Source: Bacteroidales bacterium (GTDB lineage Bacteria; Bacteroidota; Bacteroidia; Bacteroidales; UBA932). Taken from it: a stretch of 54,716 nt of DNA. Positions 1 through 54,716 of the stretch are shown one piece after another; within the stretch, counting starts at the first letter, position 1; each line of letters begins with the position of its first letter. The notes under the pieces are model-generated. The model ran no database searches. It saw only the letters and a list, made by a program, of their open reading frames with translations, and was not told the origin of the DNA. A program made the translations under genes and the position numbers. The stretch covers positions 1-54,716 of the forward strand of contig JAFZUX010000012.1 of assembly GCA_017618115.1 (NCBI GenBank). The letters run 5' to 3'.

Positions 1-40
1 AGGATTGTCTTATATGATAGAAGATGTCTTTTCACAACCT

Positions 41-48
41 CAAAGTTA
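41..48 (-). promoter_or_regulatory. Possible -7 box for a gene off the left edge
   Basis: The minus strand reads TAACTTTG, an exact match to the Bacteroidota -7 consensus TAnnTTTG, pointing out of the window to the left. No start codon lies between it and the edge, and no clear -33 TTTG was found. The rest of 1-159 shows nothing else I can support. Confidence 0.3.
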
Positions 49-159
49 AGGAATTTGTAGGAGATAGAAGGGACATATAAATATCATTTTAGGCTCCTTC
101 CGGGAGTGATTTATACCATCAAAACTCACTTCATTCTGTCGTCTATACGTCGCCAAAAT

Positions 160-1074
160 TTATTTTTGTGGAACGGCCCAAAATTTATCGGCATCGGTCG
201 TGATGGTATTACCCCCACCAATCCCGTATGGTTTGAAACCTGACGGGATGAGGTTGATGTAATGATCACGCACCACATCCGTATGGTCATAATCCTCCTG
301 GAAGTATGACAGTTCTCCCCAGCAGGCAAACCAATAAGTGTTTTTGGCCATATATGCGTAATGTTCGTCCTTTTTTGTGGTGCCGTTAACGAATGAAGGA
401 TAGATTATCATTTTCTCACCGGAGATATAATGTTCCCGCATCTCTCTAAGGGAAAGCGGAACTCCCTTGAGATCTGAAAAATAGTGTCCACCCATATCCG
501 TGTCTATCATTGCCCACTTGTTTAACTCGGGAAGCCAGACCTCATTAACAACATGACAATCATTATCCTCGGAATCTTCCGGCATGCAGGTGACATATCT
601 TGAGTCAATTCCTGCGGCAAGAAGCAATTCAAAGGTGAAAATGCCGTGCAAACGGCAGTTGAAAGCCGGCTCAACATTCTTGGTGTATTCCCACAATCCA
701 ATGGCATCAACCGCCTCGGGCCATACTTTCTGATTGGCGTGCGGTATGTTTGAGGAGACAAACTTGCCTATGGCTATCGCTTTTGTCCAGGTATCAGCAT
801 CGGGAGCATACAGCGTATCAAGTTGAAAATAATCCTTTATCTCCTGAGCCCTGACCTCATTCTGGATGATTCTGAAACAGAAATTGTTGGTATCCTTCAT
901 GTAAGGGCCTGAAGTCCGTAGAGAATCCACATAAGTATCCATCATTCCAAGACGGTTCAGACTGATACCTACATCAAAATAAGGCTTGGCAAAGAGGCAA
1001 AGGACAACAAACAATACAGCAATGACGCCAATGAAAGCAAATATATTCCGGCAAACTTTGAAAACTTTCTTCAT
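160..1074 (-). CDS. Membrane-anchored transglutaminase-like protein
   Basis: A protein of about 304 residues with one N-terminal hydrophobic segment (about residues 10-30), then a periplasmic or outer domain. The transglutaminase-like (papain-fold) triad can be read: Cys about 140 in FNCRLHG, His about 174 in DCHVVNEVW and Asp about 191 in AMIDTDMG. This family usually acts as a protease or amidase rather than a true cross-linker; the substrate is unknown. I chose the ATG at 1074 because the longer reading begins with TTG three codons upstream. A TATATTTG -7-like box lies at 1101-1108. It is divergent from the decarboxylase gene at 1202. The fold assignment is fairly sure, the role is not. 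Confidence 0.75.
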   Translation of the reverse strand: MKKVFKVCRNIFAFIGVIAVLFVVLCLFAKPYFDVGISLNRLGMMDTYVDSLRTSGPYMKDTNNFCFRIIQNEVRAQEIKDYFQLDTLYAPDADTWTKAIAIGKFVSSNIPHANQKVWPEAVDAIGLWEYTKNVEPAFNCRLHGIFTFELLLAAGIDSRYVTCMPEDSEDNDCHVVNEVWLPELNKWAMIDTDMGGHYFSDLKGVPLSLREMREHYISGEKMIIYPSFVNGTTKKDEHYAYMAKNTYWFACWGELSYFQEDYDHTDVVRDHYINLIPSGFKPYGIGGGNTITTDADKFWAVPQK

Positions 1075-1149
1075 ACTCTGCAAAACTCATTTATCAAACA
1101 CAAATATACGTATTAAAATCTCGACCTTAACGGCTATATTCGTTCAAAA

Positions 1150-1178
1150 TTGGATTTGAGCAAATTATTCTAAATTTG
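1150..1178 (+). promoter_or_regulatory. Promoter of methylmalonyl-CoA decarboxylase gene
   Basis: TTG at 1150-1152, 18 bases, then TAAATTTG at 1171-1178 matches the Bacteroidota -33/-7 pattern. The predicted leader is only about 18 bases before the ATG at 1202. Confidence 0.5.
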
Positions 1179-1201
1179 CATTAACCTAAAAATAAATAGA
1201 T

Positions 1202-2011
1202 ATGCTTGTAAACACCACCATCAAAGACCGCATCTGCTACGTGGAAATGCAAAATCCGGATCATTTCAATTGTCTTAGCGAGCAAATGTGCCAGGAACTT
1301 GAAAATGCAATACAGTCCGGTTACAAACAGGAGTGTGTAGGTATTGTCATTAAAGCGCAATGCAAAAAAGGAGTGTGGAGCGCCGGACACGACATTCGCG
1401 AACTCCCTCAGAATGGGGAAGATCCACTCGCCTACGATGTTCCTATGGAGCGTCTGCTCAGGACTATACAAGAGACGGCCATTCCGGTTATTGCTTGTGT
1501 AAGCGGAACTGTTTGGGGCGGTGCATGCGACCTCTGCCTTTCATGCGATATGATAATGAGTGCGGACAACGCAACCTTCGCAATTACTCCGGCCAAGATC
1601 GGAATACCATACAACGCATCCGGCATAATGCACTTTATCAATCAGTTAGGAATGAACAAGGCACGTGAGATGTTCTTCCTGGCAACACCTATCACAGCGT
1701 TGGACGCTCAGAACGTTGGACTTATCAACCACGTTGCGCCGCTTGAGGAATTGGACAACTTCTTGGAAGAACATTTCCTCAATCCGCTACGCCGCAACAG
1801 CGTTATGTCCATAAGCGCAATCAAACGCCAGTTCCGTATATTAAGCAAAGCATCAAGCGTTATTCCTTCGGAAAGTTTTGAAAAAATAAATGCCTATAGG
1901 ACAAGAGTTTATAAAAGCGCAGACTACCTTGAGGGAATAAACTCATTCCTGGAAAAACGAGCACCTGTATATAAAGGCAAAGCATCTGATTTGGATACCA
2001 GAAATAAATAA
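1202..2011 (+). CDS. scpB: Methylmalonyl-CoA decarboxylase (crotonase family)
   Basis: A 269-residue crotonase-fold enzyme. Several stretches match E. coli ScpB/YgfG closely: SAGHDIRELP, the DPLAYDVPM stretch just after it, VSGTVWGGA (oxyanion-hole region), ITPAKIGIPYN, and the C-terminal DYLEGINSFLEKR. ScpB decarboxylates (R)-methylmalonyl-CoA to propionyl-CoA, and Bacteroidales commonly make propionate by a methylmalonyl-CoA route. The soluble-decarboxylase reading is preferred over enoyl-CoA hydratase because of the HDI-ELP and PYN signatures. The gene stands alone with its own promoter and converges on the lipoprotein gene ending at 2015. Confidence 0.88.
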   Translation: MLVNTTIKDRICYVEMQNPDHFNCLSEQMCQELENAIQSGYKQECVGIVIKAQCKKGVWSAGHDIRELPQNGEDPLAYDVPMERLLRTIQETAIPVIACVSGTVWGGACDLCLSCDMIMSADNATFAITPAKIGIPYNASGIMHFINQLGMNKAREMFFLATPITALDAQNVGLINHVAPLEELDNFLEEHFLNPLRRNSVMSISAIKRQFRILSKASSVIPSESFEKINAYRTRVYKSADYLEGINSFLEKRAPVYKGKASDLDTRNK

Positions 2012-2014
2012 ACC

Positions 2015-3586
2015 CTAAAAATTAAAAACGACATCCCTTACAAGGCGGACGGCGAAACCGGCGGCTTTTGAGTTGGAGGGGGGATCATTATATACTCCAT
2101 CATGACCTGATTCCTTTAAAGAAGGGGAAATAATCACCGCGCCGATTCCATTCTCACCCTGCGTGGAAGTCCAATAGAAGCCGTCTGTTTCACGATTCAC
2201 GGTCATACCCATACGACTTCCGGTAACGGGAAGGAAAACGGCGCCTTTAGGCTCCCAAGAAGTTAACCAATCAGATGAAGTAATAGTGTTGTCTGTGAAG
2301 TTTGTGTGGGTTGCGTTCATTGTTGGCGTTGTCCATTCGTCAGGAAGCAGGATAAGGCCCTTTATCCCATTTACAGTTGCGAAGCCGTATTTGCTCGCCG
2401 CATCGGTACGGTGGGTTAGGAATTCAGACTCTGGGATGCCGAGCAAATAACCCCACTCCGCGCGCGTCAGTGTGCGCCAGCCGAAGCCGAAGAAATTGCC
2501 GCCGTTCCTGATTATATTATTGCCCCAATCGAACCAGCTATAATCGTTCTCATTCTCGCTGACATTGTTAGGATAGTTGTCTTGCGTTTTTCCCCAGCCG
2601 AAAAGATCCCTGTGGTTGTCGCTTTGCGATGCGCCGAAGCTTTCCCACTGATTTTCAGCAAATCGCCAGGTGGCCACAAGCACAAACCGAAGGTTGCCTT
2701 GGGAGAAATGGACCTTTTTTTCTGCCGAGACGGAGAACTTGCCAATTAAGCGGGTCGTTTTCCACATATGAGAAGCGTCGTCAAGGGCCTTGAATTTGTA
2801 GAAAGAGCCGGATGTGAGAGCACACGTCTTCTCAAATATAGTATAACTGTCACCTTTGCACAGGTAAAAATAGTAATCCAGCTCGGTTCCCGGGCTGACG
2901 ATGTATCCGGAATAAACGACACCCTCTACATCTGCGAATCCTGCAAGAGGGCCGGAAGGGAGGGTATATTTAATACCGTCATCCTGAATGCCCCTGACTG
3001 CCCGCGGCAAGACGTTGCTAACACGGAAGTCATAACCGGTGAAGGTTGTTTGGAGGCCTGGAATGTGGAACAATACGGAATTTGCCGGGATGGTAAGACA
3101 CAGGTTTAAGGTTACATCTGTTCCGCTGACCTTGTAGGGGGCATTCTGATGCTCCAGGTAGTAAGTTGCCGGCCACGCATCAGCAGCGGTGACGAACTCC
3201 AGGATTTGCTTTTCACTGAATGTAGTAAATTTCGGTGTAACGCTTACCGGGAAATAGATGGCGTGGCAAATTTTGCTGCCGGCACCGTCAAAATCATATC
3301 CGGTAAAAGGGGTGCTCTGCGCTACATCCCAGGAGGAAGTTCCTGCGTTGTAGGTAAGAATGAGATACTTGTTGTTGATACCGTGGAACTTGACATAGAT
3401 GATATCCCCGCCAAGCCATACCGACTTGGACTCCGCCTTGGTCTTTGGCGCATCTACGGTTACCTTGAAGGTAAAGTGGGTGGTCTCTTCCTTATCCGTG
3501 CCGTTGTCTGGAGGGGCGGAAAAATCGTTCTTGGAGCAGGCTAAAAGCGCTGCGAACGCGCAAAGCAAAACAAATGCTTTTTTCAT
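2015..3586 (-). CDS. Surface lipoprotein, fimbrillin-like plus FISUMP-like domain
   Basis: A 523-residue lipoprotein. A signal peptide with lipobox LLAC is followed by SKND. Residues about 40-285 resemble fimbrillin/Mfa-like proteins (KSVWLGGDIIYVKF is the W-x-GD-x-I-x-V motif). The C-terminal half has the FISUMP-like pattern seen in the 21-42 kb cluster: KKVHFSQGNLRF, WRFAENQW, FGWGWRTLTRAEW, FLPVTGSRMG, FYWTSTQG and a terminal FAVRLVRDV. Unlike the cluster genes it has no small partner ORF. It lies four bases downstream of the lipoprotein gene 3591-5228, so the two are probably co-transcribed. Ligand unknown. Confidence 0.7.
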   Translation of the reverse strand: MKKAFVLLCAFAALLACSKNDFSAPPDNGTDKEETTHFTFKVTVDAPKTKAESKSVWLGGDIIYVKFHGINNKYLILTYNAGTSSWDVAQSTPFTGYDFDGAGSKICHAIYFPVSVTPKFTTFSEKQILEFVTAADAWPATYYLEHQNAPYKVSGTDVTLNLCLTIPANSVLFHIPGLQTTFTGYDFRVSNVLPRAVRGIQDDGIKYTLPSGPLAGFADVEGVVYSGYIVSPGTELDYYFYLCKGDSYTIFEKTCALTSGSFYKFKALDDASHMWKTTRLIGKFSVSAEKKVHFSQGNLRFVLVATWRFAENQWESFGASQSDNHRDLFGWGKTQDNYPNNVSENENDYSWFDWGNNIIRNGGNFFGFGWRTLTRAEWGYLLGIPESEFLTHRTDAASKYGFATVNGIKGLILLPDEWTTPTMNATHTNFTDNTITSSDWLTSWEPKGAVFLPVTGSRMGMTVNRETDGFYWTSTQGENGIGAVIISPSLKESGHDGVYNDPPSNSKAAGFAVRLVRDVVFNF

Positions 3587-3590
3587 AAGA

Positions 3591-5228
3591 CTATTTTTCT
3601 TTTACCGGTATGATGCCGAAGGCGCTGTCTTGGGTGTTGCCTCCCATAGGATGGCACGCGTAACTATCTATAGTTACACAAACTCCTCCGTTGGTATAGG
3701 TTGAATGAGCGCACCATACATATATGCTTCCACCAAATCCATTAACACCATACTGATCTCTATTTCCCATGGCCCTTAAATAGTAAGTTGGACCTGTCTT
3801 ATAACCAAGCGTGTAGAGATGTACACCTTTGTCCAAACCACCCATTATATTCCACTCTGAGATTTCGTAATTCAAAACCAGAATATTTTGACCCGTTGGA
3901 GAAACACTTGTCAAAAAATTATAAGGAGCTACTGTATAACCGGCTGGAGTAGGGTCATATACGGTCTTTGATACCTTGTCTGAAGAGATGACTGAAATGT
4001 AATTCCTATCATCATATGTTTGCTCCATATTCCAAAGGTTGCAATAATTGCCTTTGTAGTTGGTTATTAGAGCGCCAGGATTTTGTATACACAAGGCTTG
4101 GAAAAAGTTATCTCCTTTGCCATAATTGTATTGGAGATTCTTAAAACCCGGACTGCCTGAGGAGGTGTAATACTTTTTGTTAACATCCTGATCTGCCCTT
4201 AGACGTAGCTCTCCGTCAGAAGGAAGCAAAGGATCTTTTCTACCAAACTGATAATAAGGGATGTTTCCATACGTTCCGCCATTCTTACTTGCAGAGGATT
4301 TAGGCTCGCACCATCCTAAGTAAACGGGCATTACAGAGTATGACTTCCCTTCATAATTCTTAATGGTGACCGGTGTGAGATTGACATTTGTAACCCAGAT
4401 ATGCCAACTCCAAACAATCTCAGACCCGGAATAAACTGCCAGCACAGCGTTACCCTGGTTGAAGTTGTTTTCTTTAACTGTAAAGTAGAGGTATTTCTTC
4501 TCCAGGGCATTTTCAGCTCCGCCATAGGAGAGATTGGTAATCAAATCTTGAGAATCCTGCCATATAATAAGGGACTTATTTATAGGATATTTGCAGGATA
4601 CCCAAGGGTCTTTGTCATCATCACCCGTATAAATCTCCTTATCACTGTGGTCTTTAAATTTCTCCAGAAAACCGGAATTACTGGAGAATGGTGCTACATA
4701 GGCTCCTCTGTTTGTTGCGCCGTTTTTAATGGCATTCCCATAAACCAAAGGAATCTTGTAAACACCTGGCTTTGAGACCACATAGCAGTTGGCCGTGTTC
4801 ATTGTAGCCTGCTTTGCAAAATGAATGTCATAGAAGGACAAATCTTCTGCAATATCCTTTATAACCAACTGACAAGTTGCACTTTTGCCGGCACAGGAGG
4901 CTGTAATGGTTACAGTTCCGGGAGCTAAGGCTACCACCTGACCTGTTGTCCTAACTTCAATTTTACCCAGATGCGGATCTGAAGATTCCCAGGTAACGGA
5001 GGTGTAGGTTGTATTGCTCGGAGAAAGAACGGCATTAAGGGTAATGGTAGAACCCACATTTACCTCGTATGTAGATTGGGCAAAAGAGATACTTTCCAGC
5101 GGTATGTTTGTAGGAACGTTAGGCTGAGGCTTGTTGATAGGCTCATCAATAGTCCCGCTTCCACCGCCGCCGCAAGAAGGTAGCAGGAAAAGCAGAGTGC
5201 CGCACAGTATGGAAAGAAATCTCTTCAT
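3591..5228 (-). CDS. Lipoprotein with bacterial Ig-like (BIG2) domain
   Basis: A 545-residue protein with a signal peptide and lipobox LPSC, followed by a Gly-rich linker. Residues about 45-125 are a BIG2-type Ig-like domain: SITLNAVLSPSN, VTWESSDP, and TVTITASCAGKSATC near its end. The remaining roughly 420 residues contain DPTPAGYTVAP, a motif common in large Bacteroidales surface lipoproteins, and end in a Gly/Tyr-rich region. Likely outer-membrane anchored and surface exposed; partner unknown. It lies five bases downstream of the small exported gene 5234-5650, and 2015-3586 follows it, giving a probable three-gene operon. Confidence 0.68.
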   Translation of the reverse strand: MKRFLSILCGTLLFLLPSCGGGGSGTIDEPINKPQPNVPTNIPLESISFAQSTYEVNVGSTITLNAVLSPSNTTYTSVTWESSDPHLGKIEVRTTGQVVALAPGTVTITASCAGKSATCQLVIKDIAEDLSFYDIHFAKQATMNTANCYVVSKPGVYKIPLVYGNAIKNGATNRGAYVAPFSSNSGFLEKFKDHSDKEIYTGDDDKDPWVSCKYPINKSLIIWQDSQDLITNLSYGGAENALEKKYLYFTVKENNFNQGNAVLAVYSGSEIVWSWHIWVTNVNLTPVTIKNYEGKSYSVMPVYLGWCEPKSSASKNGGTYGNIPYYQFGRKDPLLPSDGELRLRADQDVNKKYYTSSGSPGFKNLQYNYGKGDNFFQALCIQNPGALITNYKGNYCNLWNMEQTYDDRNYISVISSDKVSKTVYDPTPAGYTVAPYNFLTSVSPTGQNILVLNYEISEWNIMGGLDKGVHLYTLGYKTGPTYYLRAMGNRDQYGVNGFGGSIYVWCAHSTYTNGGVCVTIDSYACHPMGGNTQDSAFGIIPVKEK

Positions 5229-5233
5229 AATTT

Positions 5234-5650
5234 CTATTTCTTTTTGAGTTCTGATTTCAGGTAGTATTTTCCGTCCTTGCCCTTTTTGTACTCCTTGCCC
5301 TTGCCCATGTACTTGAGATACTTTATAAACTGCTGCTCATCAAGCACTTTCTTCATTGCAGCAATGGTCTTCTCCTGCCACATCTCATTGCATTTGCGGT
5401 AGGTTTGAGGGTCCTGCATTCCGGAACGCTGAAGATCCTCGATGGCCTTCTTCAGAGCTACAAAGTTTGTAGTCAGAATTGAATCCACATAGAACTCCTG
5501 TGACTCTGAAAGTTCCAACTTTGTGGTCAAAGTCTTCACCTGCTTTTCTGCATACTCCTCCGGAGTAATCTCTTTATCGTCCTGAGCAAAAGCGTTATTT
5601 GCGCTAAAGAGCACAATTGTTGCTATGAGGAGAAGTGTTATTCTTTTCAT
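5234..5650 (-). CDS. Small exported alpha-helical protein
   Basis: A 138-residue protein with a Sec signal peptide ending near ANNAFAQ. The mature part is charged and predicted mostly helical. The stretch TTKLELSESQEFYVDSIL resembles the LTxxQ-type helices of Spy/CpxP-like periplasmic proteins, but similarity is too low to name a function. The C-terminus is Lys-rich. It is first gene of a probable operon with two lipoproteins, with its own -7 box at 5671-5678. Confidence 0.6.
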   Translation of the reverse strand: MKRITLLLIATIVLFSANNAFAQDDKEITPEEYAEKQVKTLTTKLELSESQEFYVDSILTTNFVALKKAIEDLQRSGMQDPQTYRKCNEMWQEKTIAAMKKVLDEQQFIKYLKYMGKGKEYKKGKDGKYYLKSELKKK

Positions 5651-5656
5651 CTTTGC

Positions 5657-5664
5657 TATATTTG
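5657..5664 (+). promoter_or_regulatory. -7 box for C69 dipeptidase gene
   Basis: TATATTTG matches TAnnTTTG and lies 21 bases before the ATG at 5686. No convincing -33 box was found. It sits inside the core region of the opposing promoter at 5671-5678. Confidence 0.4.
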
Positions 5665-5670
5665 TTAAGA

Positions 5671-5678
5671 CAAAGTTA
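5671..5678 (-). promoter_or_regulatory. -7 box for the 5650 to 2015 lipoprotein operon
   Basis: The minus strand reads TAACTTTG, 20 bases before the ATG at 5650. The two opposing transcripts would start inside each other's promoter. Confidence 0.4.
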
Positions 5679-5685
5679 TAAAAAT

Positions 5686-7389
5686 ATGAAGAACAGACTG
5701 CATTTAATCTCCGCTCTGGCTCTGATACTCTTCTGCGTATCTTTGGATAGAGCCAACGCCTGCACCAACATCATTGTTACCAAAGGAGCATCAAAGGACG
5801 GCTCTGTGATGGTGACCTACGCCGCTGATTCTCACGTACTTTACGGAGAACTCTACCATCATGACGGACAGGTGTGGCCAAAGGGCTCAATGGTTAAGAT
5901 TTTTGACTGGGATACGGGAAAATACCACGGACAGATTCCTCAGGTTGCCAGAACTTTTTCCACGATGGGTAATATGAACGAGCACCAGCTCATTATAACC
6001 GAAACAACCTTTGGAGGCAACGAGGCTCTTGTAGACACCACAGCCATAATGGACTACGGCTCACTCATTTACATCACCCTGCAGAGAGCAAAGACCGCCA
6101 GAGAAGCCATCGGGATAATAGCAGATCTTATGGAGAAGTACGGCTACTGCTCAGAGGGCGAGTCCTTCTCAATAGCAGACAAGAATGAGGCGTGGATTAT
6201 GGAGATTGTGGGTAAGGGTATGAAGTTTGACAAGAACGGAAAGAACCTCAACAAGGGGGCTGCCTGGGTTGCAATCCGTATCCCGGACGGTTATATCTCA
6301 GGCCATGCAAACTGCTCAAGAATAGGAACTTTCCCGCTTAACGATCCGGAGAACTGCCTCTATGCAAAAGATATCATAAAGTTTGCAAAGGATAACGGTT
6401 ACTTCCCTAAAGATAAACCGGACAGCGAGTTTGAGTTCAACGAGGCCTTTGCTCCTGCAAGTTTTGGAACTCTAAGAGGCTGTGAAACACGCGTTTGGAG
6501 TTTCTTCAACATTTTGGGCGGCGGAAAGATTGGAGACAAGGATGCCTCTTTCTATGTTGATTATGCTGCAGGAACCAACCCTGCCAACAAGATGCCTCTC
6601 TACATTAAGCCTGCGCATCCGCTTACAGTTAAGGAAGTTGCAGACGCTATGAGAGATCACTTTGAGAACACTCCTTTTGATTTCAGCAACGATTTGGGTG
6701 CAGGTCCGTTCCACCTTCCTTACAGATGGAGACCGATGTCCTTCACAACATCTGACGGAAAGAAGTATGAATTTGAACGTTCCGCAGCAACTCAGCAGAC
6801 CGGATTCTGGCTGCTGGGACAGGCAAGGGGCTGGCTGCCGGACGTAATTGGCGGAATTATATGGTTTGGTGTGGATGATACCGCAACCAGTTCACTTACA
6901 CCGGTTTACTCCAGCGGAGTTGAGGCTCCTATGTGCTTCAGAGAGGGTAACGGAAGTATGATAAAGTACTCGGATTCTTCCGCCTTCTGGCTCTTTAACA
7001 GAATTGCAAACTTTGCTTACGGCCGTTACTGTGACATTGCTCCGGAGGTAAGAAAAGCAATAGACGAACACGAGAACGGTGCCCTCAGAATTGTTCCTGA
7101 AATTGACGCCAACGCTCTCAGAATTTTGAACGAGAGCAAGGATACGGATAAGGTTAAACTCTATCTGACAGACTGGTCTAACAAGTTTGCAGAGAGGATG
7201 TTCAAGACCTTTAAGAAACTGGATGAGTACCTCCTTGTCAAGTACATGGACGGTAACGTCAAGAAGCAGAATCCGGACGGTTCATTCAAGACAGCCATCA
7301 GACCAAATGATTGTGTAACACCAAGTTGGCCGGGCTATCCACAGAAGTGGCTGGATGCAATCTCCAAAGAGATGGAACCATATGAATGA
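5686..7389 (+). CDS. C69-family dipeptidase
   Basis: A 567-residue exported peptidase. A signal peptide of about 25 residues ends at RANA and is followed directly by CTNIIVTKGASKDGS. The Cys at about 26 is the expected N-terminal nucleophile of the C69/U34 Ntn-hydrolase fold, exposed here by signal-peptide removal or self-processing. MGNMNEHQL, ETTFGG and CSEGESFSIADKNEAWIMEI are family motifs. It hydrolyses dipeptides, probably in the periplasm, fitting a peptide-consuming organism. I chose the ATG at 5686 because the upstream in-frame Met would put 17 charged residues before the signal peptide. Its end overlaps the glutathione peroxidase start by eight bases. Confidence 0.88.
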   Translation: MKNRLHLISALALILFCVSLDRANACTNIIVTKGASKDGSVMVTYAADSHVLYGELYHHDGQVWPKGSMVKIFDWDTGKYHGQIPQVARTFSTMGNMNEHQLIITETTFGGNEALVDTTAIMDYGSLIYITLQRAKTAREAIGIIADLMEKYGYCSEGESFSIADKNEAWIMEIVGKGMKFDKNGKNLNKGAAWVAIRIPDGYISGHANCSRIGTFPLNDPENCLYAKDIIKFAKDNGYFPKDKPDSEFEFNEAFAPASFGTLRGCETRVWSFFNILGGGKIGDKDASFYVDYAAGTNPANKMPLYIKPAHPLTVKEVADAMRDHFENTPFDFSNDLGAGPFHLPYRWRPMSFTTSDGKKYEFERSAATQQTGFWLLGQARGWLPDVIGGIIWFGVDDTATSSLTPVYSSGVEAPMCFREGNGSMIKYSDSSAFWLFNRIANFAYGRYCDIAPEVRKAIDEHENGALRIVPEIDANALRILNESKDTDKVKLYLTDWSNKFAERMFKTFKKLDEYLLVKYMDGNVKKQNPDGSFKTAIRPNDCVTPSWPGYPQKWLDAISKEMEPYE

Positions 7390-8131
7390 TTTGAATAACA
7401 ACGAGCCGCGTAAAGAGTTGTTCTCCAAACAGATGGAGAGAATCAACAAAAAGAAGAGCAAGAGCCGCCGCAATCTTTTGGGGCAGATTGTTCTCCTGAT
7501 TCTTCTTATTGCTGCAATGGTGTATCTGTCCAGATACATACCCAAAGAATCTAAAGTAATAACGGTAAATAATAAAACAGAAATGAAAACGGTAACAGAC
7601 TTCTCCTTAACGGGAAAGAACGGAATGGAGGTAAGCCTTTCAGAGTATAAAGGCAAGGTGCTCCTAATTGTAAACACGGCAACCGGATGCGGTTTCACGC
7701 CTCAGTACGACGGCCTGGAGGATATGTATAAAAGACTGAAGGATAAAGGTTTTGAGATTTTGGACATTCCTTGCAACCAGTTCGGAAATCAGACTCCGGG
7801 AACGGATGAGGAGATTACCGAGTTCTGCCAGGTGAAGTTTGGAACAGACTTTCCTCAGTTCAAAAAGAGCGATGTGAACGGCCCTAACGAACTGCCTCTT
7901 TACACCTGGCTTAAGAGTCAGAAGGGTTTTGTGGGCTTTGACAAAGATAACAAACTTACCCCAATTCTGGAGGATATGTTCAATAAGGCGGATCCGGATT
8001 GGAGAAGCAAGAGTGACATTAAATGGAACTTCACCAAGTTCCTCATTAACAGGAATGGAGAGGTGGTTGAACGTTTTGAGCCAACCTGCCCTCTGGAGAA
8101 GGTTGAAGCAGCCGTTACCATGCTGTTATAA
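7382..8131 (+). CDS. Membrane-anchored glutathione peroxidase (Cys type)
   Basis: A 249-residue protein with a basic N-terminus, a transmembrane segment at about 31-50 and a thioredoxin-fold peroxidase domain. The catalytic set is visible: Cys about 103 in NTATGCGFTPQYDG, Gln about 133 in PCNQFGNQTPG, and Trp/Asn about 215-216 in KWNFTKFLI. A Cys codon replaces selenocysteine. It likely reduces peroxides with thioredoxin-like donors. The anchor is unusual, since most bacterial homologues are cytosolic; the domain probably faces the periplasm. The start at 7382 overlaps the dipeptidase stop, suggesting translational coupling. A start at MKTVTDFSLTG would give the usual soluble length. Confidence 0.85.
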   Translation: MNDLNNNEPRKELFSKQMERINKKKSKSRRNLLGQIVLLILLIAAMVYLSRYIPKESKVITVNNKTEMKTVTDFSLTGKNGMEVSLSEYKGKVLLIVNTATGCGFTPQYDGLEDMYKRLKDKGFEILDIPCNQFGNQTPGTDEEITEFCQVKFGTDFPQFKKSDVNGPNELPLYTWLKSQKGFVGFDKDNKLTPILEDMFNKADPDWRSKSDIKWNFTKFLINRNGEVVERFEPTCPLEKVEAAVTMLL

Positions 8132-8160
8132 TTTGACATAAACAATTAAAATTTAATACT

Positions 8161-8673
8161 ATGAAAAAATTCTTCGTTTTAACAATGGCTGCAGTTGCTA
8201 TGATGTTTGCAAGTTGCGGCGGCGGTTCAAATTCCGGTTCAAGTAACAATGTAGAGCCTCTGAAAGAGGGTGTTAAATTTGAGTGCGACAACTACTCCGT
8301 AATGCTTCCTACCGGCATGAAGGAATCCTGGAAATCCGGTGATCTTCTGAATGCTCAGAGTGAAGACGGTTCTGTTTTCTTCACAGCAAATTACTATACC
8401 GGAGGTCCTACCAAGAGTCAGTTGAAGGTGACGGGAGAGGGACTGGTTGGAATGGTACACGGTCTGAATCAGGAGGCAAAATGTGAAGAGCCTAAGGTTG
8501 ACGGGAATATGGTTACCCTAAAATCCATCGCGGATGGAAAGGTAAGACTGGATTATACTTATCTCAAAGAGGATAGAATTGGTGTAACCGGAAGTCTCCA
8601 GTTCCCTGAAGAGGATGCTGCTCAGTGGGAAGAGAAATTCCTTCCTATACTGAAGAGCATTGTTTTCAAATAG
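8161..8673 (+). CDS. Small lipoprotein of unknown function
   Basis: A 170-residue protein with a signal peptide and lipobox FASC, followed by a Gly/Ser linker (GGGSNSGSSNN). The mature domain of about 140 residues is polar with alternating beta-like segments (VKFECDNYSVMLPTG, GKVRLDYTYLKEDRIGV). No family recognised. It is 29 bases downstream of the peroxidase gene and may be its operon partner. It ends one base before the convergent cdaA stop, with no visible terminator between them. Confidence 0.6.
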   Translation: MKKFFVLTMAAVAMMFASCGGGSNSGSSNNVEPLKEGVKFECDNYSVMLPTGMKESWKSGDLLNAQSEDGSVFFTANYYTGGPTKSQLKVTGEGLVGMVHGLNQEAKCEEPKVDGNMVTLKSIADGKVRLDYTYLKEDRIGVTGSLQFPEEDAAQWEEKFLPILKSIVFK

Positions 8674-9459
8674 TTAGGAGGCGGTATAGGAGTTTTCTAT
8701 AGCCAATCTTAACTCCGTGATGGAGTTGATGGTTTTAATCTCTCCCTCTTTTACAAAGGCAATTTCACCGGTCTCTTCTGAGACCACAATTGCCGTTGCA
8801 TCAGTCTGTTCCGTAATACCAACGGCGGCTCTGTGACGCATACCGTAACGCGGCGGGATGTTGGGATTCTCAGAGATAGGCAGGGTGCATCTTGCAGCCA
8901 CAAGTTTGTACGGGTTCATTACAAGTGCACCATCGTGAAGCGGAGAGTTCTTAAAAAAGAGGTTCTCGATGAGGCGGCGGTTGATGACTGCATCTATGAT
9001 ATCTCCTGTCTCTGTGATATTTGCAAGGGTGGAGTTGTGGCTCATCACAATGAGGGCACCGGTCTTGGTCTCGCTCATCTTTCTTACCGCCTGAGTAAGT
9101 TCATCCAACGTTGCCAGCGGAACGCTCTTGTTCTCCTCTCCAAAGAGCTTTCTGGTGAGGAAGTTACGACGTTTCTTCATAGGGTTGTTACCCAGGTGCA
9201 TAAGGAACCTTCTTATCTCCTGCTGGAAGATAATGATGATTGCAAGCACTCCCACACCCAGAACCTGTCCCATAATTGCGGAGAGAAGTTCCATGTGTAA
9301 TGTCCTCACTACAAGCCAGATAATATAGAGGATTATGATGCCTATGAAGATACTCATTGCAACCGTTCCTCGTATGAGCTTGTAAATTTGATAGATAAGC
9401 AGGGCCACCAAAATGATGTCCAAAATATCTATCAGATGTATGTTGATGAACTCTAACAT
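8674..9459 (-). CDS. cdaA: Diadenylate cyclase (c-di-AMP synthase, CdaA type)
   Basis: A 261-residue protein with three N-terminal transmembrane helices (about 10-80) and a DisA_N/DAC catalytic domain. Active-site motifs are intact: DGA at about 176-178 in NSPLHDGALVM and RHR at about 208-210 in YGMRHRAAVGI. It condenses two ATP to cyclic di-AMP at the inner membrane, a second messenger for osmotic and cell-wall homeostasis. I chose MLEFINIHL at 9459 because the longer reading adds 16 residues upstream of the promoter box at 9479-9486. comF lies immediately upstream on the same strand. Confidence 0.92.
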   Translation of the reverse strand: MLEFINIHLIDILDIILVALLIYQIYKLIRGTVAMSIFIGIIILYIIWLVVRTLHMELLSAIMGQVLGVGVLAIIIIFQQEIRRFLMHLGNNPMKKRRNFLTRKLFGEENKSVPLATLDELTQAVRKMSETKTGALIVMSHNSTLANITETGDIIDAVINRRLIENLFFKNSPLHDGALVMNPYKLVAARCTLPISENPNIPPRYGMRHRAAVGITEQTDATAIVVSEETGEIAFVKEGEIKTINSITELRLAIENSYTAS

Positions 9460-9464
9460 TGTAA

Positions 9465-9477
9465 ACCGTTTAACGGT
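9465..9477. promoter_or_regulatory. Palindrome in the cdaA leader
   Basis: ACCGTTTAACGGT is a perfect 6+6 palindrome with one central base. It lies between the cdaA -7 box and its ATG. It could be an operator or a small RNA hairpin. Confidence 0.35.
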
Positions 9478-9478
9478 G

Positions 9479-9486
9479 CAAAAATA
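9479..9486 (-). promoter_or_regulatory. -7 box of cdaA
   Basis: The minus strand reads TATTTTTG, matching TAnnTTTG, 19 bases before the cdaA ATG. Confidence 0.4.
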
Positions 9487-9496
9487 ATAAAAGGGA

Positions 9497-10234
9497 TTAA
9501 GGAACAAAAGCGGCGGTGGCTATAGTGACCGTGCAGCGGCAGTTCTTCAGCAGCAGATTGGCGCAGGCGTCCAGCGTTGCCCCGGTAGTCAGAACGTCAT
9601 CTACAAGTATGAAATGCAAGGGCTCTTGAAGCCGGCGTAGACGGCGGGGGTTTATGGTAAAGGCCCTTTGGACGTTCTGCCATCGGCTGAGGCGGTCCTT
9701 AACGGTCTGTGTTTGAGTAAAGTTGCGGCGGCGGAGCAGCCCCTGGCAGAGCCGGGCCTCTATGCCCCTCTCCCTCAGGTTCTTGATAACGCCCTTTGCC
9801 AGCACCGCAGACTGGTTGTAGCCCCTTTTCATCCGCTTCCTCCAGTGCAGCGGCACCGGCACCACCAGATACTTTTTAGGGCTTGCACTGCTTTCTGCAG
9901 GGCCTTGCTGTAGAAACAGGCGGCTGCCCAGCATCTCGCCCAGCATTATCCCGATAGATACATTCCCCTTATACTTAAGCTGATAGAGCAGCTCTTTGAA
10001 CTTGCCGCGGTAGATCAGAAGGGCGGTAACCTTCTCAACGTATGCACGGCCGTAAAAGCCGAGGTCCGCCTCGCTTTTGTCTGAGCACCAGGTATATGAG
10101 AGGGGAAGGTCTGCCACGCAGTGGGTGCAGAGATTCTTCTCAAAACCCCTCAGCTCCCTGTGGCAAATAAGGCATTCCCTTCTGAACATCAGCGTTAAAA
10201 CGCTCCTAACCCATACTTTAAAAGTCTCCGTCAT
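9497..10234 (-). CDS. comF: ComF-family phosphoribosyltransferase-like protein
   Basis: A 245-residue protein with an N-terminal Cys4 zinc finger (Cys 21, 24, 36, 39 in CLICHRELRG and CTHCV) and a type I phosphoribosyltransferase domain whose PRPP loop reads ILVDDVLTTGATLDAC near residue 210. PVPLHWRKRMKRGYNQSAVLA is the usual ComF central motif. In competent bacteria ComF helps DNA uptake or recombination; its function in Bacteroidota is unproven. It is divergent from the PHP gene and 37 bases upstream of cdaA. Confidence 0.88.
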   Translation of the reverse strand: MTETFKVWVRSVLTLMFRRECLICHRELRGFEKNLCTHCVADLPLSYTWCSDKSEADLGFYGRAYVEKVTALLIYRGKFKELLYQLKYKGNVSIGIMLGEMLGSRLFLQQGPAESSASPKKYLVVPVPLHWRKRMKRGYNQSAVLAKGVIKNLRERGIEARLCQGLLRRRNFTQTQTVKDRLSRWQNVQRAFTINPRRLRRLQEPLHFILVDDVLTTGATLDACANLLLKNCRCTVTIATAAFVP

Positions 10235-10260
10235 AGTGCTGCAAGTTGCGAATAATTAAG

Positions 10261-10268
10261 TAATTTTG
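10261..10268 (+). promoter_or_regulatory. -7 box of the PHP-mutS2 unit
   Basis: TAATTTTG matches TAnnTTTG. It precedes the ATG at 10294 by 25 bases. Confidence 0.35.
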
Positions 10269-10293
10269 CGTGCGTTTTGGTACAATTGACTCT

Positions 10294-11106
10294 ATGGCAA
10301 AATTTTTTGATACACACAATCACTCTCAGTTCTCTCCGGACAGCAGTGCAACGGTGATGACATTGGCGGAGCGTGCCCGCTCTCTGGGTGCGGCAGGTAT
10401 TACAATTACGGACCACATAGATTTGGATGCTCCGCGTGAGAAGGATAAATTTCTCTTTTCCATTCCGGAGCAACAGGCGGAGATAGAGCGTGTTGCAAAG
10501 ATTATGGGAGATGATTTTAAGGTGTTGAAGGGAATAGAGTTGGGCCTTCAGCCGGAGAGTATTGAACATACAAGGCAGTTTGTGGAGGGGCATTCTTTTG
10601 ATCAGGTAATTGTCTCCGTTCACTTTGTAGACGGCCTGGATCCATACCTGGGAACCTACTATGAGGATAAGGACTACCACGAGGCATTCGGCAGAATGTT
10701 GGAACTTATCTATCAGACAGCCAGGGATTTTGAAGACTTTGACGTAATTGGGCACTTTGATTATGTTGCCCGTTATGCACCATACAAGGTTAAAGATATC
10801 TGGTATGAAGATTTCCCGGATCACCTGGATACGCTGCTTAAGTTTTTGGCCAGAGAGGGAAAGGCGTTGGAGATAAACACCAAAACATACGCCTGGCACG
10901 GTGTGCATCTGCAGGTGCTGGATTTGAATATCTTACGCAGATTCAAGGAGTTGGGCGGGGAGTTCATAACACTGGGGTCTGATTCTCACGATGACAAGCG
11001 AGTGTGTGAGAACTTTGAAAAGTACGCCTCCATTGCAGAAGACTGCGGCTTTGAGTATCTGACTTACTTTGAGAACCGCAAACCGGTGCTGTATCCTATT
11101 GGATAA
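10294..11106 (+). CDS. PHP-domain phosphatase, histidinol-phosphatase (HisK/HisJ) type
   Basis: A 270-residue PHP-fold enzyme. Metal-binding motifs are present: FDTHNHSQFSPDS at the N-terminus, TDHID, KGIELGL, SVHFVDG, GHFDYVARY and the C-terminal GSDSHDDKRV. This arrangement is typical of histidinol-phosphatases of the PHP family, which release phosphate from L-histidinol phosphate. No other his gene is present, so another phosphoester substrate is possible. I chose the ATG at 10294 over an upstream GTG at 10270, which overlaps the promoter region. mutS2 starts two bases after its stop. Confidence 0.82.
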   Translation: MAKFFDTHNHSQFSPDSSATVMTLAERARSLGAAGITITDHIDLDAPREKDKFLFSIPEQQAEIERVAKIMGDDFKVLKGIELGLQPESIEHTRQFVEGHSFDQVIVSVHFVDGLDPYLGTYYEDKDYHEAFGRMLELIYQTARDFEDFDVIGHFDYVARYAPYKVKDIWYEDFPDHLDTLLKFLAREGKALEINTKTYAWHGVHLQVLDLNILRRFKELGGEFITLGSDSHDDKRVCENFEKYASIAEDCGFEYLTYFENRKPVLYPIG

Positions 11107-11107
11107 T

Positions 11108-13609
11108 ATGAATACAAAAGGACTGGAACATAAGATTGGGTTCAACTTCATTAGGGAGAAGATTAAGGGACGCTGCTCCACCGCTTACGGACAGAAGCGG
11201 GCGGAGGAGGAGCCTTTCTCTTCTGATTTAAAGGAGATTGAAGAGCGTCTGCTAATTACGGAGGAGATGATGGAGATTGCTATGTTTGAGAGCAAGTTCC
11301 CTCAAGGCGGCTTTACAGACTGCACACAGTTTTTGCCATCGCTGAGCAAAGAGTCCAGTTGCATCTCCCTGGAGAATATGAGAAGGCTCTTCTCCTTTAT
11401 GGAGAACCTGAGGCAGATAACCTCTTTCCTTCACTCCAGCAAGGAGGGTAAATACCCAACTCTCAAGAAGTTGGCTCAGCCTATTCAGTTCTTCCCGGCA
11501 ATAGGGGCAAAGATAGATTCCATACTGGATAAGAACGGAAGCATAAGAGACTCCGCGTCTGCGGAACTGCTAAAGATATCCAAGGAACTCAACCAATACC
11601 AGAACTCCGTAAGCAAGAGAATAGAGAGCATTTTAAAGAAGGCCAAGGAGGATAAGATTGCAGATGAAGATGCGGGCGTTTCCGTTAGAGACGGCAAGAT
11701 GCTCATCCCTGTAAACGCTCTGAGTAAGAGAAGTTTGCCTGGTATAGTACAGGACGCATCCGCCAGCGGAAAGACCTTCTTCATTGAGCCAATGGAGGTG
11801 GTTGAGATGAACAACAAGATACGCCGTCTGCAGTTTGAAAAACAGAGGGAGGTGGCCCGCATAATGATGGAGTTCACGGAGTTCTTAAGGCCGTATCTTC
11901 CTGAACTGATGGAGGCTGCACGCTTTGTGGGAGAGGTGGACTTTATACGCTCAAAGGCGGAGTGTGCACGCGGAATGGAGGCGGGGAGACCAATCCTCTC
12001 TACGGAGGGAACGCTGAAGATTGAACGCGGAAGGCATCCTCTTCTGGAGGCTTCACTTGCAAAAGAGGGCAAGAAGGTTGTGCCTATAGACCTGGAACTC
12101 AACCCAAACAAACATATTCTTGTAATCTCCGGACCTAACGCCGGAGGTAAGAGCGTGGCACTTAAGACGGTGGGCATACTGCAGTATATGGTGCAGTGGG
12201 GAATGCCTACAACCTGCTCACAGACAAGCGAATTCCCGGTGTTTGAAAACATAATGATAGACATTGGAGATGAGCAGTCCCTGGAGAACGATCTGAGTAC
12301 CTACAGTTCTCATCTTCTGAATATGAAGGATGTACTCAAGTACTCCTCTTCACGTACGCTGGTCTTGATAGATGAGTTTGGAAGCGGTACGGAGCCGGCA
12401 GCGGGAGGCGCTATAGCTCAGACAATTCTGGAGGAGTTGGACAATAGGGGTACATACGGAGTCATAACAACTCACTATACAAATCTGAAGGTTTATGCAG
12501 AGAGCGGCAAGGGTGTGGTGAACGGTGCAATGCTCTTTGACAGCGCCAAAATTGCTCCGCTGTATAAACTGGAAATTGGCGTTCCGGGAAACTCCTTTGC
12601 CTTTGACCTTGCAAGAAAGATGGGGCTTTCCGAGCAGATTGTAAAGAGAGCGGAAGAGAAGGCGGGCGAGGAGTTCATAGACCTTGAAAAACAGCTCCGT
12701 ACAATATCCCGTAACCGCCGCAAACTGGATGAGAAACTGGCGCGTATAAGAAATACGGACAAGACCCTGGAGTCTGTAACGGAGAAGTATTCCAAGGAAC
12801 TTTCTGAGATTACAAAACAGAAAAAGCAAATCATTGAGCAGGCCAAAGAGGAAGCGCGTCAGATAATTGCAGAGGCCAACAAGAAGGTGGAATCTACAAT
12901 TAAGAAAATTAAGGAGGCGCAGGCGGAGAGAGAGGCAACCCTTAAGGCTCGCCGTGAACTTAAGAGCGTAGGGGAAGGGCTTGAGAGTAAGGGCTCTACG
13001 GAGCAGGACAAGAAGATTGAGGCCAAGATGAAATCTCTGCAGGAGAGGAAGGAACGTCAGTTGGAAAGAAAGAAAAAACGCAAGGAGGCGGTAGTTGAGG
13101 AACCTAAGCAGGAGATTGTAAAACAGGAACTTGCAGTAGGAGCAAAGGTGAAAGTTGAGGGCAGCAATCTTATGGGAGAGGTGATGCAGATTGAGGGCAA
13201 GTGGGTAACCATCTCAGTTGGAGACATTACCAGCCGCGTTAAAAAGGAGGCGGTAACGGTTATCTCAAACAAGGAGTTCCAGAATGCTGCAGTCCAGAGC
13301 GTTAAGACCTCTCAGAGAAGTTACTCCGTGCAGGTGGACGAGCAGATAAACCAGCGTAAACTCTCATTCAAAGATGAGATAGACATAAGAGGCGAGCGGT
13401 TGGACGAGGCGCTGATCAGCGTCTCAAGATTTCTGGACGACGCCACCCTGGTGGGGGCCCACAGAGTGAGAATCCTCCACGGCAAAGGTACCGGAGTTCT
13501 AAAAGAAGAGATACGCAAGTGGCTGAAAACCAACCCTGCGGTAAAGAGTTTCAGTGACGAGGATGTGCGTTTTGGCGGAGCGGGAATTACTGTTGTAGAT
13601 ATGGAGTAA
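11108..13609 (+). CDS. mutS2: Endonuclease MutS2
   Basis: An 833-residue MutS2. The ATPase has Walker A GPNAGGKS at about 342-349, Walker B LVLIDEFGSGTEP near 418-430 and the signature STYSSHLLNM. A long charged coiled coil (about 520-680) follows. A C-terminal Smr nuclease domain has DIRGERLDEA (about 758) and LHGKGTGVLKEEIRKWL (about 790). No mismatch-binding domain I is present, as expected for MutS2. In other bacteria MutS2 limits recombination or rescues collided ribosomes. The ATG at 11108 lies directly after the PHP stop. The 3' end overlaps the convergent capA-like gene by 23 bases. Confidence 0.93.
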   Translation: MNTKGLEHKIGFNFIREKIKGRCSTAYGQKRAEEEPFSSDLKEIEERLLITEEMMEIAMFESKFPQGGFTDCTQFLPSLSKESSCISLENMRRLFSFMENLRQITSFLHSSKEGKYPTLKKLAQPIQFFPAIGAKIDSILDKNGSIRDSASAELLKISKELNQYQNSVSKRIESILKKAKEDKIADEDAGVSVRDGKMLIPVNALSKRSLPGIVQDASASGKTFFIEPMEVVEMNNKIRRLQFEKQREVARIMMEFTEFLRPYLPELMEAARFVGEVDFIRSKAECARGMEAGRPILSTEGTLKIERGRHPLLEASLAKEGKKVVPIDLELNPNKHILVISGPNAGGKSVALKTVGILQYMVQWGMPTTCSQTSEFPVFENIMIDIGDEQSLENDLSTYSSHLLNMKDVLKYSSSRTLVLIDEFGSGTEPAAGGAIAQTILEELDNRGTYGVITTHYTNLKVYAESGKGVVNGAMLFDSAKIAPLYKLEIGVPGNSFAFDLARKMGLSEQIVKRAEEKAGEEFIDLEKQLRTISRNRRKLDEKLARIRNTDKTLESVTEKYSKELSEITKQKKQIIEQAKEEARQIIAEANKKVESTIKKIKEAQAEREATLKARRELKSVGEGLESKGSTEQDKKIEAKMKSLQERKERQLERKKKRKEAVVEEPKQEIVKQELAVGAKVKVEGSNLMGEVMQIEGKWVTISVGDITSRVKKEAVTVISNKEFQNAAVQSVKTSQRSYSVQVDEQINQRKLSFKDEIDIRGERLDEALISVSRFLDDATLVGAHRVRILHGKGTGVLKEEIRKWLKTNPAVKSFSDEDVRFGGAGITVVDME

Positions 13610-14648
13610 TGTTTCCCTCCTTATCTATCTTGAGCGCTCCGTTGTTCTTCATATCTTCCCTTGTAAGAGTAGCAATCTCAGCAGCCACAATGTTGGCTTC
13701 ATCCTTAACGGGACCAACTCCCTTCTGCTGAATAAAGGAGTGAATCTTTCCCTTTACAAAGGTGCCGTCCTTCTTGATTTTCACCTCAAAGACAGGAGCA
13801 TAGCCGGTCTTTCCCGCAACGTTGATTCCGTAAGGCGTGCAGAAATTTCCCATGCTGTAGATGACCATCCTGTTTTTGTAGAGTTCACAGCCGCGTACTA
13901 CGTGAGGGCCGCTACCTGCCACAATATCAGCACCTAAGTCTATGCAGAAGCGGGCAAACTTTCTCAGATCTCCTCTGTTCTCACCCAGGAATGTCTCCAT
14001 TCCCTGAGGCAGATGTCTTTTGGCAACGCCCTCCGCTCCGCCGTGGAAGAAGACTATAATAAGGTCTACCTGAGCGGAATCACGGAGGTTGGTTATGATT
14101 CTTCTGACGGTTGTAGTGTCCCAGGTCTTAAGGGTATAGGCGTTGTGACCAAAGGAGCAGATTCCCCATCTGACGCCGCCTCTTTCAATTACCGCAGAGT
14201 CTGCTCTTCCCTCCACGCCGCTGTACTTGATTCCGATTCTGTCCAGCACCTTCTCCGTGGAGTAGATACCCTCATCATAGAAATCTTTGGTGTGGTTGTT
14301 TGCAAGGTTCATATAGTGGAACCCCGCCTCCTTAAGCCTTGGTCCCCAGGCGGTCGGCATACGGAAAGAGTAGGCGTAACGTCCGGTTCCCTTGCGAGAT
14401 TTTCCCCCTTCCAGAAAGACTCCCTCCAGATTTCCAAGAGAGAGGTCTGCTCTTTTGAAGATATGACGGCAGGCGTCAAAGAGGTTTCTTCCCTCATTTG
14501 CAGGGAGTTGGACAACCGGGTAGGTTGTTCCCAGCATAATGTCTCCGCACATTGCAACGGTGTAAAGAGTGTCTTTCTGTGCGCCCCAACCGCTTGAAAA
14601 AGAGAGGGTAAGCAGCGCTATCGCGATGGTTAAACGGAATCTTTTCAT
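13587..14648 (-). CDS. CapA-family (PGA_cap) metallophosphatase-like exported protein
   Basis: A 353-residue protein with a signal peptide ending near SSGWGA. It carries the CapA/PgsA motifs: MCGDIMLGTTYP, LGNLEGVFL, NLANNHTKDFYDEG, HGGAEGV, AGSGPHVVRG and YSMGNFCTPYG. The family has a calcineurin-like fold and in Bacillus acts in poly-gamma-glutamate capsule synthesis. No other capsule genes are adjacent, so a cell-envelope role is only inferred. It lies six bases downstream of metK and probably shares its transcript. The 3' end overlaps mutS2 convergently. Confidence 0.8.
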   Translation of the reverse strand: MKRFRLTIAIALLTLSFSSGWGAQKDTLYTVAMCGDIMLGTTYPVVQLPANEGRNLFDACRHIFKRADLSLGNLEGVFLEGGKSRKGTGRYAYSFRMPTAWGPRLKEAGFHYMNLANNHTKDFYDEGIYSTEKVLDRIGIKYSGVEGRADSAVIERGGVRWGICSFGHNAYTLKTWDTTTVRRIITNLRDSAQVDLIIVFFHGGAEGVAKRHLPQGMETFLGENRGDLRKFARFCIDLGADIVAGSGPHVVRGCELYKNRMVIYSMGNFCTPYGINVAGKTGYAPVFEVKIKKDGTFVKGKIHSFIQQKGVGPVKDEANIVAAEIATLTREDMKNNGALKIDKEGNITPYLQQ

Positions 14649-14654
14649 ACTCTT

Positions 14655-15920
14655 TTAAATACCAAAGTACTTTTTGATTTTTGCTGTTGCATCCAGAAGT
14701 TCCCAACTGAAGAACTGCACGTTTTTCTTCACCTTCTTGCCGTTTCTTATCAGCGTAACCTCCTTAGTGTAAGGCTTTCTGCCCATGTGACCGTAAGCTG
14801 CGCACGGCTCGTAGATAGGGTTCTTCAATCCCAGTTTCTCGATTATTTTTGCAGGACGCAGGTCGAATATTTTTCCTACCGCCTCTGCTATCTGCCCGTC
14901 GCTGAGCTTCTTACCGTTCTTTGCAACCTTGGCGGTTCCAAAGGTGTTGATGAAGATGGAGAGAGGTTTTGCCACTCCGATGGCGTATGAAATCTGAATC
15001 TGAACTTCATCTGCAACATGTGCAGCAACCAGATTTTTAGCAATATAGCGGGCTGCGTATGCTGCAGAACGGTCTACTTTGCTAGGGTCTTTTCCGCTGA
15101 GGGCTCCGCCGCCGTGGGCGCCTCTTCCGCCGTAGGTATCTACAATAATTTTACGTCCGGTGAGGCCGGTGTCTCCGTGAGGTCCGCCAATTACAAACTT
15201 GCCGGTAGGGTTCACGTAAAGCTTGTAATTGGTTGCAAAGAGGGCTTTTATATTCTCCGGCATACGCTTGAGCATCATCGGGATGACAATGTTCTGAACA
15301 TCAGAGCGGATCTTCTTCTGCATTGCGGCATCACGGTCAAACTCATCGTGCTGAGTGGAGAGTACAATAGTGTGGACTCTGAGCGGTTTCTTGTCATCAG
15401 AGTACTCAATGGTGAACTGGCTCTTTGCATCGGGACGCAGGTAAGGCATCAGATTGGTCTCCTTACGAATATAAGCAAGGGTGAGTAAAAGGTTGTGAGA
15501 GAGCCAGATAGGCAGCGGCATAAAGTCCTCCGTCTCACGGCAGGCATAGCCGAACATTATTCCCTGGTCTCCGGCGCCCTGGTCCTCCGCCTTCTTTCTC
15601 TCCACGCCGCGGTTGATATCCTGGCTCTGCTCGTGAAGAGCGGAGAGGATGCCGCAGGAGTTGCCGTCAAACATATACTCGCTCTTGTTGTAACCTATGC
15701 GGTTAATCACTCCGCGGGCCACCTGCTGTATGTCCACGTAAGCGTCTGAGCGCACCTCGCCGCCGATGAGGGCCAGTCCGGTGCTTACAAAAGTCTCGCA
15801 GGCCACCTTGCTCTGAGGGTCCTGACGTAAGAATTCATCCAATATTGCATCTGAAATCTGATCCGCAACCTTATCCGGATGTCCCTCGGACACTGATTCA
15901 GAAGTAAATAAATAAGCCAT
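14655..15920 (-). CDS. metK: S-adenosylmethionine synthetase
   Basis: A 421-residue MetK that makes SAM from methionine and ATP. Signature motifs: [21 protein letters not shown] at the N-terminus, [10 protein letters not shown], and [21 protein letters not shown] chose [10 protein letters not shown] at 15920, the universal N-terminus; the longer reading adds 32 unrelated residues. The leader (15921 to about 16065) is long and structured, with a strong hairpin ending one base before the start codon, suggesting control of translation. A capA-family gene follows six bases downstream. Confidence 0.96.
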
Positions 15921-15921
15921 A

Positions 15922-15950
15922 ACTAAATAGTTTAAAATTAAACATTTAGT
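15922..15950 (-). promoter_or_regulatory. Hairpin abutting the metK start codon
   Basis: On the plus strand ACTAAAT (15922-15928) pairs with ATTTAGT (15944-15950), and GTTTAA (15930-15935) with TTAAAC (15938-15943), with one bulged A. This 13-pair near-perfect stem ends one base before the metK ATG (15918-15920). Upstream in the same leader, UUUGACU and AGUCAAA can pair over about 75 bases. No known SAM riboswitch class was recognised. Confidence 0.55.
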
Positions 15951-16071
15951 GTAAGAGTTTGACTTGTGTGCATCTGGGAAGGGATGGCAGAAGAGCCTCT
16001 CCGATCGTTTTAGCATTTTTTAGCGTGGTTGCAAGCAGTCAAATCTTTCCACTGTATATATATTTCGGCGG

Positions 16072-16102
16072 CAAAAGTATGACAAAATTATCAACAAAGC
16101 AA
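16072..16102 (-). promoter_or_regulatory. Promoter of metK
   Basis: The minus strand has TTG (16100-16102), 20 bases, then TACTTTTG (16072-16079). Transcription would start near 16065, leaving a leader of about 145 bases. Confidence 0.5.
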
Positions 16103-16116
16103 GTTTGTAAAAATAG

Positions 16117-16147
16117 TTGGTTATATGTTGGAGTTTTTCTATTTTCG
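16117..16147 (+). promoter_or_regulatory. Possible promoter of the TonB-receptor-like gene
   Basis: TTG at 16117-16119, 20 bases, then TATTTTCG at 16140-16147 (one mismatch to TAnnTTTG). The leader would be about 35 bases and ends in an AT-rich stretch before the ATG at 16188. Confidence 0.35.
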
Positions 16148-16187
16148 CTCGCGGAAAAAAATTACAAAACCTATAATTAATTTTTTT

Positions 16188-19100
16188 ATGAGAAAAACAA
16201 TCAAACTGCTTACTCTTGCCGTTCTGGCTATGTTTGTGACAGTAAGTGCTTTTGCACAGGTTACAACATCCTCTATGAGTGGTAAGGTAAGCGAAAAGAA
16301 CGGAACTGCAGTTGTAGGTGCAACTATCATTGCAACTCACACTCCTTCCGGAACTAAGTATTACGCTACAACAGACAGCAACGGTAACTACCGCATTATG
16401 AACATGCGTGTGGGTGGTCCTTACGAGGTTGAGGCATCCCTTCTCGGTTACGGTAATGTAAAGAGCGGAGACGCTTACCTGAAATTGGGTGAGAACTTCG
16501 TACGCAACATCACAATGAACGAGGAGGCTGTGGCTTTGGACGCTATTGTCGTTTCCGGCGGCGTTGTAAACCCAATGCTCAACTCTGATAAGAACGGTGC
16601 TTCCACCAACGTAAGTTCTGCACAGCTTCGTCAGTTGCCTTCCATCAGCAGAGGTATTACAGACTTCACAAAGTTGACTCCTCAGGCAAATGGAACTTCT
16701 TTCGGCGGTCGTGATAACAGAATGAACACTGTTACCATTGACGGTGCTGCTTTCAACAATAACTTTGGTCTTAGCACTACTCAGATTCTCCCTGGCGGTC
16801 AGGCACAGCCTATTGCTTTGGATGCAATTGAGGAAATCACCGTTAACCTTGCTCCTTACGATATTCGTCAGAGCCAGTTTACAGGTGCTTCCATTAACGC
16901 CGTTACAAAGAGCGGTACCAACAGATTCACCGGTTCCGTTTACACTTATCTCCGCCCTAAATCCTTTACAGGTAACAAGGTGGGTGACAATAAGGTAGCA
17001 GGTGCTCACGATTCTAACTCTCAGACCTACGGTGTTACTTTGGGCGGCCCTATCGTGAAGGACAAACTCTTCTTCTTTGTAAGTGGTGAGTATGAGAAAT
17101 CCTCCACTCCTTCAGGCGCTTGGGAGCCTAGCTCAAACGGTGTTGCAGATGCAGCTACAAAGACTTCAAGAACTTTGGTAAGCGATCTTCAGAAGATGCA
17201 TGATTATCTGCTCAATACTTACAACTATGAGGCAGGTGCATATCAGAACTTTGGCAACTTCTCAGTAAAGAACCACAAAGTTCTTGCAAGATTAGACTGG
17301 AACATCAACAAGAGCAACAAGTTCACTGTTAGATACAACGAGGTGATTGGAACAAACAACGTTCTTACCAACTCAACTTCAGCTCCTAACCCAAGAGGTT
17401 CCGGCAGAAGCTCAGCTAAGTCCGTTGCTTTTGCAAACTCATGGTACGGATTTGAGAACACCGTTAGAAGTATCACAGCCGAGATGAACTCTAACTGGGG
17501 TAGAGTTTCCAACAACTTCCTTGCATCTTACACAATGATTGAGGATAAGAGAACTTCTCCAAGTGACGTATTCCCATTCGTTGATATCTACAAGGACGGT
17601 GACCAGTACATGTGCTTTGGTTATGAGCTCTTTACTTACAACAACGATGTAAAGAACAACACCCTTTCAATTAAGGATAACCTCTCATTCAACCTTGGTT
17701 CTCACAACATTACAGTTGGTGCAAGCTTTGACCGTCTCTACTTCTCAAACGCTTACATGAGAGAGGGTACTTCTTACTACCGTTACAACTACAACAACAC
17801 TAAGGACCCTGCAACAGGCATCACCTATGCAAACGGTATGGACGCTTTCTATGCAAACGCAACTCCTACCGCATTTGCAGTTCAGTATGCTTACAATGAC
17901 GGCGAGGTTCCTGCAGTTGAGTTGGCATTCGGTATGGCAGCTCTCTACGCTCAGGATGAGTTCAAAGTATCTGATAACTTCAAACTTACCTACGGTGTAA
18001 GAGCAGAACTTCCTATCTACCTTAACAAACTTGACACTAACGCTGAGGTAGACGCATTCAAGTTCAACAAGTGGGACAACAAGTGGCGCAACCACTATCA
18101 GGTTGGCCAGAAGGCTGAGAAGAACTACAGCATTCAGTCCGGCAAGTGGCCTAAGTCAAAGGTTCAGTTCTCACCAAGAGTTGGTTTCAACTGGGACGTT
18201 AAGGGTGACCGTTCACTTCAGGTTCGTGGAGGTACAGGTCTCTTCTCAGGATTCCTTCCATTCGTATGGTACACCAACCAGCCTAACGGTTCCGGTATGG
18301 TTCAGTCTCCTGAGGTTACCATCACTGACTTCAACACTCTTGCTAAGAACAACATCAAGTTCAACCCAGACTTCCGTCAGCAGATTAAGAACCACCCAAC
18401 TCTTCTCCCTACAACCCCGGGTAAACTTCCTAACAGCCCTGCACTTTGCGAGGTTGCTAAGAACTTCAAGATGCCTCAGGTTTGGAGAACCAACTTGGCA
18501 GTTGACGTAGAACTCCCTTGGAACATGGTATTTACAGTTGAGGAGATCTTCACAAAGGATATCAACGCTGTAATGCAGAAGAACATCAACATGGAGTATC
18601 CTGCAGGTTACTATGCAGGTTCAGATCCTCGTCCTTACTGGACAACTCAGAAGATCAACAGCAACGTTGGTAGCGCTATGCTCCTTACCAACACTCATAA
18701 GGGCTTCCAGAACTCTCTCACCGCTCAGTTGACCAAGAACGCAAGCAGAGGCTTCTCAGGTAGCATCGCTTATACTTATACTGTTGCTAAGGACGTTACT
18801 TCCAACCCTGGTTCTACTGCAGCTTCTGCATGGAGCTCCAACCCTGTAAACTCTTACCTCAACGATCCTGAGCTTGCAGCATCTAATTTTGCTGTTCCTC
18901 ACAGAATTGTAGGTAACCTCTCTTACAGATTTGAGTGGCTCAACCACCTTGCAACCACCGTATCTCTCCTCTACACCGGAAGTGCACAGGGAAGATGCAA
19001 CTGGACATACTCTAACGATATGAACAAGGATGGTTACACTGCAGACATGATGTACATTCCTCTCTCACCTAACGACATTAAGTTCGTAGACGCAACTTAC

Positions 19101-19592
19101 AGCTGGACAGACGGTAACGGTAAGAAAGTTAACGTTCTCGTTCCTGCAGCTCGTCAGGCTGAAGCATTCTGGCAGTTGGTTGAGGGCAACTCTTACCTCC
19201 GCAGCCACAAAGGCCAGGTTGCTAAGAGATTCGGTTATGTTGCTCCTTGGCACAACAGATGGGACTTCAAGTTCATGCAGGATATCTTCACCAACATCGG
19301 TGGCAGAAGATTCACCCTCCAGGCTAGCTTGGACGTTATCAACGTTGGTAACCTTCTTAACAAGAACTGGGGCGCTTACAGAAGCATGGCTTCTCAGAGC
19401 TATGACAACCTCCGCCCTCTTACCTTCGTTAACAACAACGGTGGCATCCCATCCTACAAACTCAACGCCAGCGCAACTGCTAACGACCCTAACAGCGTTG
19501 TAGACAACTTCATCAACTCCAACTCATGGAAGAAGACCGCCTCTACAAGCTCAACATGGGGCATGCTCCTCGGCATTAGACTTATCTTCTAA
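16188..19592 (+). CDS. TonB-dependent-receptor-like outer-membrane protein (Oar type)
   Basis: A 1134-residue protein. A signal peptide ends at SAFAQ. A carboxypeptidase-regulatory-like (CarboxypepD_reg) domain follows at about 25-110 (SGKVSEKNGTAVVGATI, RIMNMRVGGPYEVE). Next come a plug-like region (SSAQLRQLPSISRGITDFTK, IDGAAFNNNFG, DAIEEITVNLAPYD) and a long barrel of aromatic-rich strands ending in Phe (LLGIRLIF). Oar-like proteins are TonB-type receptors with unknown cargo; no SusD partner is adjacent. The ATG at 16188 gives a proper signal peptide. The gene is single, with a strong terminator at 19639. Confidence 0.85.
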   Translation: MRKTIKLLTLAVLAMFVTVSAFAQVTTSSMSGKVSEKNGTAVVGATIIATHTPSGTKYYATTDSNGNYRIMNMRVGGPYEVEASLLGYGNVKSGDAYLKLGENFVRNITMNEEAVALDAIVVSGGVVNPMLNSDKNGASTNVSSAQLRQLPSISRGITDFTKLTPQANGTSFGGRDNRMNTVTIDGAAFNNNFGLSTTQILPGGQAQPIALDAIEEITVNLAPYDIRQSQFTGASINAVTKSGTNRFTGSVYTYLRPKSFTGNKVGDNKVAGAHDSNSQTYGVTLGGPIVKDKLFFFVSGEYEKSSTPSGAWEPSSNGVADAATKTSRTLVSDLQKMHDYLLNTYNYEAGAYQNFGNFSVKNHKVLARLDWNINKSNKFTVRYNEVIGTNNVLTNSTSAPNPRGSGRSSAKSVAFANSWYGFENTVRSITAEMNSNWGRVSNNFLASYTMIEDKRTSPSDVFPFVDIYKDGDQYMCFGYELFTYNNDVKNNTLSIKDNLSFNLGSHNITVGASFDRLYFSNAYMREGTSYYRYNYNNTKDPATGITYANGMDAFYANATPTAFAVQYAYNDGEVPAVELAFGMAALYAQDEFKVSDNFKLTYGVRAELPIYLNKLDTNAEVDAFKFNKWDNKWRNHYQVGQKAEKNYSIQSGKWPKSKVQFSPRVGFNWDVKGDRSLQVRGGTGLFSGFLPFVWYTNQPNGSGMVQSPEVTITDFNTLAKNNIKFNPDFRQQIKNHPTLLPTTPGKLPNSPALCEVAKNFKMPQVWRTNLAVDVELPWNMVFTVEEIFTKDINAVMQKNINMEYPAGYYAGSDPRPYWTTQKINSNVGSAMLLTNTHKGFQNSLTAQLTKNASRGFSGSIAYTYTVAKDVTSNPGSTAASAWSSNPVNSYLNDPELAASNFAVPHRIVGNLSYRFEWLNHLATTVSLLYTGSAQGRCNWTYSNDMNKDGYTADMMYIPLSPNDIKFVDATYSWTDGNGKKVNVLVPAARQAEAFWQLVEGNSYLRSHKGQVAKRFGYVAPWHNRWDFKFMQDIFTNIGGRRFTLQASLDVINVGNLLNKNWGAYRSMASQSYDNLRPLTFVNNNGGIPSYKLNASATANDPNSVVDNFINSNSWKKTASTSSTWGMLLGIRLIF

Positions 19593-19638
19593 TCTAATCC
19601 CGATAGGACAGAAACAAGGACAACAGTCCAAAACAGAC

Positions 19639-19672
19639 AAAGGGAATGGCACTGCCATTCCCTTTTCTTTTT
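19639..19672 (+). terminator. Rho-independent terminator of the receptor gene
   Basis: AAAGGGAATGGCA (19639-19651) pairs with TGCCATTCCCTTT (19653-19665), followed by a T-rich tract. The stem lies 47 bases after the receptor stop codon. Confidence 0.85.
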
Positions 19673-19689
19673 ACCCCTCCTTTCCTATT

Positions 19690-19775
19690 AAATCGGCTCA
19701 AATCTGACCTATTTTCTTAAAAATACGGCTCAAAATTTTGGAAACTGAGCCGATTTTTTCTGTTTCTGAGCCGTA
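19690..19775. repeat. Two interleaved inverted repeats of a GGCTCA motif
   Basis: AAATCGGCTCA (19690-19700) is the exact complement of TGAGCCGATTT (19746-19756). TACGGCTCA (19724-19732) is the exact complement of TGAGCCGTA (19767-19775). The order A-B-A'-B' allows a pseudoknot, or mutually exclusive hairpins because the cores are shared. It lies in the 389-base gap between the receptor gene and abiEi. Confidence 0.6.
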
Positions 19776-19833
19776 AAGCCGGCAAACATTTATCCCTCCA
19801 TCTACCGCAGAGTAAAATGTATCCAGAAAAAAG

Positions 19834-19893
19834 GTCAATTATACCCAAATGCTTGGAGGTAAGCCCTTTTCCGCCTTTCTTTGCTATAAAAAA
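19834..19893 (+). repeat. Upstream flank repeat 'A', copy 1 (AbiE module)
   Basis: About 60 bases shared with 43398-43458 and 45537-45598, which read on the other strand. Copy 1 has the TGCTTGGAGGTAAGCC hairpin at 19850-19865 followed by CTTTTCC. It lies about 90 bases before the AbiEi start and in the same orientation relative to the gene as the other copies. Confidence 0.75.
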
Positions 19894-19914
19894 CGCAAAA
19901 GCTATGTCAAACAC

Positions 19915-19944
19915 TTGTTTACCAAACAGAAATAGCTATATTTG
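19915..19944 (+). promoter_or_regulatory. Promoter of abiEi-abiEii
   Basis: TTG (19915-19917), 19 bases, TATATTTG (19937-19944). The leader would be about 30 bases. It lies just downstream of flank repeat A. Confidence 0.55.
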
Positions 19945-19981
19945 CTGTAAAAATTTCTCAAAATTCGCAGAAACGACGAAT

Positions 19982-20743
19982 ATGGCAACAAAAATAAAGC
20001 AAATATTAGATTTAGCTCCTCGTGATTCCGTATTGTTCAGTTCTTGGCTTACTTCTCAAAAGTTAGATCCCAAAGAACAATACGCTTATATGAAGAGGGG
20101 ATGGCTGAGTCGCATATCCAAAGGGGTTTACAAACTGAACGGAACAATCCCTACACTTTTGTCTGCCATCTCATCATATAATACACAACTTGGAAAGAAT
20201 TGCATAATAGGAGCACATACTGCCCTGGAAATAAGAGGATACTCCCATTATCTGCCAATGGGAAAACCAACGGCCTACTTGTTTACTGAACAATCAGAGA
20301 GATTACCTAAATGGCTTCTTGAAGGTGATTGGGAAATGAATATACGGTATATGACTACATCATTCCTTGGTAATGATTTGTTAGGCGCAGAAACAATGAC
20401 CATAGATCATAATAACCTCATTGTCTCTTCTCCGGAACGGGCTATACTTGAATGTTTAAACTTACCGGAAGCATCATCTTCTTTACTGGATATCTATCAT
20501 ATAATGGAGGGTCTTACTACACTGAGGCCCAGGCTGATGCAAACTCTGTTGGAAACCTGTACCTCCGTAAAAGTGAAACGTTTATTCCTTTATATGGCAG
20601 AAAAAGCCAACCACCCGTGGCTTCAATATCTTAACACAGCGAAGATTAGCCTTGGCGCCTCCAGATTTATGGTAACTCCAACCGGAAAATATATCCGCAA
20701 ATACAATATGACCATATCAAAAGAACTTGCTGAGTATGAGTAA
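19982..20743 (+). CDS. abiEi: AbiEi-type antitoxin / transcriptional regulator
   Basis: A 253-residue protein, the antitoxin half of a type IV toxin-antitoxin pair. An N-terminal winged-helix-like region (about 1-65: DSVLFSSWLTSQ, YMKRGWLSRISKGVY) is followed by the AbiEi body with GAHTALEIRGYSHYLP and SSPERAILECL. AbiEi proteins repress their own promoter and counter the toxin without binding it. I chose the ATG at 19982 because the longer reading runs back through the promoter and flank repeat A. The last codons overlap the abiEii start by eight bases. Confidence 0.82.
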   Translation: MATKIKQILDLAPRDSVLFSSWLTSQKLDPKEQYAYMKRGWLSRISKGVYKLNGTIPTLLSAISSYNTQLGKNCIIGAHTALEIRGYSHYLPMGKPTAYLFTEQSERLPKWLLEGDWEMNIRYMTTSFLGNDLLGAETMTIDHNNLIVSSPERAILECLNLPEASSSLLDIYHIMEGLTTLRPRLMQTLLETCTSVKVKRLFLYMAEKANHPWLQYLNTAKISLGASRFMVTPTGKYIRKYNMTISKELAEYE

Positions 20744-21656
20744 CATTGAATCAAATATCTATTCTCGGCAGGTTGAGTTGCTTATTCGTCTTATTCCAAT
20801 TATTATGGAAGAAGGTGTTTTTGCAATACATGGAGGCTCGGCTATTAATCTATTTTTAAAGAACTTACCCAGATATTCCGTAGACGTTGACTTAACTTAC
20901 ATTCCCTTAACTGACCGTAGGTCTAGTATTGATGACATTAACTCTCATCTACTGTCTATTGGCAATAAGGCATCTCGTTCTTTAAAGGGAATAACAATTG
21001 TCCCCAAGTTAAGCACATGTAAGTTATTGTGTGAACATCAGGGCCGACAGGTGAAAATAGAAGTAAATCAAACAAAAAGAGGCATCTTTGGAGGAGAGAT
21101 ACTAACCCTTCCGTTAAGTGATAAAGCTCAGAAAGAGTTCTCACTTTACTGTGAAGCTAAGATAGTGCCATTAACAATGTTATATGGTGGAAAAATAGCT
21201 GCCGCACTATCTCGTCAGCATCCAAGAGATCTCTTTGACGTTAAGTACATGGAGTTCCCTTTAAGTAAATGTAGAGAAGGTGTAATCTTCAACCTATTAA
21301 GCAGTGACAGACCTATTTATGAGTCATTAGCACCAAACTTAATAGATCAGAGAGAGGCTTTTGAAAAACAGTTTTCCGGAATGACAGATACTCCGTTTAC
21401 TTATGAAGAATTTGAAGCAACCCGCTCCAACCTCATCAAAGAAATCAACTCTTTAATGGCAGAGGAAGACAAACAATTCCTCATTAGTTTTGAATCCGGC
21501 AATCCATTCTGGGAAGGATATGAGTTTGAGTACTTCAAAGATTACCCCTCTGTTCAATGGAAACTTCTTAATCTTAAGAAATTAGCAAAGCAGAACCCCA
21601 AAAAACTACAAAACGGAGTAGAACTCTTGAAAACCCACCTCTTTCCTCCGCGATAG
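20736..21656 (+). CDS. abiEii: AbiEii-type nucleotidyltransferase toxin
   Basis: A 306-residue member of the AbiEii/AbiGii nucleotidyltransferase toxin family. The catalytic motif is clear near residue 30: IHGGSAINLFL then RYSVDVDLTYIPL (G-G-S and D-x-D). Related toxins inactivate tRNA or other targets by adding nucleotides, causing growth arrest and phage abortive infection. The ATG at 20736 overlaps the abiEi stop, indicating translational coupling. The last four residues and stop codon are encoded inside the 21-base flank repeat B shared with other toxin modules in this window. Confidence 0.85.
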   Translation: MSNIESNIYSRQVELLIRLIPIIMEEGVFAIHGGSAINLFLKNLPRYSVDVDLTYIPLTDRRSSIDDINSHLLSIGNKASRSLKGITIVPKLSTCKLLCEHQGRQVKIEVNQTKRGIFGGEILTLPLSDKAQKEFSLYCEAKIVPLTMLYGGKIAAALSRQHPRDLFDVKYMEFPLSKCREGVIFNLLSSDRPIYESLAPNLIDQREAFEKQFSGMTDTPFTYEEFEATRSNLIKEINSLMAEEDKQFLISFESGNPFWEGYEFEYFKDYPSVQWKLLNLKKLAKQNPKKLQNGVELLKTHLFPPR

Positions 21657-21661
21657 TTTCC
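21641..21661 (-). repeat. Downstream flank repeat 'B', copy 1 (AbiE module)
   Basis: A 21-base sequence containing CCTCCGCGATAGTTTCC, identical (as reverse complement) to 41885-41905 and 43564-43584. It overlaps the last codons of abiEii. Confidence 0.8.
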
Positions 21662-21683
21662 GTTACCACACCCTATAAACAAA

Positions 21684-21717
21684 AATGGCCGGAAAGACTT
21701 CAATCCTCCCGGCCATT
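21684..21717 (-). terminator. Terminator of lipoprotein gene 21735-22613
   Basis: AATGGCCGG (21684-21692) pairs with CCGGCCATT (21709-21717). The minus-strand product is followed by a T tract, so it mainly serves the leftward gene. Confidence 0.75.
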
Positions 21718-21734
21718 AAATGAAAAACCTCTTA

Positions 21735-22613
21735 TTACTTGAACTTTGAATAATCAAACCAGATACCCAGGCACTTATCTGGAGTAGAGGCAAAAGTATG
21801 CCCCGTAATGTCACACCACCTATAATCAGCCCATCCTTTTTTAAAGATTTCAAAATGAACCACATCACTTGTAGTGCAAGTGAAGGAACTAAAATAAAAT
21901 GCAACACCCTCCTCATCATAAACACCTCCGGTCCATCCGGTAGAATTTGCTGTCAAAACAGAAGTTCCCAAATCATCAACACTAAACCCTTTAATAGCAA
22001 AAGGAAAATCAGAAGACTTATCACCAGCATTCTTCCATACATGCAACTGATAATCAGCAGCCTCAGCCTTATCTATTCCCTTAATCAAAACCTTAAACGT
22101 TGTCCTGAATTTCCAAGAAGATATATTTGATGTCAAAACACCTCCTGAATAGGTGTAGCCAATCCCGTCATTATAAAGCATTAACGGAGTACAATATGTC
22201 ACCTCATAAGGCCCAATGTACTTCCCGTAATCGTATTCAGACCTAATACCATTAGGTGTCCAATTATAGGATCCCAACCCATTATGTCCTTCATATACCA
22301 CAATCATAATTCCCGATGCAGAAGGAGTAATAGGTGAACCGCTCACTTTCCTTAAATCCCCTGGTACCCAATCAGTTCCGTTATAGGTAATAACCAAGTC
22401 CGGTGCCGCATGATCATATATGGTAATGTCACTGAACCAGATATTTATCTTATCTCCACTAACCCAGTCTTTCTTCATAGCTTTGCTCTCTCCACTAGGG
22501 GAAGCCACCTTAATATTGAGTTTAATGCCCTCATCTTTAACAGGTGCATCACTCTTTGTGCAAGCGATTAACGCCAATGCAACAACAGCCAAAATAAATA
22601 CACACTTTTTCAT
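21735..22613 (-). CDS. Short fimbrillin-like surface lipoprotein (pair 1)
   Basis: A 292-residue lipoprotein: signal peptide with lipobox LIAC, then TKSD, which fits a Bacteroidota surface-export signal. The single fimbrillin/Mfa-like domain starts with KKDWVSGDKINIWFSD (W-x-x-GD-x-I motif). There is no FISUMP-like domain; the C-terminus ends in a cysteine-poor KCLGIWFDYSKF motif shared with 23014-23949. The start codon overlaps the stop of the small ORF 22613-22756 by one base (TAATG), so translation is probably coupled. Role unknown; likely outer-membrane surface. Confidence 0.68.
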   Translation of the reverse strand: MKKCVFILAVVALALIACTKSDAPVKDEGIKLNIKVASPSGESKAMKKDWVSGDKINIWFSDITIYDHAAPDLVITYNGTDWVPGDLRKVSGSPITPSASGIMIVVYEGHNGLGSYNWTPNGIRSEYDYGKYIGPYEVTYCTPLMLYNDGIGYTYSGGVLTSNISSWKFRTTFKVLIKGIDKAEAADYQLHVWKNAGDKSSDFPFAIKGFSVDDLGTSVLTANSTGWTGGVYDEEGVAFYFSSFTCTTSDVVHFEIFKKGWADYRWCDITGHTFASTPDKCLGIWFDYSKFK

Positions 22614-22756
22614 TACATAAACCATTTAAAGGCATTCCAACTTTCCTCATCCGGCGTACCGTCATAAGGGTTAACTGAACTAACCGCTATCACCCCCTCA
22701 AGGGTAACAACATTTTCCTCGCATTCCGGCGCGAGATATTTTAGCTTTTGTTTCAT
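22613..22756 (-). CDS. Small lipoprotein-partner ORF, member 1
   Basis: A 47-residue peptide. It begins MKQKLKYLAPECEEN, has the core TLEGVIAVS and ends in PDEESWNAFKWFM. No signal peptide or membrane helix. Placement directly before a lipoprotein gene, with a TAATG overlap, and the family resemblance to ten other small ORFs in this window (Y-x-[SAT]-P, then E-G-V/I, then an acidic Trp-containing tail) argue that it is translated. Function unknown; peptide precursor, chaperone or leader peptide are all possible. Confidence 0.6.
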   Translation of the reverse strand: MKQKLKYLAPECEENVVTLEGVIAVSSVNPYDGTPDEESWNAFKWFM

Positions 22757-22816
22757 ATTATATTTTTGCAACCATTTGACCATCAGAAACCTCACCACCT
22801 CCCCCTAGCCCTTATG

Positions 22817-22847
22817 CAAATATCACAAATTTTGTCGTAAGAACAAA
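22817..22847 (-). promoter_or_regulatory. Promoter of pair 1 (GATATTTG type)
   Basis: On the minus strand TTTG (22844-22847), 19 bases, GATATTTG (22817-22824). The -7 box has one mismatch to TAnnTTTG and is shared by pairs 3, 5 and 11. Confidence 0.5.
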
Positions 22848-22950
22848 GAGAATTTCTCTGCCTGCTCATAATAATCAAGAGAGACTTCAGTTTCTTCTCT
22901 CTTTTTTATTATTCGAACGTTCCCTCTCCATTTCTCCATATAAGAAAACA

Positions 22951-22981
22951 AACAGAGCTCGGTAAGATAACGAGCTCTGTT
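22951..22981 (-). terminator. Terminator of lipoprotein gene 23014-23949
   Basis: AACAGAGCTCG (22951-22961) pairs perfectly with CGAGCTCTGTT (22971-22981). On the minus strand it is followed by TTGTTTTC. Confidence 0.75.
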
Positions 22982-23013
22982 GAAACGGTTTGTTTCTCTA
23001 TTCCGTATAATCT

Positions 23014-23949
23014 TTATTCATAATCACCGAATTGTGTGTAGTTAAGAAAGACACCTTTGCACTTATTAATGGTAGCGTCTATGGATTTTCCAGATAAACT
23101 ACAAGTCTTCTTACCCCTATATGAATCGTCATTATTATACTCGCATAATGTAAATGTGATTGTAGAAGGATTAGTACATGCAAACCTATAGTAATAGAAT
23201 GCAACTCCCTCATCATCAGCCACTCCACCAGTCCATCCATTGGCCATTCCGCCACCAAAATTAAATCCTTCCCCATAGACTAATTGAATATTTTGCATAC
23301 CTGAAGGAAACTCTTGGTCCGTGCCTGTGTGGGTTTCATTGTGAACTTTTAATTGATACTTACTTGAATTGGCAGAAGATAACCCTTTAATTAGAACTTT
23401 AAACTTAGTTAATGTTTTCCAACTCGACACTGGTGATGGAGTGGACAGGGTATTTGTTTCGGTAGAATAATTATAGGTAAAACCAGAACCGCCATTATCT
23501 GCTGCAACAACAAGGTTGCCACAATAAGTTGTTGCAGATTCCCCATAAACGGAGCGAGCTCCAGGAACGATATAAAAGATATCTCCCATATCAACATAAC
23601 CGTAGGAACCAATATCGTTGTGTCCTTCATACAAAAGATACATAACTCCAGTTGGTTTAAGAGTAACTCCACTTCTAAGAGATCCAGCTGTCCAAGTAAG
23701 AGGTGACGTGGATTCGCAAGTAATAATTAAATCTGGATTTTCGTGGTCGCTTGCAAAATTATTATCGAACCAAATATTCAATTTGTCTCCAACTTCCCAA
23801 CCGGTTTTAGCGGCCTTAGTATCAACCTCCGGATAATTTATCTTTAGATTCAAATTGATTACACCATATTTAGTAGGATTCTCATTCTTTGTGCATGAGG
23901 AAAATAACACAGCAACAACTGTTGAAAGTATTAAAATTAAATTTTTCAT
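23014..23949 (-). CDS. Short fimbrillin-like surface lipoprotein (pair 2)
   Basis: A 311-residue paralogue of 21735-22613. Lipobox FSSC is followed by TKNEN. The fimbrillin-like domain has KTGWEVGDKLNIWFDNN and VADDEGVAFYYYRFAC, ending KCKGVFLNYTQF. No FISUMP-like domain. The upstream Met at 23985 was rejected because MKNLILIL at 23949 begins a normal signal peptide. The small ORF 23973-24119 lies 23 bases upstream. No promoter on its own strand was recognised; see the inverted-repeat promoter at 24213-24312. Confidence 0.68.
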   Translation of the reverse strand: MKNLILILSTVVAVLFSSCTKNENPTKYGVINLNLKINYPEVDTKAAKTGWEVGDKLNIWFDNNFASDHENPDLIITCESTSPLTWTAGSLRSGVTLKPTGVMYLLYEGHNDIGSYGYVDMGDIFYIVPGARSVYGESATTYCGNLVVAADNGGSGFTYNYSTETNTLSTPSPVSSWKTLTKFKVLIKGLSSANSSKYQLKVHNETHTGTDQEFPSGMQNIQLVYGEGFNFGGGMANGWTGGVADDEGVAFYYYRFACTNPSTITFTLCEYNNDDSYRGKKTCSLSGKSIDATINKCKGVFLNYTQFGDYE

Positions 23950-23972
23950 GATCGTCAAATTTTGGTATTGAT

Positions 23973-24119
23973 TTAAGAGGTCCAATCCTCCTCACTTGGA
24001 GTACCATCCCAAGGATCGCCTGGGTCTACGTTTGAAATAGGGCTTTCTGCTATTACCCCTTCAAGGGTAACAGCATATTCATCGCATAGGGGTGCGTCAT
24101 ACTTTAGTTTTTCTTTCAT
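23973..24119 (-). CDS. Small lipoprotein-partner ORF, member 2
   Basis: A 48-residue peptide with MKEKLKYDAPLCDEY, the core TLEGVIAES and the tail PWDGTPSEEDWTS. It shares about two thirds of its first 25 residues with member 1. No signal peptide. It is the first ORF of the leftward operon, about 110 bases from the inverted-repeat arm at 24213-24229. No TAnnTTTG-like box was found in front of it in the present orientation. Confidence 0.6.
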   Translation of the reverse strand: MKEKLKYDAPLCDEYAVTLEGVIAESPISNVDPGDPWDGTPSEEDWTS

Positions 24120-24131
24120 AGTGATATGGAT

Positions 24132-24147
24132 TTTTAACCAGCGTTAT
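24132..24147 (+). repeat. Extra copy of the inverted-repeat arm
   Basis: TTTTAACCAGCGTTAT differs at two positions from the arm TTTTAATGAGCGTTAT at 24213 and lies in the same orientation, 13 bases from the pair-2 start codon. Confidence 0.55.
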
Positions 24148-24212
24148 AATTGATTCTTCCAGCCCGGGCGGATTTCTGTCGCGATTATGCCAAATCAAAA
24201 GAACGAAGAGTC

Positions 24213-24312
24213 TTTTAATGAGCGTTATTTCTTAACAATGGAAGTATTGTCATTTGAAAATAATTACGATATTTGAAGGCAGAATCATTAGAAATAATAA
24301 CGCTCTTTAAAA
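24213..24312. repeat. 17-base inverted repeat flanking a promoter (putative invertible element)
   Basis: The left arm TTTTAATGAGCGTTATT (24213-24229) and right arm AATAACGCTCTTTAAAA (24296-24312) are inverted copies matching at 16 of 17 positions. The 66 bases between them hold the only recognisable promoter of this divergent region. It lies in a 285-base gap between two small ORFs that face apart. Confidence 0.65.
24247..24275 (+). promoter_or_regulatory. Promoter of pair 3, inside inverted repeat
   Basis: TTG (24247-24249), 18 bases, GATATTTG (24268-24275). In this orientation it serves the rightward pair 3, with a leader of about 123 bases. Confidence 0.5.
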
Positions 24313-24404
24313 CTTCCTTTGAGTACCGCTTGAAAACATCTTGTATATCAAATAGATAAAACAACGTGAAGAAGCTTAACGAATAATAATCATACAACAC
24401 GCTT

Positions 24405-24539
24405 ATGGTAACATCTAACAAAGAATTCTACGAAACTCCCTCGATGTTGATATTCGAGGTCAAGAGTGAGGGTGTAATCTGCGCTAGTGGAGACCCTTTA
24501 TACGATGGGTTGGGAGACGAAGAAGATATGGATAACTAA
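24405..24539 (+). CDS. Small lipoprotein-partner ORF, member 3
   Basis: A 44-residue peptide with NKEFYETPSMLIFE, the core KSEGVICAS and the acidic tail GLGDEEDMDN. No signal peptide. It precedes lipoprotein 24565-26070 by 25 bases. Its beginning MVTSNKEFYETP lacks the usual MK start, but the Y-x-[ST]-P and SEG-V-I-C motifs place it in the family. Confidence 0.58.
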   Translation: MVTSNKEFYETPSMLIFEVKSEGVICASGDPLYDGLGDEEDMDN

Positions 24540-24564
24540 TAAGAAATGTAAGGAGGACATCAAA

Positions 24565-26070
24565 ATGAAAAAATCATTGATTATTTTGGCGACCATCGCC
24601 TTCACATTAGTTTCCTGCAGCAAGGAAAACGCCGACATTATCCCGGATGACAACCCCGATTCTCAAACAAGTATAGTCTTTAATCTCACGGCTAAACACC
24701 CTGATGGTTCAGCAACCAAAGCGGTAAAAACTGGCTGGGAAAGTGGCGATGTAATCTACGTGTTCTTAAATAATGTAGTTGCTCCTAAGTATCTAAAGAT
24801 GAGCTACGACGGTTCGGCTTGGAACACCACTCAGATGAATGGGGCAACTGAGGAATCCCTTGGACTTGTAGAGGATGCTACCGGTACTATGCGTGCCGTT
24901 TATTTGCCTTTCGGAAATTCGCTCACTGTTGGTGCTGATGGTACATCGTTCACTTTCAGTGAAACCACTTATTCCTATTATCTGACAGCCACGCTTGACT
25001 ATACCGTTACTAGTGGAGAGGTATCAGGTGCATTTGAAATGGCAATTCCCGACGGCTACGTTCAGTTCTTCCTGGACGATGCAAGTGCTTCTTCCTCAAC
25101 GGAGATTGAACTACGCGAGCCTCACCTCACCCCGCAGGGCATTGCTTCCATCGCTGCTGATGGAACAATAATACACACCAACGTTGCGCATGGCGCTCCT
25201 CTAAAGGGTTATGTCTATGACAAAGCTGTCAAGGAAACTGGCGAATCCAAGGGTTACCTCTTCAGCGGCATCCTTGAGACCGGGGCAAGAAACACCTCCA
25301 CAAATTATGATTTCACAGTAGTTATCGGCGGCTGGGAGGGTACTTATTATGCCAAAGCCTTTACGGGGAAAACCTGGTATCGTGGAGCTTCTGAAGGCCG
25401 TGCTTTGAAGATGCCCGCACTCAGCGGCTGGACTACCATTACCAACTATCAACCCATCGATCTGGGTTGCGACGTTGACGGTAAGCGAATCTACTGGAGC
25501 AGTCGCAACCTGGGCGCTACATCCGATGGACCGGCAAATAGCTCTACCACCTATGGTAACTATTTCGCTTGGGGCGAGACGAAAAGTAAAACGAATTATC
25601 TATGGAGCACTTATGCTTGGGGCAGCGCAATCGATGAGCTTACCAAGTACAACTACGACAATAATTGCGGCACCGTTGATGGGCTCACTACCTTGGAACT
25701 TACTGACGATGCTGCCCACGAGAAACTGCATGGTATATGGCGCATGCCCACGGATGCCGAATGGACGGCACTAAGTAATACCACGGACTTCGACTGGGTA
25801 CCGGACGACACAAATAAAGGCTATACTGTAACAAGTAGGATAGCGGGTTACACGGATCGCTATATTTTCCTTCCTGCCGCGGGTTATATGTGGAACGACG
25901 AACTCCGAAAAGACGCTACGGAAGGCAGATACTGGTCTTCTTCTCTTGGTACTACGATGTATGACGAACCGGGCGCCGCGAATTATCTTAGTTTACAGTC
26001 CAGCGGTCACACTTACCCGAGTAAAGGAGAGCGTTCTAATGGATACTCTGTCCGTCCCGTCTCAGAATAG
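24565..26070 (+). CDS. Fimbrillin-like plus FISUMP lipoprotein (pair 3)
   Basis: A 501-residue lipoprotein: lipobox LVSC, then SKEN. Residues about 30-290 are fimbrillin-like (KTGWESGDVIYVFLNN). Residues about 300-501 form a FISUMP-type (C-type-lectin-like) domain: RIYWSSRNLGATS, YFAWGETKSK, LHGIWRMPTDAEWTALS, YIFLPAAGYMWN, RYWSSSLGT, GYSVRPVSE. The ATG at 24565 is preceded by AAGGAGG at 24550-24556, a Shine-Dalgarno-like site unusual for this phylum. The closest paralogue in the window is 30009-31562. Surface role and ligand unknown. Confidence 0.72.
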   Translation: MKKSLIILATIAFTLVSCSKENADIIPDDNPDSQTSIVFNLTAKHPDGSATKAVKTGWESGDVIYVFLNNVVAPKYLKMSYDGSAWNTTQMNGATEESLGLVEDATGTMRAVYLPFGNSLTVGADGTSFTFSETTYSYYLTATLDYTVTSGEVSGAFEMAIPDGYVQFFLDDASASSSTEIELREPHLTPQGIASIAADGTIIHTNVAHGAPLKGYVYDKAVKETGESKGYLFSGILETGARNTSTNYDFTVVIGGWEGTYYAKAFTGKTWYRGASEGRALKMPALSGWTTITNYQPIDLGCDVDGKRIYWSSRNLGATSDGPANSSTTYGNYFAWGETKSKTNYLWSTYAWGSAIDELTKYNYDNNCGTVDGLTTLELTDDAAHEKLHGIWRMPTDAEWTALSNTTDFDWVPDDTNKGYTVTSRIAGYTDRYIFLPAAGYMWNDELRKDATEGRYWSSSLGTTMYDEPGAANYLSLQSSGHTYPSKGERSNGYSVRPVSE

Positions 26071-26148
26071 GTTTGTGAGCATTTGTTGTAGAACTAGAGA
26101 ACGTGATAGTGAAATAGTTACTACTAAGTAATGCATAAATAAGCCAAT

Positions 26149-26187
26149 AGAGGCCGACTAAAAACAACTATAGTCGGCCTCTTTTTA
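26149..26187 (+). terminator. Terminator of pair 3
   Basis: AGAGGCCGACTA (26149-26160) pairs with TAGTCGGCCTCT (26171-26182), followed by five Ts. Confidence 0.85.
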
Positions 26188-26221
26188 TTAGATATGGAAT
26201 GAAGACAATGTCTTCTTCCTA

Positions 26222-27715
26222 TTAAACATCGTGAACATAGCGGATATGATTTCTCATACGGTTACTACCCCAGTCTACTTTAGGACCGGCATCCGGCCAT
26301 GTGAAATAATAACGATTGGATGTATTATACCAAGTCCAATAATAACCTTGATCAGCTCGAAAATCACTGCTATTATTCCACTTCCATCCTCCACTATAAG
26401 AAGCCGTACCTGTATTATATAGAAGCACAAATCCTTTCCCGATATATTTTAAGTAGTCTGTAACAGTACCAGAGGATATATCACTTCCGATATCGGAAGC
26501 TTGTGTCTCATCTGGAGGCAAAAGCAAACAATACAGGTGACCAGGAATGGTTATTTTATAATAACGATCAACTCCGACACTCATTGTTGTGCGGCTATTT
26601 ACTAGATAGTTCCATTCGTAAGTATCTACTCCGGAACCCAATCTTTTTGGAATTCTCCAATTATTTATTCCATAAAGAGAAAAATTTTCTCTTAAACCAG
26701 ATTCGAAATAAAAATCAAACCATGTTCGCTTTGAAACAGCCTTAGCATCAGTAGCATTATTATAATTCGTTGTATTGGTTTGTCCCCAATGAGTGAATGG
26801 CTCCGTAAATGAATAAATATATTGGCTATTAACAACCTCAGCACCCAAGTCTCCGGGCGAGAAGTATACTTTCTTGCCTGAAGCAACTGTAAAAGTATAG
26901 AGGTTAACGTCTACTGTAGGAGCGTAGAATTTGCCATTAAGAAATCCGCCGGATGGGGCAGTCTTGCTTCCCGAATAAACCTTTCCATTTTCATCAATAA
27001 CCTGAAAGACTATAACATCTCCAGGATTTGAGTCAAAGCGCAATGCTGAGTAAATGTAATTGTTTGGTAAATTGTCAGATCGTGAAATTGTAATTGGGCC
27101 ATAAGTGGGGGAGTTGGTCAAAACATTGTATTGGGATATCAACTTGTTATTCTCAGAGAAGATTCTTACGAATCGGATGCCGCTTATCTCATTACTACCG
27201 CACTTAAAAGTGAATTTAAATATGCTCTGAAGATTCTCGAGGGTTGCAGAAGATGTGGTAATGATATCGTCTGAAATACTAGTTATTACCACGTTTTCAC
27301 CCTTTCCGGCATCAATGACGTTATCAATTGAGCCATCTTGTGAAGAATAGTTAACAACACCGTCTTTGTTGGTGTTATACAAGACGGTTATGATATCTCC
27401 TGCGGCAAATGAGCTACCAGTAAATGTCCCAGTAAAGCTTATTGTTTCTTTGCCTTCAGATGCCGGATGAAGAGTGTCGTTAAAAATAGATCCCTCCTTA
27501 GCGATATAAACGTCTTCTGTAGTTTTGAAAGTAGATATAAGTTTATTATGATCACTATTCTCTGTTACAGCCTTAGTTGAAGGATTATTAACAGGAATAA
27601 TTATCCGATACTCCTTTATGGGGGCATTCTCACTTTGAGACTCTTTTGAACAAGAATCCAAACTTAGAGAAGCTATAATAGCAACCGCAAATATTAAACT
27701 AAAACACTTTTTCAT
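26222..27715 (-). CDS. Fimbrillin-like lipoprotein with distinct C-terminal domain (pair 4)
   Basis: A 497-residue lipoprotein: lipobox LDSC, then SKES. The N-terminal part is fimbrillin-like (TGSSFAAGDIITVLYN). The C-terminal part (about 285-497) has KKVYFSPGDLGAE, HLYCLLLPPDETQASDIG, GKGFVLLYNTG and the terminal block YYFTWPDAGPKVDWGSNRM followed by NHIRYVHDV. This C-terminal half is nearly shared with 35986-37863. The ATG at 27715 gives a normal signal peptide and has AAGGAG nine bases ahead. The small ORF 27736-27861 is 20 bases upstream. No own-strand promoter found. Confidence 0.7.
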   Translation of the reverse strand: MKKCFSLIFAVAIIASLSLDSCSKESQSENAPIKEYRIIIPVNNPSTKAVTENSDHNKLISTFKTTEDVYIAKEGSIFNDTLHPASEGKETISFTGTFTGSSFAAGDIITVLYNTNKDGVVNYSSQDGSIDNVIDAGKGENVVITSISDDIITTSSATLENLQSIFKFTFKCGSNEISGIRFVRIFSENNKLISQYNVLTNSPTYGPITISRSDNLPNNYIYSALRFDSNPGDVIVFQVIDENGKVYSGSKTAPSGGFLNGKFYAPTVDVNLYTFTVASGKKVYFSPGDLGAEVVNSQYIYSFTEPFTHWGQTNTTNYNNATDAKAVSKRTWFDFYFESGLRENFSLYGINNWRIPKRLGSGVDTYEWNYLVNSRTTMSVGVDRYYKITIPGHLYCLLLPPDETQASDIGSDISSGTVTDYLKYIGKGFVLLYNTGTASYSGGWKWNNSSDFRADQGYYWTWYNTSNRYYFTWPDAGPKVDWGSNRMRNHIRYVHDV

Positions 27716-27735
27716 AATACTTTTCTCCTTTTTTA

Positions 27736-27861
27736 TTACTCGCCATCCCCCAATATTATCGTCCAAGTTGCCAACTCATAATCATCACGACTGGTACAAA
27801 CCATTTTTTCTGTTTCTACCTGGAGGGTTTCAATTTCAGGTGTTTTGTAATCTTTTTTCAT
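27736..27861 (-). CDS. Small lipoprotein-partner ORF, member 4
   Basis: A 41-residue peptide: MKKDYKTPEIETLQVE, core ETEKMVCTS, tail WTIILGDGE. It is the most divergent member (E-K-M-V in place of E-G-V-I), but it keeps Y-x-x-P-E, the C-T-S block, the acidic end and its position before a lipoprotein. No signal peptide and no recognisable promoter in the present orientation. Confidence 0.52.
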   Translation of the reverse strand: MKKDYKTPEIETLQVETEKMVCTSRDDYELATWTIILGDGE

Positions 27862-27894
27862 ATAAGGTGCTCCCTGATTGTGTTGCATTAAATG

Positions 27895-27990
27895 TTCGTT
27901 AAAAGTTCGTTAAGTTTTCTTCGCATTTTTTGTAAATGAGGTGAATTGTACGATATTTGCACGCCAAATTGAGAAGGTATTTTTAACGAA
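27895..27990. repeat. 10-base inverted repeat flanking a promoter (second putative invertible element)
   Basis: TTCGTTAAAA (27895-27904) is the perfect inverted copy of TTTTAACGAA (27981-27990). The arms share the TTTTAA-n-GA core with those at 24213/24296. The 76 bases between them hold the only recognisable promoter between divergent pairs 4 and 5. A partial direct copy GTTCGTTAAG lies at 27905-27914. Confidence 0.5.
27929..27959 (+). promoter_or_regulatory. Promoter of pair 5, inside inverted repeat
   Basis: TTTG (27929-27932), 19 bases, GATATTTG (27952-27959). The right repeat arm begins 21 bases after the -7 box, as it does (20 bases) in the pair 3 element. Confidence 0.5.
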
Positions 27991-28002
27991 GGTTAAAAAT
28001 AC
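27977..28002 (+). promoter_or_regulatory. Leader hairpin of pair 5
   Basis: GTATTTTTAAC and GTTAAAAATAC form a perfect 11-base-pair stem with a GAAG loop, about 10 bases after the expected transcription start. It overlaps the right inverted-repeat arm. Confidence 0.5.
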
Positions 28003-28069
28003 TGACATTGAAAAGCACAAAGAAACAAACTAAAAACATAATAATAGGATTTAAAGAGATATACATAAG

Positions 28070-28201
28070 ATGAAGACCAAGACAAAACCAAAAGAATTCT
28101 ATGAATCTCCTGCGGTGGCTATCCTCGAGTTCAAAAGTGAAGGAATAATTTGCACCAGTGACCAAGATGGTGAAGGAGAGGGCTATGAAGGCTGGGATTA
28201 A
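28070..28201 (+). CDS. Small lipoprotein-partner ORF, member 5
   Basis: A 43-residue peptide: basic start MKTKTKPKEFYESPAVAILE, core KSEGIICTS, then an acidic Gly-rich tail ending YEGWD. No signal peptide. It precedes lipoprotein 28223-29827 by 21 bases. Its start resembles members 9, 10 and 11 (T-K-P-K-E-[FI]-Y), matching the grouping of their lipoprotein partners. Confidence 0.62.
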   Translation: MKTKTKPKEFYESPAVAILEFKSEGIICTSDQDGEGEGYEGWD

Positions 28202-28222
28202 TAATTAAAAATGGACATTATT

Positions 28223-29827
28223 ATGAAAAAGATATTCATTTATACCGCAATATTTGTAACAATTGCAACAGCTTGCAGCAAATTAGAGAATAAGCCTATC
28301 CAAAAAGGAGATGAGAAGGATTCAGACGTTAAGATGGTAACAGAAAAAGTAACTGGAACCCGTGAGTCTTCCTCTAAGGTTACTATATCAAATGATGCAA
28401 CTCCAGCATTCTCTTGGACAGTTGGTGATAACATTGCCGTTCATGTAACTAACGGCGTCACAAACAAGTATGTCTTCACCTCAGACGCAGGTGCATCCGG
28501 CGCCTCGACATCAGCTGCAACAGCCTCTTTTACTGTTGCTTATGAAGAGGGGTATGCTCGCGATGCATTTGCAATTTACCCTAGTACCATAGTAAGTGCT
28601 TCTGCTGCCAATTATGGTCAGAGTGGACAACCGCTTGATGTGACACTTCCTTCTAGCTACACATTAGATCAGGTAACAGGAACAACCTCCCCTTGTCCGA
28701 TGATAGCAACCAATACCGCCGGCTCCGGTTGGACATTCAAACAACTCTGCGGCTTACTTCGTTTAACAGTAAACAACATTCCACCTAGTGCAAAACGTTT
28801 GGAAATAGACTTTGATGGCAAAAAGGTTAGCGGAGATTTTTCTCTTGCAGCGCCTGTTTCCCCGGAAACGTCTTTCATTGCAACATCTGATGACGAAACT
28901 CACGATATCATTACTATTATAAAAGATGGCTCTGACGTAACTCTAAATAACAATGCTTGGTTGGACGGGTTGGTTCTCAACATTTCACTCCCGACGGGTA
29001 CCTACACCAATATAATCATTACTGCTTACGATGCACTTAGCGGAGGGAAAGCCTTACTTTCTATGACTCGCCCTTTCGCCTATACGGCATCCAAAACGCG
29101 CGGCAAGAAACAGACTGCATCCTTCCCCGTTTTCTCTGTAAGCGCCTCAAAAAGAGTACTTTTCGCCCCGGGGAATCTTCAATATAACTCTGTTGAGACT
29201 CCAAAATGGCGTTTTGCTGAGCACCAGTACACAATGATAGGTGCTGCTAGGTGGAGTACCTCAGGTTGGATGGATGCCTTTGGTTGGGGCACATGGACAG
29301 GTGATTCTCCAAATCCAACAAATACTTCAACTAATTCTTCTGATTATACATGGGATTCAAAAGATTTTGTTGGTGACCCTACTGGTAATGGTTACACATG
29401 GTACACTCTGTCGCAAAGTGAATGGTCTTATCTTATAAGCCGCTCTTATATTGTTACTATTACAGATCTCGGCACAGGTGTTTATGGTGCCATATTACTT
29501 CCAGATGATTGGCCTTCTCCCACTTCACTACCAACTCTGACTAATATCAGAACATATGATGCTGGAAACAAAATCACATTGGACCAATGGAAGGGATTTG
29601 AGAATTATGGTGCCGTATTTCTTCCTGCGGCAGGCAACTATAGTAAAAACTCACCTTATGATAATAATAATCCTAACAAATTGCGTTATTTATCAGGAAC
29701 ATCCAAAGATGGCACAAATGCGTACATTTTTAAAAGCAACAATAGTAAATATACACCAGCTATTGAAGTTAACTATGATGTAAAGGCTTCGAAATTTTCA
29801 GTCCGCTTGGTTCGAGAAGTTGAATAA
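28223..29827 (+). CDS. Fimbrillin-like plus FISUMP-like lipoprotein (pair 5)
   Basis: A 534-residue lipoprotein: MKKIFIYTAIFV signal, lipobox ATAC, then SKLEN. The N-terminal domain has TPAFSWTVGDNIAVHV, EEGYARDAFAIYPS, SPCPMIATN and QLCGLLRLTVN, shared with the lipoproteins at 35986, 38192 and 39994. The C-terminal FISUMP-like domain has KRVLFAPGNLQYN, WRFAEHQYTMIG, DAFGWGTW, GAVFLPAAGNYS and the terminus KFSVRLVREVE. A start at 28211 (MDIIMKK) is possible; 28223 gives the normal signal peptide. Confidence 0.72.
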   Translation: MKKIFIYTAIFVTIATACSKLENKPIQKGDEKDSDVKMVTEKVTGTRESSSKVTISNDATPAFSWTVGDNIAVHVTNGVTNKYVFTSDAGASGASTSAATASFTVAYEEGYARDAFAIYPSTIVSASAANYGQSGQPLDVTLPSSYTLDQVTGTTSPCPMIATNTAGSGWTFKQLCGLLRLTVNNIPPSAKRLEIDFDGKKVSGDFSLAAPVSPETSFIATSDDETHDIITIIKDGSDVTLNNNAWLDGLVLNISLPTGTYTNIIITAYDALSGGKALLSMTRPFAYTASKTRGKKQTASFPVFSVSASKRVLFAPGNLQYNSVETPKWRFAEHQYTMIGAARWSTSGWMDAFGWGTWTGDSPNPTNTSTNSSDYTWDSKDFVGDPTGNGYTWYTLSQSEWSYLISRSYIVTITDLGTGVYGAILLPDDWPSPTSLPTLTNIRTYDAGNKITLDQWKGFENYGAVFLPAAGNYSKNSPYDNNNPNKLRYLSGTSKDGTNAYIFKSNNSKYTPAIEVNYDVKASKFSVRLVREVE

Positions 29828-29943
29828 TGGGTAGTTAACTCTCCCTTAAATTTTAATAGAGTGTAGAATAAGGAGTTAATAGGTGGTGTTATTTGAAATT
29901 GTGGATGGTATCTTGAAATGAGGCCAACATAAAAATAATAACA

Positions 29944-29976
29944 AAGCGGGAGGAACAAATATTGGTTCTCCCGCTT
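29944..29976. terminator. Bidirectional terminator between pairs 5 and 6
   Basis: AAGCGGGA (29944-29951) pairs with TCCCGCTT (29969-29976), with GAAC/GTTC extending the stem. T-rich sequence follows on both strands, suiting the two convergent genes. Confidence 0.8.
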
Positions 29977-30008
29977 GTTTATTATATAAAGTATTTTCGT
30001 TTCGCAGT

Positions 30009-31562
30009 TTATTTATCGTAAATTGGACGGATTTGGCGACCATGAGCACGGTATTGCCAACTGCGTTCTAGAGAGCCGGTAGTGGTGTAAACGTCCATAT
30101 AGTAGGCTCTAGTTTCATTGTAAGTTGTAGATGTCCAATAAGCACATTTCTTAGGATTATCAGAAGGGTTCCTGTTGTCTGCAGCCTGCCAAAAACCTGA
30201 AGAAGGAAGGAAAATGGAACTTGTTCCGTTTACAAACTTAACACCCTTTCTTGCAGAAGGTGTCAGAAATTGAGCAGGATCTGTTCCATAAACAGGGCCA
30301 ACGGTTTCTGTAGTGTTGCCTGCATCAATAATGGTAGCAGCGCCAAACGCATCAAACTCAGCGCGAGTTGGCATTCTCCAACCATCTCCGAGATAAGCCC
30401 TTGCTGCATCGTAAATTAAATAGTTGCCAGTTAGGTTGTTGCTGCTGCCAAGAATAGACTTGATTGGAACGTAAGAGCCATCTCCGTAATCGCGATAACC
30501 ATCAAATCCGTACCTTTTATACTGTTCCGGTTCAATCAAACCACCCCATTGCAAGTAGAGGCCAACTCCGTCAACCGCAGTGGCGCCGAGGTTCCAGTTA
30601 GCCCACTTCTTTCCGAAAAACTCTGTAAGTGTTGGGGTTGTTACAGCCTGAGTCCAACCACTAGCCATACCCAAGTTGATACTCTTCTTACCTGTAAGTG
30701 TTTTACCTGTAAATGACTTTGTTACAGCCGGATCTCCGTCTGAGAAGAGAACAAATTTATGAGTTTGTGCGGTGGTCCAATCACTCTGAATCATTCCGGT
30801 AAAGGACATTCCGGACTTTGTACCCTCCTTATTCCCATAGGTATAGCCCCACAACGGCTGGCCACCCAGCAATGTTGTAGTTGAGAAAGTTCCCTCTTTG
30901 AATGATGAGCAGGCAACAGGTTTAATGCTCTCAATAGAAAGACGGTATTTCTCATTGGAATAGTAGTTTGCACCGTCTTTGTCTATGAAGAAAAATACAA
31001 ATTTATCCGGTATTCTCAGCACAAAGTTAGATTCAAAGTTACCCACATCTCCCTGAGGGACAATGGTGTATTCCGTATCCGGATCGCTGAGCATATAGTA
31101 CGTGAAGATAGGAAGTCCGTTAAGTGCCGGATTGGTATTACCTGCAGATCTGAAGGTTACACCGCCTGCTCCGTCAGAGGTAATGGTTACGCCGCCGTAT
31201 GGGAAGTAAACTCCATACATTTTGCCGGCGGTTCCCAGTTCGTTGGCATCTGTAAGAGCACCACCAAGAGCACCATCCCACTTTTTTGTAGACTCATTAT
31301 AGGTAAGAACAACATACTTTGAAGGATTCAGATAACCTGTTGTTGAGCCGGCTGTTACGTTGAAGAAAACGTAAATTTTATCTCCGTTTTCCCAAGCGGT
31401 TTTAACGACCTTGGTATCTGCGTCTCCATTCTTAACAGTTACATTGAACTTTAAAGACTTAATGTAGGCTGGAGCCTTCTCTTCCTTAGTACAAGAGGTT
31501 AAGGAGATTGCAAGAATTCCTACAAGCAAAACTCCACAAATGATTGATAAATACTTTTTCAT
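30009..31562 (-). CDS. Fimbrillin-like plus FISUMP lipoprotein (pair 6)
   Basis: A 517-residue lipoprotein: lipobox LTSC, then TKEEK, a strong Lys-Glu-Glu export signal. The fimbrillin-like domain has KTAWENGDKIYVFFN. The FISUMP-type domain has KWANWNLGATAVDG, LGDGWRMPTRAEFDAFG, SSIFLPSSGFWQA, CAYWTSTTYNET and the terminus GRQIRPIYDK. It is paralogous to 24565-26070. Small ORF 31575-31733 is 12 bases upstream. Surface exposed by inference; ligand unknown. Confidence 0.72.
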   Translation of the reverse strand: MKKYLSIICGVLLVGILAISLTSCTKEEKAPAYIKSLKFNVTVKNGDADTKVVKTAWENGDKIYVFFNVTAGSTTGYLNPSKYVVLTYNESTKKWDGALGGALTDANELGTAGKMYGVYFPYGGVTITSDGAGGVTFRSAGNTNPALNGLPIFTYYMLSDPDTEYTIVPQGDVGNFESNFVLRIPDKFVFFFIDKDGANYYSNEKYRLSIESIKPVACSSFKEGTFSTTTLLGGQPLWGYTYGNKEGTKSGMSFTGMIQSDWTTAQTHKFVLFSDGDPAVTKSFTGKTLTGKKSINLGMASGWTQAVTTPTLTEFFGKKWANWNLGATAVDGVGLYLQWGGLIEPEQYKRYGFDGYRDYGDGSYVPIKSILGSSNNLTGNYLIYDAARAYLGDGWRMPTRAEFDAFGAATIIDAGNTTETVGPVYGTDPAQFLTPSARKGVKFVNGTSSIFLPSSGFWQAADNRNPSDNPKKCAYWTSTTYNETRAYYMDVYTTTGSLERSWQYRAHGRQIRPIYDK

Positions 31563-31574
31563 AGAGCACTTGTT

Positions 31575-31733
31575 TTAAAAAAAGAATGGGAATGGAGCGC
31601 CCCAGGATTCATCCTCGTCGCCTCCTACATTGTCAAAGCCTATATAGCCATCTTCACTGGTGGCTATGACTCCTTCTGTAACCATTTTGATTATATCGCA
31701 CTCAGGCGATGTGTAAAACAATTTCTTCTTCAT
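31575..31733 (-). CDS. Small lipoprotein-partner ORF, member 6
   Basis: A 52-residue peptide: MKKKLFYTSPECDIIK, core VTEGVIATS, acidic stretch GGDEDESW and an aromatic end GAPFPFFF. No signal peptide; the Phe-rich end is shared with members 7 and 8. A TAACTTTG -7 box lies at 31790-31797, about 57 bases before the start. Confidence 0.6.
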   Translation of the reverse strand: MKKKLFYTSPECDIIKMVTEGVIATSEDGYIGFDNVGGDEDESWGAPFPFFF

Positions 31734-31789
31734 AATGAGTAAAATTGTTTGTTATGTTTATTCTCTGACAATTGTTAAAAACAACTCGG

Positions 31790-31797
31790 CAAAGTTA
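31790..31797 (-). promoter_or_regulatory. -7 box of pair 6
   Basis: The minus strand reads TAACTTTG, matching TAnnTTTG. No convincing -33 box. Confidence 0.4.
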
Positions 31798-31857
31798 TTC
31801 ATTATCCGTTGAAAAAGAAAAACTGTTGCTCAAATCTGAATCCCTGTAACAGAAAAG

Positions 31858-31891
31858 AAATCGGGAAGATTATTCAAAATCCCCCCGATTT
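31858..31891 (-). terminator. Terminator of lipoprotein gene 31919-33604
   Basis: AAATCGGG (31858-31865) pairs with CCCGATTT (31884-31891). On the minus strand it is followed by CTTTTC. Confidence 0.7.
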
Positions 31892-31918
31892 ACTTGCCTT
31901 TATATTATCTAAAAAAGG

Positions 31919-33604
31919 TTAATCAATCTCAATCTCACGAATTAGACGAACTGATTGACCGAATTTACGCAAACGGTCATTTGTGGCAGAAAACAACATG
32001 CTTCCACTCCAAAACTCAAGACACCCACCCCTCTTTTCAGAACTACCATAAGGGATTGAAGTACTTGTCCAATAATGGCCTTCATTCAAATACGAAGCAG
32101 AAAATGAGTTACCATCTCTTACATGGGCTGCCGGAAGGAAAATACATCCCAACCCCTCCAACAGAGTCCAATCGTCTGCATCAAACACATTATTTTCATA
32201 ACTGCCACCCGATGGCTTTTCATATACAATATTCCTCATAGCATCTCCTATCCAACCATCAGGAAAAATGACCAATCCTTTTATATCATTAGTTGTAACT
32301 CCACGAAGAGTTGCAAAGCAGTATAATTTCTTGGTCAACCCTCTATAAGTAGGACTTGTATATACAAGATTACTCCTATTCAACAGGTATGACATTTCCT
32401 CAGATGTCCAAAGACGCCATGAATAACCTCCGCCATTAGTTATCTTATCTGGCGAACTTCCTGATGCTGAATGGTATACACCCCAGTCATAATTTGCACC
32501 TTCTCCAACCATTGATTCCCTATAATAACTATCACTATTTGTGGAAGTCATATAAGGATATTTGTCGTTATAACCGCTTGTGCCCCAACCAAAAACATCA
32601 CGAACCACATCCTTATCACCAGACTCATTGTATTTTGTAAAGCCTGCAACAGTTACATTTCCCTGATAGTTCGTTCCGCTACTTGGTCCATCCCCAAGAA
32701 AGTCATATTGATGCTCTGCAAAGCGCCAAGATCCAGAACCGTCAGCATTGCCTAAATACTGAAGATTTCCAGGCGCAAAAAGAACATATTTAGAACTACT
32801 TACAGAGAAGTAATATACTCTAGCCAAAGCGAGTGAAGACGTTCTGTAAAAATTACCGGAAGCAAGTGTCACGCTGTTAGCCTCTTTCATATAAACTCCG
32901 GAAGCCGTTTTTGCAGTAATTCTGACAGCTGTAGGAGTGGCACTTCCGCTAATAGCTACATAGATTTCGCTCTGTGATGTTGGTGTAATTACATATTTTT
33001 CAGTTGCTCCAGAGATTAAACGTACACTCAGTTTTGTAACGCTGCTGGTAATATCATCTGAACCATCTGTAAATGAGAGTTTCCAAATACAAACACTCGG
33101 GGTCATTGTTACCCCAGTAGGAAGAGTTGCTACTCCTGATGATACGGTCAAAGTTCCCGTACCACTGCTGGCTGCGTAGTTGTCTTTAATATCATTAAGC
33201 GTTCCTATCTGGCCGGTTTTCAGGTCTTTCTCATCATTCCAGTAGTTGTATGGGAAACCGAAAGTAATGGTGCTTGCATTCTTTGGGTCCGTCATTGTAA
33301 CACTGATGGTTGCGTTACCGCTCCCATCTACTGCAATTACAGTAGCCTGAGCCTTAACCTCAGCATCTGAGGTATTTATGTACTTAACCCAAATCTTATC
33401 ACCCACTTCCCATCTTGTTGAGATTGTTCCGTCACTGGTTTCATTCATCACAGTTTTTGTGCTGATTCCAGGAGACGGTGCAAGAGTGGTAACGAGTGTT
33501 ACTTCTTTGTTCTCAGAAGAGATTTTCTTATCCTCTTTTGTGCAGGCAGAAAACAATGTGGCCATCAGCACAAAAGTCACCAAAATATATTTTATTGTTT
33601 TCAT
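31919..33604 (-). CDS. Fimbrillin-like plus FISUMP-like lipoprotein (pair 7)
   Basis: A 561-residue lipoprotein: lipobox FSAC, then TKEDKK. N-terminal domain: TVMNETSDGTISTRWEVGDK, FGFPYNYWND, GTLTVSSGVATLPTGVTMTP. C-terminal FISUMP-like domain: KYVLFAPGNLQYL, SWRFAEHQYDFLG, DVFGWGTSGYND, LWTSEEMSYLLNRS, GCIFLPAAHVRDG, GHYWTSTSIP and terminus FGQSVRLIREIEID. The N-terminal 250 residues are close to 34040-35683, while the C-terminal domains have diverged strongly. Small ORF 33628-33792 is 23 bases upstream. Confidence 0.72.
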   Translation of the reverse strand: MKTIKYILVTFVLMATLFSACTKEDKKISSENKEVTLVTTLAPSPGISTKTVMNETSDGTISTRWEVGDKIWVKYINTSDAEVKAQATVIAVDGSGNATISVTMTDPKNASTITFGFPYNYWNDEKDLKTGQIGTLNDIKDNYAASSGTGTLTVSSGVATLPTGVTMTPSVCIWKLSFTDGSDDITSSVTKLSVRLISGATEKYVITPTSQSEIYVAISGSATPTAVRITAKTASGVYMKEANSVTLASGNFYRTSSLALARVYYFSVSSSKYVLFAPGNLQYLGNADGSGSWRFAEHQYDFLGDGPSSGTNYQGNVTVAGFTKYNESGDKDVVRDVFGWGTSGYNDKYPYMTSTNSDSYYRESMVGEGANYDWGVYHSASGSSPDKITNGGGYSWRLWTSEEMSYLLNRSNLVYTSPTYRGLTKKLYCFATLRGVTTNDIKGLVIFPDGWIGDAMRNIVYEKPSGGSYENNVFDADDWTLLEGLGCIFLPAAHVRDGNSFSASYLNEGHYWTSTSIPYGSSEKRGGCLEFWSGSMLFSATNDRLRKFGQSVRLIREIEID

Positions 33605-33627
33605 GGATTTCTCTGATTTAAAGTTAA

Positions 33628-33792
33628 TTAAAAGAAGAACGGTGCTCCGCCACCGCCAAAGTTAAACGGATCTCCACCGTTATCAAAGTTACCAGGACCT
33701 CCAACTCCACCACCGCTTTCACAAACGACGCCTTCACTGATTATCTCTAGAACGTCTGTCTCCGGAGATAAGTAAAATTGTTTTGTTTTCAT
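33628..33792 (-). CDS. Small lipoprotein-partner ORF, member 7
   Basis: A 54-residue peptide: MKTKQFYLSPETDVLEI, core ISEGVVCES, then a Gly-rich run with GGDPFNFGGGGAPFFF at the end. It is nearly identical to member 8. No signal peptide. The Gly/Phe tail and the Cys in the core are the features most like a peptide precursor, but no modification enzyme is nearby. Confidence 0.65.
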   Translation of the reverse strand: MKTKQFYLSPETDVLEIISEGVVCESGGGVGGPGNFDNGGDPFNFGGGGAPFFF

Positions 33793-33818
33793 AGTACGTA
33801 TATTATTTCACTGAACCG

Positions 33819-33849
33819 CAAAGTTATTCATTAAAAACAAAACAGACAA
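33819..33849 (-). promoter_or_regulatory. Promoter of pair 7
   Basis: On the minus strand TTG (33847-33849), 20 bases, TAACTTTG (33819-33826). Confidence 0.5.
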
Positions 33850-33993
33850 CCTTTTCTGGTAGCCATTTATACATAGTAATCCTCCTAAAACCCTGTTACA
33901 CAACGTATTCTCCTGGCGGAATTTAAGGATAATTATTAGTTTATTGTTTCATTTTCTTTGCAATGTCCCCAATCAGACACCCAAATAATGAAA

Positions 33994-34018
33994 CGGGAGA
34001 GTCAAATTGACCCTCCCG
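33994..34018 (-). terminator. Terminator of lipoprotein gene 34040-35683
   Basis: CGGGAG (33994-33999) pairs with CTCCCG (34013-34018), with inner pairing GTCAA/TTGAC. The T tract on the minus strand is weak. Confidence 0.6.
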
Positions 34019-34039
34019 CTTATAGAAAAAGTAAACGCC

Positions 34040-35683
34040 TTAGTTCAACTCATGTACTAAACGGACAGATATACCGTAACGTTTAAAAGTTCTGTTGTGC
34101 GGATCAAATCCGTCATTGCTGAATCTCAGGCAGTAATTTTCGTCATCATCATAAATTGAACTTGAAGCATAGTAGCCGGTTGGATCATCTGTATAACCAT
34201 AGCCGCCCTCAATGAAGTAGAGATAATTACTATATCTAAAGCCGCCAACTGGGAGGAATACACAGCCCGCATTTTCAAGATTCGTCCAACCCGCAGAGGT
34301 TACTGTAGCTCCCCAACCTTTGGCTCCACTATTTGCATAGTTACCATTACTGATAGTATTGGTGTTCCATGTTACACCACTAGGCGTACCGCCGGCATAG
34401 CGATCTGGAAAAATGATAAAACCCTTAATTTCATTCACAGTTGCTTTTGTACACAAAACATTCAATATGGCCAATGTAGAACCACCGGTGTTAATTACAA
34501 TCTGTCCACCACGTTTTCTATAATTTTCATGATTGATCTCATCTTTTCCGGTCAAATACTTCCATTCCGGATCTGATAAGGTTTTCCAATAGTTCTTGCC
34601 GCGTCCCCCAATATTGTTATTACCCCAGTCTACAAAAGAACCTGAATAATCGCCCGAGCCCATATCAATGCCATAACTCGGCGCAGACGTGCTAAATCCA
34701 AAGAGATCAACTGTACCACTAGATGTTGATAAAGTTCCTTTACCATTTACTGCAATATTACCTGAATTTACGCCAATAATGTCATATTGGTGAGTCGCAA
34801 AATTCCAAGTCCAATTTGAGCCATCATATGAAGCCTGTAAGTTACCCGGAGCAATGATAACTCGCTTAGTATCACTTACTGAGAATACATGCACTTCATC
34901 CATTGCAAGCCCTTCTGTTCTATACAATTTTCCCGATGCCAAAGTAACACCGCTTTTCTCTTTCATATACGCCTTTGTTGCTGTAAGGGCAGCAATGCTT
35001 ACATATTTAGGAGTTGCACTTCCGTTGAGCGCTACATAAATGTATTCCAACGAAGATGGTTTTACAACATATTTTTCAGAACCAGAGTCAGAGCCTAAGA
35101 AAACGCTGAGTGTTGTCACACTGCTAGTTATATCGGTAGCACCATCTTTTAATGAGAACTTCCAGATGCAAATGCTTGGAGTCATTGTCACTCCTGTAGG
35201 AAGGGTTGCATCTCCTCCCGATACGGTTAGCGTACCTGTACCGCTGCTGGCTGCGTAGTTGTCCTTTATATTTTCAAGCGTGCCTATCTGGTTGGCCTTC
35301 AGGTCTGTATCGTTATGCCAATAGTTGTACGGGAAACCAAAAGTGATAGTACTTGCATCCTTAGGGTCAGTCATTGTAACACTAATGGTTGCGTTACCGC
35401 TTCCATCTACTGCCGTTACAGTTGCCTGAGCTTCAACGTCTTCATTGGATGTGTTTTTATACTTAACCCAGATGTAATCACCCACTTCCCAAGTTGTTAA
35501 TATGGTTCCGTCACTGGTTTCATTCATAACAGTTTTTGTATTGATTCCAGGAGCCGGTGCCAAAGAGGTAACCAATGTAACCTCGTTATTTTCAGAAACC
35601 ACCGAGTTGTCCTCTTTTGTGCAGGCTGTAAAAGTTGTTACAACCAGCGCAAGAACTCCTAAAATATATTGTGTTGCTTTCAT
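34040..35683 (-). CDS. Fimbrillin-like plus FISUMP-like lipoprotein (pair 8)
   Basis: A 547-residue lipoprotein: lipobox FTAC, then TKEDN. The N-terminal part closely follows 31919-33604 (TVMNETSDGTILTTWEVGDY, FGFPYNYWHND). C-terminal domain: KRVIIAPGNLQASYD, WNFATHQYDIIG, DLFGFSTSAP, YWKTLSDPEWKYL, GCVFLPVGGFRYSN, GYYASSSIYDDDENYCLRFS and terminus YGISVRLVHELN. The duplicated 5' module with a divergent 3' domain suggests recent duplication followed by exchange or selection on the exposed part. Confidence 0.72.
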   Translation of the reverse strand: MKATQYILGVLALVVTTFTACTKEDNSVVSENNEVTLVTSLAPAPGINTKTVMNETSDGTILTTWEVGDYIWVKYKNTSNEDVEAQATVTAVDGSGNATISVTMTDPKDASTITFGFPYNYWHNDTDLKANQIGTLENIKDNYAASSGTGTLTVSGGDATLPTGVTMTPSICIWKFSLKDGATDITSSVTTLSVFLGSDSGSEKYVVKPSSLEYIYVALNGSATPKYVSIAALTATKAYMKEKSGVTLASGKLYRTEGLAMDEVHVFSVSDTKRVIIAPGNLQASYDGSNWTWNFATHQYDIIGVNSGNIAVNGKGTLSTSSGTVDLFGFSTSAPSYGIDMGSGDYSGSFVDWGNNNIGGRGKNYWKTLSDPEWKYLTGKDEINHENYRKRGGQIVINTGGSTLAILNVLCTKATVNEIKGFIIFPDRYAGGTPSGVTWNTNTISNGNYANSGAKGWGATVTSAGWTNLENAGCVFLPVGGFRYSNYLYFIEGGYGYTDDPTGYYASSSIYDDDENYCLRFSNDGFDPHNRTFKRYGISVRLVHELN

Positions 35684-35706
35684 GGATTTCTCTGATTAAA
35701 AGTTAA

Positions 35707-35880
35707 TTAAAAGAAGAAAGGTGCTCCACCGCCACCACCAAAGTTAAATGGATCTCCACCATTACCAAAGTCACCGGGACTTCCAACTCCACCACCGCTT
35801 TCACATACTACACCTTCGCTAATTATCCCTAGAACGTCTGTCTTTGGAGATAAGTAAAATTGTTTTGCTTTTGTTTTCAT
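35707..35880 (-). CDS. Small lipoprotein-partner ORF, member 8
   Basis: A 57-residue peptide: MKTKAKQFYLSPKTDVLGI, core ISEGVVCES, Gly-rich tail with GGDPFNFGGGGGAPFFF. It differs from member 7 at only a few positions and by three added residues. I chose the Met at 35880 because it matches the family start. No signal peptide. Confidence 0.65.
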   Translation of the reverse strand: MKTKAKQFYLSPKTDVLGIISEGVVCESGGGVGSPGDFGNGGDPFNFGGGGGAPFFF

Positions 35881-35901
35881 CTTATGTGTATTTGTTCTGT
35901 A

Positions 35902-35909
35902 CAAATTTA
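35902..35909 (-). promoter_or_regulatory. -7 box of pair 8
   Basis: The minus strand reads TAAATTTG, matching TAnnTTTG, 21 bases before the small ORF. Confidence 0.4.
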
Positions 35910-35932
35910 TTCAATATCTACATAAAAAGAAA

Positions 35933-35955
35933 GAGCCCGGTGCAAAACCGAGCTC
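35933..35955 (-). terminator. Terminator of lipoprotein gene 35986-37863
   Basis: GAGC-CGGT pairs with ACCG-GCTC around a GCAAA loop, with one mismatch. On the minus strand it is followed by a T-rich run. Confidence 0.65.
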
Positions 35956-35985
35956 CCTTTTTCTTAATGTTCAAATCTATAGACT

Positions 35986-37863
35986 TTATTCAACGTCGCG
36001 AACATAACGAATATGATTTCTCATTTTGTTAGAACCCCAATCGACCTTAGGACCAGCATCTGGCCAAGTGAAATAATAACGATTAGAACTAGTAAAGTAA
36101 GCCCAATAAAATCCCTGCTTAGCATAAGAGCCAGTGCTACTGCCCCAAGACCACTTATTATTAGAGTACAGTCCTCTATTTGTATTAAAAAGAAGCACAA
36201 ATCCTTTTCCAAGATATTTTGCGTAGTCAGTAACAGTTCCCTCGGTTAAATCCTCGCCGATATCGGAAGCTTGTGTCTCATCAGGAGGTAAAAGCAAGCA
36301 GTACTGATGATCAGGAATGGTAACTTTATAGTAAGGATCAACACCACTATCCAAATTTGTGCGATAAACTAAATTGTTCCACTGATACGGTTTTGGAACT
36401 CCCGGAAAACTGGTCTCACTCGCACCTAGATTTTTCCAAGTTATTCCATAAACTGTATTAGTAGCAAGGCCACTGTCTATATACATATCAAACCATACTC
36501 GTTTTGTAGGAGCAGTTGAACTTATGTTTCCATGTTCCCAATCGGTAAAAGGTTCTGTAAATGAATATACTCCATTATCAACGCCCAAGTCACCAGGGGA
36601 GAAGTATACTTGTTTACCTGTGGTTTCCACAGTAAATTTATAGTCTTTAACAGTCACTGTCAGAGCATAGATCTTCCCCATTTCAAAGCCACCATCCGGG
36701 GCATTATATAAACCGGAATATACCTTTCCGTCAGCAGTTACTACCTGGAATGCAAGCTGGTCGTTGCCGGATGTAAATTTAAGCATGGCTTTAACAGGAT
36801 TGTTCATATCTGTCGCACTGGAAACTGTATAAGGACCGTATGTTGAACCACTATACAACTTATTATTGCAAGAGAACAGACGTACAAATCTAAGGTTATT
36901 ATTTAAAGGATTGTTGCTATTGTTACCATCCTCAAAGGTAAATGAGAAAATACTTTGATCGTCACTAAGAGTTATTGTCCTTTTAACGCCTTTTGTATTT
37001 TTTGCCTGATAGTTAAATGATAAAATGCCTACTTTGAGAGAGTTTCCTCCACTTATAGCATCATACGCAACAACGTATATGTTAGAATAGTCTCCGGTTG
37101 GAAGTGAAACATTCAGCACTAGACTATTTCCTTCATTCAAAAGAGGAACGTCTGTTCCATCTTTGGTAATTGTGATAGTAGTTGAATTACTACCACTGGC
37201 ATTTGATAATGCAATTGTAGATGTGCCATCTCCCTTTACTGGAGATGGGATGGTAAAATTACCTGCCACATTCTTTCCGTCAAAATCAATTTCCAATCGT
37301 TTGGTGCCAGCAGGAATGCTATTTACGGTAAGACGCAATAGACCACAGAGCTGATAGAAATCCCAACGGGTTCCTGTGTTGTAGGCTATCATAGGACAAG
37401 GAGACTTTTCTCCGTTCGCATCCGTCACTTGATCAAGTGTATAGTTAGCTGGAAGCGTTACATCAAGGGAAGTGCCACTCTGACCATAATTGGAAGCAGA
37501 AGCATTTACTATGTTACTTGGGTAAATGGCAAATGCATCGCGAGTATATCCCTCTTCATAAGTTACTGTGAAAGAAGCAGAAGGTTCTGCAACGTCCGCC
37601 CCGGAAGAGGTAACATACTTATGGTCATCGCCCTTTGAAACATGAACGGCAACAGCATCACCTACACTCCATTTGAAAATTGAAGCATTATCGTTATCAA
37701 TTGTTGCCTTAGAGGATACCTTACGGCCACCTGAGATCTTTTCTGTTATCATAACCACGTCAGAATCCGGCTCTTGTCCCTTCTGAATAGGCTCGTTCTC
37801 TAATTTGCTACATGAAAGTGTAATAGCTGCAAGCAGGGAGGTATAAATAATTATCTTTTTCAT
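35986..37863 (-). CDS. Chimeric fimbrillin-like lipoprotein (pair 9)
   Basis: A 625-residue lipoprotein, the longest of the cluster: lipobox TLSC, then SKLENE. The first roughly 310 residues follow the 28223/38192/39994 subfamily (EEGYTRDAFAIYPSNI, SPCPMIAYN, YQLCGLLRLTVNSIP). The remainder follows 26222-27715 (FTFEDGNN, KQVYFSPGDLG, CLLLPPDETQASDIG, YYFTWPDAGPKVDWGSNKM). It therefore looks like a fusion of two subfamilies. Small ORF 37883-38008 is 19 bases upstream. No promoter was recognised before it. Confidence 0.72.
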   Translation of the reverse strand: MKKIIIYTSLLAAITLSCSKLENEPIQKGQEPDSDVVMITEKISGGRKVSSKATIDNDNASIFKWSVGDAVAVHVSKGDDHKYVTSSGADVAEPSASFTVTYEEGYTRDAFAIYPSNIVNASASNYGQSGTSLDVTLPANYTLDQVTDANGEKSPCPMIAYNTGTRWDFYQLCGLLRLTVNSIPAGTKRLEIDFDGKNVAGNFTIPSPVKGDGTSTIALSNASGSNSTTITITKDGTDVPLLNEGNSLVLNVSLPTGDYSNIYVVAYDAISGGNSLKVGILSFNYQAKNTKGVKRTITLSDDQSIFSFTFEDGNNSNNPLNNNLRFVRLFSCNNKLYSGSTYGPYTVSSATDMNNPVKAMLKFTSGNDQLAFQVVTADGKVYSGLYNAPDGGFEMGKIYALTVTVKDYKFTVETTGKQVYFSPGDLGVDNGVYSFTEPFTDWEHGNISSTAPTKRVWFDMYIDSGLATNTVYGITWKNLGASETSFPGVPKPYQWNNLVYRTNLDSGVDPYYKVTIPDHQYCLLLPPDETQASDIGEDLTEGTVTDYAKYLGKGFVLLFNTNRGLYSNNKWSWGSSTGSYAKQGFYWAYFTSSNRYYFTWPDAGPKVDWGSNKMRNHIRYVRDVE

Positions 37864-37882
37864 GTTGATTCCGATTAATTTG

Positions 37883-38008
37883 TTATTCCCATTCATCATC
37901 ATAACCATGGCCCTCACCACTTTGACATACGATACTTTCTGTGATTAACTTAAGAACCTCTGTCTCTGGAGAGATATAAATCTCCTTTGGTTTCATTTTG
38001 GTCTTCAT
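37883..38008 (-). CDS. Small lipoprotein-partner ORF, member 9
   Basis: A 41-residue peptide: MKTKMKPKEIYISPETEVLK, core LITESIVCQS, acidic tail ending YDDEWE. E-S replaces E-G in the core. AAAGGAG lies ten bases before the ATG. No signal peptide, and no TAnnTTTG-like box in the preceding 100 bases. Confidence 0.6.
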   Translation of the reverse strand: MKTKMKPKEIYISPETEVLKLITESIVCQSGEGHGYDDEWE

Positions 38009-38134
38009 CTTTCTTACGCTCCTTTAACCTATTTTTAAGTCTTTAGTTACGTTTTTGTGTATCTCACGATTAAGTAATATTAACCTTCATTATTTTTTCC
38101 ATCTTACCGCCAGAACCAATAAAGACAAAACAAA

Positions 38135-38167
38135 AATGGTCGGGAAGTTTTTCTCTTCCTGACCATT
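38135..38167 (-). terminator. Terminator of lipoprotein gene 38192-39757
   Basis: AATGGTCGGGAAG (38135-38147) pairs with CTTCCTGACCATT (38155-38167), with one G-T pair. The minus strand then reads TTTTTG. Confidence 0.8.
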
Positions 38168-38191
38168 CAAAGAATTTATTAAGTACTTCTT

Positions 38192-39757
38192 CTATTCGTG
38201 AATTAGACGAACGGAGCAATAATAAGCATAGGTAGTAGAAGGGGTCTTATTTTCAGAACTTTCACTATAACCACAATCGTAGAAATTCAAATAATAAGCC
38301 TTACTGGGACCATCCTCAGTCGTATACCAATAATATCCATTATCACCGGCCTCATCCCAATATTCACCCATATATCCCACAGAACAATATCCTGAAGCGG
38401 GCAAGAATACAAATCCTTTAGAAATGTAAGTTTCTAAATCAACATCTTCTGTTATGTAATCTTTGTCTTCTTCCAAATCCGCCACATCTATTAACGTCGC
38501 TCCGTCAGGTGGAAGCAACATACCAATCTGGTCTCCATCACTACCTAAATCAACTATATAGCATCTGTGAACCCCTGTATTCATCGTCCGACCATCAAAA
38601 TATAAATAGTTCCACTCATCAAATGTCATAGCTTTCCAACCTAAAATACCGTTAACCGTGAACGGACGAGGAGTTTCGCTTGCTGTTGCTATTTCATTCC
38701 AAGTAAAGTAGCCGCGTGCAGATGTTTCTAATGGTGAGCTATTATAACCAAGGCTTCCACCATTGGTATTGAAAGGCTTGGCTTCAAAAGCATAAGTCTC
38801 ACTGCCGCTACCAACTGTGTATGCCGCATCTGTCTTAACCAAGTTGCCGGGGGAGAAGAATACTTTCTTTGTATCACTGACAGAGAATGATACCATTGCT
38901 GTCGTAAGCTTCTTGGCATGAGCGCGTTTAGCAGAGTATGGAACGGTAGGAGCACTTATGCTATTAATGTTACGGATTGCAGCCACTTTAGTCGTACTAC
39001 CTACTGGCGTGATGTACAAATAATCATACGTGCCCGTAGGCAGCGGAATGTTAACGGTCGCAGTCGTGGTTCCGACTGCGAAGGTAATGGTGATTTTGTC
39101 TTCGCCGTCAGCAGGAGTGTCTGTGGCTATTATGGATGTGCCTGGCGTAACGGCAGACGCGATGGAGAAGGCTCCATTGACCTTCTTGCCCGGGAACTGG
39201 ATTACCATACCGGTCGCATCGGAGGGGATGCTATTCACCGTTAGGCGCAACAGGCCACAGAGCTGGCTAAAGGTCCAGCCGTTGCCAGCCTCGTTGGTGG
39301 CAATCATCGGGCAAGGAGTCTTGGTTTCACTTACCTCAGCCAGTGTATAGCTGGCGGGCAGAGTTACATCAAGGGCCGTGCCGCTTTGGCCATAGTTTGC
39401 CGCATCCGTTGCCACAATAGAGGCGGGATAGATAGCGAAGGCATCACGTGATTGACCATCGGGATAGGTGACACTAAATGTTGCAGATTTACTGCCGCCA
39501 GATGCAAGTGCCGTTGTTGTATAGTATTGTCCGTTATTTACATGAACGGCCAGTTGATCTCCAGTACTCCATGTAAACTTGGCATCAGCATCAATGTCTG
39601 CCTTTGAGGACGGATCTACATTGGCTGAAACTTTCTCAGTAATCATTACTACATCAGAGTCTGGGTCTACATCCTTCTGGAGAGGTTCATTTTCTAATTT
39701 GCTGCAAGCGGTTGCAACTGTTGCAAGTATTGCTGTATAAATGAATATCTTTTTCAT
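38192..39757 (-). CDS. Fimbrillin-like plus FISUMP-like lipoprotein (pair 10)
   Basis: A 521-residue lipoprotein: MKKIFIYTAILATV signal, lipobox ATAC, SKLENE. The N-terminal domain has DAKFTWSTGDQLAVHVNN, SRDAFAIYPASIV, CPMIATNEAGNGWTFSQLCG. The C-terminal domain has KKVFFSPGNLVKTD, LLPPDGATLIDVADL, GFVFLPASGYCSVG, YYWYTTEDGP and the terminus YYCSVRLIHE. Several Cys residues near the C-terminus (CGYS, YYCSV) are unusual among the paralogues. Small ORF 39770-39901 is 12 bases upstream. Confidence 0.72.
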   Translation of the reverse strand: MKKIFIYTAILATVATACSKLENEPLQKDVDPDSDVVMITEKVSANVDPSSKADIDADAKFTWSTGDQLAVHVNNGQYYTTTALASGGSKSATFSVTYPDGQSRDAFAIYPASIVATDAANYGQSGTALDVTLPASYTLAEVSETKTPCPMIATNEAGNGWTFSQLCGLLRLTVNSIPSDATGMVIQFPGKKVNGAFSIASAVTPGTSIIATDTPADGEDKITITFAVGTTTATVNIPLPTGTYDYLYITPVGSTTKVAAIRNINSISAPTVPYSAKRAHAKKLTTAMVSFSVSDTKKVFFSPGNLVKTDAAYTVGSGSETYAFEAKPFNTNGGSLGYNSSPLETSARGYFTWNEIATASETPRPFTVNGILGWKAMTFDEWNYLYFDGRTMNTGVHRCYIVDLGSDGDQIGMLLPPDGATLIDVADLEEDKDYITEDVDLETYISKGFVFLPASGYCSVGYMGEYWDEAGDNGYYWYTTEDGPSKAYYLNFYDCGYSESSENKTPSTTYAYYCSVRLIHE

Positions 39758-39769
39758 GGCTATTTCAGT

Positions 39770-39901
39770 TTAAGAATCCCACTCCATATCTTCTCCGCCA
39801 GCATTCTGGTTGCTGGTTGTCATAATACCTTCACTCAGAAGTTCATAAACTTCGGTAACGGGAGAGAGGTAAATCTCCTTTGGTTTTGTGTTGGCCATCA
39901 T
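39770..39901 (-). CDS. Small lipoprotein-partner ORF, member 10
   Basis: A 43-residue peptide: MMANTKPKEIYLSPVTEVYE, core LLSEGIMTTS, tail ending GGEDMEWDS. A start at the second Met (39898) is equally possible. From the YLSP motif on it is identical in protein to member 11, and nearly identical in DNA. No signal peptide. Only a weak -7-like match was seen upstream. Confidence 0.62.
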   Translation of the reverse strand: MMANTKPKEIYLSPVTEVYELLSEGIMTTSNQNAGGEDMEWDS

Positions 39902-39993
39902 TGTGTGTATTTATTTGATGTTGTGCAATTTATGGTTGTGCACTTAATTGGTTATTGTTTTGTTTCTTCAATAATTATTAGTTCTCTGAGGGT

Positions 39994-41601
39994 CTAATTT
40001 GCTGATTTTATGAGGCGGACAGGGTAATAAATGTTGGAATTAAGGGACTGGCTGGACTCTTTAATTGATATTGTAATTACCGAGGTAACGGCAAAATGAA
40101 AAAACCTTTCTAAAGATTCATCAGGCATATAATAGTCTGTTAAGTAAGCCCATGGCATTGATATCGGCCCCGTAAAGGTTCGGCCAGGCATATAATTACC
40201 CGTACCAGGCAGGAATACACAACCATAGTTTGAAATTAGATAATTAAGAACCGATAAATTTATGGTACTTAAATTCTCTATATTCTTTTTTCCGACATTT
40301 GAAGTTACAATATCCGGACAAACAATATGAGCGCCATCTCTTAGCAATACTAAGCCAATAATATCTACGTCTGTATCAACTACATTGACAAAAATAAAGC
40401 AACCTCGTTGACTATTGACGGGATCTCCTGTTATGGAAGTCCCATTAAAATAAATGGCTGTTTGAGGGTTGCTCCAAACAAAAGCTCCCCACTCGGACTG
40501 AGATGGTAACTTCCAACCAGCAGGAAGTTTTGAGAGTTCCGCACTTATTGTTGAAGCCCTGAAATAGTATTTATTAACGGAAGAACTTTGGCCAAAATAA
40601 CCCAAGAATTCGGTGGGATTACCTTCTGTAAAAGAATAAGTAACATTGACACCATCATCTTCTCTCTTTAGGGTGCCTGGGGCTATCCAATAACCACGGA
40701 AGGCCAATTTTGTATTATCTACAGTAACCTTCTTGCCGTGAGCTCTTTGTGCGGTATAAGTAGGGGATGGATTTAAGGTTGTAGGGGCGGTACTGCTGAG
40801 GTATTTAATTACCTCTGACAATTGTTCTGATGTGCTGTTAAGATAGGATACAGCAATTTTTTCATACTCGCCAACCGGGAGTGGGATATTGATTGTGGCT
40901 GAGGTCAGTCCGGTCATTCCGGTAACAGTAATCTTATCCTCTGTAGTAGAAGAAGCTGTTGCAATGGTTGAAGTTCCAGGATTTGGGGTTGCAATAGAAA
41001 AGTTTCCGCAAACCTTCTTTCCTTTGAAGTCCAGCAAAATAGAGGCAGTTCCGGATGGTATGTTCTCTATCGAGAGGCGGAGTAAACCGCAGAGCTGTTT
41101 GAATGTCCAACTTGCTCCTGTATTATCTGCAATCATTGGGCAAGGGGTGGTTTCACCAGTCACTTTAGCAAGGGGATAACTTGCCGGAAGGGTTACCGTA
41201 AGTGTGCTTGTGCCGGTGTTGTACGAGTCTGCGTTTACGATAGTGCTCGGGTAAACAGCAAAGGCATCACGGGTATATCCTTCGTCATAGGCAACCGTAA
41301 ATGAGGCTGAGGGGCCGGAAGTGGAGGCTCCTTGTGCTCCAGCATCTGATGTGAATACAAATTTTGGAGTTGCCCCATCAGTAACGTGAACTGCTATGTT
41401 GTCACCTTCAGTCCATGAGAAGGTTGCTCCTTCATTAGCAATTGTTGCCTTTGACGCTGGATCCACGCTGCCGGAAACTTTCTCAAATATCATTTTTACC
41501 CCACTAGGATCTTTGACTTCCTGAGAAGATTCGTTATCTAATTTGCTGCAAGCAGTTGCAACTATTGCAAGTATTGCTGTATAAATGAATATCTTTTTCA
41601 T
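39994..41601 (-). CDS. Fimbrillin-like lipoprotein with divergent C-terminal domain (pair 11)
   Basis: A 535-residue lipoprotein: signal MKKIFIYTAILAIV, lipobox ATAC, SKLDNE. The N-terminal domain follows the pair 5/9/10 subfamily (GATFSWTEGDNIAVHVTDG, DEGYTRDAFAVYPS, TPCPMIADN, QLCGLLRLSIENIPSG). The C-terminal part has FRGYWIAPGTLKRED, LPAGWKLPSQSEWGAF, GCVFLPGTGNYMPG and ends IYYPVRLIKSAN, a FISUMP-like pattern with a long unconserved insert. Small ORF 41614-41745 is 12 bases upstream. Confidence 0.7.
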   Translation of the reverse strand: MKKIFIYTAILAIVATACSKLDNESSQEVKDPSGVKMIFEKVSGSVDPASKATIANEGATFSWTEGDNIAVHVTDGATPKFVFTSDAGAQGASTSGPSASFTVAYDEGYTRDAFAVYPSTIVNADSYNTGTSTLTVTLPASYPLAKVTGETTPCPMIADNTGASWTFKQLCGLLRLSIENIPSGTASILLDFKGKKVCGNFSIATPNPGTSTIATASSTTEDKITVTGMTGLTSATINIPLPVGEYEKIAVSYLNSTSEQLSEVIKYLSSTAPTTLNPSPTYTAQRAHGKKVTVDNTKLAFRGYWIAPGTLKREDDGVNVTYSFTEGNPTEFLGYFGQSSSVNKYYFRASTISAELSKLPAGWKLPSQSEWGAFVWSNPQTAIYFNGTSITGDPVNSQRGCFIFVNVVDTDVDIIGLVLLRDGAHIVCPDIVTSNVGKKNIENLSTINLSVLNYLISNYGCVFLPGTGNYMPGRTFTGPISMPWAYLTDYYMPDESLERFFHFAVTSVITISIKESSQSLNSNIYYPVRLIKSAN

Positions 41602-41613
41602 AGCTGTTTCAAT

Positions 41614-41745
41614 TTAAGAATCCCACTCCATATCTTCTCCGCCAGCATTCTGGTTGCTGGTTGTCATAATACCTTCACTCAGAAGTTCGTAAACTTCGGT
41701 AACAGGAGAGAGGTAAATCTCCTTTAATCTTGTTTTGGTTTCCAT
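41614..41745 (-). CDS. Small lipoprotein-partner ORF, member 11
   Basis: A 43-residue peptide: METKTRLKEIYLSPVTEVYE, core LLSEGIMTTS, tail GGEDMEWDS. From YLSP onward the protein is identical to member 10. No signal peptide. A GATATTTG box lies at 41769-41776, 23 bases upstream. Confidence 0.62.
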   Translation of the reverse strand: METKTRLKEIYLSPVTEVYELLSEGIMTTSNQNAGGEDMEWDS

Positions 41746-41768
41746 CTTTGCACTGTTTATTCTGGGTG

Positions 41769-41776
41769 CAAATATC
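41769..41776 (-). promoter_or_regulatory. -7 box of pair 11 (GATATTTG type)
   Basis: The minus strand reads GATATTTG, the same variant used before pairs 1, 3 and 5. The -33 element is unclear. Confidence 0.35.
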
Positions 41777-41884
41777 AACAATAATACCAGAAGAAAAAAG
41801 TATTTGAGGTTCTTCCGTGGGTGATTTAACGAATTCTTAAATAGATGCTCTGAGGGGCTTTGCAGAGCGGTTGTTGGGGTGAGG

Positions 41885-41905
41885 GGAAACTATCGCGGAG
41901 GAAAG
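41885..41905 (+). repeat. Flank repeat 'B', copy 2 (ATPase module)
   Basis: 21 bases identical to 43564-43584 and to the reverse complement of 21641-21661. It ends ten bases beyond the stop codon of the leftward ATPase gene. The bases to its left (GCGGTTGTTGG, GGTGAGG) are also partly shared with copies 3 and 4. Confidence 0.8.
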
Positions 41906-41915
41906 GGATAGATTC

Positions 41916-43259
41916 CTATAGGAAATATGTCAAATACACGGGCAGATACTTGACGGATTCAATGCGTGTATAGTCTTTGGTATAGATGAGATATCTGTCG
42001 TTGGTTATTCGGGAGGAATACTTCTTACAGAATTCATTTAAAGAAGTATGCGCCTTGTAAGAGGATGACTTTACCTCAATAGGCATAATCTTAGTGCCGC
42101 GGGAGAGAAGGAAGTCTACTTCATAGTTATGCTTTCTGCTTTCGGTAGGCCAGACATGGTAGAATAGTTTGTTGCCGGAAGCTGTGAGCATCTGTGCCAC
42201 GACGTTTTCGTATAAATAGCCCAGATTGGTTGACAATTTGTTGCTCAACAGGTGTTCGTAAATGGTATTTTCCGTGAATGCTTTGTCTCGGAATGCAAGT
42301 GTTACGAAAAGGCCGGTATCCCCAACAAACATCTTGTAATGCTGTAGTTCCTCCGTGCTGCCGAGTCCGACATTTGGATCGTCGCTGTGGTGGGATACAT
42401 TTACGGTCTTTGACTTCTCCATCTCGGAGATGAGTTCAATAAAATCTTTCGCATGGGCTCCTGGGAAAATGCTGGATATCTGATAGCGGGAAGTGTTACT
42501 GTTGAGTTGGGCCGGAATGGCGGCGAATATTCTTGCGGCTTTGCCAGTTGGGTCAATTTTACCAAAGTCTTCATCGTACAGATCTAGAATCAAGCGCTTT
42601 GTTTGGTCAACAACCTCAAAGTTGTTGGATGAAATATAGGCGTCCACCGCCTGAGGCATACCTCCCACGAGCATATAAAGGCGGAAATCCCGCATTAGTT
42701 TGCGGTGCGCCTCTTTCAGCGGCTGGGGTTGCTCCCACACAGAGCGGAGTAGCGGGATTGTGGCCGTGTCTCCCAGTGCCCATCGGAATTCTTCGTAGTC
42801 CATAGGGAACATTGTTATCCGCTCTTCTTCACTGGGAATAAGGATGTTCTTGGTGTTTTTCCGGATAGAGATGAGGGAACCTGTTTCTATGTAGTCGTAT
42901 CGTCCGTCTTCTACAAATGACTTGATGGCCTGACGAGCTAACGGTTGGAATTGCACTTCATCAAAAACAATCAGGGACTTTCGTTCTACCAATTTGATTC
43001 CATACACAAGTTGGAGTCTTAGAAAAATATAATTGAGATCAGAAATGTCATTGAACAAATCCTTTACCTCTTTAGAGCATTTGGTGAAGTCTATAAAAAT
43101 GAACGTTTCATACTCGTTTCTGGCAAAAGTTCTGACTATAGTGGACTTTCCGATACGACGCGCTCCTTCAATCAAAAGGGCGCTCCTGCCATTACTGTTT
43201 TTCTTCCACTGAAGAAGACGGTTGTAAATTTTGCGTTTGAAAAGTCTTTCAGGTTCCAT
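41916..43259 (-). CDS. AAA ATPase with DUF4143-type C-terminal domain
   Basis: A 447-residue protein. An AAA_14-like ATPase domain has Walker A GARRIGKST at about 32-40 and Walker B SLIVFDEVQF at about 95-104. The C-terminal part has EVDFLLSRGTKIMPIEVKSS, a PD-(D/E)xK nuclease-like pattern (D, then E-V-K) usual in DUF4143 proteins. The family is widespread and patchily distributed; its function is not settled, though it often lies in variable islands. The promoter is at 43280-43310. The gene is framed by flank repeats A and B. Confidence 0.82.
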   Translation of the reverse strand: MEPERLFKRKIYNRLLQWKKNSNGRSALLIEGARRIGKSTIVRTFARNEYETFIFIDFTKCSKEVKDLFNDISDLNYIFLRLQLVYGIKLVERKSLIVFDEVQFQPLARQAIKSFVEDGRYDYIETGSLISIRKNTKNILIPSEEERITMFPMDYEEFRWALGDTATIPLLRSVWEQPQPLKEAHRKLMRDFRLYMLVGGMPQAVDAYISSNNFEVVDQTKRLILDLYDEDFGKIDPTGKAARIFAAIPAQLNSNTSRYQISSIFPGAHAKDFIELISEMEKSKTVNVSHHSDDPNVGLGSTEELQHYKMFVGDTGLFVTLAFRDKAFTENTIYEHLLSNKLSTNLGYLYENVVAQMLTASGNKLFYHVWPTESRKHNYEVDFLLSRGTKIMPIEVKSSSYKAHTSLNEFCKKYSSRITNDRYLIYTKDYTRIESVKYLPVYLTYFL

Positions 43260-43279
43260 AATAACAACTTTTTATATTA

Positions 43280-43310
43280 CAAAGATAGTTTATTTTGCAC
43301 ACCCCTCAAA
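43280..43310 (-). promoter_or_regulatory. Promoter of the ATPase gene
   Basis: On the minus strand TTTG (43307-43310), 19 bases, TATCTTTG (43280-43287), an exact match to the Bacteroidota consensus. The leader is about 15 bases. Confidence 0.65.
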
Positions 43311-43397
43311 ATTTTCCAAGATATTTTTCTCAAAATCCTCAAAATGGTTGCGATGGTTTTTTTCAAAATCCTCAAAGATGTTTGGCCCCTTTTGGGC

Positions 43398-43458
43398 TTT
43401 TTTATTTGCAAAGAAAAGCGGAAAAGTGCTTGCCTCCAAGCATTTGGGTAAAATTGAC
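43398..43458 (-). repeat. Flank repeat 'A', copy 2 (ATPase module)
   Basis: About 60 bases, nearly identical to 45537-45598 and similar to 19834-19893 reversed. It contains the hairpin TGCTTGCCTCCAAGCA at 43427-43442 (GGAGG in the loop region on the minus strand). It lies about 140 bases upstream of the ATPase start. The region 43311-43397 also holds two copies of TCAAAATCCTCAAA. Confidence 0.75.
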
Positions 43459-43563
43459 TCTGTGGCGGGCTAAGTGGGTGGAGGTGAGGGGTTTGGAGCG
43501 GTTGTTGGCTGATGTGGCTTAGGGTAGCGGCTGGCTGGCGGGCCTTTGGTTTGTTGTGGTGAG

Positions 43564-43584
43564 GGAAACTATCGCGGAGGAAAG
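43564..43584 (+). repeat. Flank repeat 'B', copy 3 (HipBA module)
   Basis: Identical to copy 2 over 21 bases and directly abutting the hipA stop codon. The whole stretch from 43398 to 43584, A through B, reappears as 45537-45693, forming a joint between adjacent modules. Confidence 0.8.
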
Positions 43585-45075
43585 TTATAATTTAAAGCAG
43601 GTCTCTACTAGAGATGTGAGTTGCTCCTGGGAAAGGTTGGAGATACCGGTCTTTTCTATTAGGGAGAATGCTTTTTTGTTCTTGCCGATAACGAATTTCC
43701 GTTCCTGGCCATCTATTGTTGCAAGAAGGTGGAAGTTGCCTTTGTATGTTGCAACTATTTGTATGTGAGAGACCGTATGGCCGTGAAGGGTTATTGCCGG
43801 TGTTTGTTCATCTGTTGTCATTTCTCCCCAGGATTTAAGATGGTTAAAGATTGTTGTCTCAACTCGGCCAATCCATTGTTCTGGTACTTCGTTGTTTGCG
43901 GCAATAGAGCGGAATTGTTTTAGGGTAGTTGCAATATGGCGAATAATGGTATAGGGGCGCCTAATTCCGTTGTCTTTAGCAAACAAGAGGACATCCTCTT
44001 TTGTGAAGTTTCTGAGTTTTGCTCTAATGTAAAGACAGTGATCTTCCTGAGGTAGGAATCCTCCGGCATCTATTATGTATGTCATATCATAAGCCGGGGA
44101 TAAACGCCACTTTCCATCTTCCGTCATTATGAATGAAAAGTTCTTGTTATGATCATCTGTGTTGTTGGCTAAAATGTTGAATACCATCCTTCTGAACACT
44201 TCCTGGCAATCTGCCTCCGGGAGTTGAAGTTTTCTGCAAACCTGAATTAGCTGTTCATAACTCTCTGCCTCCGGGCTTATTGCGGCTAATGTTTGAGTGT
44301 GTAATTTTTTCTCTCTGTCTCTGTCAAAGCGTTTGGTAATGAAATGGTTGTTGCCGTCTACCGTATATAACTTAGATGGCATCATTCGGATTCCTGCTTT
44401 TGTAGCCAGTTCATAATAAGTCATTTCCAGTTCTGCGGAACTGTACTGTGAGTCTCCGAATTTAAGCAGGCAATAATCATAGCCTTTTAGTCCTGATATC
44501 TGACCGCTACGTATTTCTCCGGTTTTTCTGTTTATAGCAAGGATAGCCTTGGGCTGTCTGCCTCCGGCGGATGTTCCAACAGTAAGTAATGACTGCATGG
44601 TAATAGACTCTTCAGGCAGAATCCTTGCTTTTTCTCTCTCTTTGTAAATGCGTGATGCTAAGTTTACTAAAGACGTCATATTTATTTTGCCGCCCTTTAG
44701 TTTGTGGGTGAATTCCGGCTTAAATTCTAGGGCCCCCATACCACGCTTACCTATGAAAGAGAGTTTGTCTAAAGGGTTAATCTCCGAATTGGATAAATGG
44801 TTTTGCTGTCTCCAAAGATCAAACAGCTGATTGCCCCACGAATCTGGTAATGAGTCTGCTACAAAAGCGGGCAGTTTCTGATAAATCTTAGATTTTTCTC
44901 CCCAGATTGGAATTAGCGCTCTGGTTTCTTCTGTTGGGGCAACCAAAGGAGAAATATTCAAACCTTTCTTTATAAAGTTGGCATTATACGTGAAGTATGA
45001 GCATCTACGCTTATCTTCCCAAGCCAGACGGCCAACTTCTTCTCCCCATAAGATTACTTTCAACGTCTTTATCAT
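43585..45075 (-). CDS. hipA: HipA-family Ser/Thr kinase toxin
   Basis: A 496-residue HipA. The N-terminal subdomain (about 1-110, with SLPDSWGNQLFD) precedes the HipA-C kinase. Visible residues: GTSAGGRQPKA near 168-177 (ATP loop), Lys in YCLLKFGD near 205, catalytic Asp about 308 in NNTDDHNKNFSFI, and the DFG-like Asp about 330 in SPAYDMTY. HipA toxins phosphorylate a tRNA synthetase or similar target and cause growth arrest. An extra C-terminal segment of about 90 residues follows the kinase. It starts six bases after hipB, a usual toxin-antitoxin operon. Framed by flank repeats A and B. Confidence 0.9.
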   Translation of the reverse strand: MIKTLKVILWGEEVGRLAWEDKRRCSYFTYNANFIKKGLNISPLVAPTEETRALIPIWGEKSKIYQKLPAFVADSLPDSWGNQLFDLWRQQNHLSNSEINPLDKLSFIGKRGMGALEFKPEFTHKLKGGKINMTSLVNLASRIYKEREKARILPEESITMQSLLTVGTSAGGRQPKAILAINRKTGEIRSGQISGLKGYDYCLLKFGDSQYSSAELEMTYYELATKAGIRMMPSKLYTVDGNNHFITKRFDRDREKKLHTQTLAAISPEAESYEQLIQVCRKLQLPEADCQEVFRRMVFNILANNTDDHNKNFSFIMTEDGKWRLSPAYDMTYIIDAGGFLPQEDHCLYIRAKLRNFTKEDVLLFAKDNGIRRPYTIIRHIATTLKQFRSIAANNEVPEQWIGRVETTIFNHLKSWGEMTTDEQTPAITLHGHTVSHIQIVATYKGNFHLLATIDGQERKFVIGKNKKAFSLIEKTGISNLSQEQLTSLVETCFKL

Positions 45076-45081
45076 ATCTGC

Positions 45082-45393
45082 CTATTTCTTTGAGTGTCTG
45101 ATTCTTTGAGCTTTGTTTTCATTCTTGCGAATAAGGTATGGTGATTCCGGCAACTCCGGCATTATATCATCTAATGAGTTGACTTGACCTATAACCCTTA
45201 GAAGTGTAATAACCGTTGAAAGGGATAGGTTTCCGGCTGCCCCACTCTCAAATTTGCTAATGGTAGTTAGTCCAATACCGGTTTGTTCTGCAACATCCTT
45301 TTGAGTGAGGTTGAGGCGCATTCTGTACTCTTTAAATCGTTTTCCTAACAGTCTTACGAGTTCTGGAGTAGAGTATTCGTAAAGGTTTGCCAT
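45082..45393 (-). CDS. hipB: HipB-like XRE-family antitoxin
   Basis: A 103-residue protein with an XRE/Cro helix-turn-helix at about 20-75: LNLTQKDVAEQTGIG then TTISKFESG. The Lys/Arg-rich C-terminus (KNENKAQRIRHSKK) is short and may bind HipA. It likely represses its own operon and neutralises HipA. First gene of the operon, with a strong promoter at 45476-45506. Confidence 0.87.
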   Translation of the reverse strand: MANLYEYSTPELVRLLGKRFKEYRMRLNLTQKDVAEQTGIGLTTISKFESGAAGNLSLSTVITLLRVIGQVNSLDDIMPELPESPYLIRKNENKAQRIRHSKK

Positions 45394-45475
45394 AGTTTGT
45401 GTGTTTAAATTTCATTATATTGGTAGTTAATCTGAAATTTTGCTTTAACTTTCAATAAAGTGAATGCTATAAGTA

Positions 45476-45506
45476 CAAAAGTATGAAAATTTGTAATAAT
45501 TCCAAA
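45476..45506 (-). promoter_or_regulatory. Promoter of hipBA
   Basis: On the minus strand TTTG (45503-45506), 19 bases, TACTTTTG (45476-45483), an exact match to the consensus. The leader is about 75 bases. Confidence 0.65.
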
Positions 45507-45536
45507 TATGTTGCATCCTGTAAAGTGCGCTTTTGT

Positions 45537-45598
45537 GTTTTTTATTTGCAAAGAAAAGGGGAAAAGTGCTTGCCTCCAAGCATTTGGGTAAAATTGAC
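45537..45598 (-). repeat. Flank repeat 'A', copy 3 (HipBA module)
   Basis: Same element as 43398-43458, with hairpin TGCTTGCCTCCAAGCA at 45567-45582, about 145 bases upstream of hipB. Confidence 0.75.
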
Positions 45599-45677
45599 TC
45601 TGTGGCAAGCTAAGTGGATGGAGGTGAGTGGGTTGGCGCGGTTGCTGGCTGGCGGGCCTTTGGTTTGTTGGGGTGAG

Positions 45678-45693
45678 GGAAACTATCGTGGAG
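45678..45693 (+). repeat. Flank repeat 'B', copy 4 (partial)
   Basis: Matches the first 16 bases of copies 2 and 3 with one change, then diverges into the short upstream region of the fic gene. Confidence 0.65.
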
Positions 45694-45700
45694 AATTTGC

Positions 45701-45708
45701 TACCTTTG
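45701..45708 (+). promoter_or_regulatory. -7 box of fic
   Basis: TACCTTTG matches TAnnTTTG and lies only seven bases before the ATG at 45716, implying an almost leaderless message. No matching -33 box at the usual distance. Confidence 0.35.
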
Positions 45709-45715
45709 TAACGGT

Positions 45716-46765
45716 ATGAGTACGTTTGATGAATATATTAAGCAGGGAGAAAGGGGGCCAAAGCAAAAAGCCGAGGCTTGGAAGACCGCTATTGGACTTC
45801 AGGAAGTTGATGGTCTTAAGCCATCCTCGTACCTTTTGGATACGGCTAGACGTCATATTGAGGGAGAGATTACTATAGAGGAGGTTAAGGGTTTAATTGA
45901 CACGTATTACAAATCTAAAGAAGGGCGTTTGTCTTTAGAGGAAGAGAAGGCTGCTGAAGCTGATAAAGTATCTTCAAATATTACGGAACTGCTTCAAGAA
46001 GAGACGTTTTCATTTACCCCTTCTGAATTAATGAGAATTCATCGCAGATTATTTCACAATATTTACAAGTTTGCGGGAAAGTTTAGGACGTATAATATTT
46101 CTAAACAGGAGTGGGTCTTGGACGGTGCCTCTGTCTTATATAATCCTTATGAAAACATAGGAGAAACTTTGGAATACGATTTTGCTCAGGAGCGGAAGTT
46201 TGATTATAAGACTTTGTCTACAGACGACTTCATCTCTCACATAGCCTCTTTCATTGCGGGTCTATGGCAGATACATCCATTTGAGGAGGGCAATACTCGC
46301 ACTATGGCAGTATTTCTAATCAAGTACTTACGTTCATTCGGGTATACTATCACTAACGATCTTTTTGACACCAATTCATGGTATTTCCGTAATGCTTTGG
46401 TTAGAGCAAACTACATCAATAGAGAGATGGGGATAGTTCCGGAAATGTCTTTTTTGGAGAACTTTCTAAGAAATCTTGTGCTAGGAGAACATAACGATTT
46501 GAAGAATCGTTATTTGCATATAAACTACAAAAGACCGGTTGATTCTGTTTCAAAGTGCAAAAATTGCACTTTGAAATGCACTTTGGAAGAACAGGCAGTG
46601 CTTCGCTTCCTTAAGGAAAGCCCTAAGGCAACACAAAGAATGATGGCTGAGCACATAAATAAATCTGAAAGAACAATCAAATCTTTGACGGTTGGACTTG
46701 TTGAAAAGGGATGTCTGGCTCGAAGAAACGGAAAGCGTAACGGATGGTGGGAGGTTCTGATTTGA
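45716..46765 (+). CDS. Fic-family protein with VbhA-like N-terminus and winged helix
   Basis: A 349-residue protein. Residues about 20-66 (VDGLKPSSYLLDTARRHIEG, then EITIEEVKGLI) resemble the VbhA-type antitoxin helix often fused or paired with Fic. The Fic core has the active-site motif HPFEEGNTRT at about 187-196, with the catalytic His about 187. Fic enzymes usually transfer AMP to protein hydroxyls. Residues about 290-349 form a winged-helix-like DNA-binding region (TQRMMAEHINKSERTIKSL), preceded by three Cys in CKNCTLKC. Its stop codon overlaps the next start (TGATG). A self-regulating modifier is likely. Confidence 0.85.
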   Translation: MSTFDEYIKQGERGPKQKAEAWKTAIGLQEVDGLKPSSYLLDTARRHIEGEITIEEVKGLIDTYYKSKEGRLSLEEEKAAEADKVSSNITELLQEETFSFTPSELMRIHRRLFHNIYKFAGKFRTYNISKQEWVLDGASVLYNPYENIGETLEYDFAQERKFDYKTLSTDDFISHIASFIAGLWQIHPFEEGNTRTMAVFLIKYLRSFGYTITNDLFDTNSWYFRNALVRANYINREMGIVPEMSFLENFLRNLVLGEHNDLKNRYLHINYKRPVDSVSKCKNCTLKCTLEEQAVLRFLKESPKATQRMMAEHINKSERTIKSLTVGLVEKGCLARRNGKRNGWWEVLI

Positions 46766-48342
46766 TGAAAAGGATTCCTCATACGTTTGTGATTATTGGT
46801 GCGGTGTTGTTGCTGTGCGGGGTGATTACGTGGATTGTGCCGGCCGGGGAGTTTGACAGGCAGGTGGTTGCAGAAGGGGATGGAACTGAGGTGATTGTGC
46901 CGGGTTCTTATCACAGGGTGGAGAGCGCTCCGCAGACGTGGCAGATTCTTGGGAGTATTGTTGAGGGATTTAAGAGACAGGCGGGGATAATTGTTTTTAT
47001 TCTGATTATCGGCGGAGCGTTTCAGGTTCTTGCCAGTTCCAGGGCGATAGATTTTGGTATTAAGAAATTCTTGCAGAGGGTGCATGCAAACCGCTTGGTG
47101 ATAGTTGGCAGTATGCTGCTGTTCAGCCTGTTTGGAGCGGTCTTTGGAATGAGCGAGGAGACTATTGCGTTTGTGGTGATCTTTGTACCGCTTGCCATAT
47201 CAATGGGTTACGACTCCATAACGGGTGTGCTGATGGTCTATGTTGCGGCACACATTGGCTTCAGCGGTGCAATCTTTAATCCGTTTACTATAGGTATAGC
47301 TCAGGGACTTAGCGGCGTTCCGCTCTTCTCCGGTTTTGAATACAGAATTGTGGTGTGGGTGATTTTGACCGCAATGATTATTGCATTTACTCTGTGGTGG
47401 GCGGCTCGCGTGAAGAAGAATCCGGCTCTCTCACCAACCTATGAGATAGACAGTTACTGGAGGGCAAAGATGAATGATGCGGATGTTGACGCTGCTGGTT
47501 GTGGTGCTGTTGGTTACGGAGGACAGGCTTCTGTTGGTGCGTGGTGTGCGTTCATTATCAGCTCGGTAGCGGCGGTGCTGTTTGCGGTGTTCTATCCGCG
47601 GATGAGCGTTTCCGTTGGAGGTGCGAGCGCGGAATTTACTCTGCTGCCGTTTGTTGCGGGAGCCTACATCATTGTCTCTTTCTTTGCGCTGCGCAAGAAC
47701 TACCTCTACTATATCCTTGTGAATCTGATTTTTACAATCATCTTCCTGATAGTTGGAGTGCTGGGTTACGGCTGGTACATTAAGGAGATTGCATCTCTCT
47801 TTCTGGCCATGGGAATCCTCTGCGGAATGAGTTGCGGTTTTAGTGCAAACGAGGTGTGCAAAGAGTTTTTATCGGGAGCAAAAGATATACTTTCCGCCGC
47901 ATTGGTGGTGGGTCTTGCCGGTGGAATCATAGAGATACTGACCTCCGGTAAAGTGATGGATACCATACTGTTCGGCCTGGCGCAAAGTATGGAGGGGTGG
48001 GGCAAAGGCGGCACCGTTTCCGCCATGTACGGAGTGCAGACCGTCATCAACCTTTTCATCCCGTCCGGCACGGCAAAAGCCGCTCTCACAATGCCAATCA
48101 TGGCGCCGTTTTCAGACATAATCGGTCTCTCCCGTCAGGCCACAATTATGGCCTATCAGTTCGGCGATGGTTTTACCAACATGATAACTCCAACCTCTGC
48201 CGTCCTTATGGGCGCGCTTGGGGTTGCCAAAATTCCTTATAATATCTGGCTTAAATGGTGGTGGAAGTACCTGCTGCTCTTTATGTTAGTGGGCTTGCTT
48301 CTCCTCCTCCCAACAGTCTATCTTTCCCTCTCTGGCTTCTAA
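46765..48342 (+). CDS. YfcC/DcuC-type membrane carrier
   Basis: A 525-residue inner-membrane protein with about 12 hydrophobic segments. The N-terminus MKRIPHTFVIIGAVLLLCGV then ITWIVPAGEFDR is the hallmark of the YfcC family (C4-dicarboxylate anaerobic carrier/arginine-ornithine antiporter-like). GMSEETIAFVVIFVPL, GFSGAIFNPFTIGIAQ and NLFIPSGTAKAALTMPIMAP are further family motifs. The substrate cannot be told from sequence: amino acids, peptides or dicarboxylates. The start overlaps the fic stop by one base. The last four bases overlap the convergent DUF4270 gene. Confidence 0.85.
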   Translation: MKRIPHTFVIIGAVLLLCGVITWIVPAGEFDRQVVAEGDGTEVIVPGSYHRVESAPQTWQILGSIVEGFKRQAGIIVFILIIGGAFQVLASSRAIDFGIKKFLQRVHANRLVIVGSMLLFSLFGAVFGMSEETIAFVVIFVPLAISMGYDSITGVLMVYVAAHIGFSGAIFNPFTIGIAQGLSGVPLFSGFEYRIVVWVILTAMIIAFTLWWAARVKKNPALSPTYEIDSYWRAKMNDADVDAAGCGAVGYGGQASVGAWCAFIISSVAAVLFAVFYPRMSVSVGGASAEFTLLPFVAGAYIIVSFFALRKNYLYYILVNLIFTIIFLIVGVLGYGWYIKEIASLFLAMGILCGMSCGFSANEVCKEFLSGAKDILSAALVVGLAGGIIEILTSGKVMDTILFGLAQSMEGWGKGGTVSAMYGVQTVINLFIPSGTAKAALTMPIMAPFSDIIGLSRQATIMAYQFGDGFTNMITPTSAVLMGALGVAKIPYNIWLKWWWKYLLLFMLVGLLLLLPTVYLSLSGF

Positions 48343-49736
48343 TCCTCCAGGATAGTGTAGAGGAGATGGAGGGTTGGGTAGTTTGGATGGAGTGGGCCGT
48401 TGATGACGCCGAGGAAGTAACGGCTTCTATCCAAAGCGTAGGTCTTGGTTGTCTCTGTGGTGTAGTAACTGGTTGTTGAACTGGAGTTTATACCGCAGAA
48501 CCACATAGCGTATTTTTTCCACTCCTTCATAATATCCGCCTTGCTGTAGTTCACCATCTTTTGAACTGTGCTGGAGATATCTCCGGTGTAAAGGCTTAAT
48601 GATCTGTTAATTCCACCAACGTAGTTGTCTTTGGAGTGAACGTCGTTGAGTGGAGCGTAGTAGACGTAGCTTGTTGTATCTTTCAGTCTGTTAGACGGAT
48701 AGAGAAATTCCGGGAAGTAGTCATTGATGAAAGAAACGTTCTCGTTAGTTGTCTCAAACGGCAGGTAGAAGGTTGCCTGGCCAACAATAATTTTCTTTGG
48801 ATCATAACCCATCTTGGCAACCCATCTGTCTATGGTGTCCTTCAAAACACCCGGGTCTACGTAAGGCTTGAGGCCTCCAACTCCCTCAGCATAAACGTAT
48901 TTCTGAGGTGTGGTGGTTTCCATAGGTTTGGAACTGTAGGTGGAGAAGTTCTGAATGACTCCGTCCGTTACAACCAAAACTATGGTGGTGTCTTTGCGTG
49001 CAAGTCCCTCCTGCCAGGTTGGTTGGAAGTTGAAGGTTACATACATGGAACCGCTGGAAAGATCAAAGCCGTTCAATCTTCCGCCGTTGATTCCGTCTGC
49101 CGGACTCTCTACGGTAAAGAGCAATCCCTTGAACTTCTTAATGAAGACGGTGTTGGAATCCAGTTCCAGTTGAGAGGCTCTGAGAATCTCGCTTCCGAAG
49201 CTGTTTTTCAGGCGGATATGGAGAGAGTCTCTACCGGTGTAGATAACTCCGCCGCTGTCTACAGGAGTGTGAATCCAATCTGCATCCCTGAGGTCTGAGT
49301 TATATCTGTAGGTTGTGTCAACCACCCTGTTCATTCTGTAAACGTGTACGTTCTGAGGAAGACCGTCTTGAGCCGGGTTGGTTATGGTCTTGGAATCTAT
49401 CGGGATAGCAATATGTATGCTCTTGATGACTCTGCTTGTTCCAAGGTCTGCACCTTCAACGTATGGGGCAAAGTTGGTTGCAAACGAAAAAGTGGAGAGA
49501 CCAAACTGCTCTGTTCTCAATGCACCCAAAAAGCCGTAAGAAGAGTTGAGAGACTGGAGGCTGTCCATCATCTTGTTCTGAAGAGGAAGATGGAAAGTAA
49601 CGGTTCTCAGTTTAAGCAGATGATCCTCCGGAATGTCGTTTGCTCCCAGAGTTTTATCTACAGTTATACAAGAAGTGGCTGAAAAACACGCGAATACAGC
49701 TAATAATATTGCAACTGCACGTAATTTGGAATGCAT
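48339..49736 (-). CDS. DUF4270-type lipoprotein
   Basis: A 465-residue lipoprotein: signal peptide, lipobox ATSC, then ITVDKTLGAND. The pattern (YGFLGALRTEQFGLSTFSFATN, an all-beta middle with YNSDLRDADW, late VYYAPLND) and its position next to a starch-synthase-like gene match the Bacteroidota DUF4270 family, whose function is unknown. It starts at a TAATG overlap with the glycosyltransferase stop, so the two are co-translated. Probably outer-membrane or periplasmic. Confidence 0.75.
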   Translation of the reverse strand: MHSKLRAVAILLAVFACFSATSCITVDKTLGANDIPEDHLLKLRTVTFHLPLQNKMMDSLQSLNSSYGFLGALRTEQFGLSTFSFATNFAPYVEGADLGTSRVIKSIHIAIPIDSKTITNPAQDGLPQNVHVYRMNRVVDTTYRYNSDLRDADWIHTPVDSGGVIYTGRDSLHIRLKNSFGSEILRASQLELDSNTVFIKKFKGLLFTVESPADGINGGRLNGFDLSSGSMYVTFNFQPTWQEGLARKDTTIVLVVTDGVIQNFSTYSSKPMETTTPQKYVYAEGVGGLKPYVDPGVLKDTIDRWVAKMGYDPKKIIVGQATFYLPFETTNENVSFINDYFPEFLYPSNRLKDTTSYVYYAPLNDVHSKDNYVGGINRSLSLYTGDISSTVQKMVNYSKADIMKEWKKYAMWFCGINSSSTTSYYTTETTKTYALDRSRYFLGVINGPLHPNYPTLHLLYTILED

Positions 49737-50563
49737 TACTCTTTCAAAAATTTTCCGTAAAACTTAATATATCTGTTAGTATACGCGGCGGTGTTGCCCT
49801 CTGCAATATCCGTACAGGTGAGTGTAGGAATCTTTGATTTTGCGGCAAAGTCCAGAACCTCTTTGCTTACCTGTTTGCTTGCCACAATAACACCGTCTGA
49901 ATACTTCACCGCCAGTTTAGCAAGATTTATGCCAGTAGGGGTGTTCAGAAGGTCTGCGTCTGTAGGTTTTAACCCGGCAATGAGAGTTTTCTTTACAAAG
50001 GTTGAGGAGAAACGTTCCTTGGCAACGTCTCCGTAAAGAGAGGTTATAACCTTACAGTCTGTGAATATAGGGTCTGATTTGAATGTCTTTTTAAGGTACA
50101 TAGGAACCAGGCCGGCCAGCCAGCCGTTGCAGTGAACTATGGTTGGCTGCCAACGAAGCTTTTTTACGGTCTCCAGTGTTCCGCGGGCAAAGAGGACGGC
50201 TCTCTCGTCATTGTCTGCAAAGAACTTGTCCTGCTCATCCCTGAAGAGGAACTTGCGCTTGAAATAGTCCTCATTTTCAATGAAATAGACCTGCATTCTG
50301 GCCTGGGCAATAGAGGCCACCTTAATAACCAAAGGACGGTCCAAATCATTTACAACTATGTTCATTCCGCTGAGGCGGATAACCTCATGAAGCTGATTGC
50401 GCCTCTCATTGATTATTCCAAACTTTGGCATAAAAGACCTTATCTCCATACCGGCCTCCTGAGCGGCTTGCGGCATATATCTGCCCACAATGGCCGTAGG
50501 GGTGGTTGGAACGTAAGGAACAATCTCCGAACTAATGTACAAAATTCTTACAGGCGCTTTCAT
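49736..50563 (-). CDS. Glycogen/starch synthase-like (GT5 N-terminal domain) protein
   Basis: A 275-residue protein matching only the N-terminal Rossmann domain of glycogen/starch synthase: ILYISSEIVPYVPTTPTAIV, FMPKFGIINERRNQLHEVIR, PTIVHCNGWLAGLVPMYLK and the late DGVIVASKQVSKEV. Full-length GlgA has about 475 residues; the C-terminal nucleotide-sugar domain is absent. This short form is regularly seen in Bacteroidota beside DUF4270, so it is probably an intact family rather than a truncation. The KxGG sugar-binding loop is replaced by TTPTA, so glycogen synthesis is doubtful. Confidence 0.75.
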   Translation of the reverse strand: MKAPVRILYISSEIVPYVPTTPTAIVGRYMPQAAQEAGMEIRSFMPKFGIINERRNQLHEVIRLSGMNIVVNDLDRPLVIKVASIAQARMQVYFIENEDYFKRKFLFRDEQDKFFADNDERAVLFARGTLETVKKLRWQPTIVHCNGWLAGLVPMYLKKTFKSDPIFTDCKVITSLYGDVAKERFSSTFVKKTLIAGLKPTDADLLNTPTGINLAKLAVKYSDGVIVASKQVSKEVLDFAAKSKIPTLTCTDIAEGNTAAYTNRYIKFYGKFLKE

Positions 50564-50580
50564 CCGTAAAATAGTTTAGG

Positions 50581-50588
50581 CAAAGATA
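50581..50588 (-). promoter_or_regulatory. -7 box of the GT5/DUF4270 operon
   Basis: The minus strand reads TATCTTTG, 17 bases before the ATG at 50563. The divergent ftsX box at 50619 has the identical sequence. Confidence 0.5.
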
Positions 50589-50618
50589 GTAAAAATTTTA
50601 ATATTTCCTCTGTTTTTA

Positions 50619-50626
50619 TATCTTTG
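50619..50626 (+). promoter_or_regulatory. -7 box of the ftsX operon
   Basis: TATCTTTG, 14 bases before the ATG at 50641. No clear -33 box. Confidence 0.5.
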
Positions 50627-50640
50627 GCGGTTGGATTGCT

Positions 50641-51510
50641 ATGGACAGGAAGGAAAAAACGAGTCTCAGAAGGCGTTTTAGACGCTCTTACGTCTCATCA
50701 GTCATAAGTATCTCTCTGGTACTTTTTCTGGTGGGGCTATTTGCTTTGCTGGCTGCCGGCGTGAGCAAGGTCTCCGCATACCTCAAGGAGAGCGTGAAGA
50801 TTTCCGTCATCCTGGAGGAGAGCGTGGGGGATGCTCAGGCGGAGCAACTTGCAAAGAATATGGCCGAGATGCCGCAGGTGGTAGCCTCAGAACTTATCTC
50901 CAAGGAGCAGGGAACGGAGGAGATGAAGGAGATTTTGGGAGAAGATTTTCTGGATGTCTTTGAGTCCAACCCAACCCCTGTTTCAATAAACCTAAGGCTG
51001 AGAGAGGGCTACTTTAATCCGGACAGTATCAGCCGTTTAAAGGGTATCCTGATGGATGACCCGATGGTGGATGATGTGGTCTACCAGGAGGAGCTCATTC
51101 AAGACATGAACAAAAACCTCAAGGTGCTTGGCGTTGCCTTTATGCTCTTTGTGGCGCTGCTTGCCTTTATCTCGATAGTCCTGATAAACAACACGGTGCG
51201 GCTCAACATTTTCTCCCGCCGCTTCTCCATCAGGACCATGCAGCTTGTGGGGGCCACGCAGGGCTTCATACAGCGCCCGTTCCTTTATAACGCTTTGATA
51301 CAGGGGGCAATAAGTGCCCTTATCGCGATAGTGGCATTGGCTCTTGCCATCCACTTCATTTTCCCTAAGGCCATCGCGATGATTGGAACGGAGACACTCT
51401 GCCTTGTGGGGGGCGGAGTGCTGGTTCTTGGTATCTTAATTTGTTTTATTTGTACATTTGCGGTCGTAAAAGAGATGACACAACTCTCTTACAACAAGCT
51501 ATATTATTAA
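50641..51510 (+). CDS. ftsX: Cell-division protein FtsX
   Basis: A 289-residue permease-like protein with four transmembrane helices (about 18-42, 160-185, 215-240 and 255-280) and an extracytoplasmic loop after the first. LIQDMNKNLKVLGVAFML and NTVRLNIFSRRFSIRTMQLV then GATQGFIQRPFL are typical. With FtsE it controls peptidoglycan hydrolases during division. It heads a four-gene run ftsX-DUF3098-uppP-lpxH with gaps of 2, 6 and -1 bases, so these envelope genes are likely one operon. Confidence 0.9.
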   Translation: MDRKEKTSLRRRFRRSYVSSVISISLVLFLVGLFALLAAGVSKVSAYLKESVKISVILEESVGDAQAEQLAKNMAEMPQVVASELISKEQGTEEMKEILGEDFLDVFESNPTPVSINLRLREGYFNPDSISRLKGILMDDPMVDDVVYQEELIQDMNKNLKVLGVAFMLFVALLAFISIVLINNTVRLNIFSRRFSIRTMQLVGATQGFIQRPFLYNALIQGAISALIAIVALALAIHFIFPKAIAMIGTETLCLVGGGVLVLGILICFICTFAVVKEMTQLSYNKLYY

Positions 51511-51512
51511 GT

Positions 51513-51758
51513 ATGTCAGACAACAAAAATAATTTTGCACTCCCTAAGAGGAACGTGGGATGGATCATAATCGGCTTTGCCGTAATGGTTTTGGGTTATA
51601 TCCTGATGGTGGGCGGCGGCAGCTCGGAGCCTAGCCAGTTTTCTCCGGAGATCTTCAGTTTCCGCAGGTTGGTTTTGGCACCTATCGTGATAATAGTTGG
51701 GGTTGTGGCTGTTACGGTTGCCATAATGAAGTGCAAAACAAAAGAGAAAGAAAAATAA
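51513..51758 (+). CDS. DUF3098 small membrane protein
   Basis: An 81-residue protein with two transmembrane helices (about 16-36 and 53-73), separated by the loop SSEPSQFSPEIFSFRR, and a basic C-terminus. It matches the Bacteroidota DUF3098 family, normally located between ftsX and uppP as here. Function unknown. The ATG at 51513 follows the ftsX stop by two bases. Confidence 0.82.
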   Translation: MSDNKNNFALPKRNVGWIIIGFAVMVLGYILMVGGGSSEPSQFSPEIFSFRRLVLAPIVIIVGVVAVTVAIMKCKTKEKEK

Positions 51759-51764
51759 TTAAAT

Positions 51765-52700
51765 ATGAGTTGGTTACAGGGATTGATCTTAGGTCTTGTT
51801 CAGGGTTTGGCTGAGTTTCTGCCTATAAGCAGCAGCGGTCACCTTACCATTATGCAAGAAGTTTTTGGAATTGGCGGAAGCGAGAACCTTTCATTTGACG
51901 TGGCAGTTCACGTTGCTACCGTTTTGAGTACGCTGGTTGTCTTCTTCAAACCAATTTCCAACATTACCAAAGGAATCTTTACCAAGGGTTTCAACAAGGA
52001 GAAGGATTACGTTTTGAAGATTATCCTTTCCATGATTCCTATTCTCATTGTGGGAATCTTCTTCAAAGACTGGGTTGAGAGAATCTTTGATACAGAGAGA
52101 GTTGCACGCCACACCGGAAACGGTTTGCTGGTTGTCGGAATTATGCTCATTGTAACTGCGGTTCTCCTTTTGGTGAGCGAGATTATCTCTGCAGTAAGAG
52201 ATCTTAAGCACGGTAGCGATGCCGAGGCTAAGGAGCAGAAGATTGCAGACAGAATGACCGTTACGGAGAATATGAGCGCCTCAGAGAAGCGTAAGATTTT
52301 CTCTCTGCAGAACGGAATCAACTACTGGCAGTCCTTCTTAGTTGGTGTTGCTCAGTGTTTTGCAGTGCTCCCTGGTCTTTCACGTTCCGGTGCCACAATA
52401 GCAACCGGTCTGATGTCAAAGGTTAAGAAGACCTCCATTGCACAGTTTGCATTCCTTATGGTGATTGTCCCAATTTTGGGAGAGGCTTTCCTGGAAATCG
52501 TTAAAGGACTCAAGGCGGGTGAGGGTGCGTTTGTCTTCTCACTCCCAGTGATTTGCGGCTTCTTTGCGGCCTTCATTTCCGGAATTTTTGCCTGCACTGT
52601 AATGGTTAAACTGCTTAAGAAGTTCAACTTATACGGCTTTGCAGTTTACTGTTTCATTGCCGGAGTTCTCTGTATAGTACTTCCTTACGTAATTAAATAG
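51765..52700 (+). CDS. uppP: Undecaprenyl-diphosphatase
   Basis: A 311-residue polytopic membrane protein (BacA/UppP). Signatures: GLVQGLAEFLPISSSGHL at about 9-26 and LPGLSRSGATIATGL near 200. It removes a phosphate from undecaprenyl diphosphate, recycling the lipid carrier for cell-wall and polysaccharide synthesis. A charged loop at about 140-185 is longer than in many homologues. The stop overlaps the lpxH start by one base. Confidence 0.94.
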   Translation: MSWLQGLILGLVQGLAEFLPISSSGHLTIMQEVFGIGGSENLSFDVAVHVATVLSTLVVFFKPISNITKGIFTKGFNKEKDYVLKIILSMIPILIVGIFFKDWVERIFDTERVARHTGNGLLVVGIMLIVTAVLLLVSEIISAVRDLKHGSDAEAKEQKIADRMTVTENMSASEKRKIFSLQNGINYWQSFLVGVAQCFAVLPGLSRSGATIATGLMSKVKKTSIAQFAFLMVIVPILGEAFLEIVKGLKAGEGAFVFSLPVICGFFAAFISGIFACTVMVKLLKKFNLYGFAVYCFIAGVLCIVLPYVIK

Positions 52701-53470
52701 TGGCCCTCTACTACTTCATAGCAGACTCACACCTGGGGCTGGATTACAAGGACCCCAAAGAGAGGGAGAAAAAGTTTGCCTCCTTCTTAGAGTCTCTGCC
52801 TGAGGATACTAGAGAGGTCTATCTGCTTGGAGATATCTTTGATTTTTGGTTTGAGTACAAAGATCTTTACCCTGCCGGTTTTGCAAGAACGCTCGGTGCT
52901 ATTGCCTCTTTGATAGACCGCGGAGTGAAGGTTCATTTCTTTAACGGTAATCACGATATCTGGACATACCGCCATCTGCAAAATGAGATAGGCGTGATAA
53001 TGGAAAAGCAGCCGCTGGTTGTGGATATTGAGGGACAGAGATTCTGTCTCGGCCACGGAGACGGTCTCTGGTTTAACCCATTTGCCTATAGAGTTTTGCA
53101 GTGGTTCTTCAAGTGCCGCTTCAACCAGGTTTTCTGGGGTGGCATCATTCCTCCGCGCTGGTTCTTTAAGTTGGGTCACTCCTGGAGCAAGCACAACCGT
53201 CTCACCCGTTTTGAGAAGAAGGATAAAGCGGAGATGGATAAGGATACCGAGAACATAAAGAGAGATTCTCTCAACTGGGCGGAGGAGTTCCAAAAGCAAC
53301 TCGTTTCAAAGGGAGAAAAAACTGTAGACCACTTCATCTTTGGTCACTTCCATACGCCTTTCACTCAGGCGGTTCCGGAGGGCGGAGATCTCTCCATCCT
53401 GGGTGACTGGATCCACAATCCGGACTACCTCCTCTTTGACGGCGTCACGTTGAAACGCATCACTTTGTGA
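52700..53470 (+). CDS. lpxH: LpxH-like UDP-2,3-diacylglucosamine diphosphatase
   Basis: A 256-residue calcineurin-like metallophosphoesterase. Metal ligands: Asp 9 and His 11 in ADSHLG, Asp 45 in LGDIFDFW, Asn 84-His 85 in NGNHD, His 119 in LGHGDG and the late FGHFHTP. LpxH cleaves UDP-2,3-diacylglucosamine to lipid X in lipid A synthesis. The start is a GTG in an ATAGTG overlap with uppP; no better ATG lies in frame upstream of the first motif. The position after uppP fits an envelope operon. Confidence 0.88.
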   Translation: MALYYFIADSHLGLDYKDPKEREKKFASFLESLPEDTREVYLLGDIFDFWFEYKDLYPAGFARTLGAIASLIDRGVKVHFFNGNHDIWTYRHLQNEIGVIMEKQPLVVDIEGQRFCLGHGDGLWFNPFAYRVLQWFFKCRFNQVFWGGIIPPRWFFKLGHSWSKHNRLTRFEKKDKAEMDKDTENIKRDSLNWAEEFQKQLVSKGEKTVDHFIFGHFHTPFTQAVPEGGDLSILGDWIHNPDYLLFDGVTLKRITL

Positions 53471-53474
53471 TAGT

Positions 53475-53595
53475 TTGGATGCCTAACTCCTTTTCGCCTT
53501 CCGCTCCGCTAAAGCGTCGCTTCATCCCGCCCGGGCAAGCCGGGCACCCATTCATGGGCCATGGGCGGCCACGGCTCTAATGAGTAGGCATCCAA
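53475..53595. repeat. GC-rich element bounded by an 11-base inverted repeat
   Basis: TTGGATGCCTA (53475-53485) and TAGGCATCCAA (53585-53595) are perfect inverted copies enclosing 99 bases that are clearly more GC-rich than the surroundings, with internal pairing (CCCGGGCAAGCCGGG, GGGCCATGGGC). It fills the gap between lpxH and the convergent DUF4294 gene. It could be a structured RNA end, a terminator region or a small mobile repeat. Confidence 0.5.
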
Positions 53596-53604
53596 TCTTT
53601 TACA

Positions 53605-54501
53605 TCAATATGGATTATATGTGCCTTTGGTTGGGAACAGGGAGAAGTAGAAGGCGTCAAAACCTCCTGCCTGATAGAGAACTACAAGGTCCTCAACCGG
53701 CCTGTCCTCCCCAAATTTATCGTAGGGTTTCTTGAGGTCGTTACCGAAAATTCTTGCAATTGTCTGCCAGAAACCGGCGGAAAGACGGCCGCGGTACTCT
53801 CTGATTATGTAGAAAGACGGCCTTCCCATCTCTCTGTCTACCAGTTTCATAAGAAGACGGCCCTGTGAGATGGTCATATTGCGGAGAGGTCTTTCAAACT
53901 TCTTGAAGAGCTTCCTCTGATACTCGTTGAGGTACTGCTCTCTTTCACGTTCGGAGAAGTCGTTGGTTGCAAGGACGCTGTCTGCCTCGCGAATAATTTC
54001 TCTGCCCTGGAGCGCGTAAGGGTAGACCACCTTGAAGTTGTAAACAAGGCGGCGGTACTTTCTCCATTCTCTTGATTGACGGCGGGTTCTCTTTATCTGA
54101 TCAAACTTGAAGATGGGCGGGAGTTCTGCCACATAGACCGTGTCTCCGTTGATCACCTGGTAGCGCATGACGGTCCACTCGGCCTTGCCCATTACGCGGG
54201 CCTTCTCCCTGTCCAGCTTTCTCTGAAAGGCCTCTCTATCCTTGATTCTCTTCTCAATGGCCTCCTTGTCCTCCAAGATTCTATCCTTCTCAGATTTAGA
54301 TACTTGAATGGTATCCCTCCCACCTTGTACTGCAGAAATTCTTCTGTTTTGGACAGCGGAGTTTTCATTGCTCTGTATAGAGGAGCTACAAATGTTTTTT
54401 GGAACAACGGTTCCTCTGTTTAGGGCATAGGATGTTTGAGCCGTTGTGACGGACACAAACAGCAAAAGGGCACCGGCCAAATATGAAGGGAAACGTTTCA
54501 C
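53605..54501 (-). CDS. DUF4294-domain exported protein
   Basis: A 298-residue protein with a signal peptide ending near TTAQTSYA. A charged linker (about 60-105: EKDRILEDKEAIEKRIKDRE) precedes a DUF4294 domain with RLVYNFKVVYPYALQGREII, ISQGRLLMKLVDREMGRPS, YIIREYRGRLSAGFWQTIAR and KPYDKFGEDRPVEDLV. The family is Bacteroidota-specific and of unknown function. The mature protein probably lies in the periplasm. It is the last gene before the tandem repeats at the right edge. Confidence 0.8.
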   Translation of the reverse strand: MKRFPSYLAGALLLFVSVTTAQTSYALNRGTVVPKNICSSSIQSNENSAVQNRRISAVQGGRDTIQVSKSEKDRILEDKEAIEKRIKDREAFQRKLDREKARVMGKAEWTVMRYQVINGDTVYVAELPPIFKFDQIKRTRRQSREWRKYRRLVYNFKVVYPYALQGREIIREADSVLATNDFSEREREQYLNEYQRKLFKKFERPLRNMTISQGRLLMKLVDREMGRPSFYIIREYRGRLSAGFWQTIARIFGNDLKKPYDKFGEDRPVEDLVVLYQAGGFDAFYFSLFPTKGTYNPY

Positions 54502-54511
54502 AACTCAAAGT

Positions 54512-54716
54512 TACAGCAAAAAGCGGGCAAAAGTGTTCCCAGTGTCCGTAAAAGGGGGACACCGGGAACGAAAAAGGGAACACCGGAAACGAAAAGTGGG
54601 CAAAAGTGCTCGAGGTGTCCGGAAAACAGGGACACCTCAAGCAAAAATGGGGGTAAAATGCTCGAGGTGTCCGGAAAACAGGGACACCTCAAGCAAAAAT
54701 GGGGGTAAAATGCTCG
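54512..54716. repeat. 52-base tandem repeat of hairpins, running off the edge
   Basis: Two full 52-base units start at 54608 and 54660, and a third begins at 54712. Each contains GAGGTGTCC and GGACACCTC as a perfect nine-base-pair stem around a GGAAAACAG loop, joined by a constant 24-base linker. A degenerate earlier copy (about 54512-54565) keeps a hairpin of 12 pairs (GTTCCC, GTGTCC) with different bases but matching partners. Confidence 0.85.

Follow-up and report, generated by a model that had tools for sequence, protein, structure and literature searches.

Eleven small ORFs in a Bacteroidales genome probably encode RiPP-type precursors that are processed in trans by one cassette, exported, and work with the lipoprotein encoded by the partner gene. 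All lie within the window, the whole 54,716-nucleotide stretch of DNA that was analysed. At the sequence level, this reading draws on the architecture of the precursors, selection on their reading frame, their pairing with lipoprotein genes, the gene content of the cassette, and its co-occurrence and occasional co-localization with the peptides.

Small ORFs and their lipoprotein partners

The original prediction placed an ORF of 41 to 57 codons ahead of each lipoprotein gene, and this arrangement is present in 11 of 11 cases, with gaps from -1 to +25 nt (Table 1). K8, Y11, P14, E24 and S30 are invariant in all 11 window peptides, and the close pairs 7/8 and 10/11 are present, with peptides 10 and 11 being nearly identical. 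No signal peptide was seen on the small ORFs. Searches of Pfam and NCBIfam with 10 of the 11 window peptides (peptide 10 was left out) yielded nothing credible, and a PDB profile search with the peptides gave no match. The Bacteroidales -7 promoter pattern has loose matches only, upstream of 5 of the 11 ORFs.

Table 1. Small ORFs and partner lipoprotein genes in the window
Feature	Coordinates	Strand	Remarks
Small ORF 1	22613..22756	-	47 aa; precursor-like peptide
Partner lipoprotein 1	21735..22613	-	gap -1 nt to small ORF 1
Small ORF 2	23973..24119	-	48 aa
Partner lipoprotein 2	23014..23949	-	gap 23 nt to small ORF 2
Small ORF 3	24405..24539	+	44 aa
Partner lipoprotein 3	24565..26070	+	gap 25 nt to small ORF 3
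Small ORF 4	27736..27861	-	41 aa; profile search gives the weakest match among the eleven
Partner lipoprotein 4	26222..27715	-	gap 20 nt; atypical lipobox, LDSC
Small ORF 5	28070..28201	+	43 aa
Partner lipoprotein 5	28223..29827	+	gap 21 nt to small ORF 5
Small ORF 6	31575..31733	-	52 aa
Partner lipoprotein 6	30009..31562	-	gap 12 nt; C-terminus weakly FISUMP-like, below cut-off
Small ORF 7	33628..33792	-	54 aa
Partner lipoprotein 7	31919..33604	-	gap 23 nt to small ORF 7
Small ORF 8	35707..35880	-	57 aa
Partner lipoprotein 8	34040..35683	-	gap 23 nt to small ORF 8
Small ORF 9	37883..38008	-	41 aa
Partner lipoprotein 9	35986..37863	-	gap 19 nt to small ORF 9
Small ORF 10	39770..39901	-	43 aa
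Partner lipoprotein 10	38192..39757	-	gap 12 nt to small ORF 10
Small ORF 11	41614..41745	-	43 aa
Partner lipoprotein 11	39994..41601	-	gap 12 nt to small ORF 11

Because a profile of the peptides finds 16 more members in the same genome, for 27 matches in all, the small ORFs are not chance. After removal of duplicates, the family has 172 members: 128 from the genus (in genomes that are 82-96% complete), 38 from other genera and 6 from named records; with so short a profile, the numbers outside the genus are minimum estimates. A plasmid protein search with peptide 9 gave one match (E 3), and no relative was found in viral contigs with a four-row alignment as query. Through a typing error, the first residues of two rows in the peptide alignments deviate from the DNA.

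The peptides look like RiPP precursors because a conserved leader precedes a variable tail that is acidic and aromatic. Within the genus, YxxP occurs in 127 of 128 members, Glu at +13 in 113 of 127, and Ser at +18 to +20 in 122 of 127. The cores, taken as the residues behind Tyr+19, have a median length of 17 aa; all 122 are net negative, 119 contain an aromatic residue, and their 2152 residues include 21 Lys/Arg versus 635 Asp/Glu. No double-Gly motif common to the family was found; members 7 and 8 show Gly runs behind the Ser. The reading frame is under purifying selection: pN/pS is 0.27 in frame versus 1.09 and 1.97 in the other frames, for 69 non-independent pairs picked by DNA identity. 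An estimate from pairs chosen by protein identity (0.18 for the leader, 0.21 for the core) was dropped; such a choice biases dN/dS, so the DNA-chosen pairs with frame controls were relied on.

Enrichment beside lipoprotein genes holds within the genus but is not universal. The gene after the peptide encodes an SPII lipoprotein in 118 of 126 evaluable genus members (2 of the 128 end at a contig edge), compared with 36 of 258 control genes under the same rule. The other followers are four genes with another export signal or an atypical lipobox, three of a different kind and, in one case, no ORF, meaning none of at least 100 aa that starts between 60 nt before and 300 nt behind the stop. The rule is a regular expression, and it missed the one atypical lipobox listed in Table 1. 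Of the 37 members evaluable in other genera, 18 are followed by a lipoprotein gene, 13 lack a close ORF behind them, and 6 precede another kind of gene. The suggested co-inheritance of peptide and lipoprotein is supported by a Mantel correlation (r = 0.63, p = 0.0005, 117 units), part of which could come from physical linkage.

The partners extend beyond fimbrillin/FISUMP lipoproteins: domains detected in a set of 65 partners from other loci include fimbrillin-like, LRR/BspA, cleaved-adhesin and laminin-G-like ones. The resemblance to fimbrillin (Mfa-like) and adhesin-like lipoproteins lies in the 4 of these 65 that match Mfa_like_1, others matching LRR, cleaved adhesin or laminin G models. 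In contrast, when 10 of the 11 window partners were compared with Pfam at E 0.01, 8 had no match and 2 had matches only below the cut-off. AlphaFold models of two partners are poor (mean pLDDT 39 and 41). These lipoprotein families are not known to have a cognate small peptide, and no pairing of a small peptide with its own surface lipoprotein was found in the literature searched.

Many variable peptides, each linked to one exported protein and associated with RiPP-type machinery (see below), might suggest bacteriocins whose lipoproteins serve as immunity proteins or decoys. This is improbable, because the cores are strongly acidic, as the composition above indicates, and a single genome has 27 matches. 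Moreover, immunity proteins are typically small, unlike these partners, which span 280-1019 aa among the 87 listed and sometimes carry adhesin domains.

A candidate processing cassette

The cassette comprises genes for an HprK-like kinase, a signal-peptidase-like protease, a PqqD/RRE protein and an ABC exporter, with a nucleotidyltransferase in some genomes. In the genome of the window, it is located on another contig (G000:C25:133051-136270), and no precursor adjoins it. The kinase has a GxSGxGKSTH motif that, with other residues, is invariant in 12 sequences, and named families match it only below the cut-off. In the protease, Ser33, His70 and Gly84-Asp85 are invariant in 11 sequences; archaeal-type signal peptidase I matches are below the cut-off. 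The PqqD-type RRE gene matches PF05402 above the cut-off, and the one significant match of its profile in the PDB is TfuB1, a lasso leader-binding protein. The exporter consists of ABC_membrane and ABC_tran domains without C39, and MsbA-like models are among its best matches, below the cut-off.

A further ORF inside the cassette is NTP_transf_5 in all six cases scanned. A different ORF occupies this place at two loci (L244 and L248), and no NTP transferase was found in the genome of the window, which is 89% complete. Among 20 genus stretches around PqqD genes, 15 include the kinase, and all four genes occur in 12 of those 15. Similarly, a strong kinase match is present in 17 other genomes, and in 13 of them all four genes lie within the stretch.

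The peptide family and the cassette co-occur. Among 25 genomes of the genus, 17 have both the peptide (E up to 0.03) and the cassette kinase, 1 has the peptide only (G006), 1 the kinase only (G024, with a full cassette and no peptide match), and 6 neither (Fisher p = 0.00026, uncorrected for relatedness of the genomes). The association weakens at a peptide threshold of E 0.01 (14/1/4/6, p = 0.0068). The kinase-based tables replaced one based on any PqqD gene (17/1/2/5, p = 0.0022), because that count mixes cassette types. In a draw of 295 genomes from the order, with the genome of the window left out, the corresponding counts are 9, 4, 8 and 273 for strong kinase matches (E < 1e-30; p = 4e-10, again uncorrected for relatedness). 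One peptide match, in G269, falls within a 370-aa frame and was treated as false; an earlier table that counted it along with the genome of the window (11/4/7/273, p = 1.3e-12) was dropped. Three genomes (G190, G263 and G317) have peptides and no strong kinase match, G062 has a weak kinase match only, and in seven genomes with a strong kinase no peptide matches at E 1e-3.

Peptides are found beside the cassette in five genomes (G023, G016, G043, G254 and G137), and a Phocaeicola massiliensis plasmid record (OY725995.1) carries precursor, lipoprotein and all five cassette genes in a row. Two genomes, G004 and G011, join a leader of this family to a Cys-rich tail, upstream of genes for a radical SAM/SPASM maturase and PqqD. 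On a Butyrivibrio plasmid (Bacillota), the kinase gene on one side and the PqqD and S24/S26 genes on the other flank a 57-aa ORF that contains YxxP and Glu-Gly-Val. This Glu-Gly-Val spans +14 to +16 and so lies one residue beyond the family position, and the peptide profile misses the ORF. In the record of Prevotella oral taxon 299, which has kinase, protease and RRE, the peptide match is only weak (E 0.23); at present sensitivity, this counts against a universal link between peptide and cassette.

Four roles had been offered for the peptides: precursor, export chaperone, regulator or leader peptide. Precursor is the role favoured by the association with a cassette of RRE, kinase, peptidase and exporter. 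Alternately, translation of the small ORF might act in cis, controlling or boosting translation of the lipoprotein by coupling, with no later role for the peptide. Coupling fits the spacing of -1 to +25 nt, and within the genus the pairing hardly varies. However, the amino acids are conserved (pN/pS 0.27), tail composition is constant, the family tracks the cassette, and some members have no lipoprotein behind them or lie upstream of a radical SAM maturase, so this explanation is very unlikely on its own; coupling may coexist with a precursor function. A cytoplasmic export chaperone or folding partner, unrelated to RiPP machinery, would account for one-to-one pairing, covariation with the lipoprotein, and a peptide on which no signal peptide is seen. 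It would not account for the association with an RRE cassette, the same leader on a Cys-rich tail upstream of a radical SAM enzyme, or the existence of solo members, and we consider it slightly less credible still.

Relation to known peptide systems

The closest parallel is a class that Popov et al. described from Bacillota in 2026, the linear polyphosphorylated peptides (LPP; PMC13381572). LPP clusters contain one to three precursors, are often near capsule loci, and encode a signal-peptidase-like leader peptidase, a discrete RRE, an HprK-like kinase, an NTP transferase and an MsbA-like exporter, with no cyclase. The cassette in the genome of the window likewise has an SpI-like peptidase with the catalytic Ser and His, a discrete RRE, an HprK-like kinase and an MsbA-like exporter, and all five LPP genes are represented in the Phocaeicola massiliensis record. 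LPP precursors are also small and combine a YxxP leader with a conserved Ser and a variable C-terminus. The LPP class is further characterized by multiple phosphorylation of a core Ser. In contrast, the hosts here are Bacteroidales, up to 27 precursor matches per genome are scattered and would be served in trans, the cores are short and acidic, and most precursors in the genus have a lipoprotein partner. The LPP leader motif, YxxPxVLxHQxIxFETxxS, is unmatched: YxxP is present, but the middle differs.

Phosphorylated lasso peptides, namely the Bsf group (PMC10368454) and the paeninodins as described in PMC13381572, share a PqqD-type RRE, a YxxP- or WxxP-type leader, a kinase, a nucleotidyltransferase and an ABC exporter. 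Lasso precursors would thus fit the YxxP leader, a PqqD protein nearest to lasso RREs, and clusters with kinase and nucleotidyltransferase (PMC10368454, PMC7533575). However, the Asn-synthase-like macrolactam cyclase (PF00733) has no match in the genome of the window (89% complete), and the B2 cysteine protease (PF13471) exceeds the cut-off in 2 of 41 genomes, both from outside the genus; many genus genomes have weak matches (E 3e-4 to 8e-3). A lasso product is therefore the least probable of the explanations weighed here. GG-leader peptides of Bacteroidales with C39 transporters (PMC10352776) also have small precursors and a conserved leader, but the present family has no family-wide double-Gly, its cassette exporter lacks C39 in the genome of the window, and the one C39 match in that genome is on another contig.

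Proposed pathway and its implications

Each precursor would start with a YxxP-bearing leader of about 25-30 residues, followed by a short core that is acidic and aromatic, and its gene would be the first of a pair, which we infer to be co-transcribed, with that of an adhesin-like lipoprotein. The PqqD-type RRE protein would bind the YxxP leader and present the precursor to kinase and protease. The HprK-like kinase presumably phosphorylates the conserved Ser, the signal-peptidase-like protease may remove the leader at a predicted site near the Ser, around Tyr+16, and the MsbA-like ABC protein may export the product. All 27 precursors would depend on this one cassette, acting in trans. Once mature, each peptide most likely acts at the cell surface with its paired lipoprotein, perhaps on the N-terminal domain of the latter.

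The system appears to be new in its occurrence in Bacteroidales, in having many precursors per cassette in trans, and in the pairing with adhesin-like lipoproteins. A family of small Bacteroidales ORFs without a credible Pfam or NCBIfam match thus gains a testable biochemical role, a RiPP class published for Bacillota would be extended to another phylum, and RiPP-type peptides would be linked to surface adhesins. If one cassette acts in trans on many precursors, gene-cluster searches around modifying enzymes would miss most products. The Phocaeicola massiliensis record belongs to a named strain and could serve as a starting point for experiments. More tentatively, one cassette might phosphorylate, trim and export dozens of acidic peptides, each of which binds or attaches to the N-terminal domain of its partner adhesin-like lipoprotein. 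If so, the modified peptide would be a functional component of a surface adhesin, and not an antibiotic or a signal.

Small open reading frames with a precursor-like layout

Eleven lipoprotein genes, distributed over both strands of the window, are each preceded by an ORF of 41-57 codons, with gaps of -1 to +25 nucleotides, as the original prediction held. Residues K8, Y11, P14, E24 and S30 are invariant in an alignment of the eleven peptides, and Pfam and NCBIfam scans of 10 of the 11 gave no credible match. A profile search of the same genome found 27 matches, comprising these eleven and sixteen elsewhere (weakest E 0.02), and matches at E up to 1, several of them weak, occur in 25 of 41 genomes, including this one. 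Purifying selection on the reading frame, also predicted, is evident: for pairs picked by DNA identity, pN/pS is 0.27 in the peptide frame, whereas the two other frames give 1.09 and 1.97.

The profile-found members of the family in the genus number 128. YxxP is present in 127 of them; of these 127, 113 have Glu at +13 and 122 have Ser at +18 to +20, although the profile itself favours those columns. The region C-terminal to the conserved Ser is variable. Among members with an exported partner, all 122 tails are net negative and 119 contain an aromatic residue; their 2152 residues include 635 Asp/Glu, 21 Lys/Arg and one Cys. Judged from sequence, this layout, in which a constant leader is joined to a variable core, matches that of a RiPP precursor.

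A 30-nucleotide inverted repeat (87%) brackets the entire eleven-pair cluster. Because its 21-nucleotide core has 9 copies in the genome at up to 2 mismatches, the element may represent a dispersed repeat and not an inversion site. Copies of the 21-nucleotide repeat lie directly 3' of each of two minus-strand ORFs. These and other features are listed in the table.

Coordinates of features in the window and at related loci
Feature	Location	Strand	Remark
SAM-II riboswitch	window 16000-16058	minus	above Rfam gathering score
Two adjacent ORFs beside the cluster	window 19817-21656		presumably an AbiEi/AbiEii-type toxin-antitoxin pair
30-nt inverted repeat	window 21632-21661 and 41885-41914		
ORF followed by 21-nt repeat	window 41916-43259	minus	presumably an AAA/DUF4143-type ATPase
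Copy of 21-nt core	window 43564-43584		
ORF followed by 21-nt repeat	window 43585-45075	minus	
Kinase cassette of the same genome	~C25:133051-136270		contig other than the window
Cys-tail radical SAM loci	L191:7977-9932 and L192:9238-11201		maturase nearest TIGR04463, below cut-off

Association with a kinase-protease-exporter cassette

The peptides co-occur with a cassette that encodes an HprK-like kinase, a signal-peptidase-like protease, a PqqD-type leader-binding (RRE) protein, an ABC exporter and sometimes a nucleotidyltransferase. In the 25 genus genomes, with peptide matches at E up to 0.03, 17 have both peptide and kinase, one (G006) only the peptide, one (G024) only the kinase, and six neither (p = 0.00026, uncorrected for relatedness). 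A stricter cut-off of E up to 0.01 yields 14, 1, 4 and 6, respectively (p = 0.0068). The corresponding counts in an order-wide draw, which omit the genome under study and a doubtful match in G269, are 9, 4, 8 and 273 (p = 4e-10, again uncorrected).

Peptide genes adjoin the cassette in five genomes (G023, G016, G043, G254 and G137), some of these stretches having been selected so as to span both. The G023 locus comprises peptide, lipoprotein, PqqD, kinase and protease genes, and in G043 the kinase gene is directly downstream of the peptide gene. The clearest locus is found in a Phocaeicola massiliensis plasmid record (OY725995.1), in the order precursor, lipoprotein, PqqD, NTP transferase, ABC, kinase and protease; the lipoprotein, of ~1,090 amino acids, begins 168 to 204 nucleotides after the precursor, depending on start choice. 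Two unannotated phage-collection records from human faeces (MT835698.1 and MT835590.1) encode a protein weakly related to the P. massiliensis PqqD (30-32% identity).

The kinase is encoded in 15 of 20 genus stretches around PqqD genes, and 12 of these 15 have all four genes; within the stretch, the exporter is missing from L193, the protease from L205 and both from L206. Two other PqqD stretches are radical SAM loci. The kinase has a GxSGxGKSTH P-loop and many further invariant residues, Ser and His residues are invariant in the protease, and the sole significant solved-structure match of the RRE profile is TfuB1, a lasso RRE. Some cassettes include an NTP_transf_5 protein (6 of 6 scanned ORFs match); in L244 and L248 a different ORF occupies its place, and a search for the NTP transferase in the genome under study found none. 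That genome has one kinase match and one PqqD match. Among kinase-bearing genus genomes, 17 have one kinase match and G023 has two, one with an internal stop.

The available text of Popov et al. 2026 (PMC13381572) describes linear polyphosphorylated peptides (LPP) as having five core genes, a YxxP leader and a phosphorylated core Ser3, with the leader removed by the signal-peptidase-like LppS assisted by the RRE. It states that LPP are restricted to Bacillota, and the words 'Bacteroid' and 'lipoprotein' are absent from it. PqqD-type RRE proteins bind leaders via YxxP (PMC10368454, PMC13381572). By analogy with LPP, leader cleavage in the Bacteroidales peptides would fall directly before the conserved Ser. 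The two systems share the YxxP leader and the core genes, of which the NTP transferase occurs in some of the cassettes described here. The motif beyond YxxP differs, so we class the Bacteroidales system as LPP-like rather than LPP. The GG-leader peptides with C39 transporters found by mining Bacteroidales RiPPs, as described in PMC10352776, are a different system. The literature searched, which included PMC7470986, PMC12710340 and PMC7533575 and had most subscription journals outside its coverage, yielded no earlier description of the peptides or of their pairing with lipoproteins.

Partner lipoproteins

Within the genus, an SPII lipoprotein gene is next in 118 of 126 evaluable cases, versus 36 of 258 control genes called by the same rule in stretches selected via PqqD. 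In four further members the downstream protein has either a different export signal or an atypical lipobox, and three precede another kind of gene, a radical SAM maturase in two cases. Outside the genus, a lipoprotein gene is next in 18 of 37 evaluable cases, thirteen members have no close ORF, and six precede another gene type. Hence the predicted enrichment beside lipoproteins holds in the genus but is not universal beyond it. Solo members in G317 and G135 (stretches L056, L072, L154 and L155) have a tail end like YRNSLWGDDE and no ORF close downstream.

The 87 complete partners are 280 to 1019 amino acids long. Models matched among 65 scanned partners include LRR_4 (six), Mfa_like_1 (four), cleaved adhesin (three) and laminin-G-like (three). 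Ten of the 11 window partners were scanned: eight have no Pfam match at E 0.01 and two have only sub-cut-off matches.

Peptide and lipoprotein distances are correlated (r = 0.63, 117 units), in agreement with the proposed co-inheritance of their subgroups. For the 78 units whose partner is complete, the correlation is 0.64 between the core and residues 1-120 of the mature lipoprotein, against 0.34 between the core and its own leader and 0.36 between the core and the lipoprotein C-terminus. This pattern is suggestive of a match between the core and the lipoprotein N-terminal domain, although low leader variation and linkage could yield part of the correlation. We therefore regard a peptide-lipoprotein partnership as the most likely step, though still a proposal.

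Related leaders and the nature of the system

In two genomes that also carry the main cassette (G004 and G011), a family leader bears a Cys-rich tail, and a radical SAM/SPASM maturase and PqqD are encoded downstream. These loci are, by their predicted products, a second RiPP type with the common YxxP leader, so RRE enzymes of different kinds appear to use such leaders. A Butyrivibrio plasmid encodes a kinase, a 57-amino-acid ORF with YxxP and Glu-Gly-Val, PqqD and an S24/S26 peptidase. Because the distance from Tyr to Glu-Gly-Val is one residue longer than in the present peptides, and the ORF does not match the peptide profile, it is a hint of a cross-phylum leader rather than proof.

Among the roles originally proposed for the peptides, that of precursor is favoured by the constant leader, the acidic core and the co-occurrence with the cassette. 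That the ORFs are an artefact or mere leader ORFs is unlikely. Comparative genomics gives good support to the prediction of an LPP-like RiPP system in Bacteroidales whose many precursors would be processed in trans.
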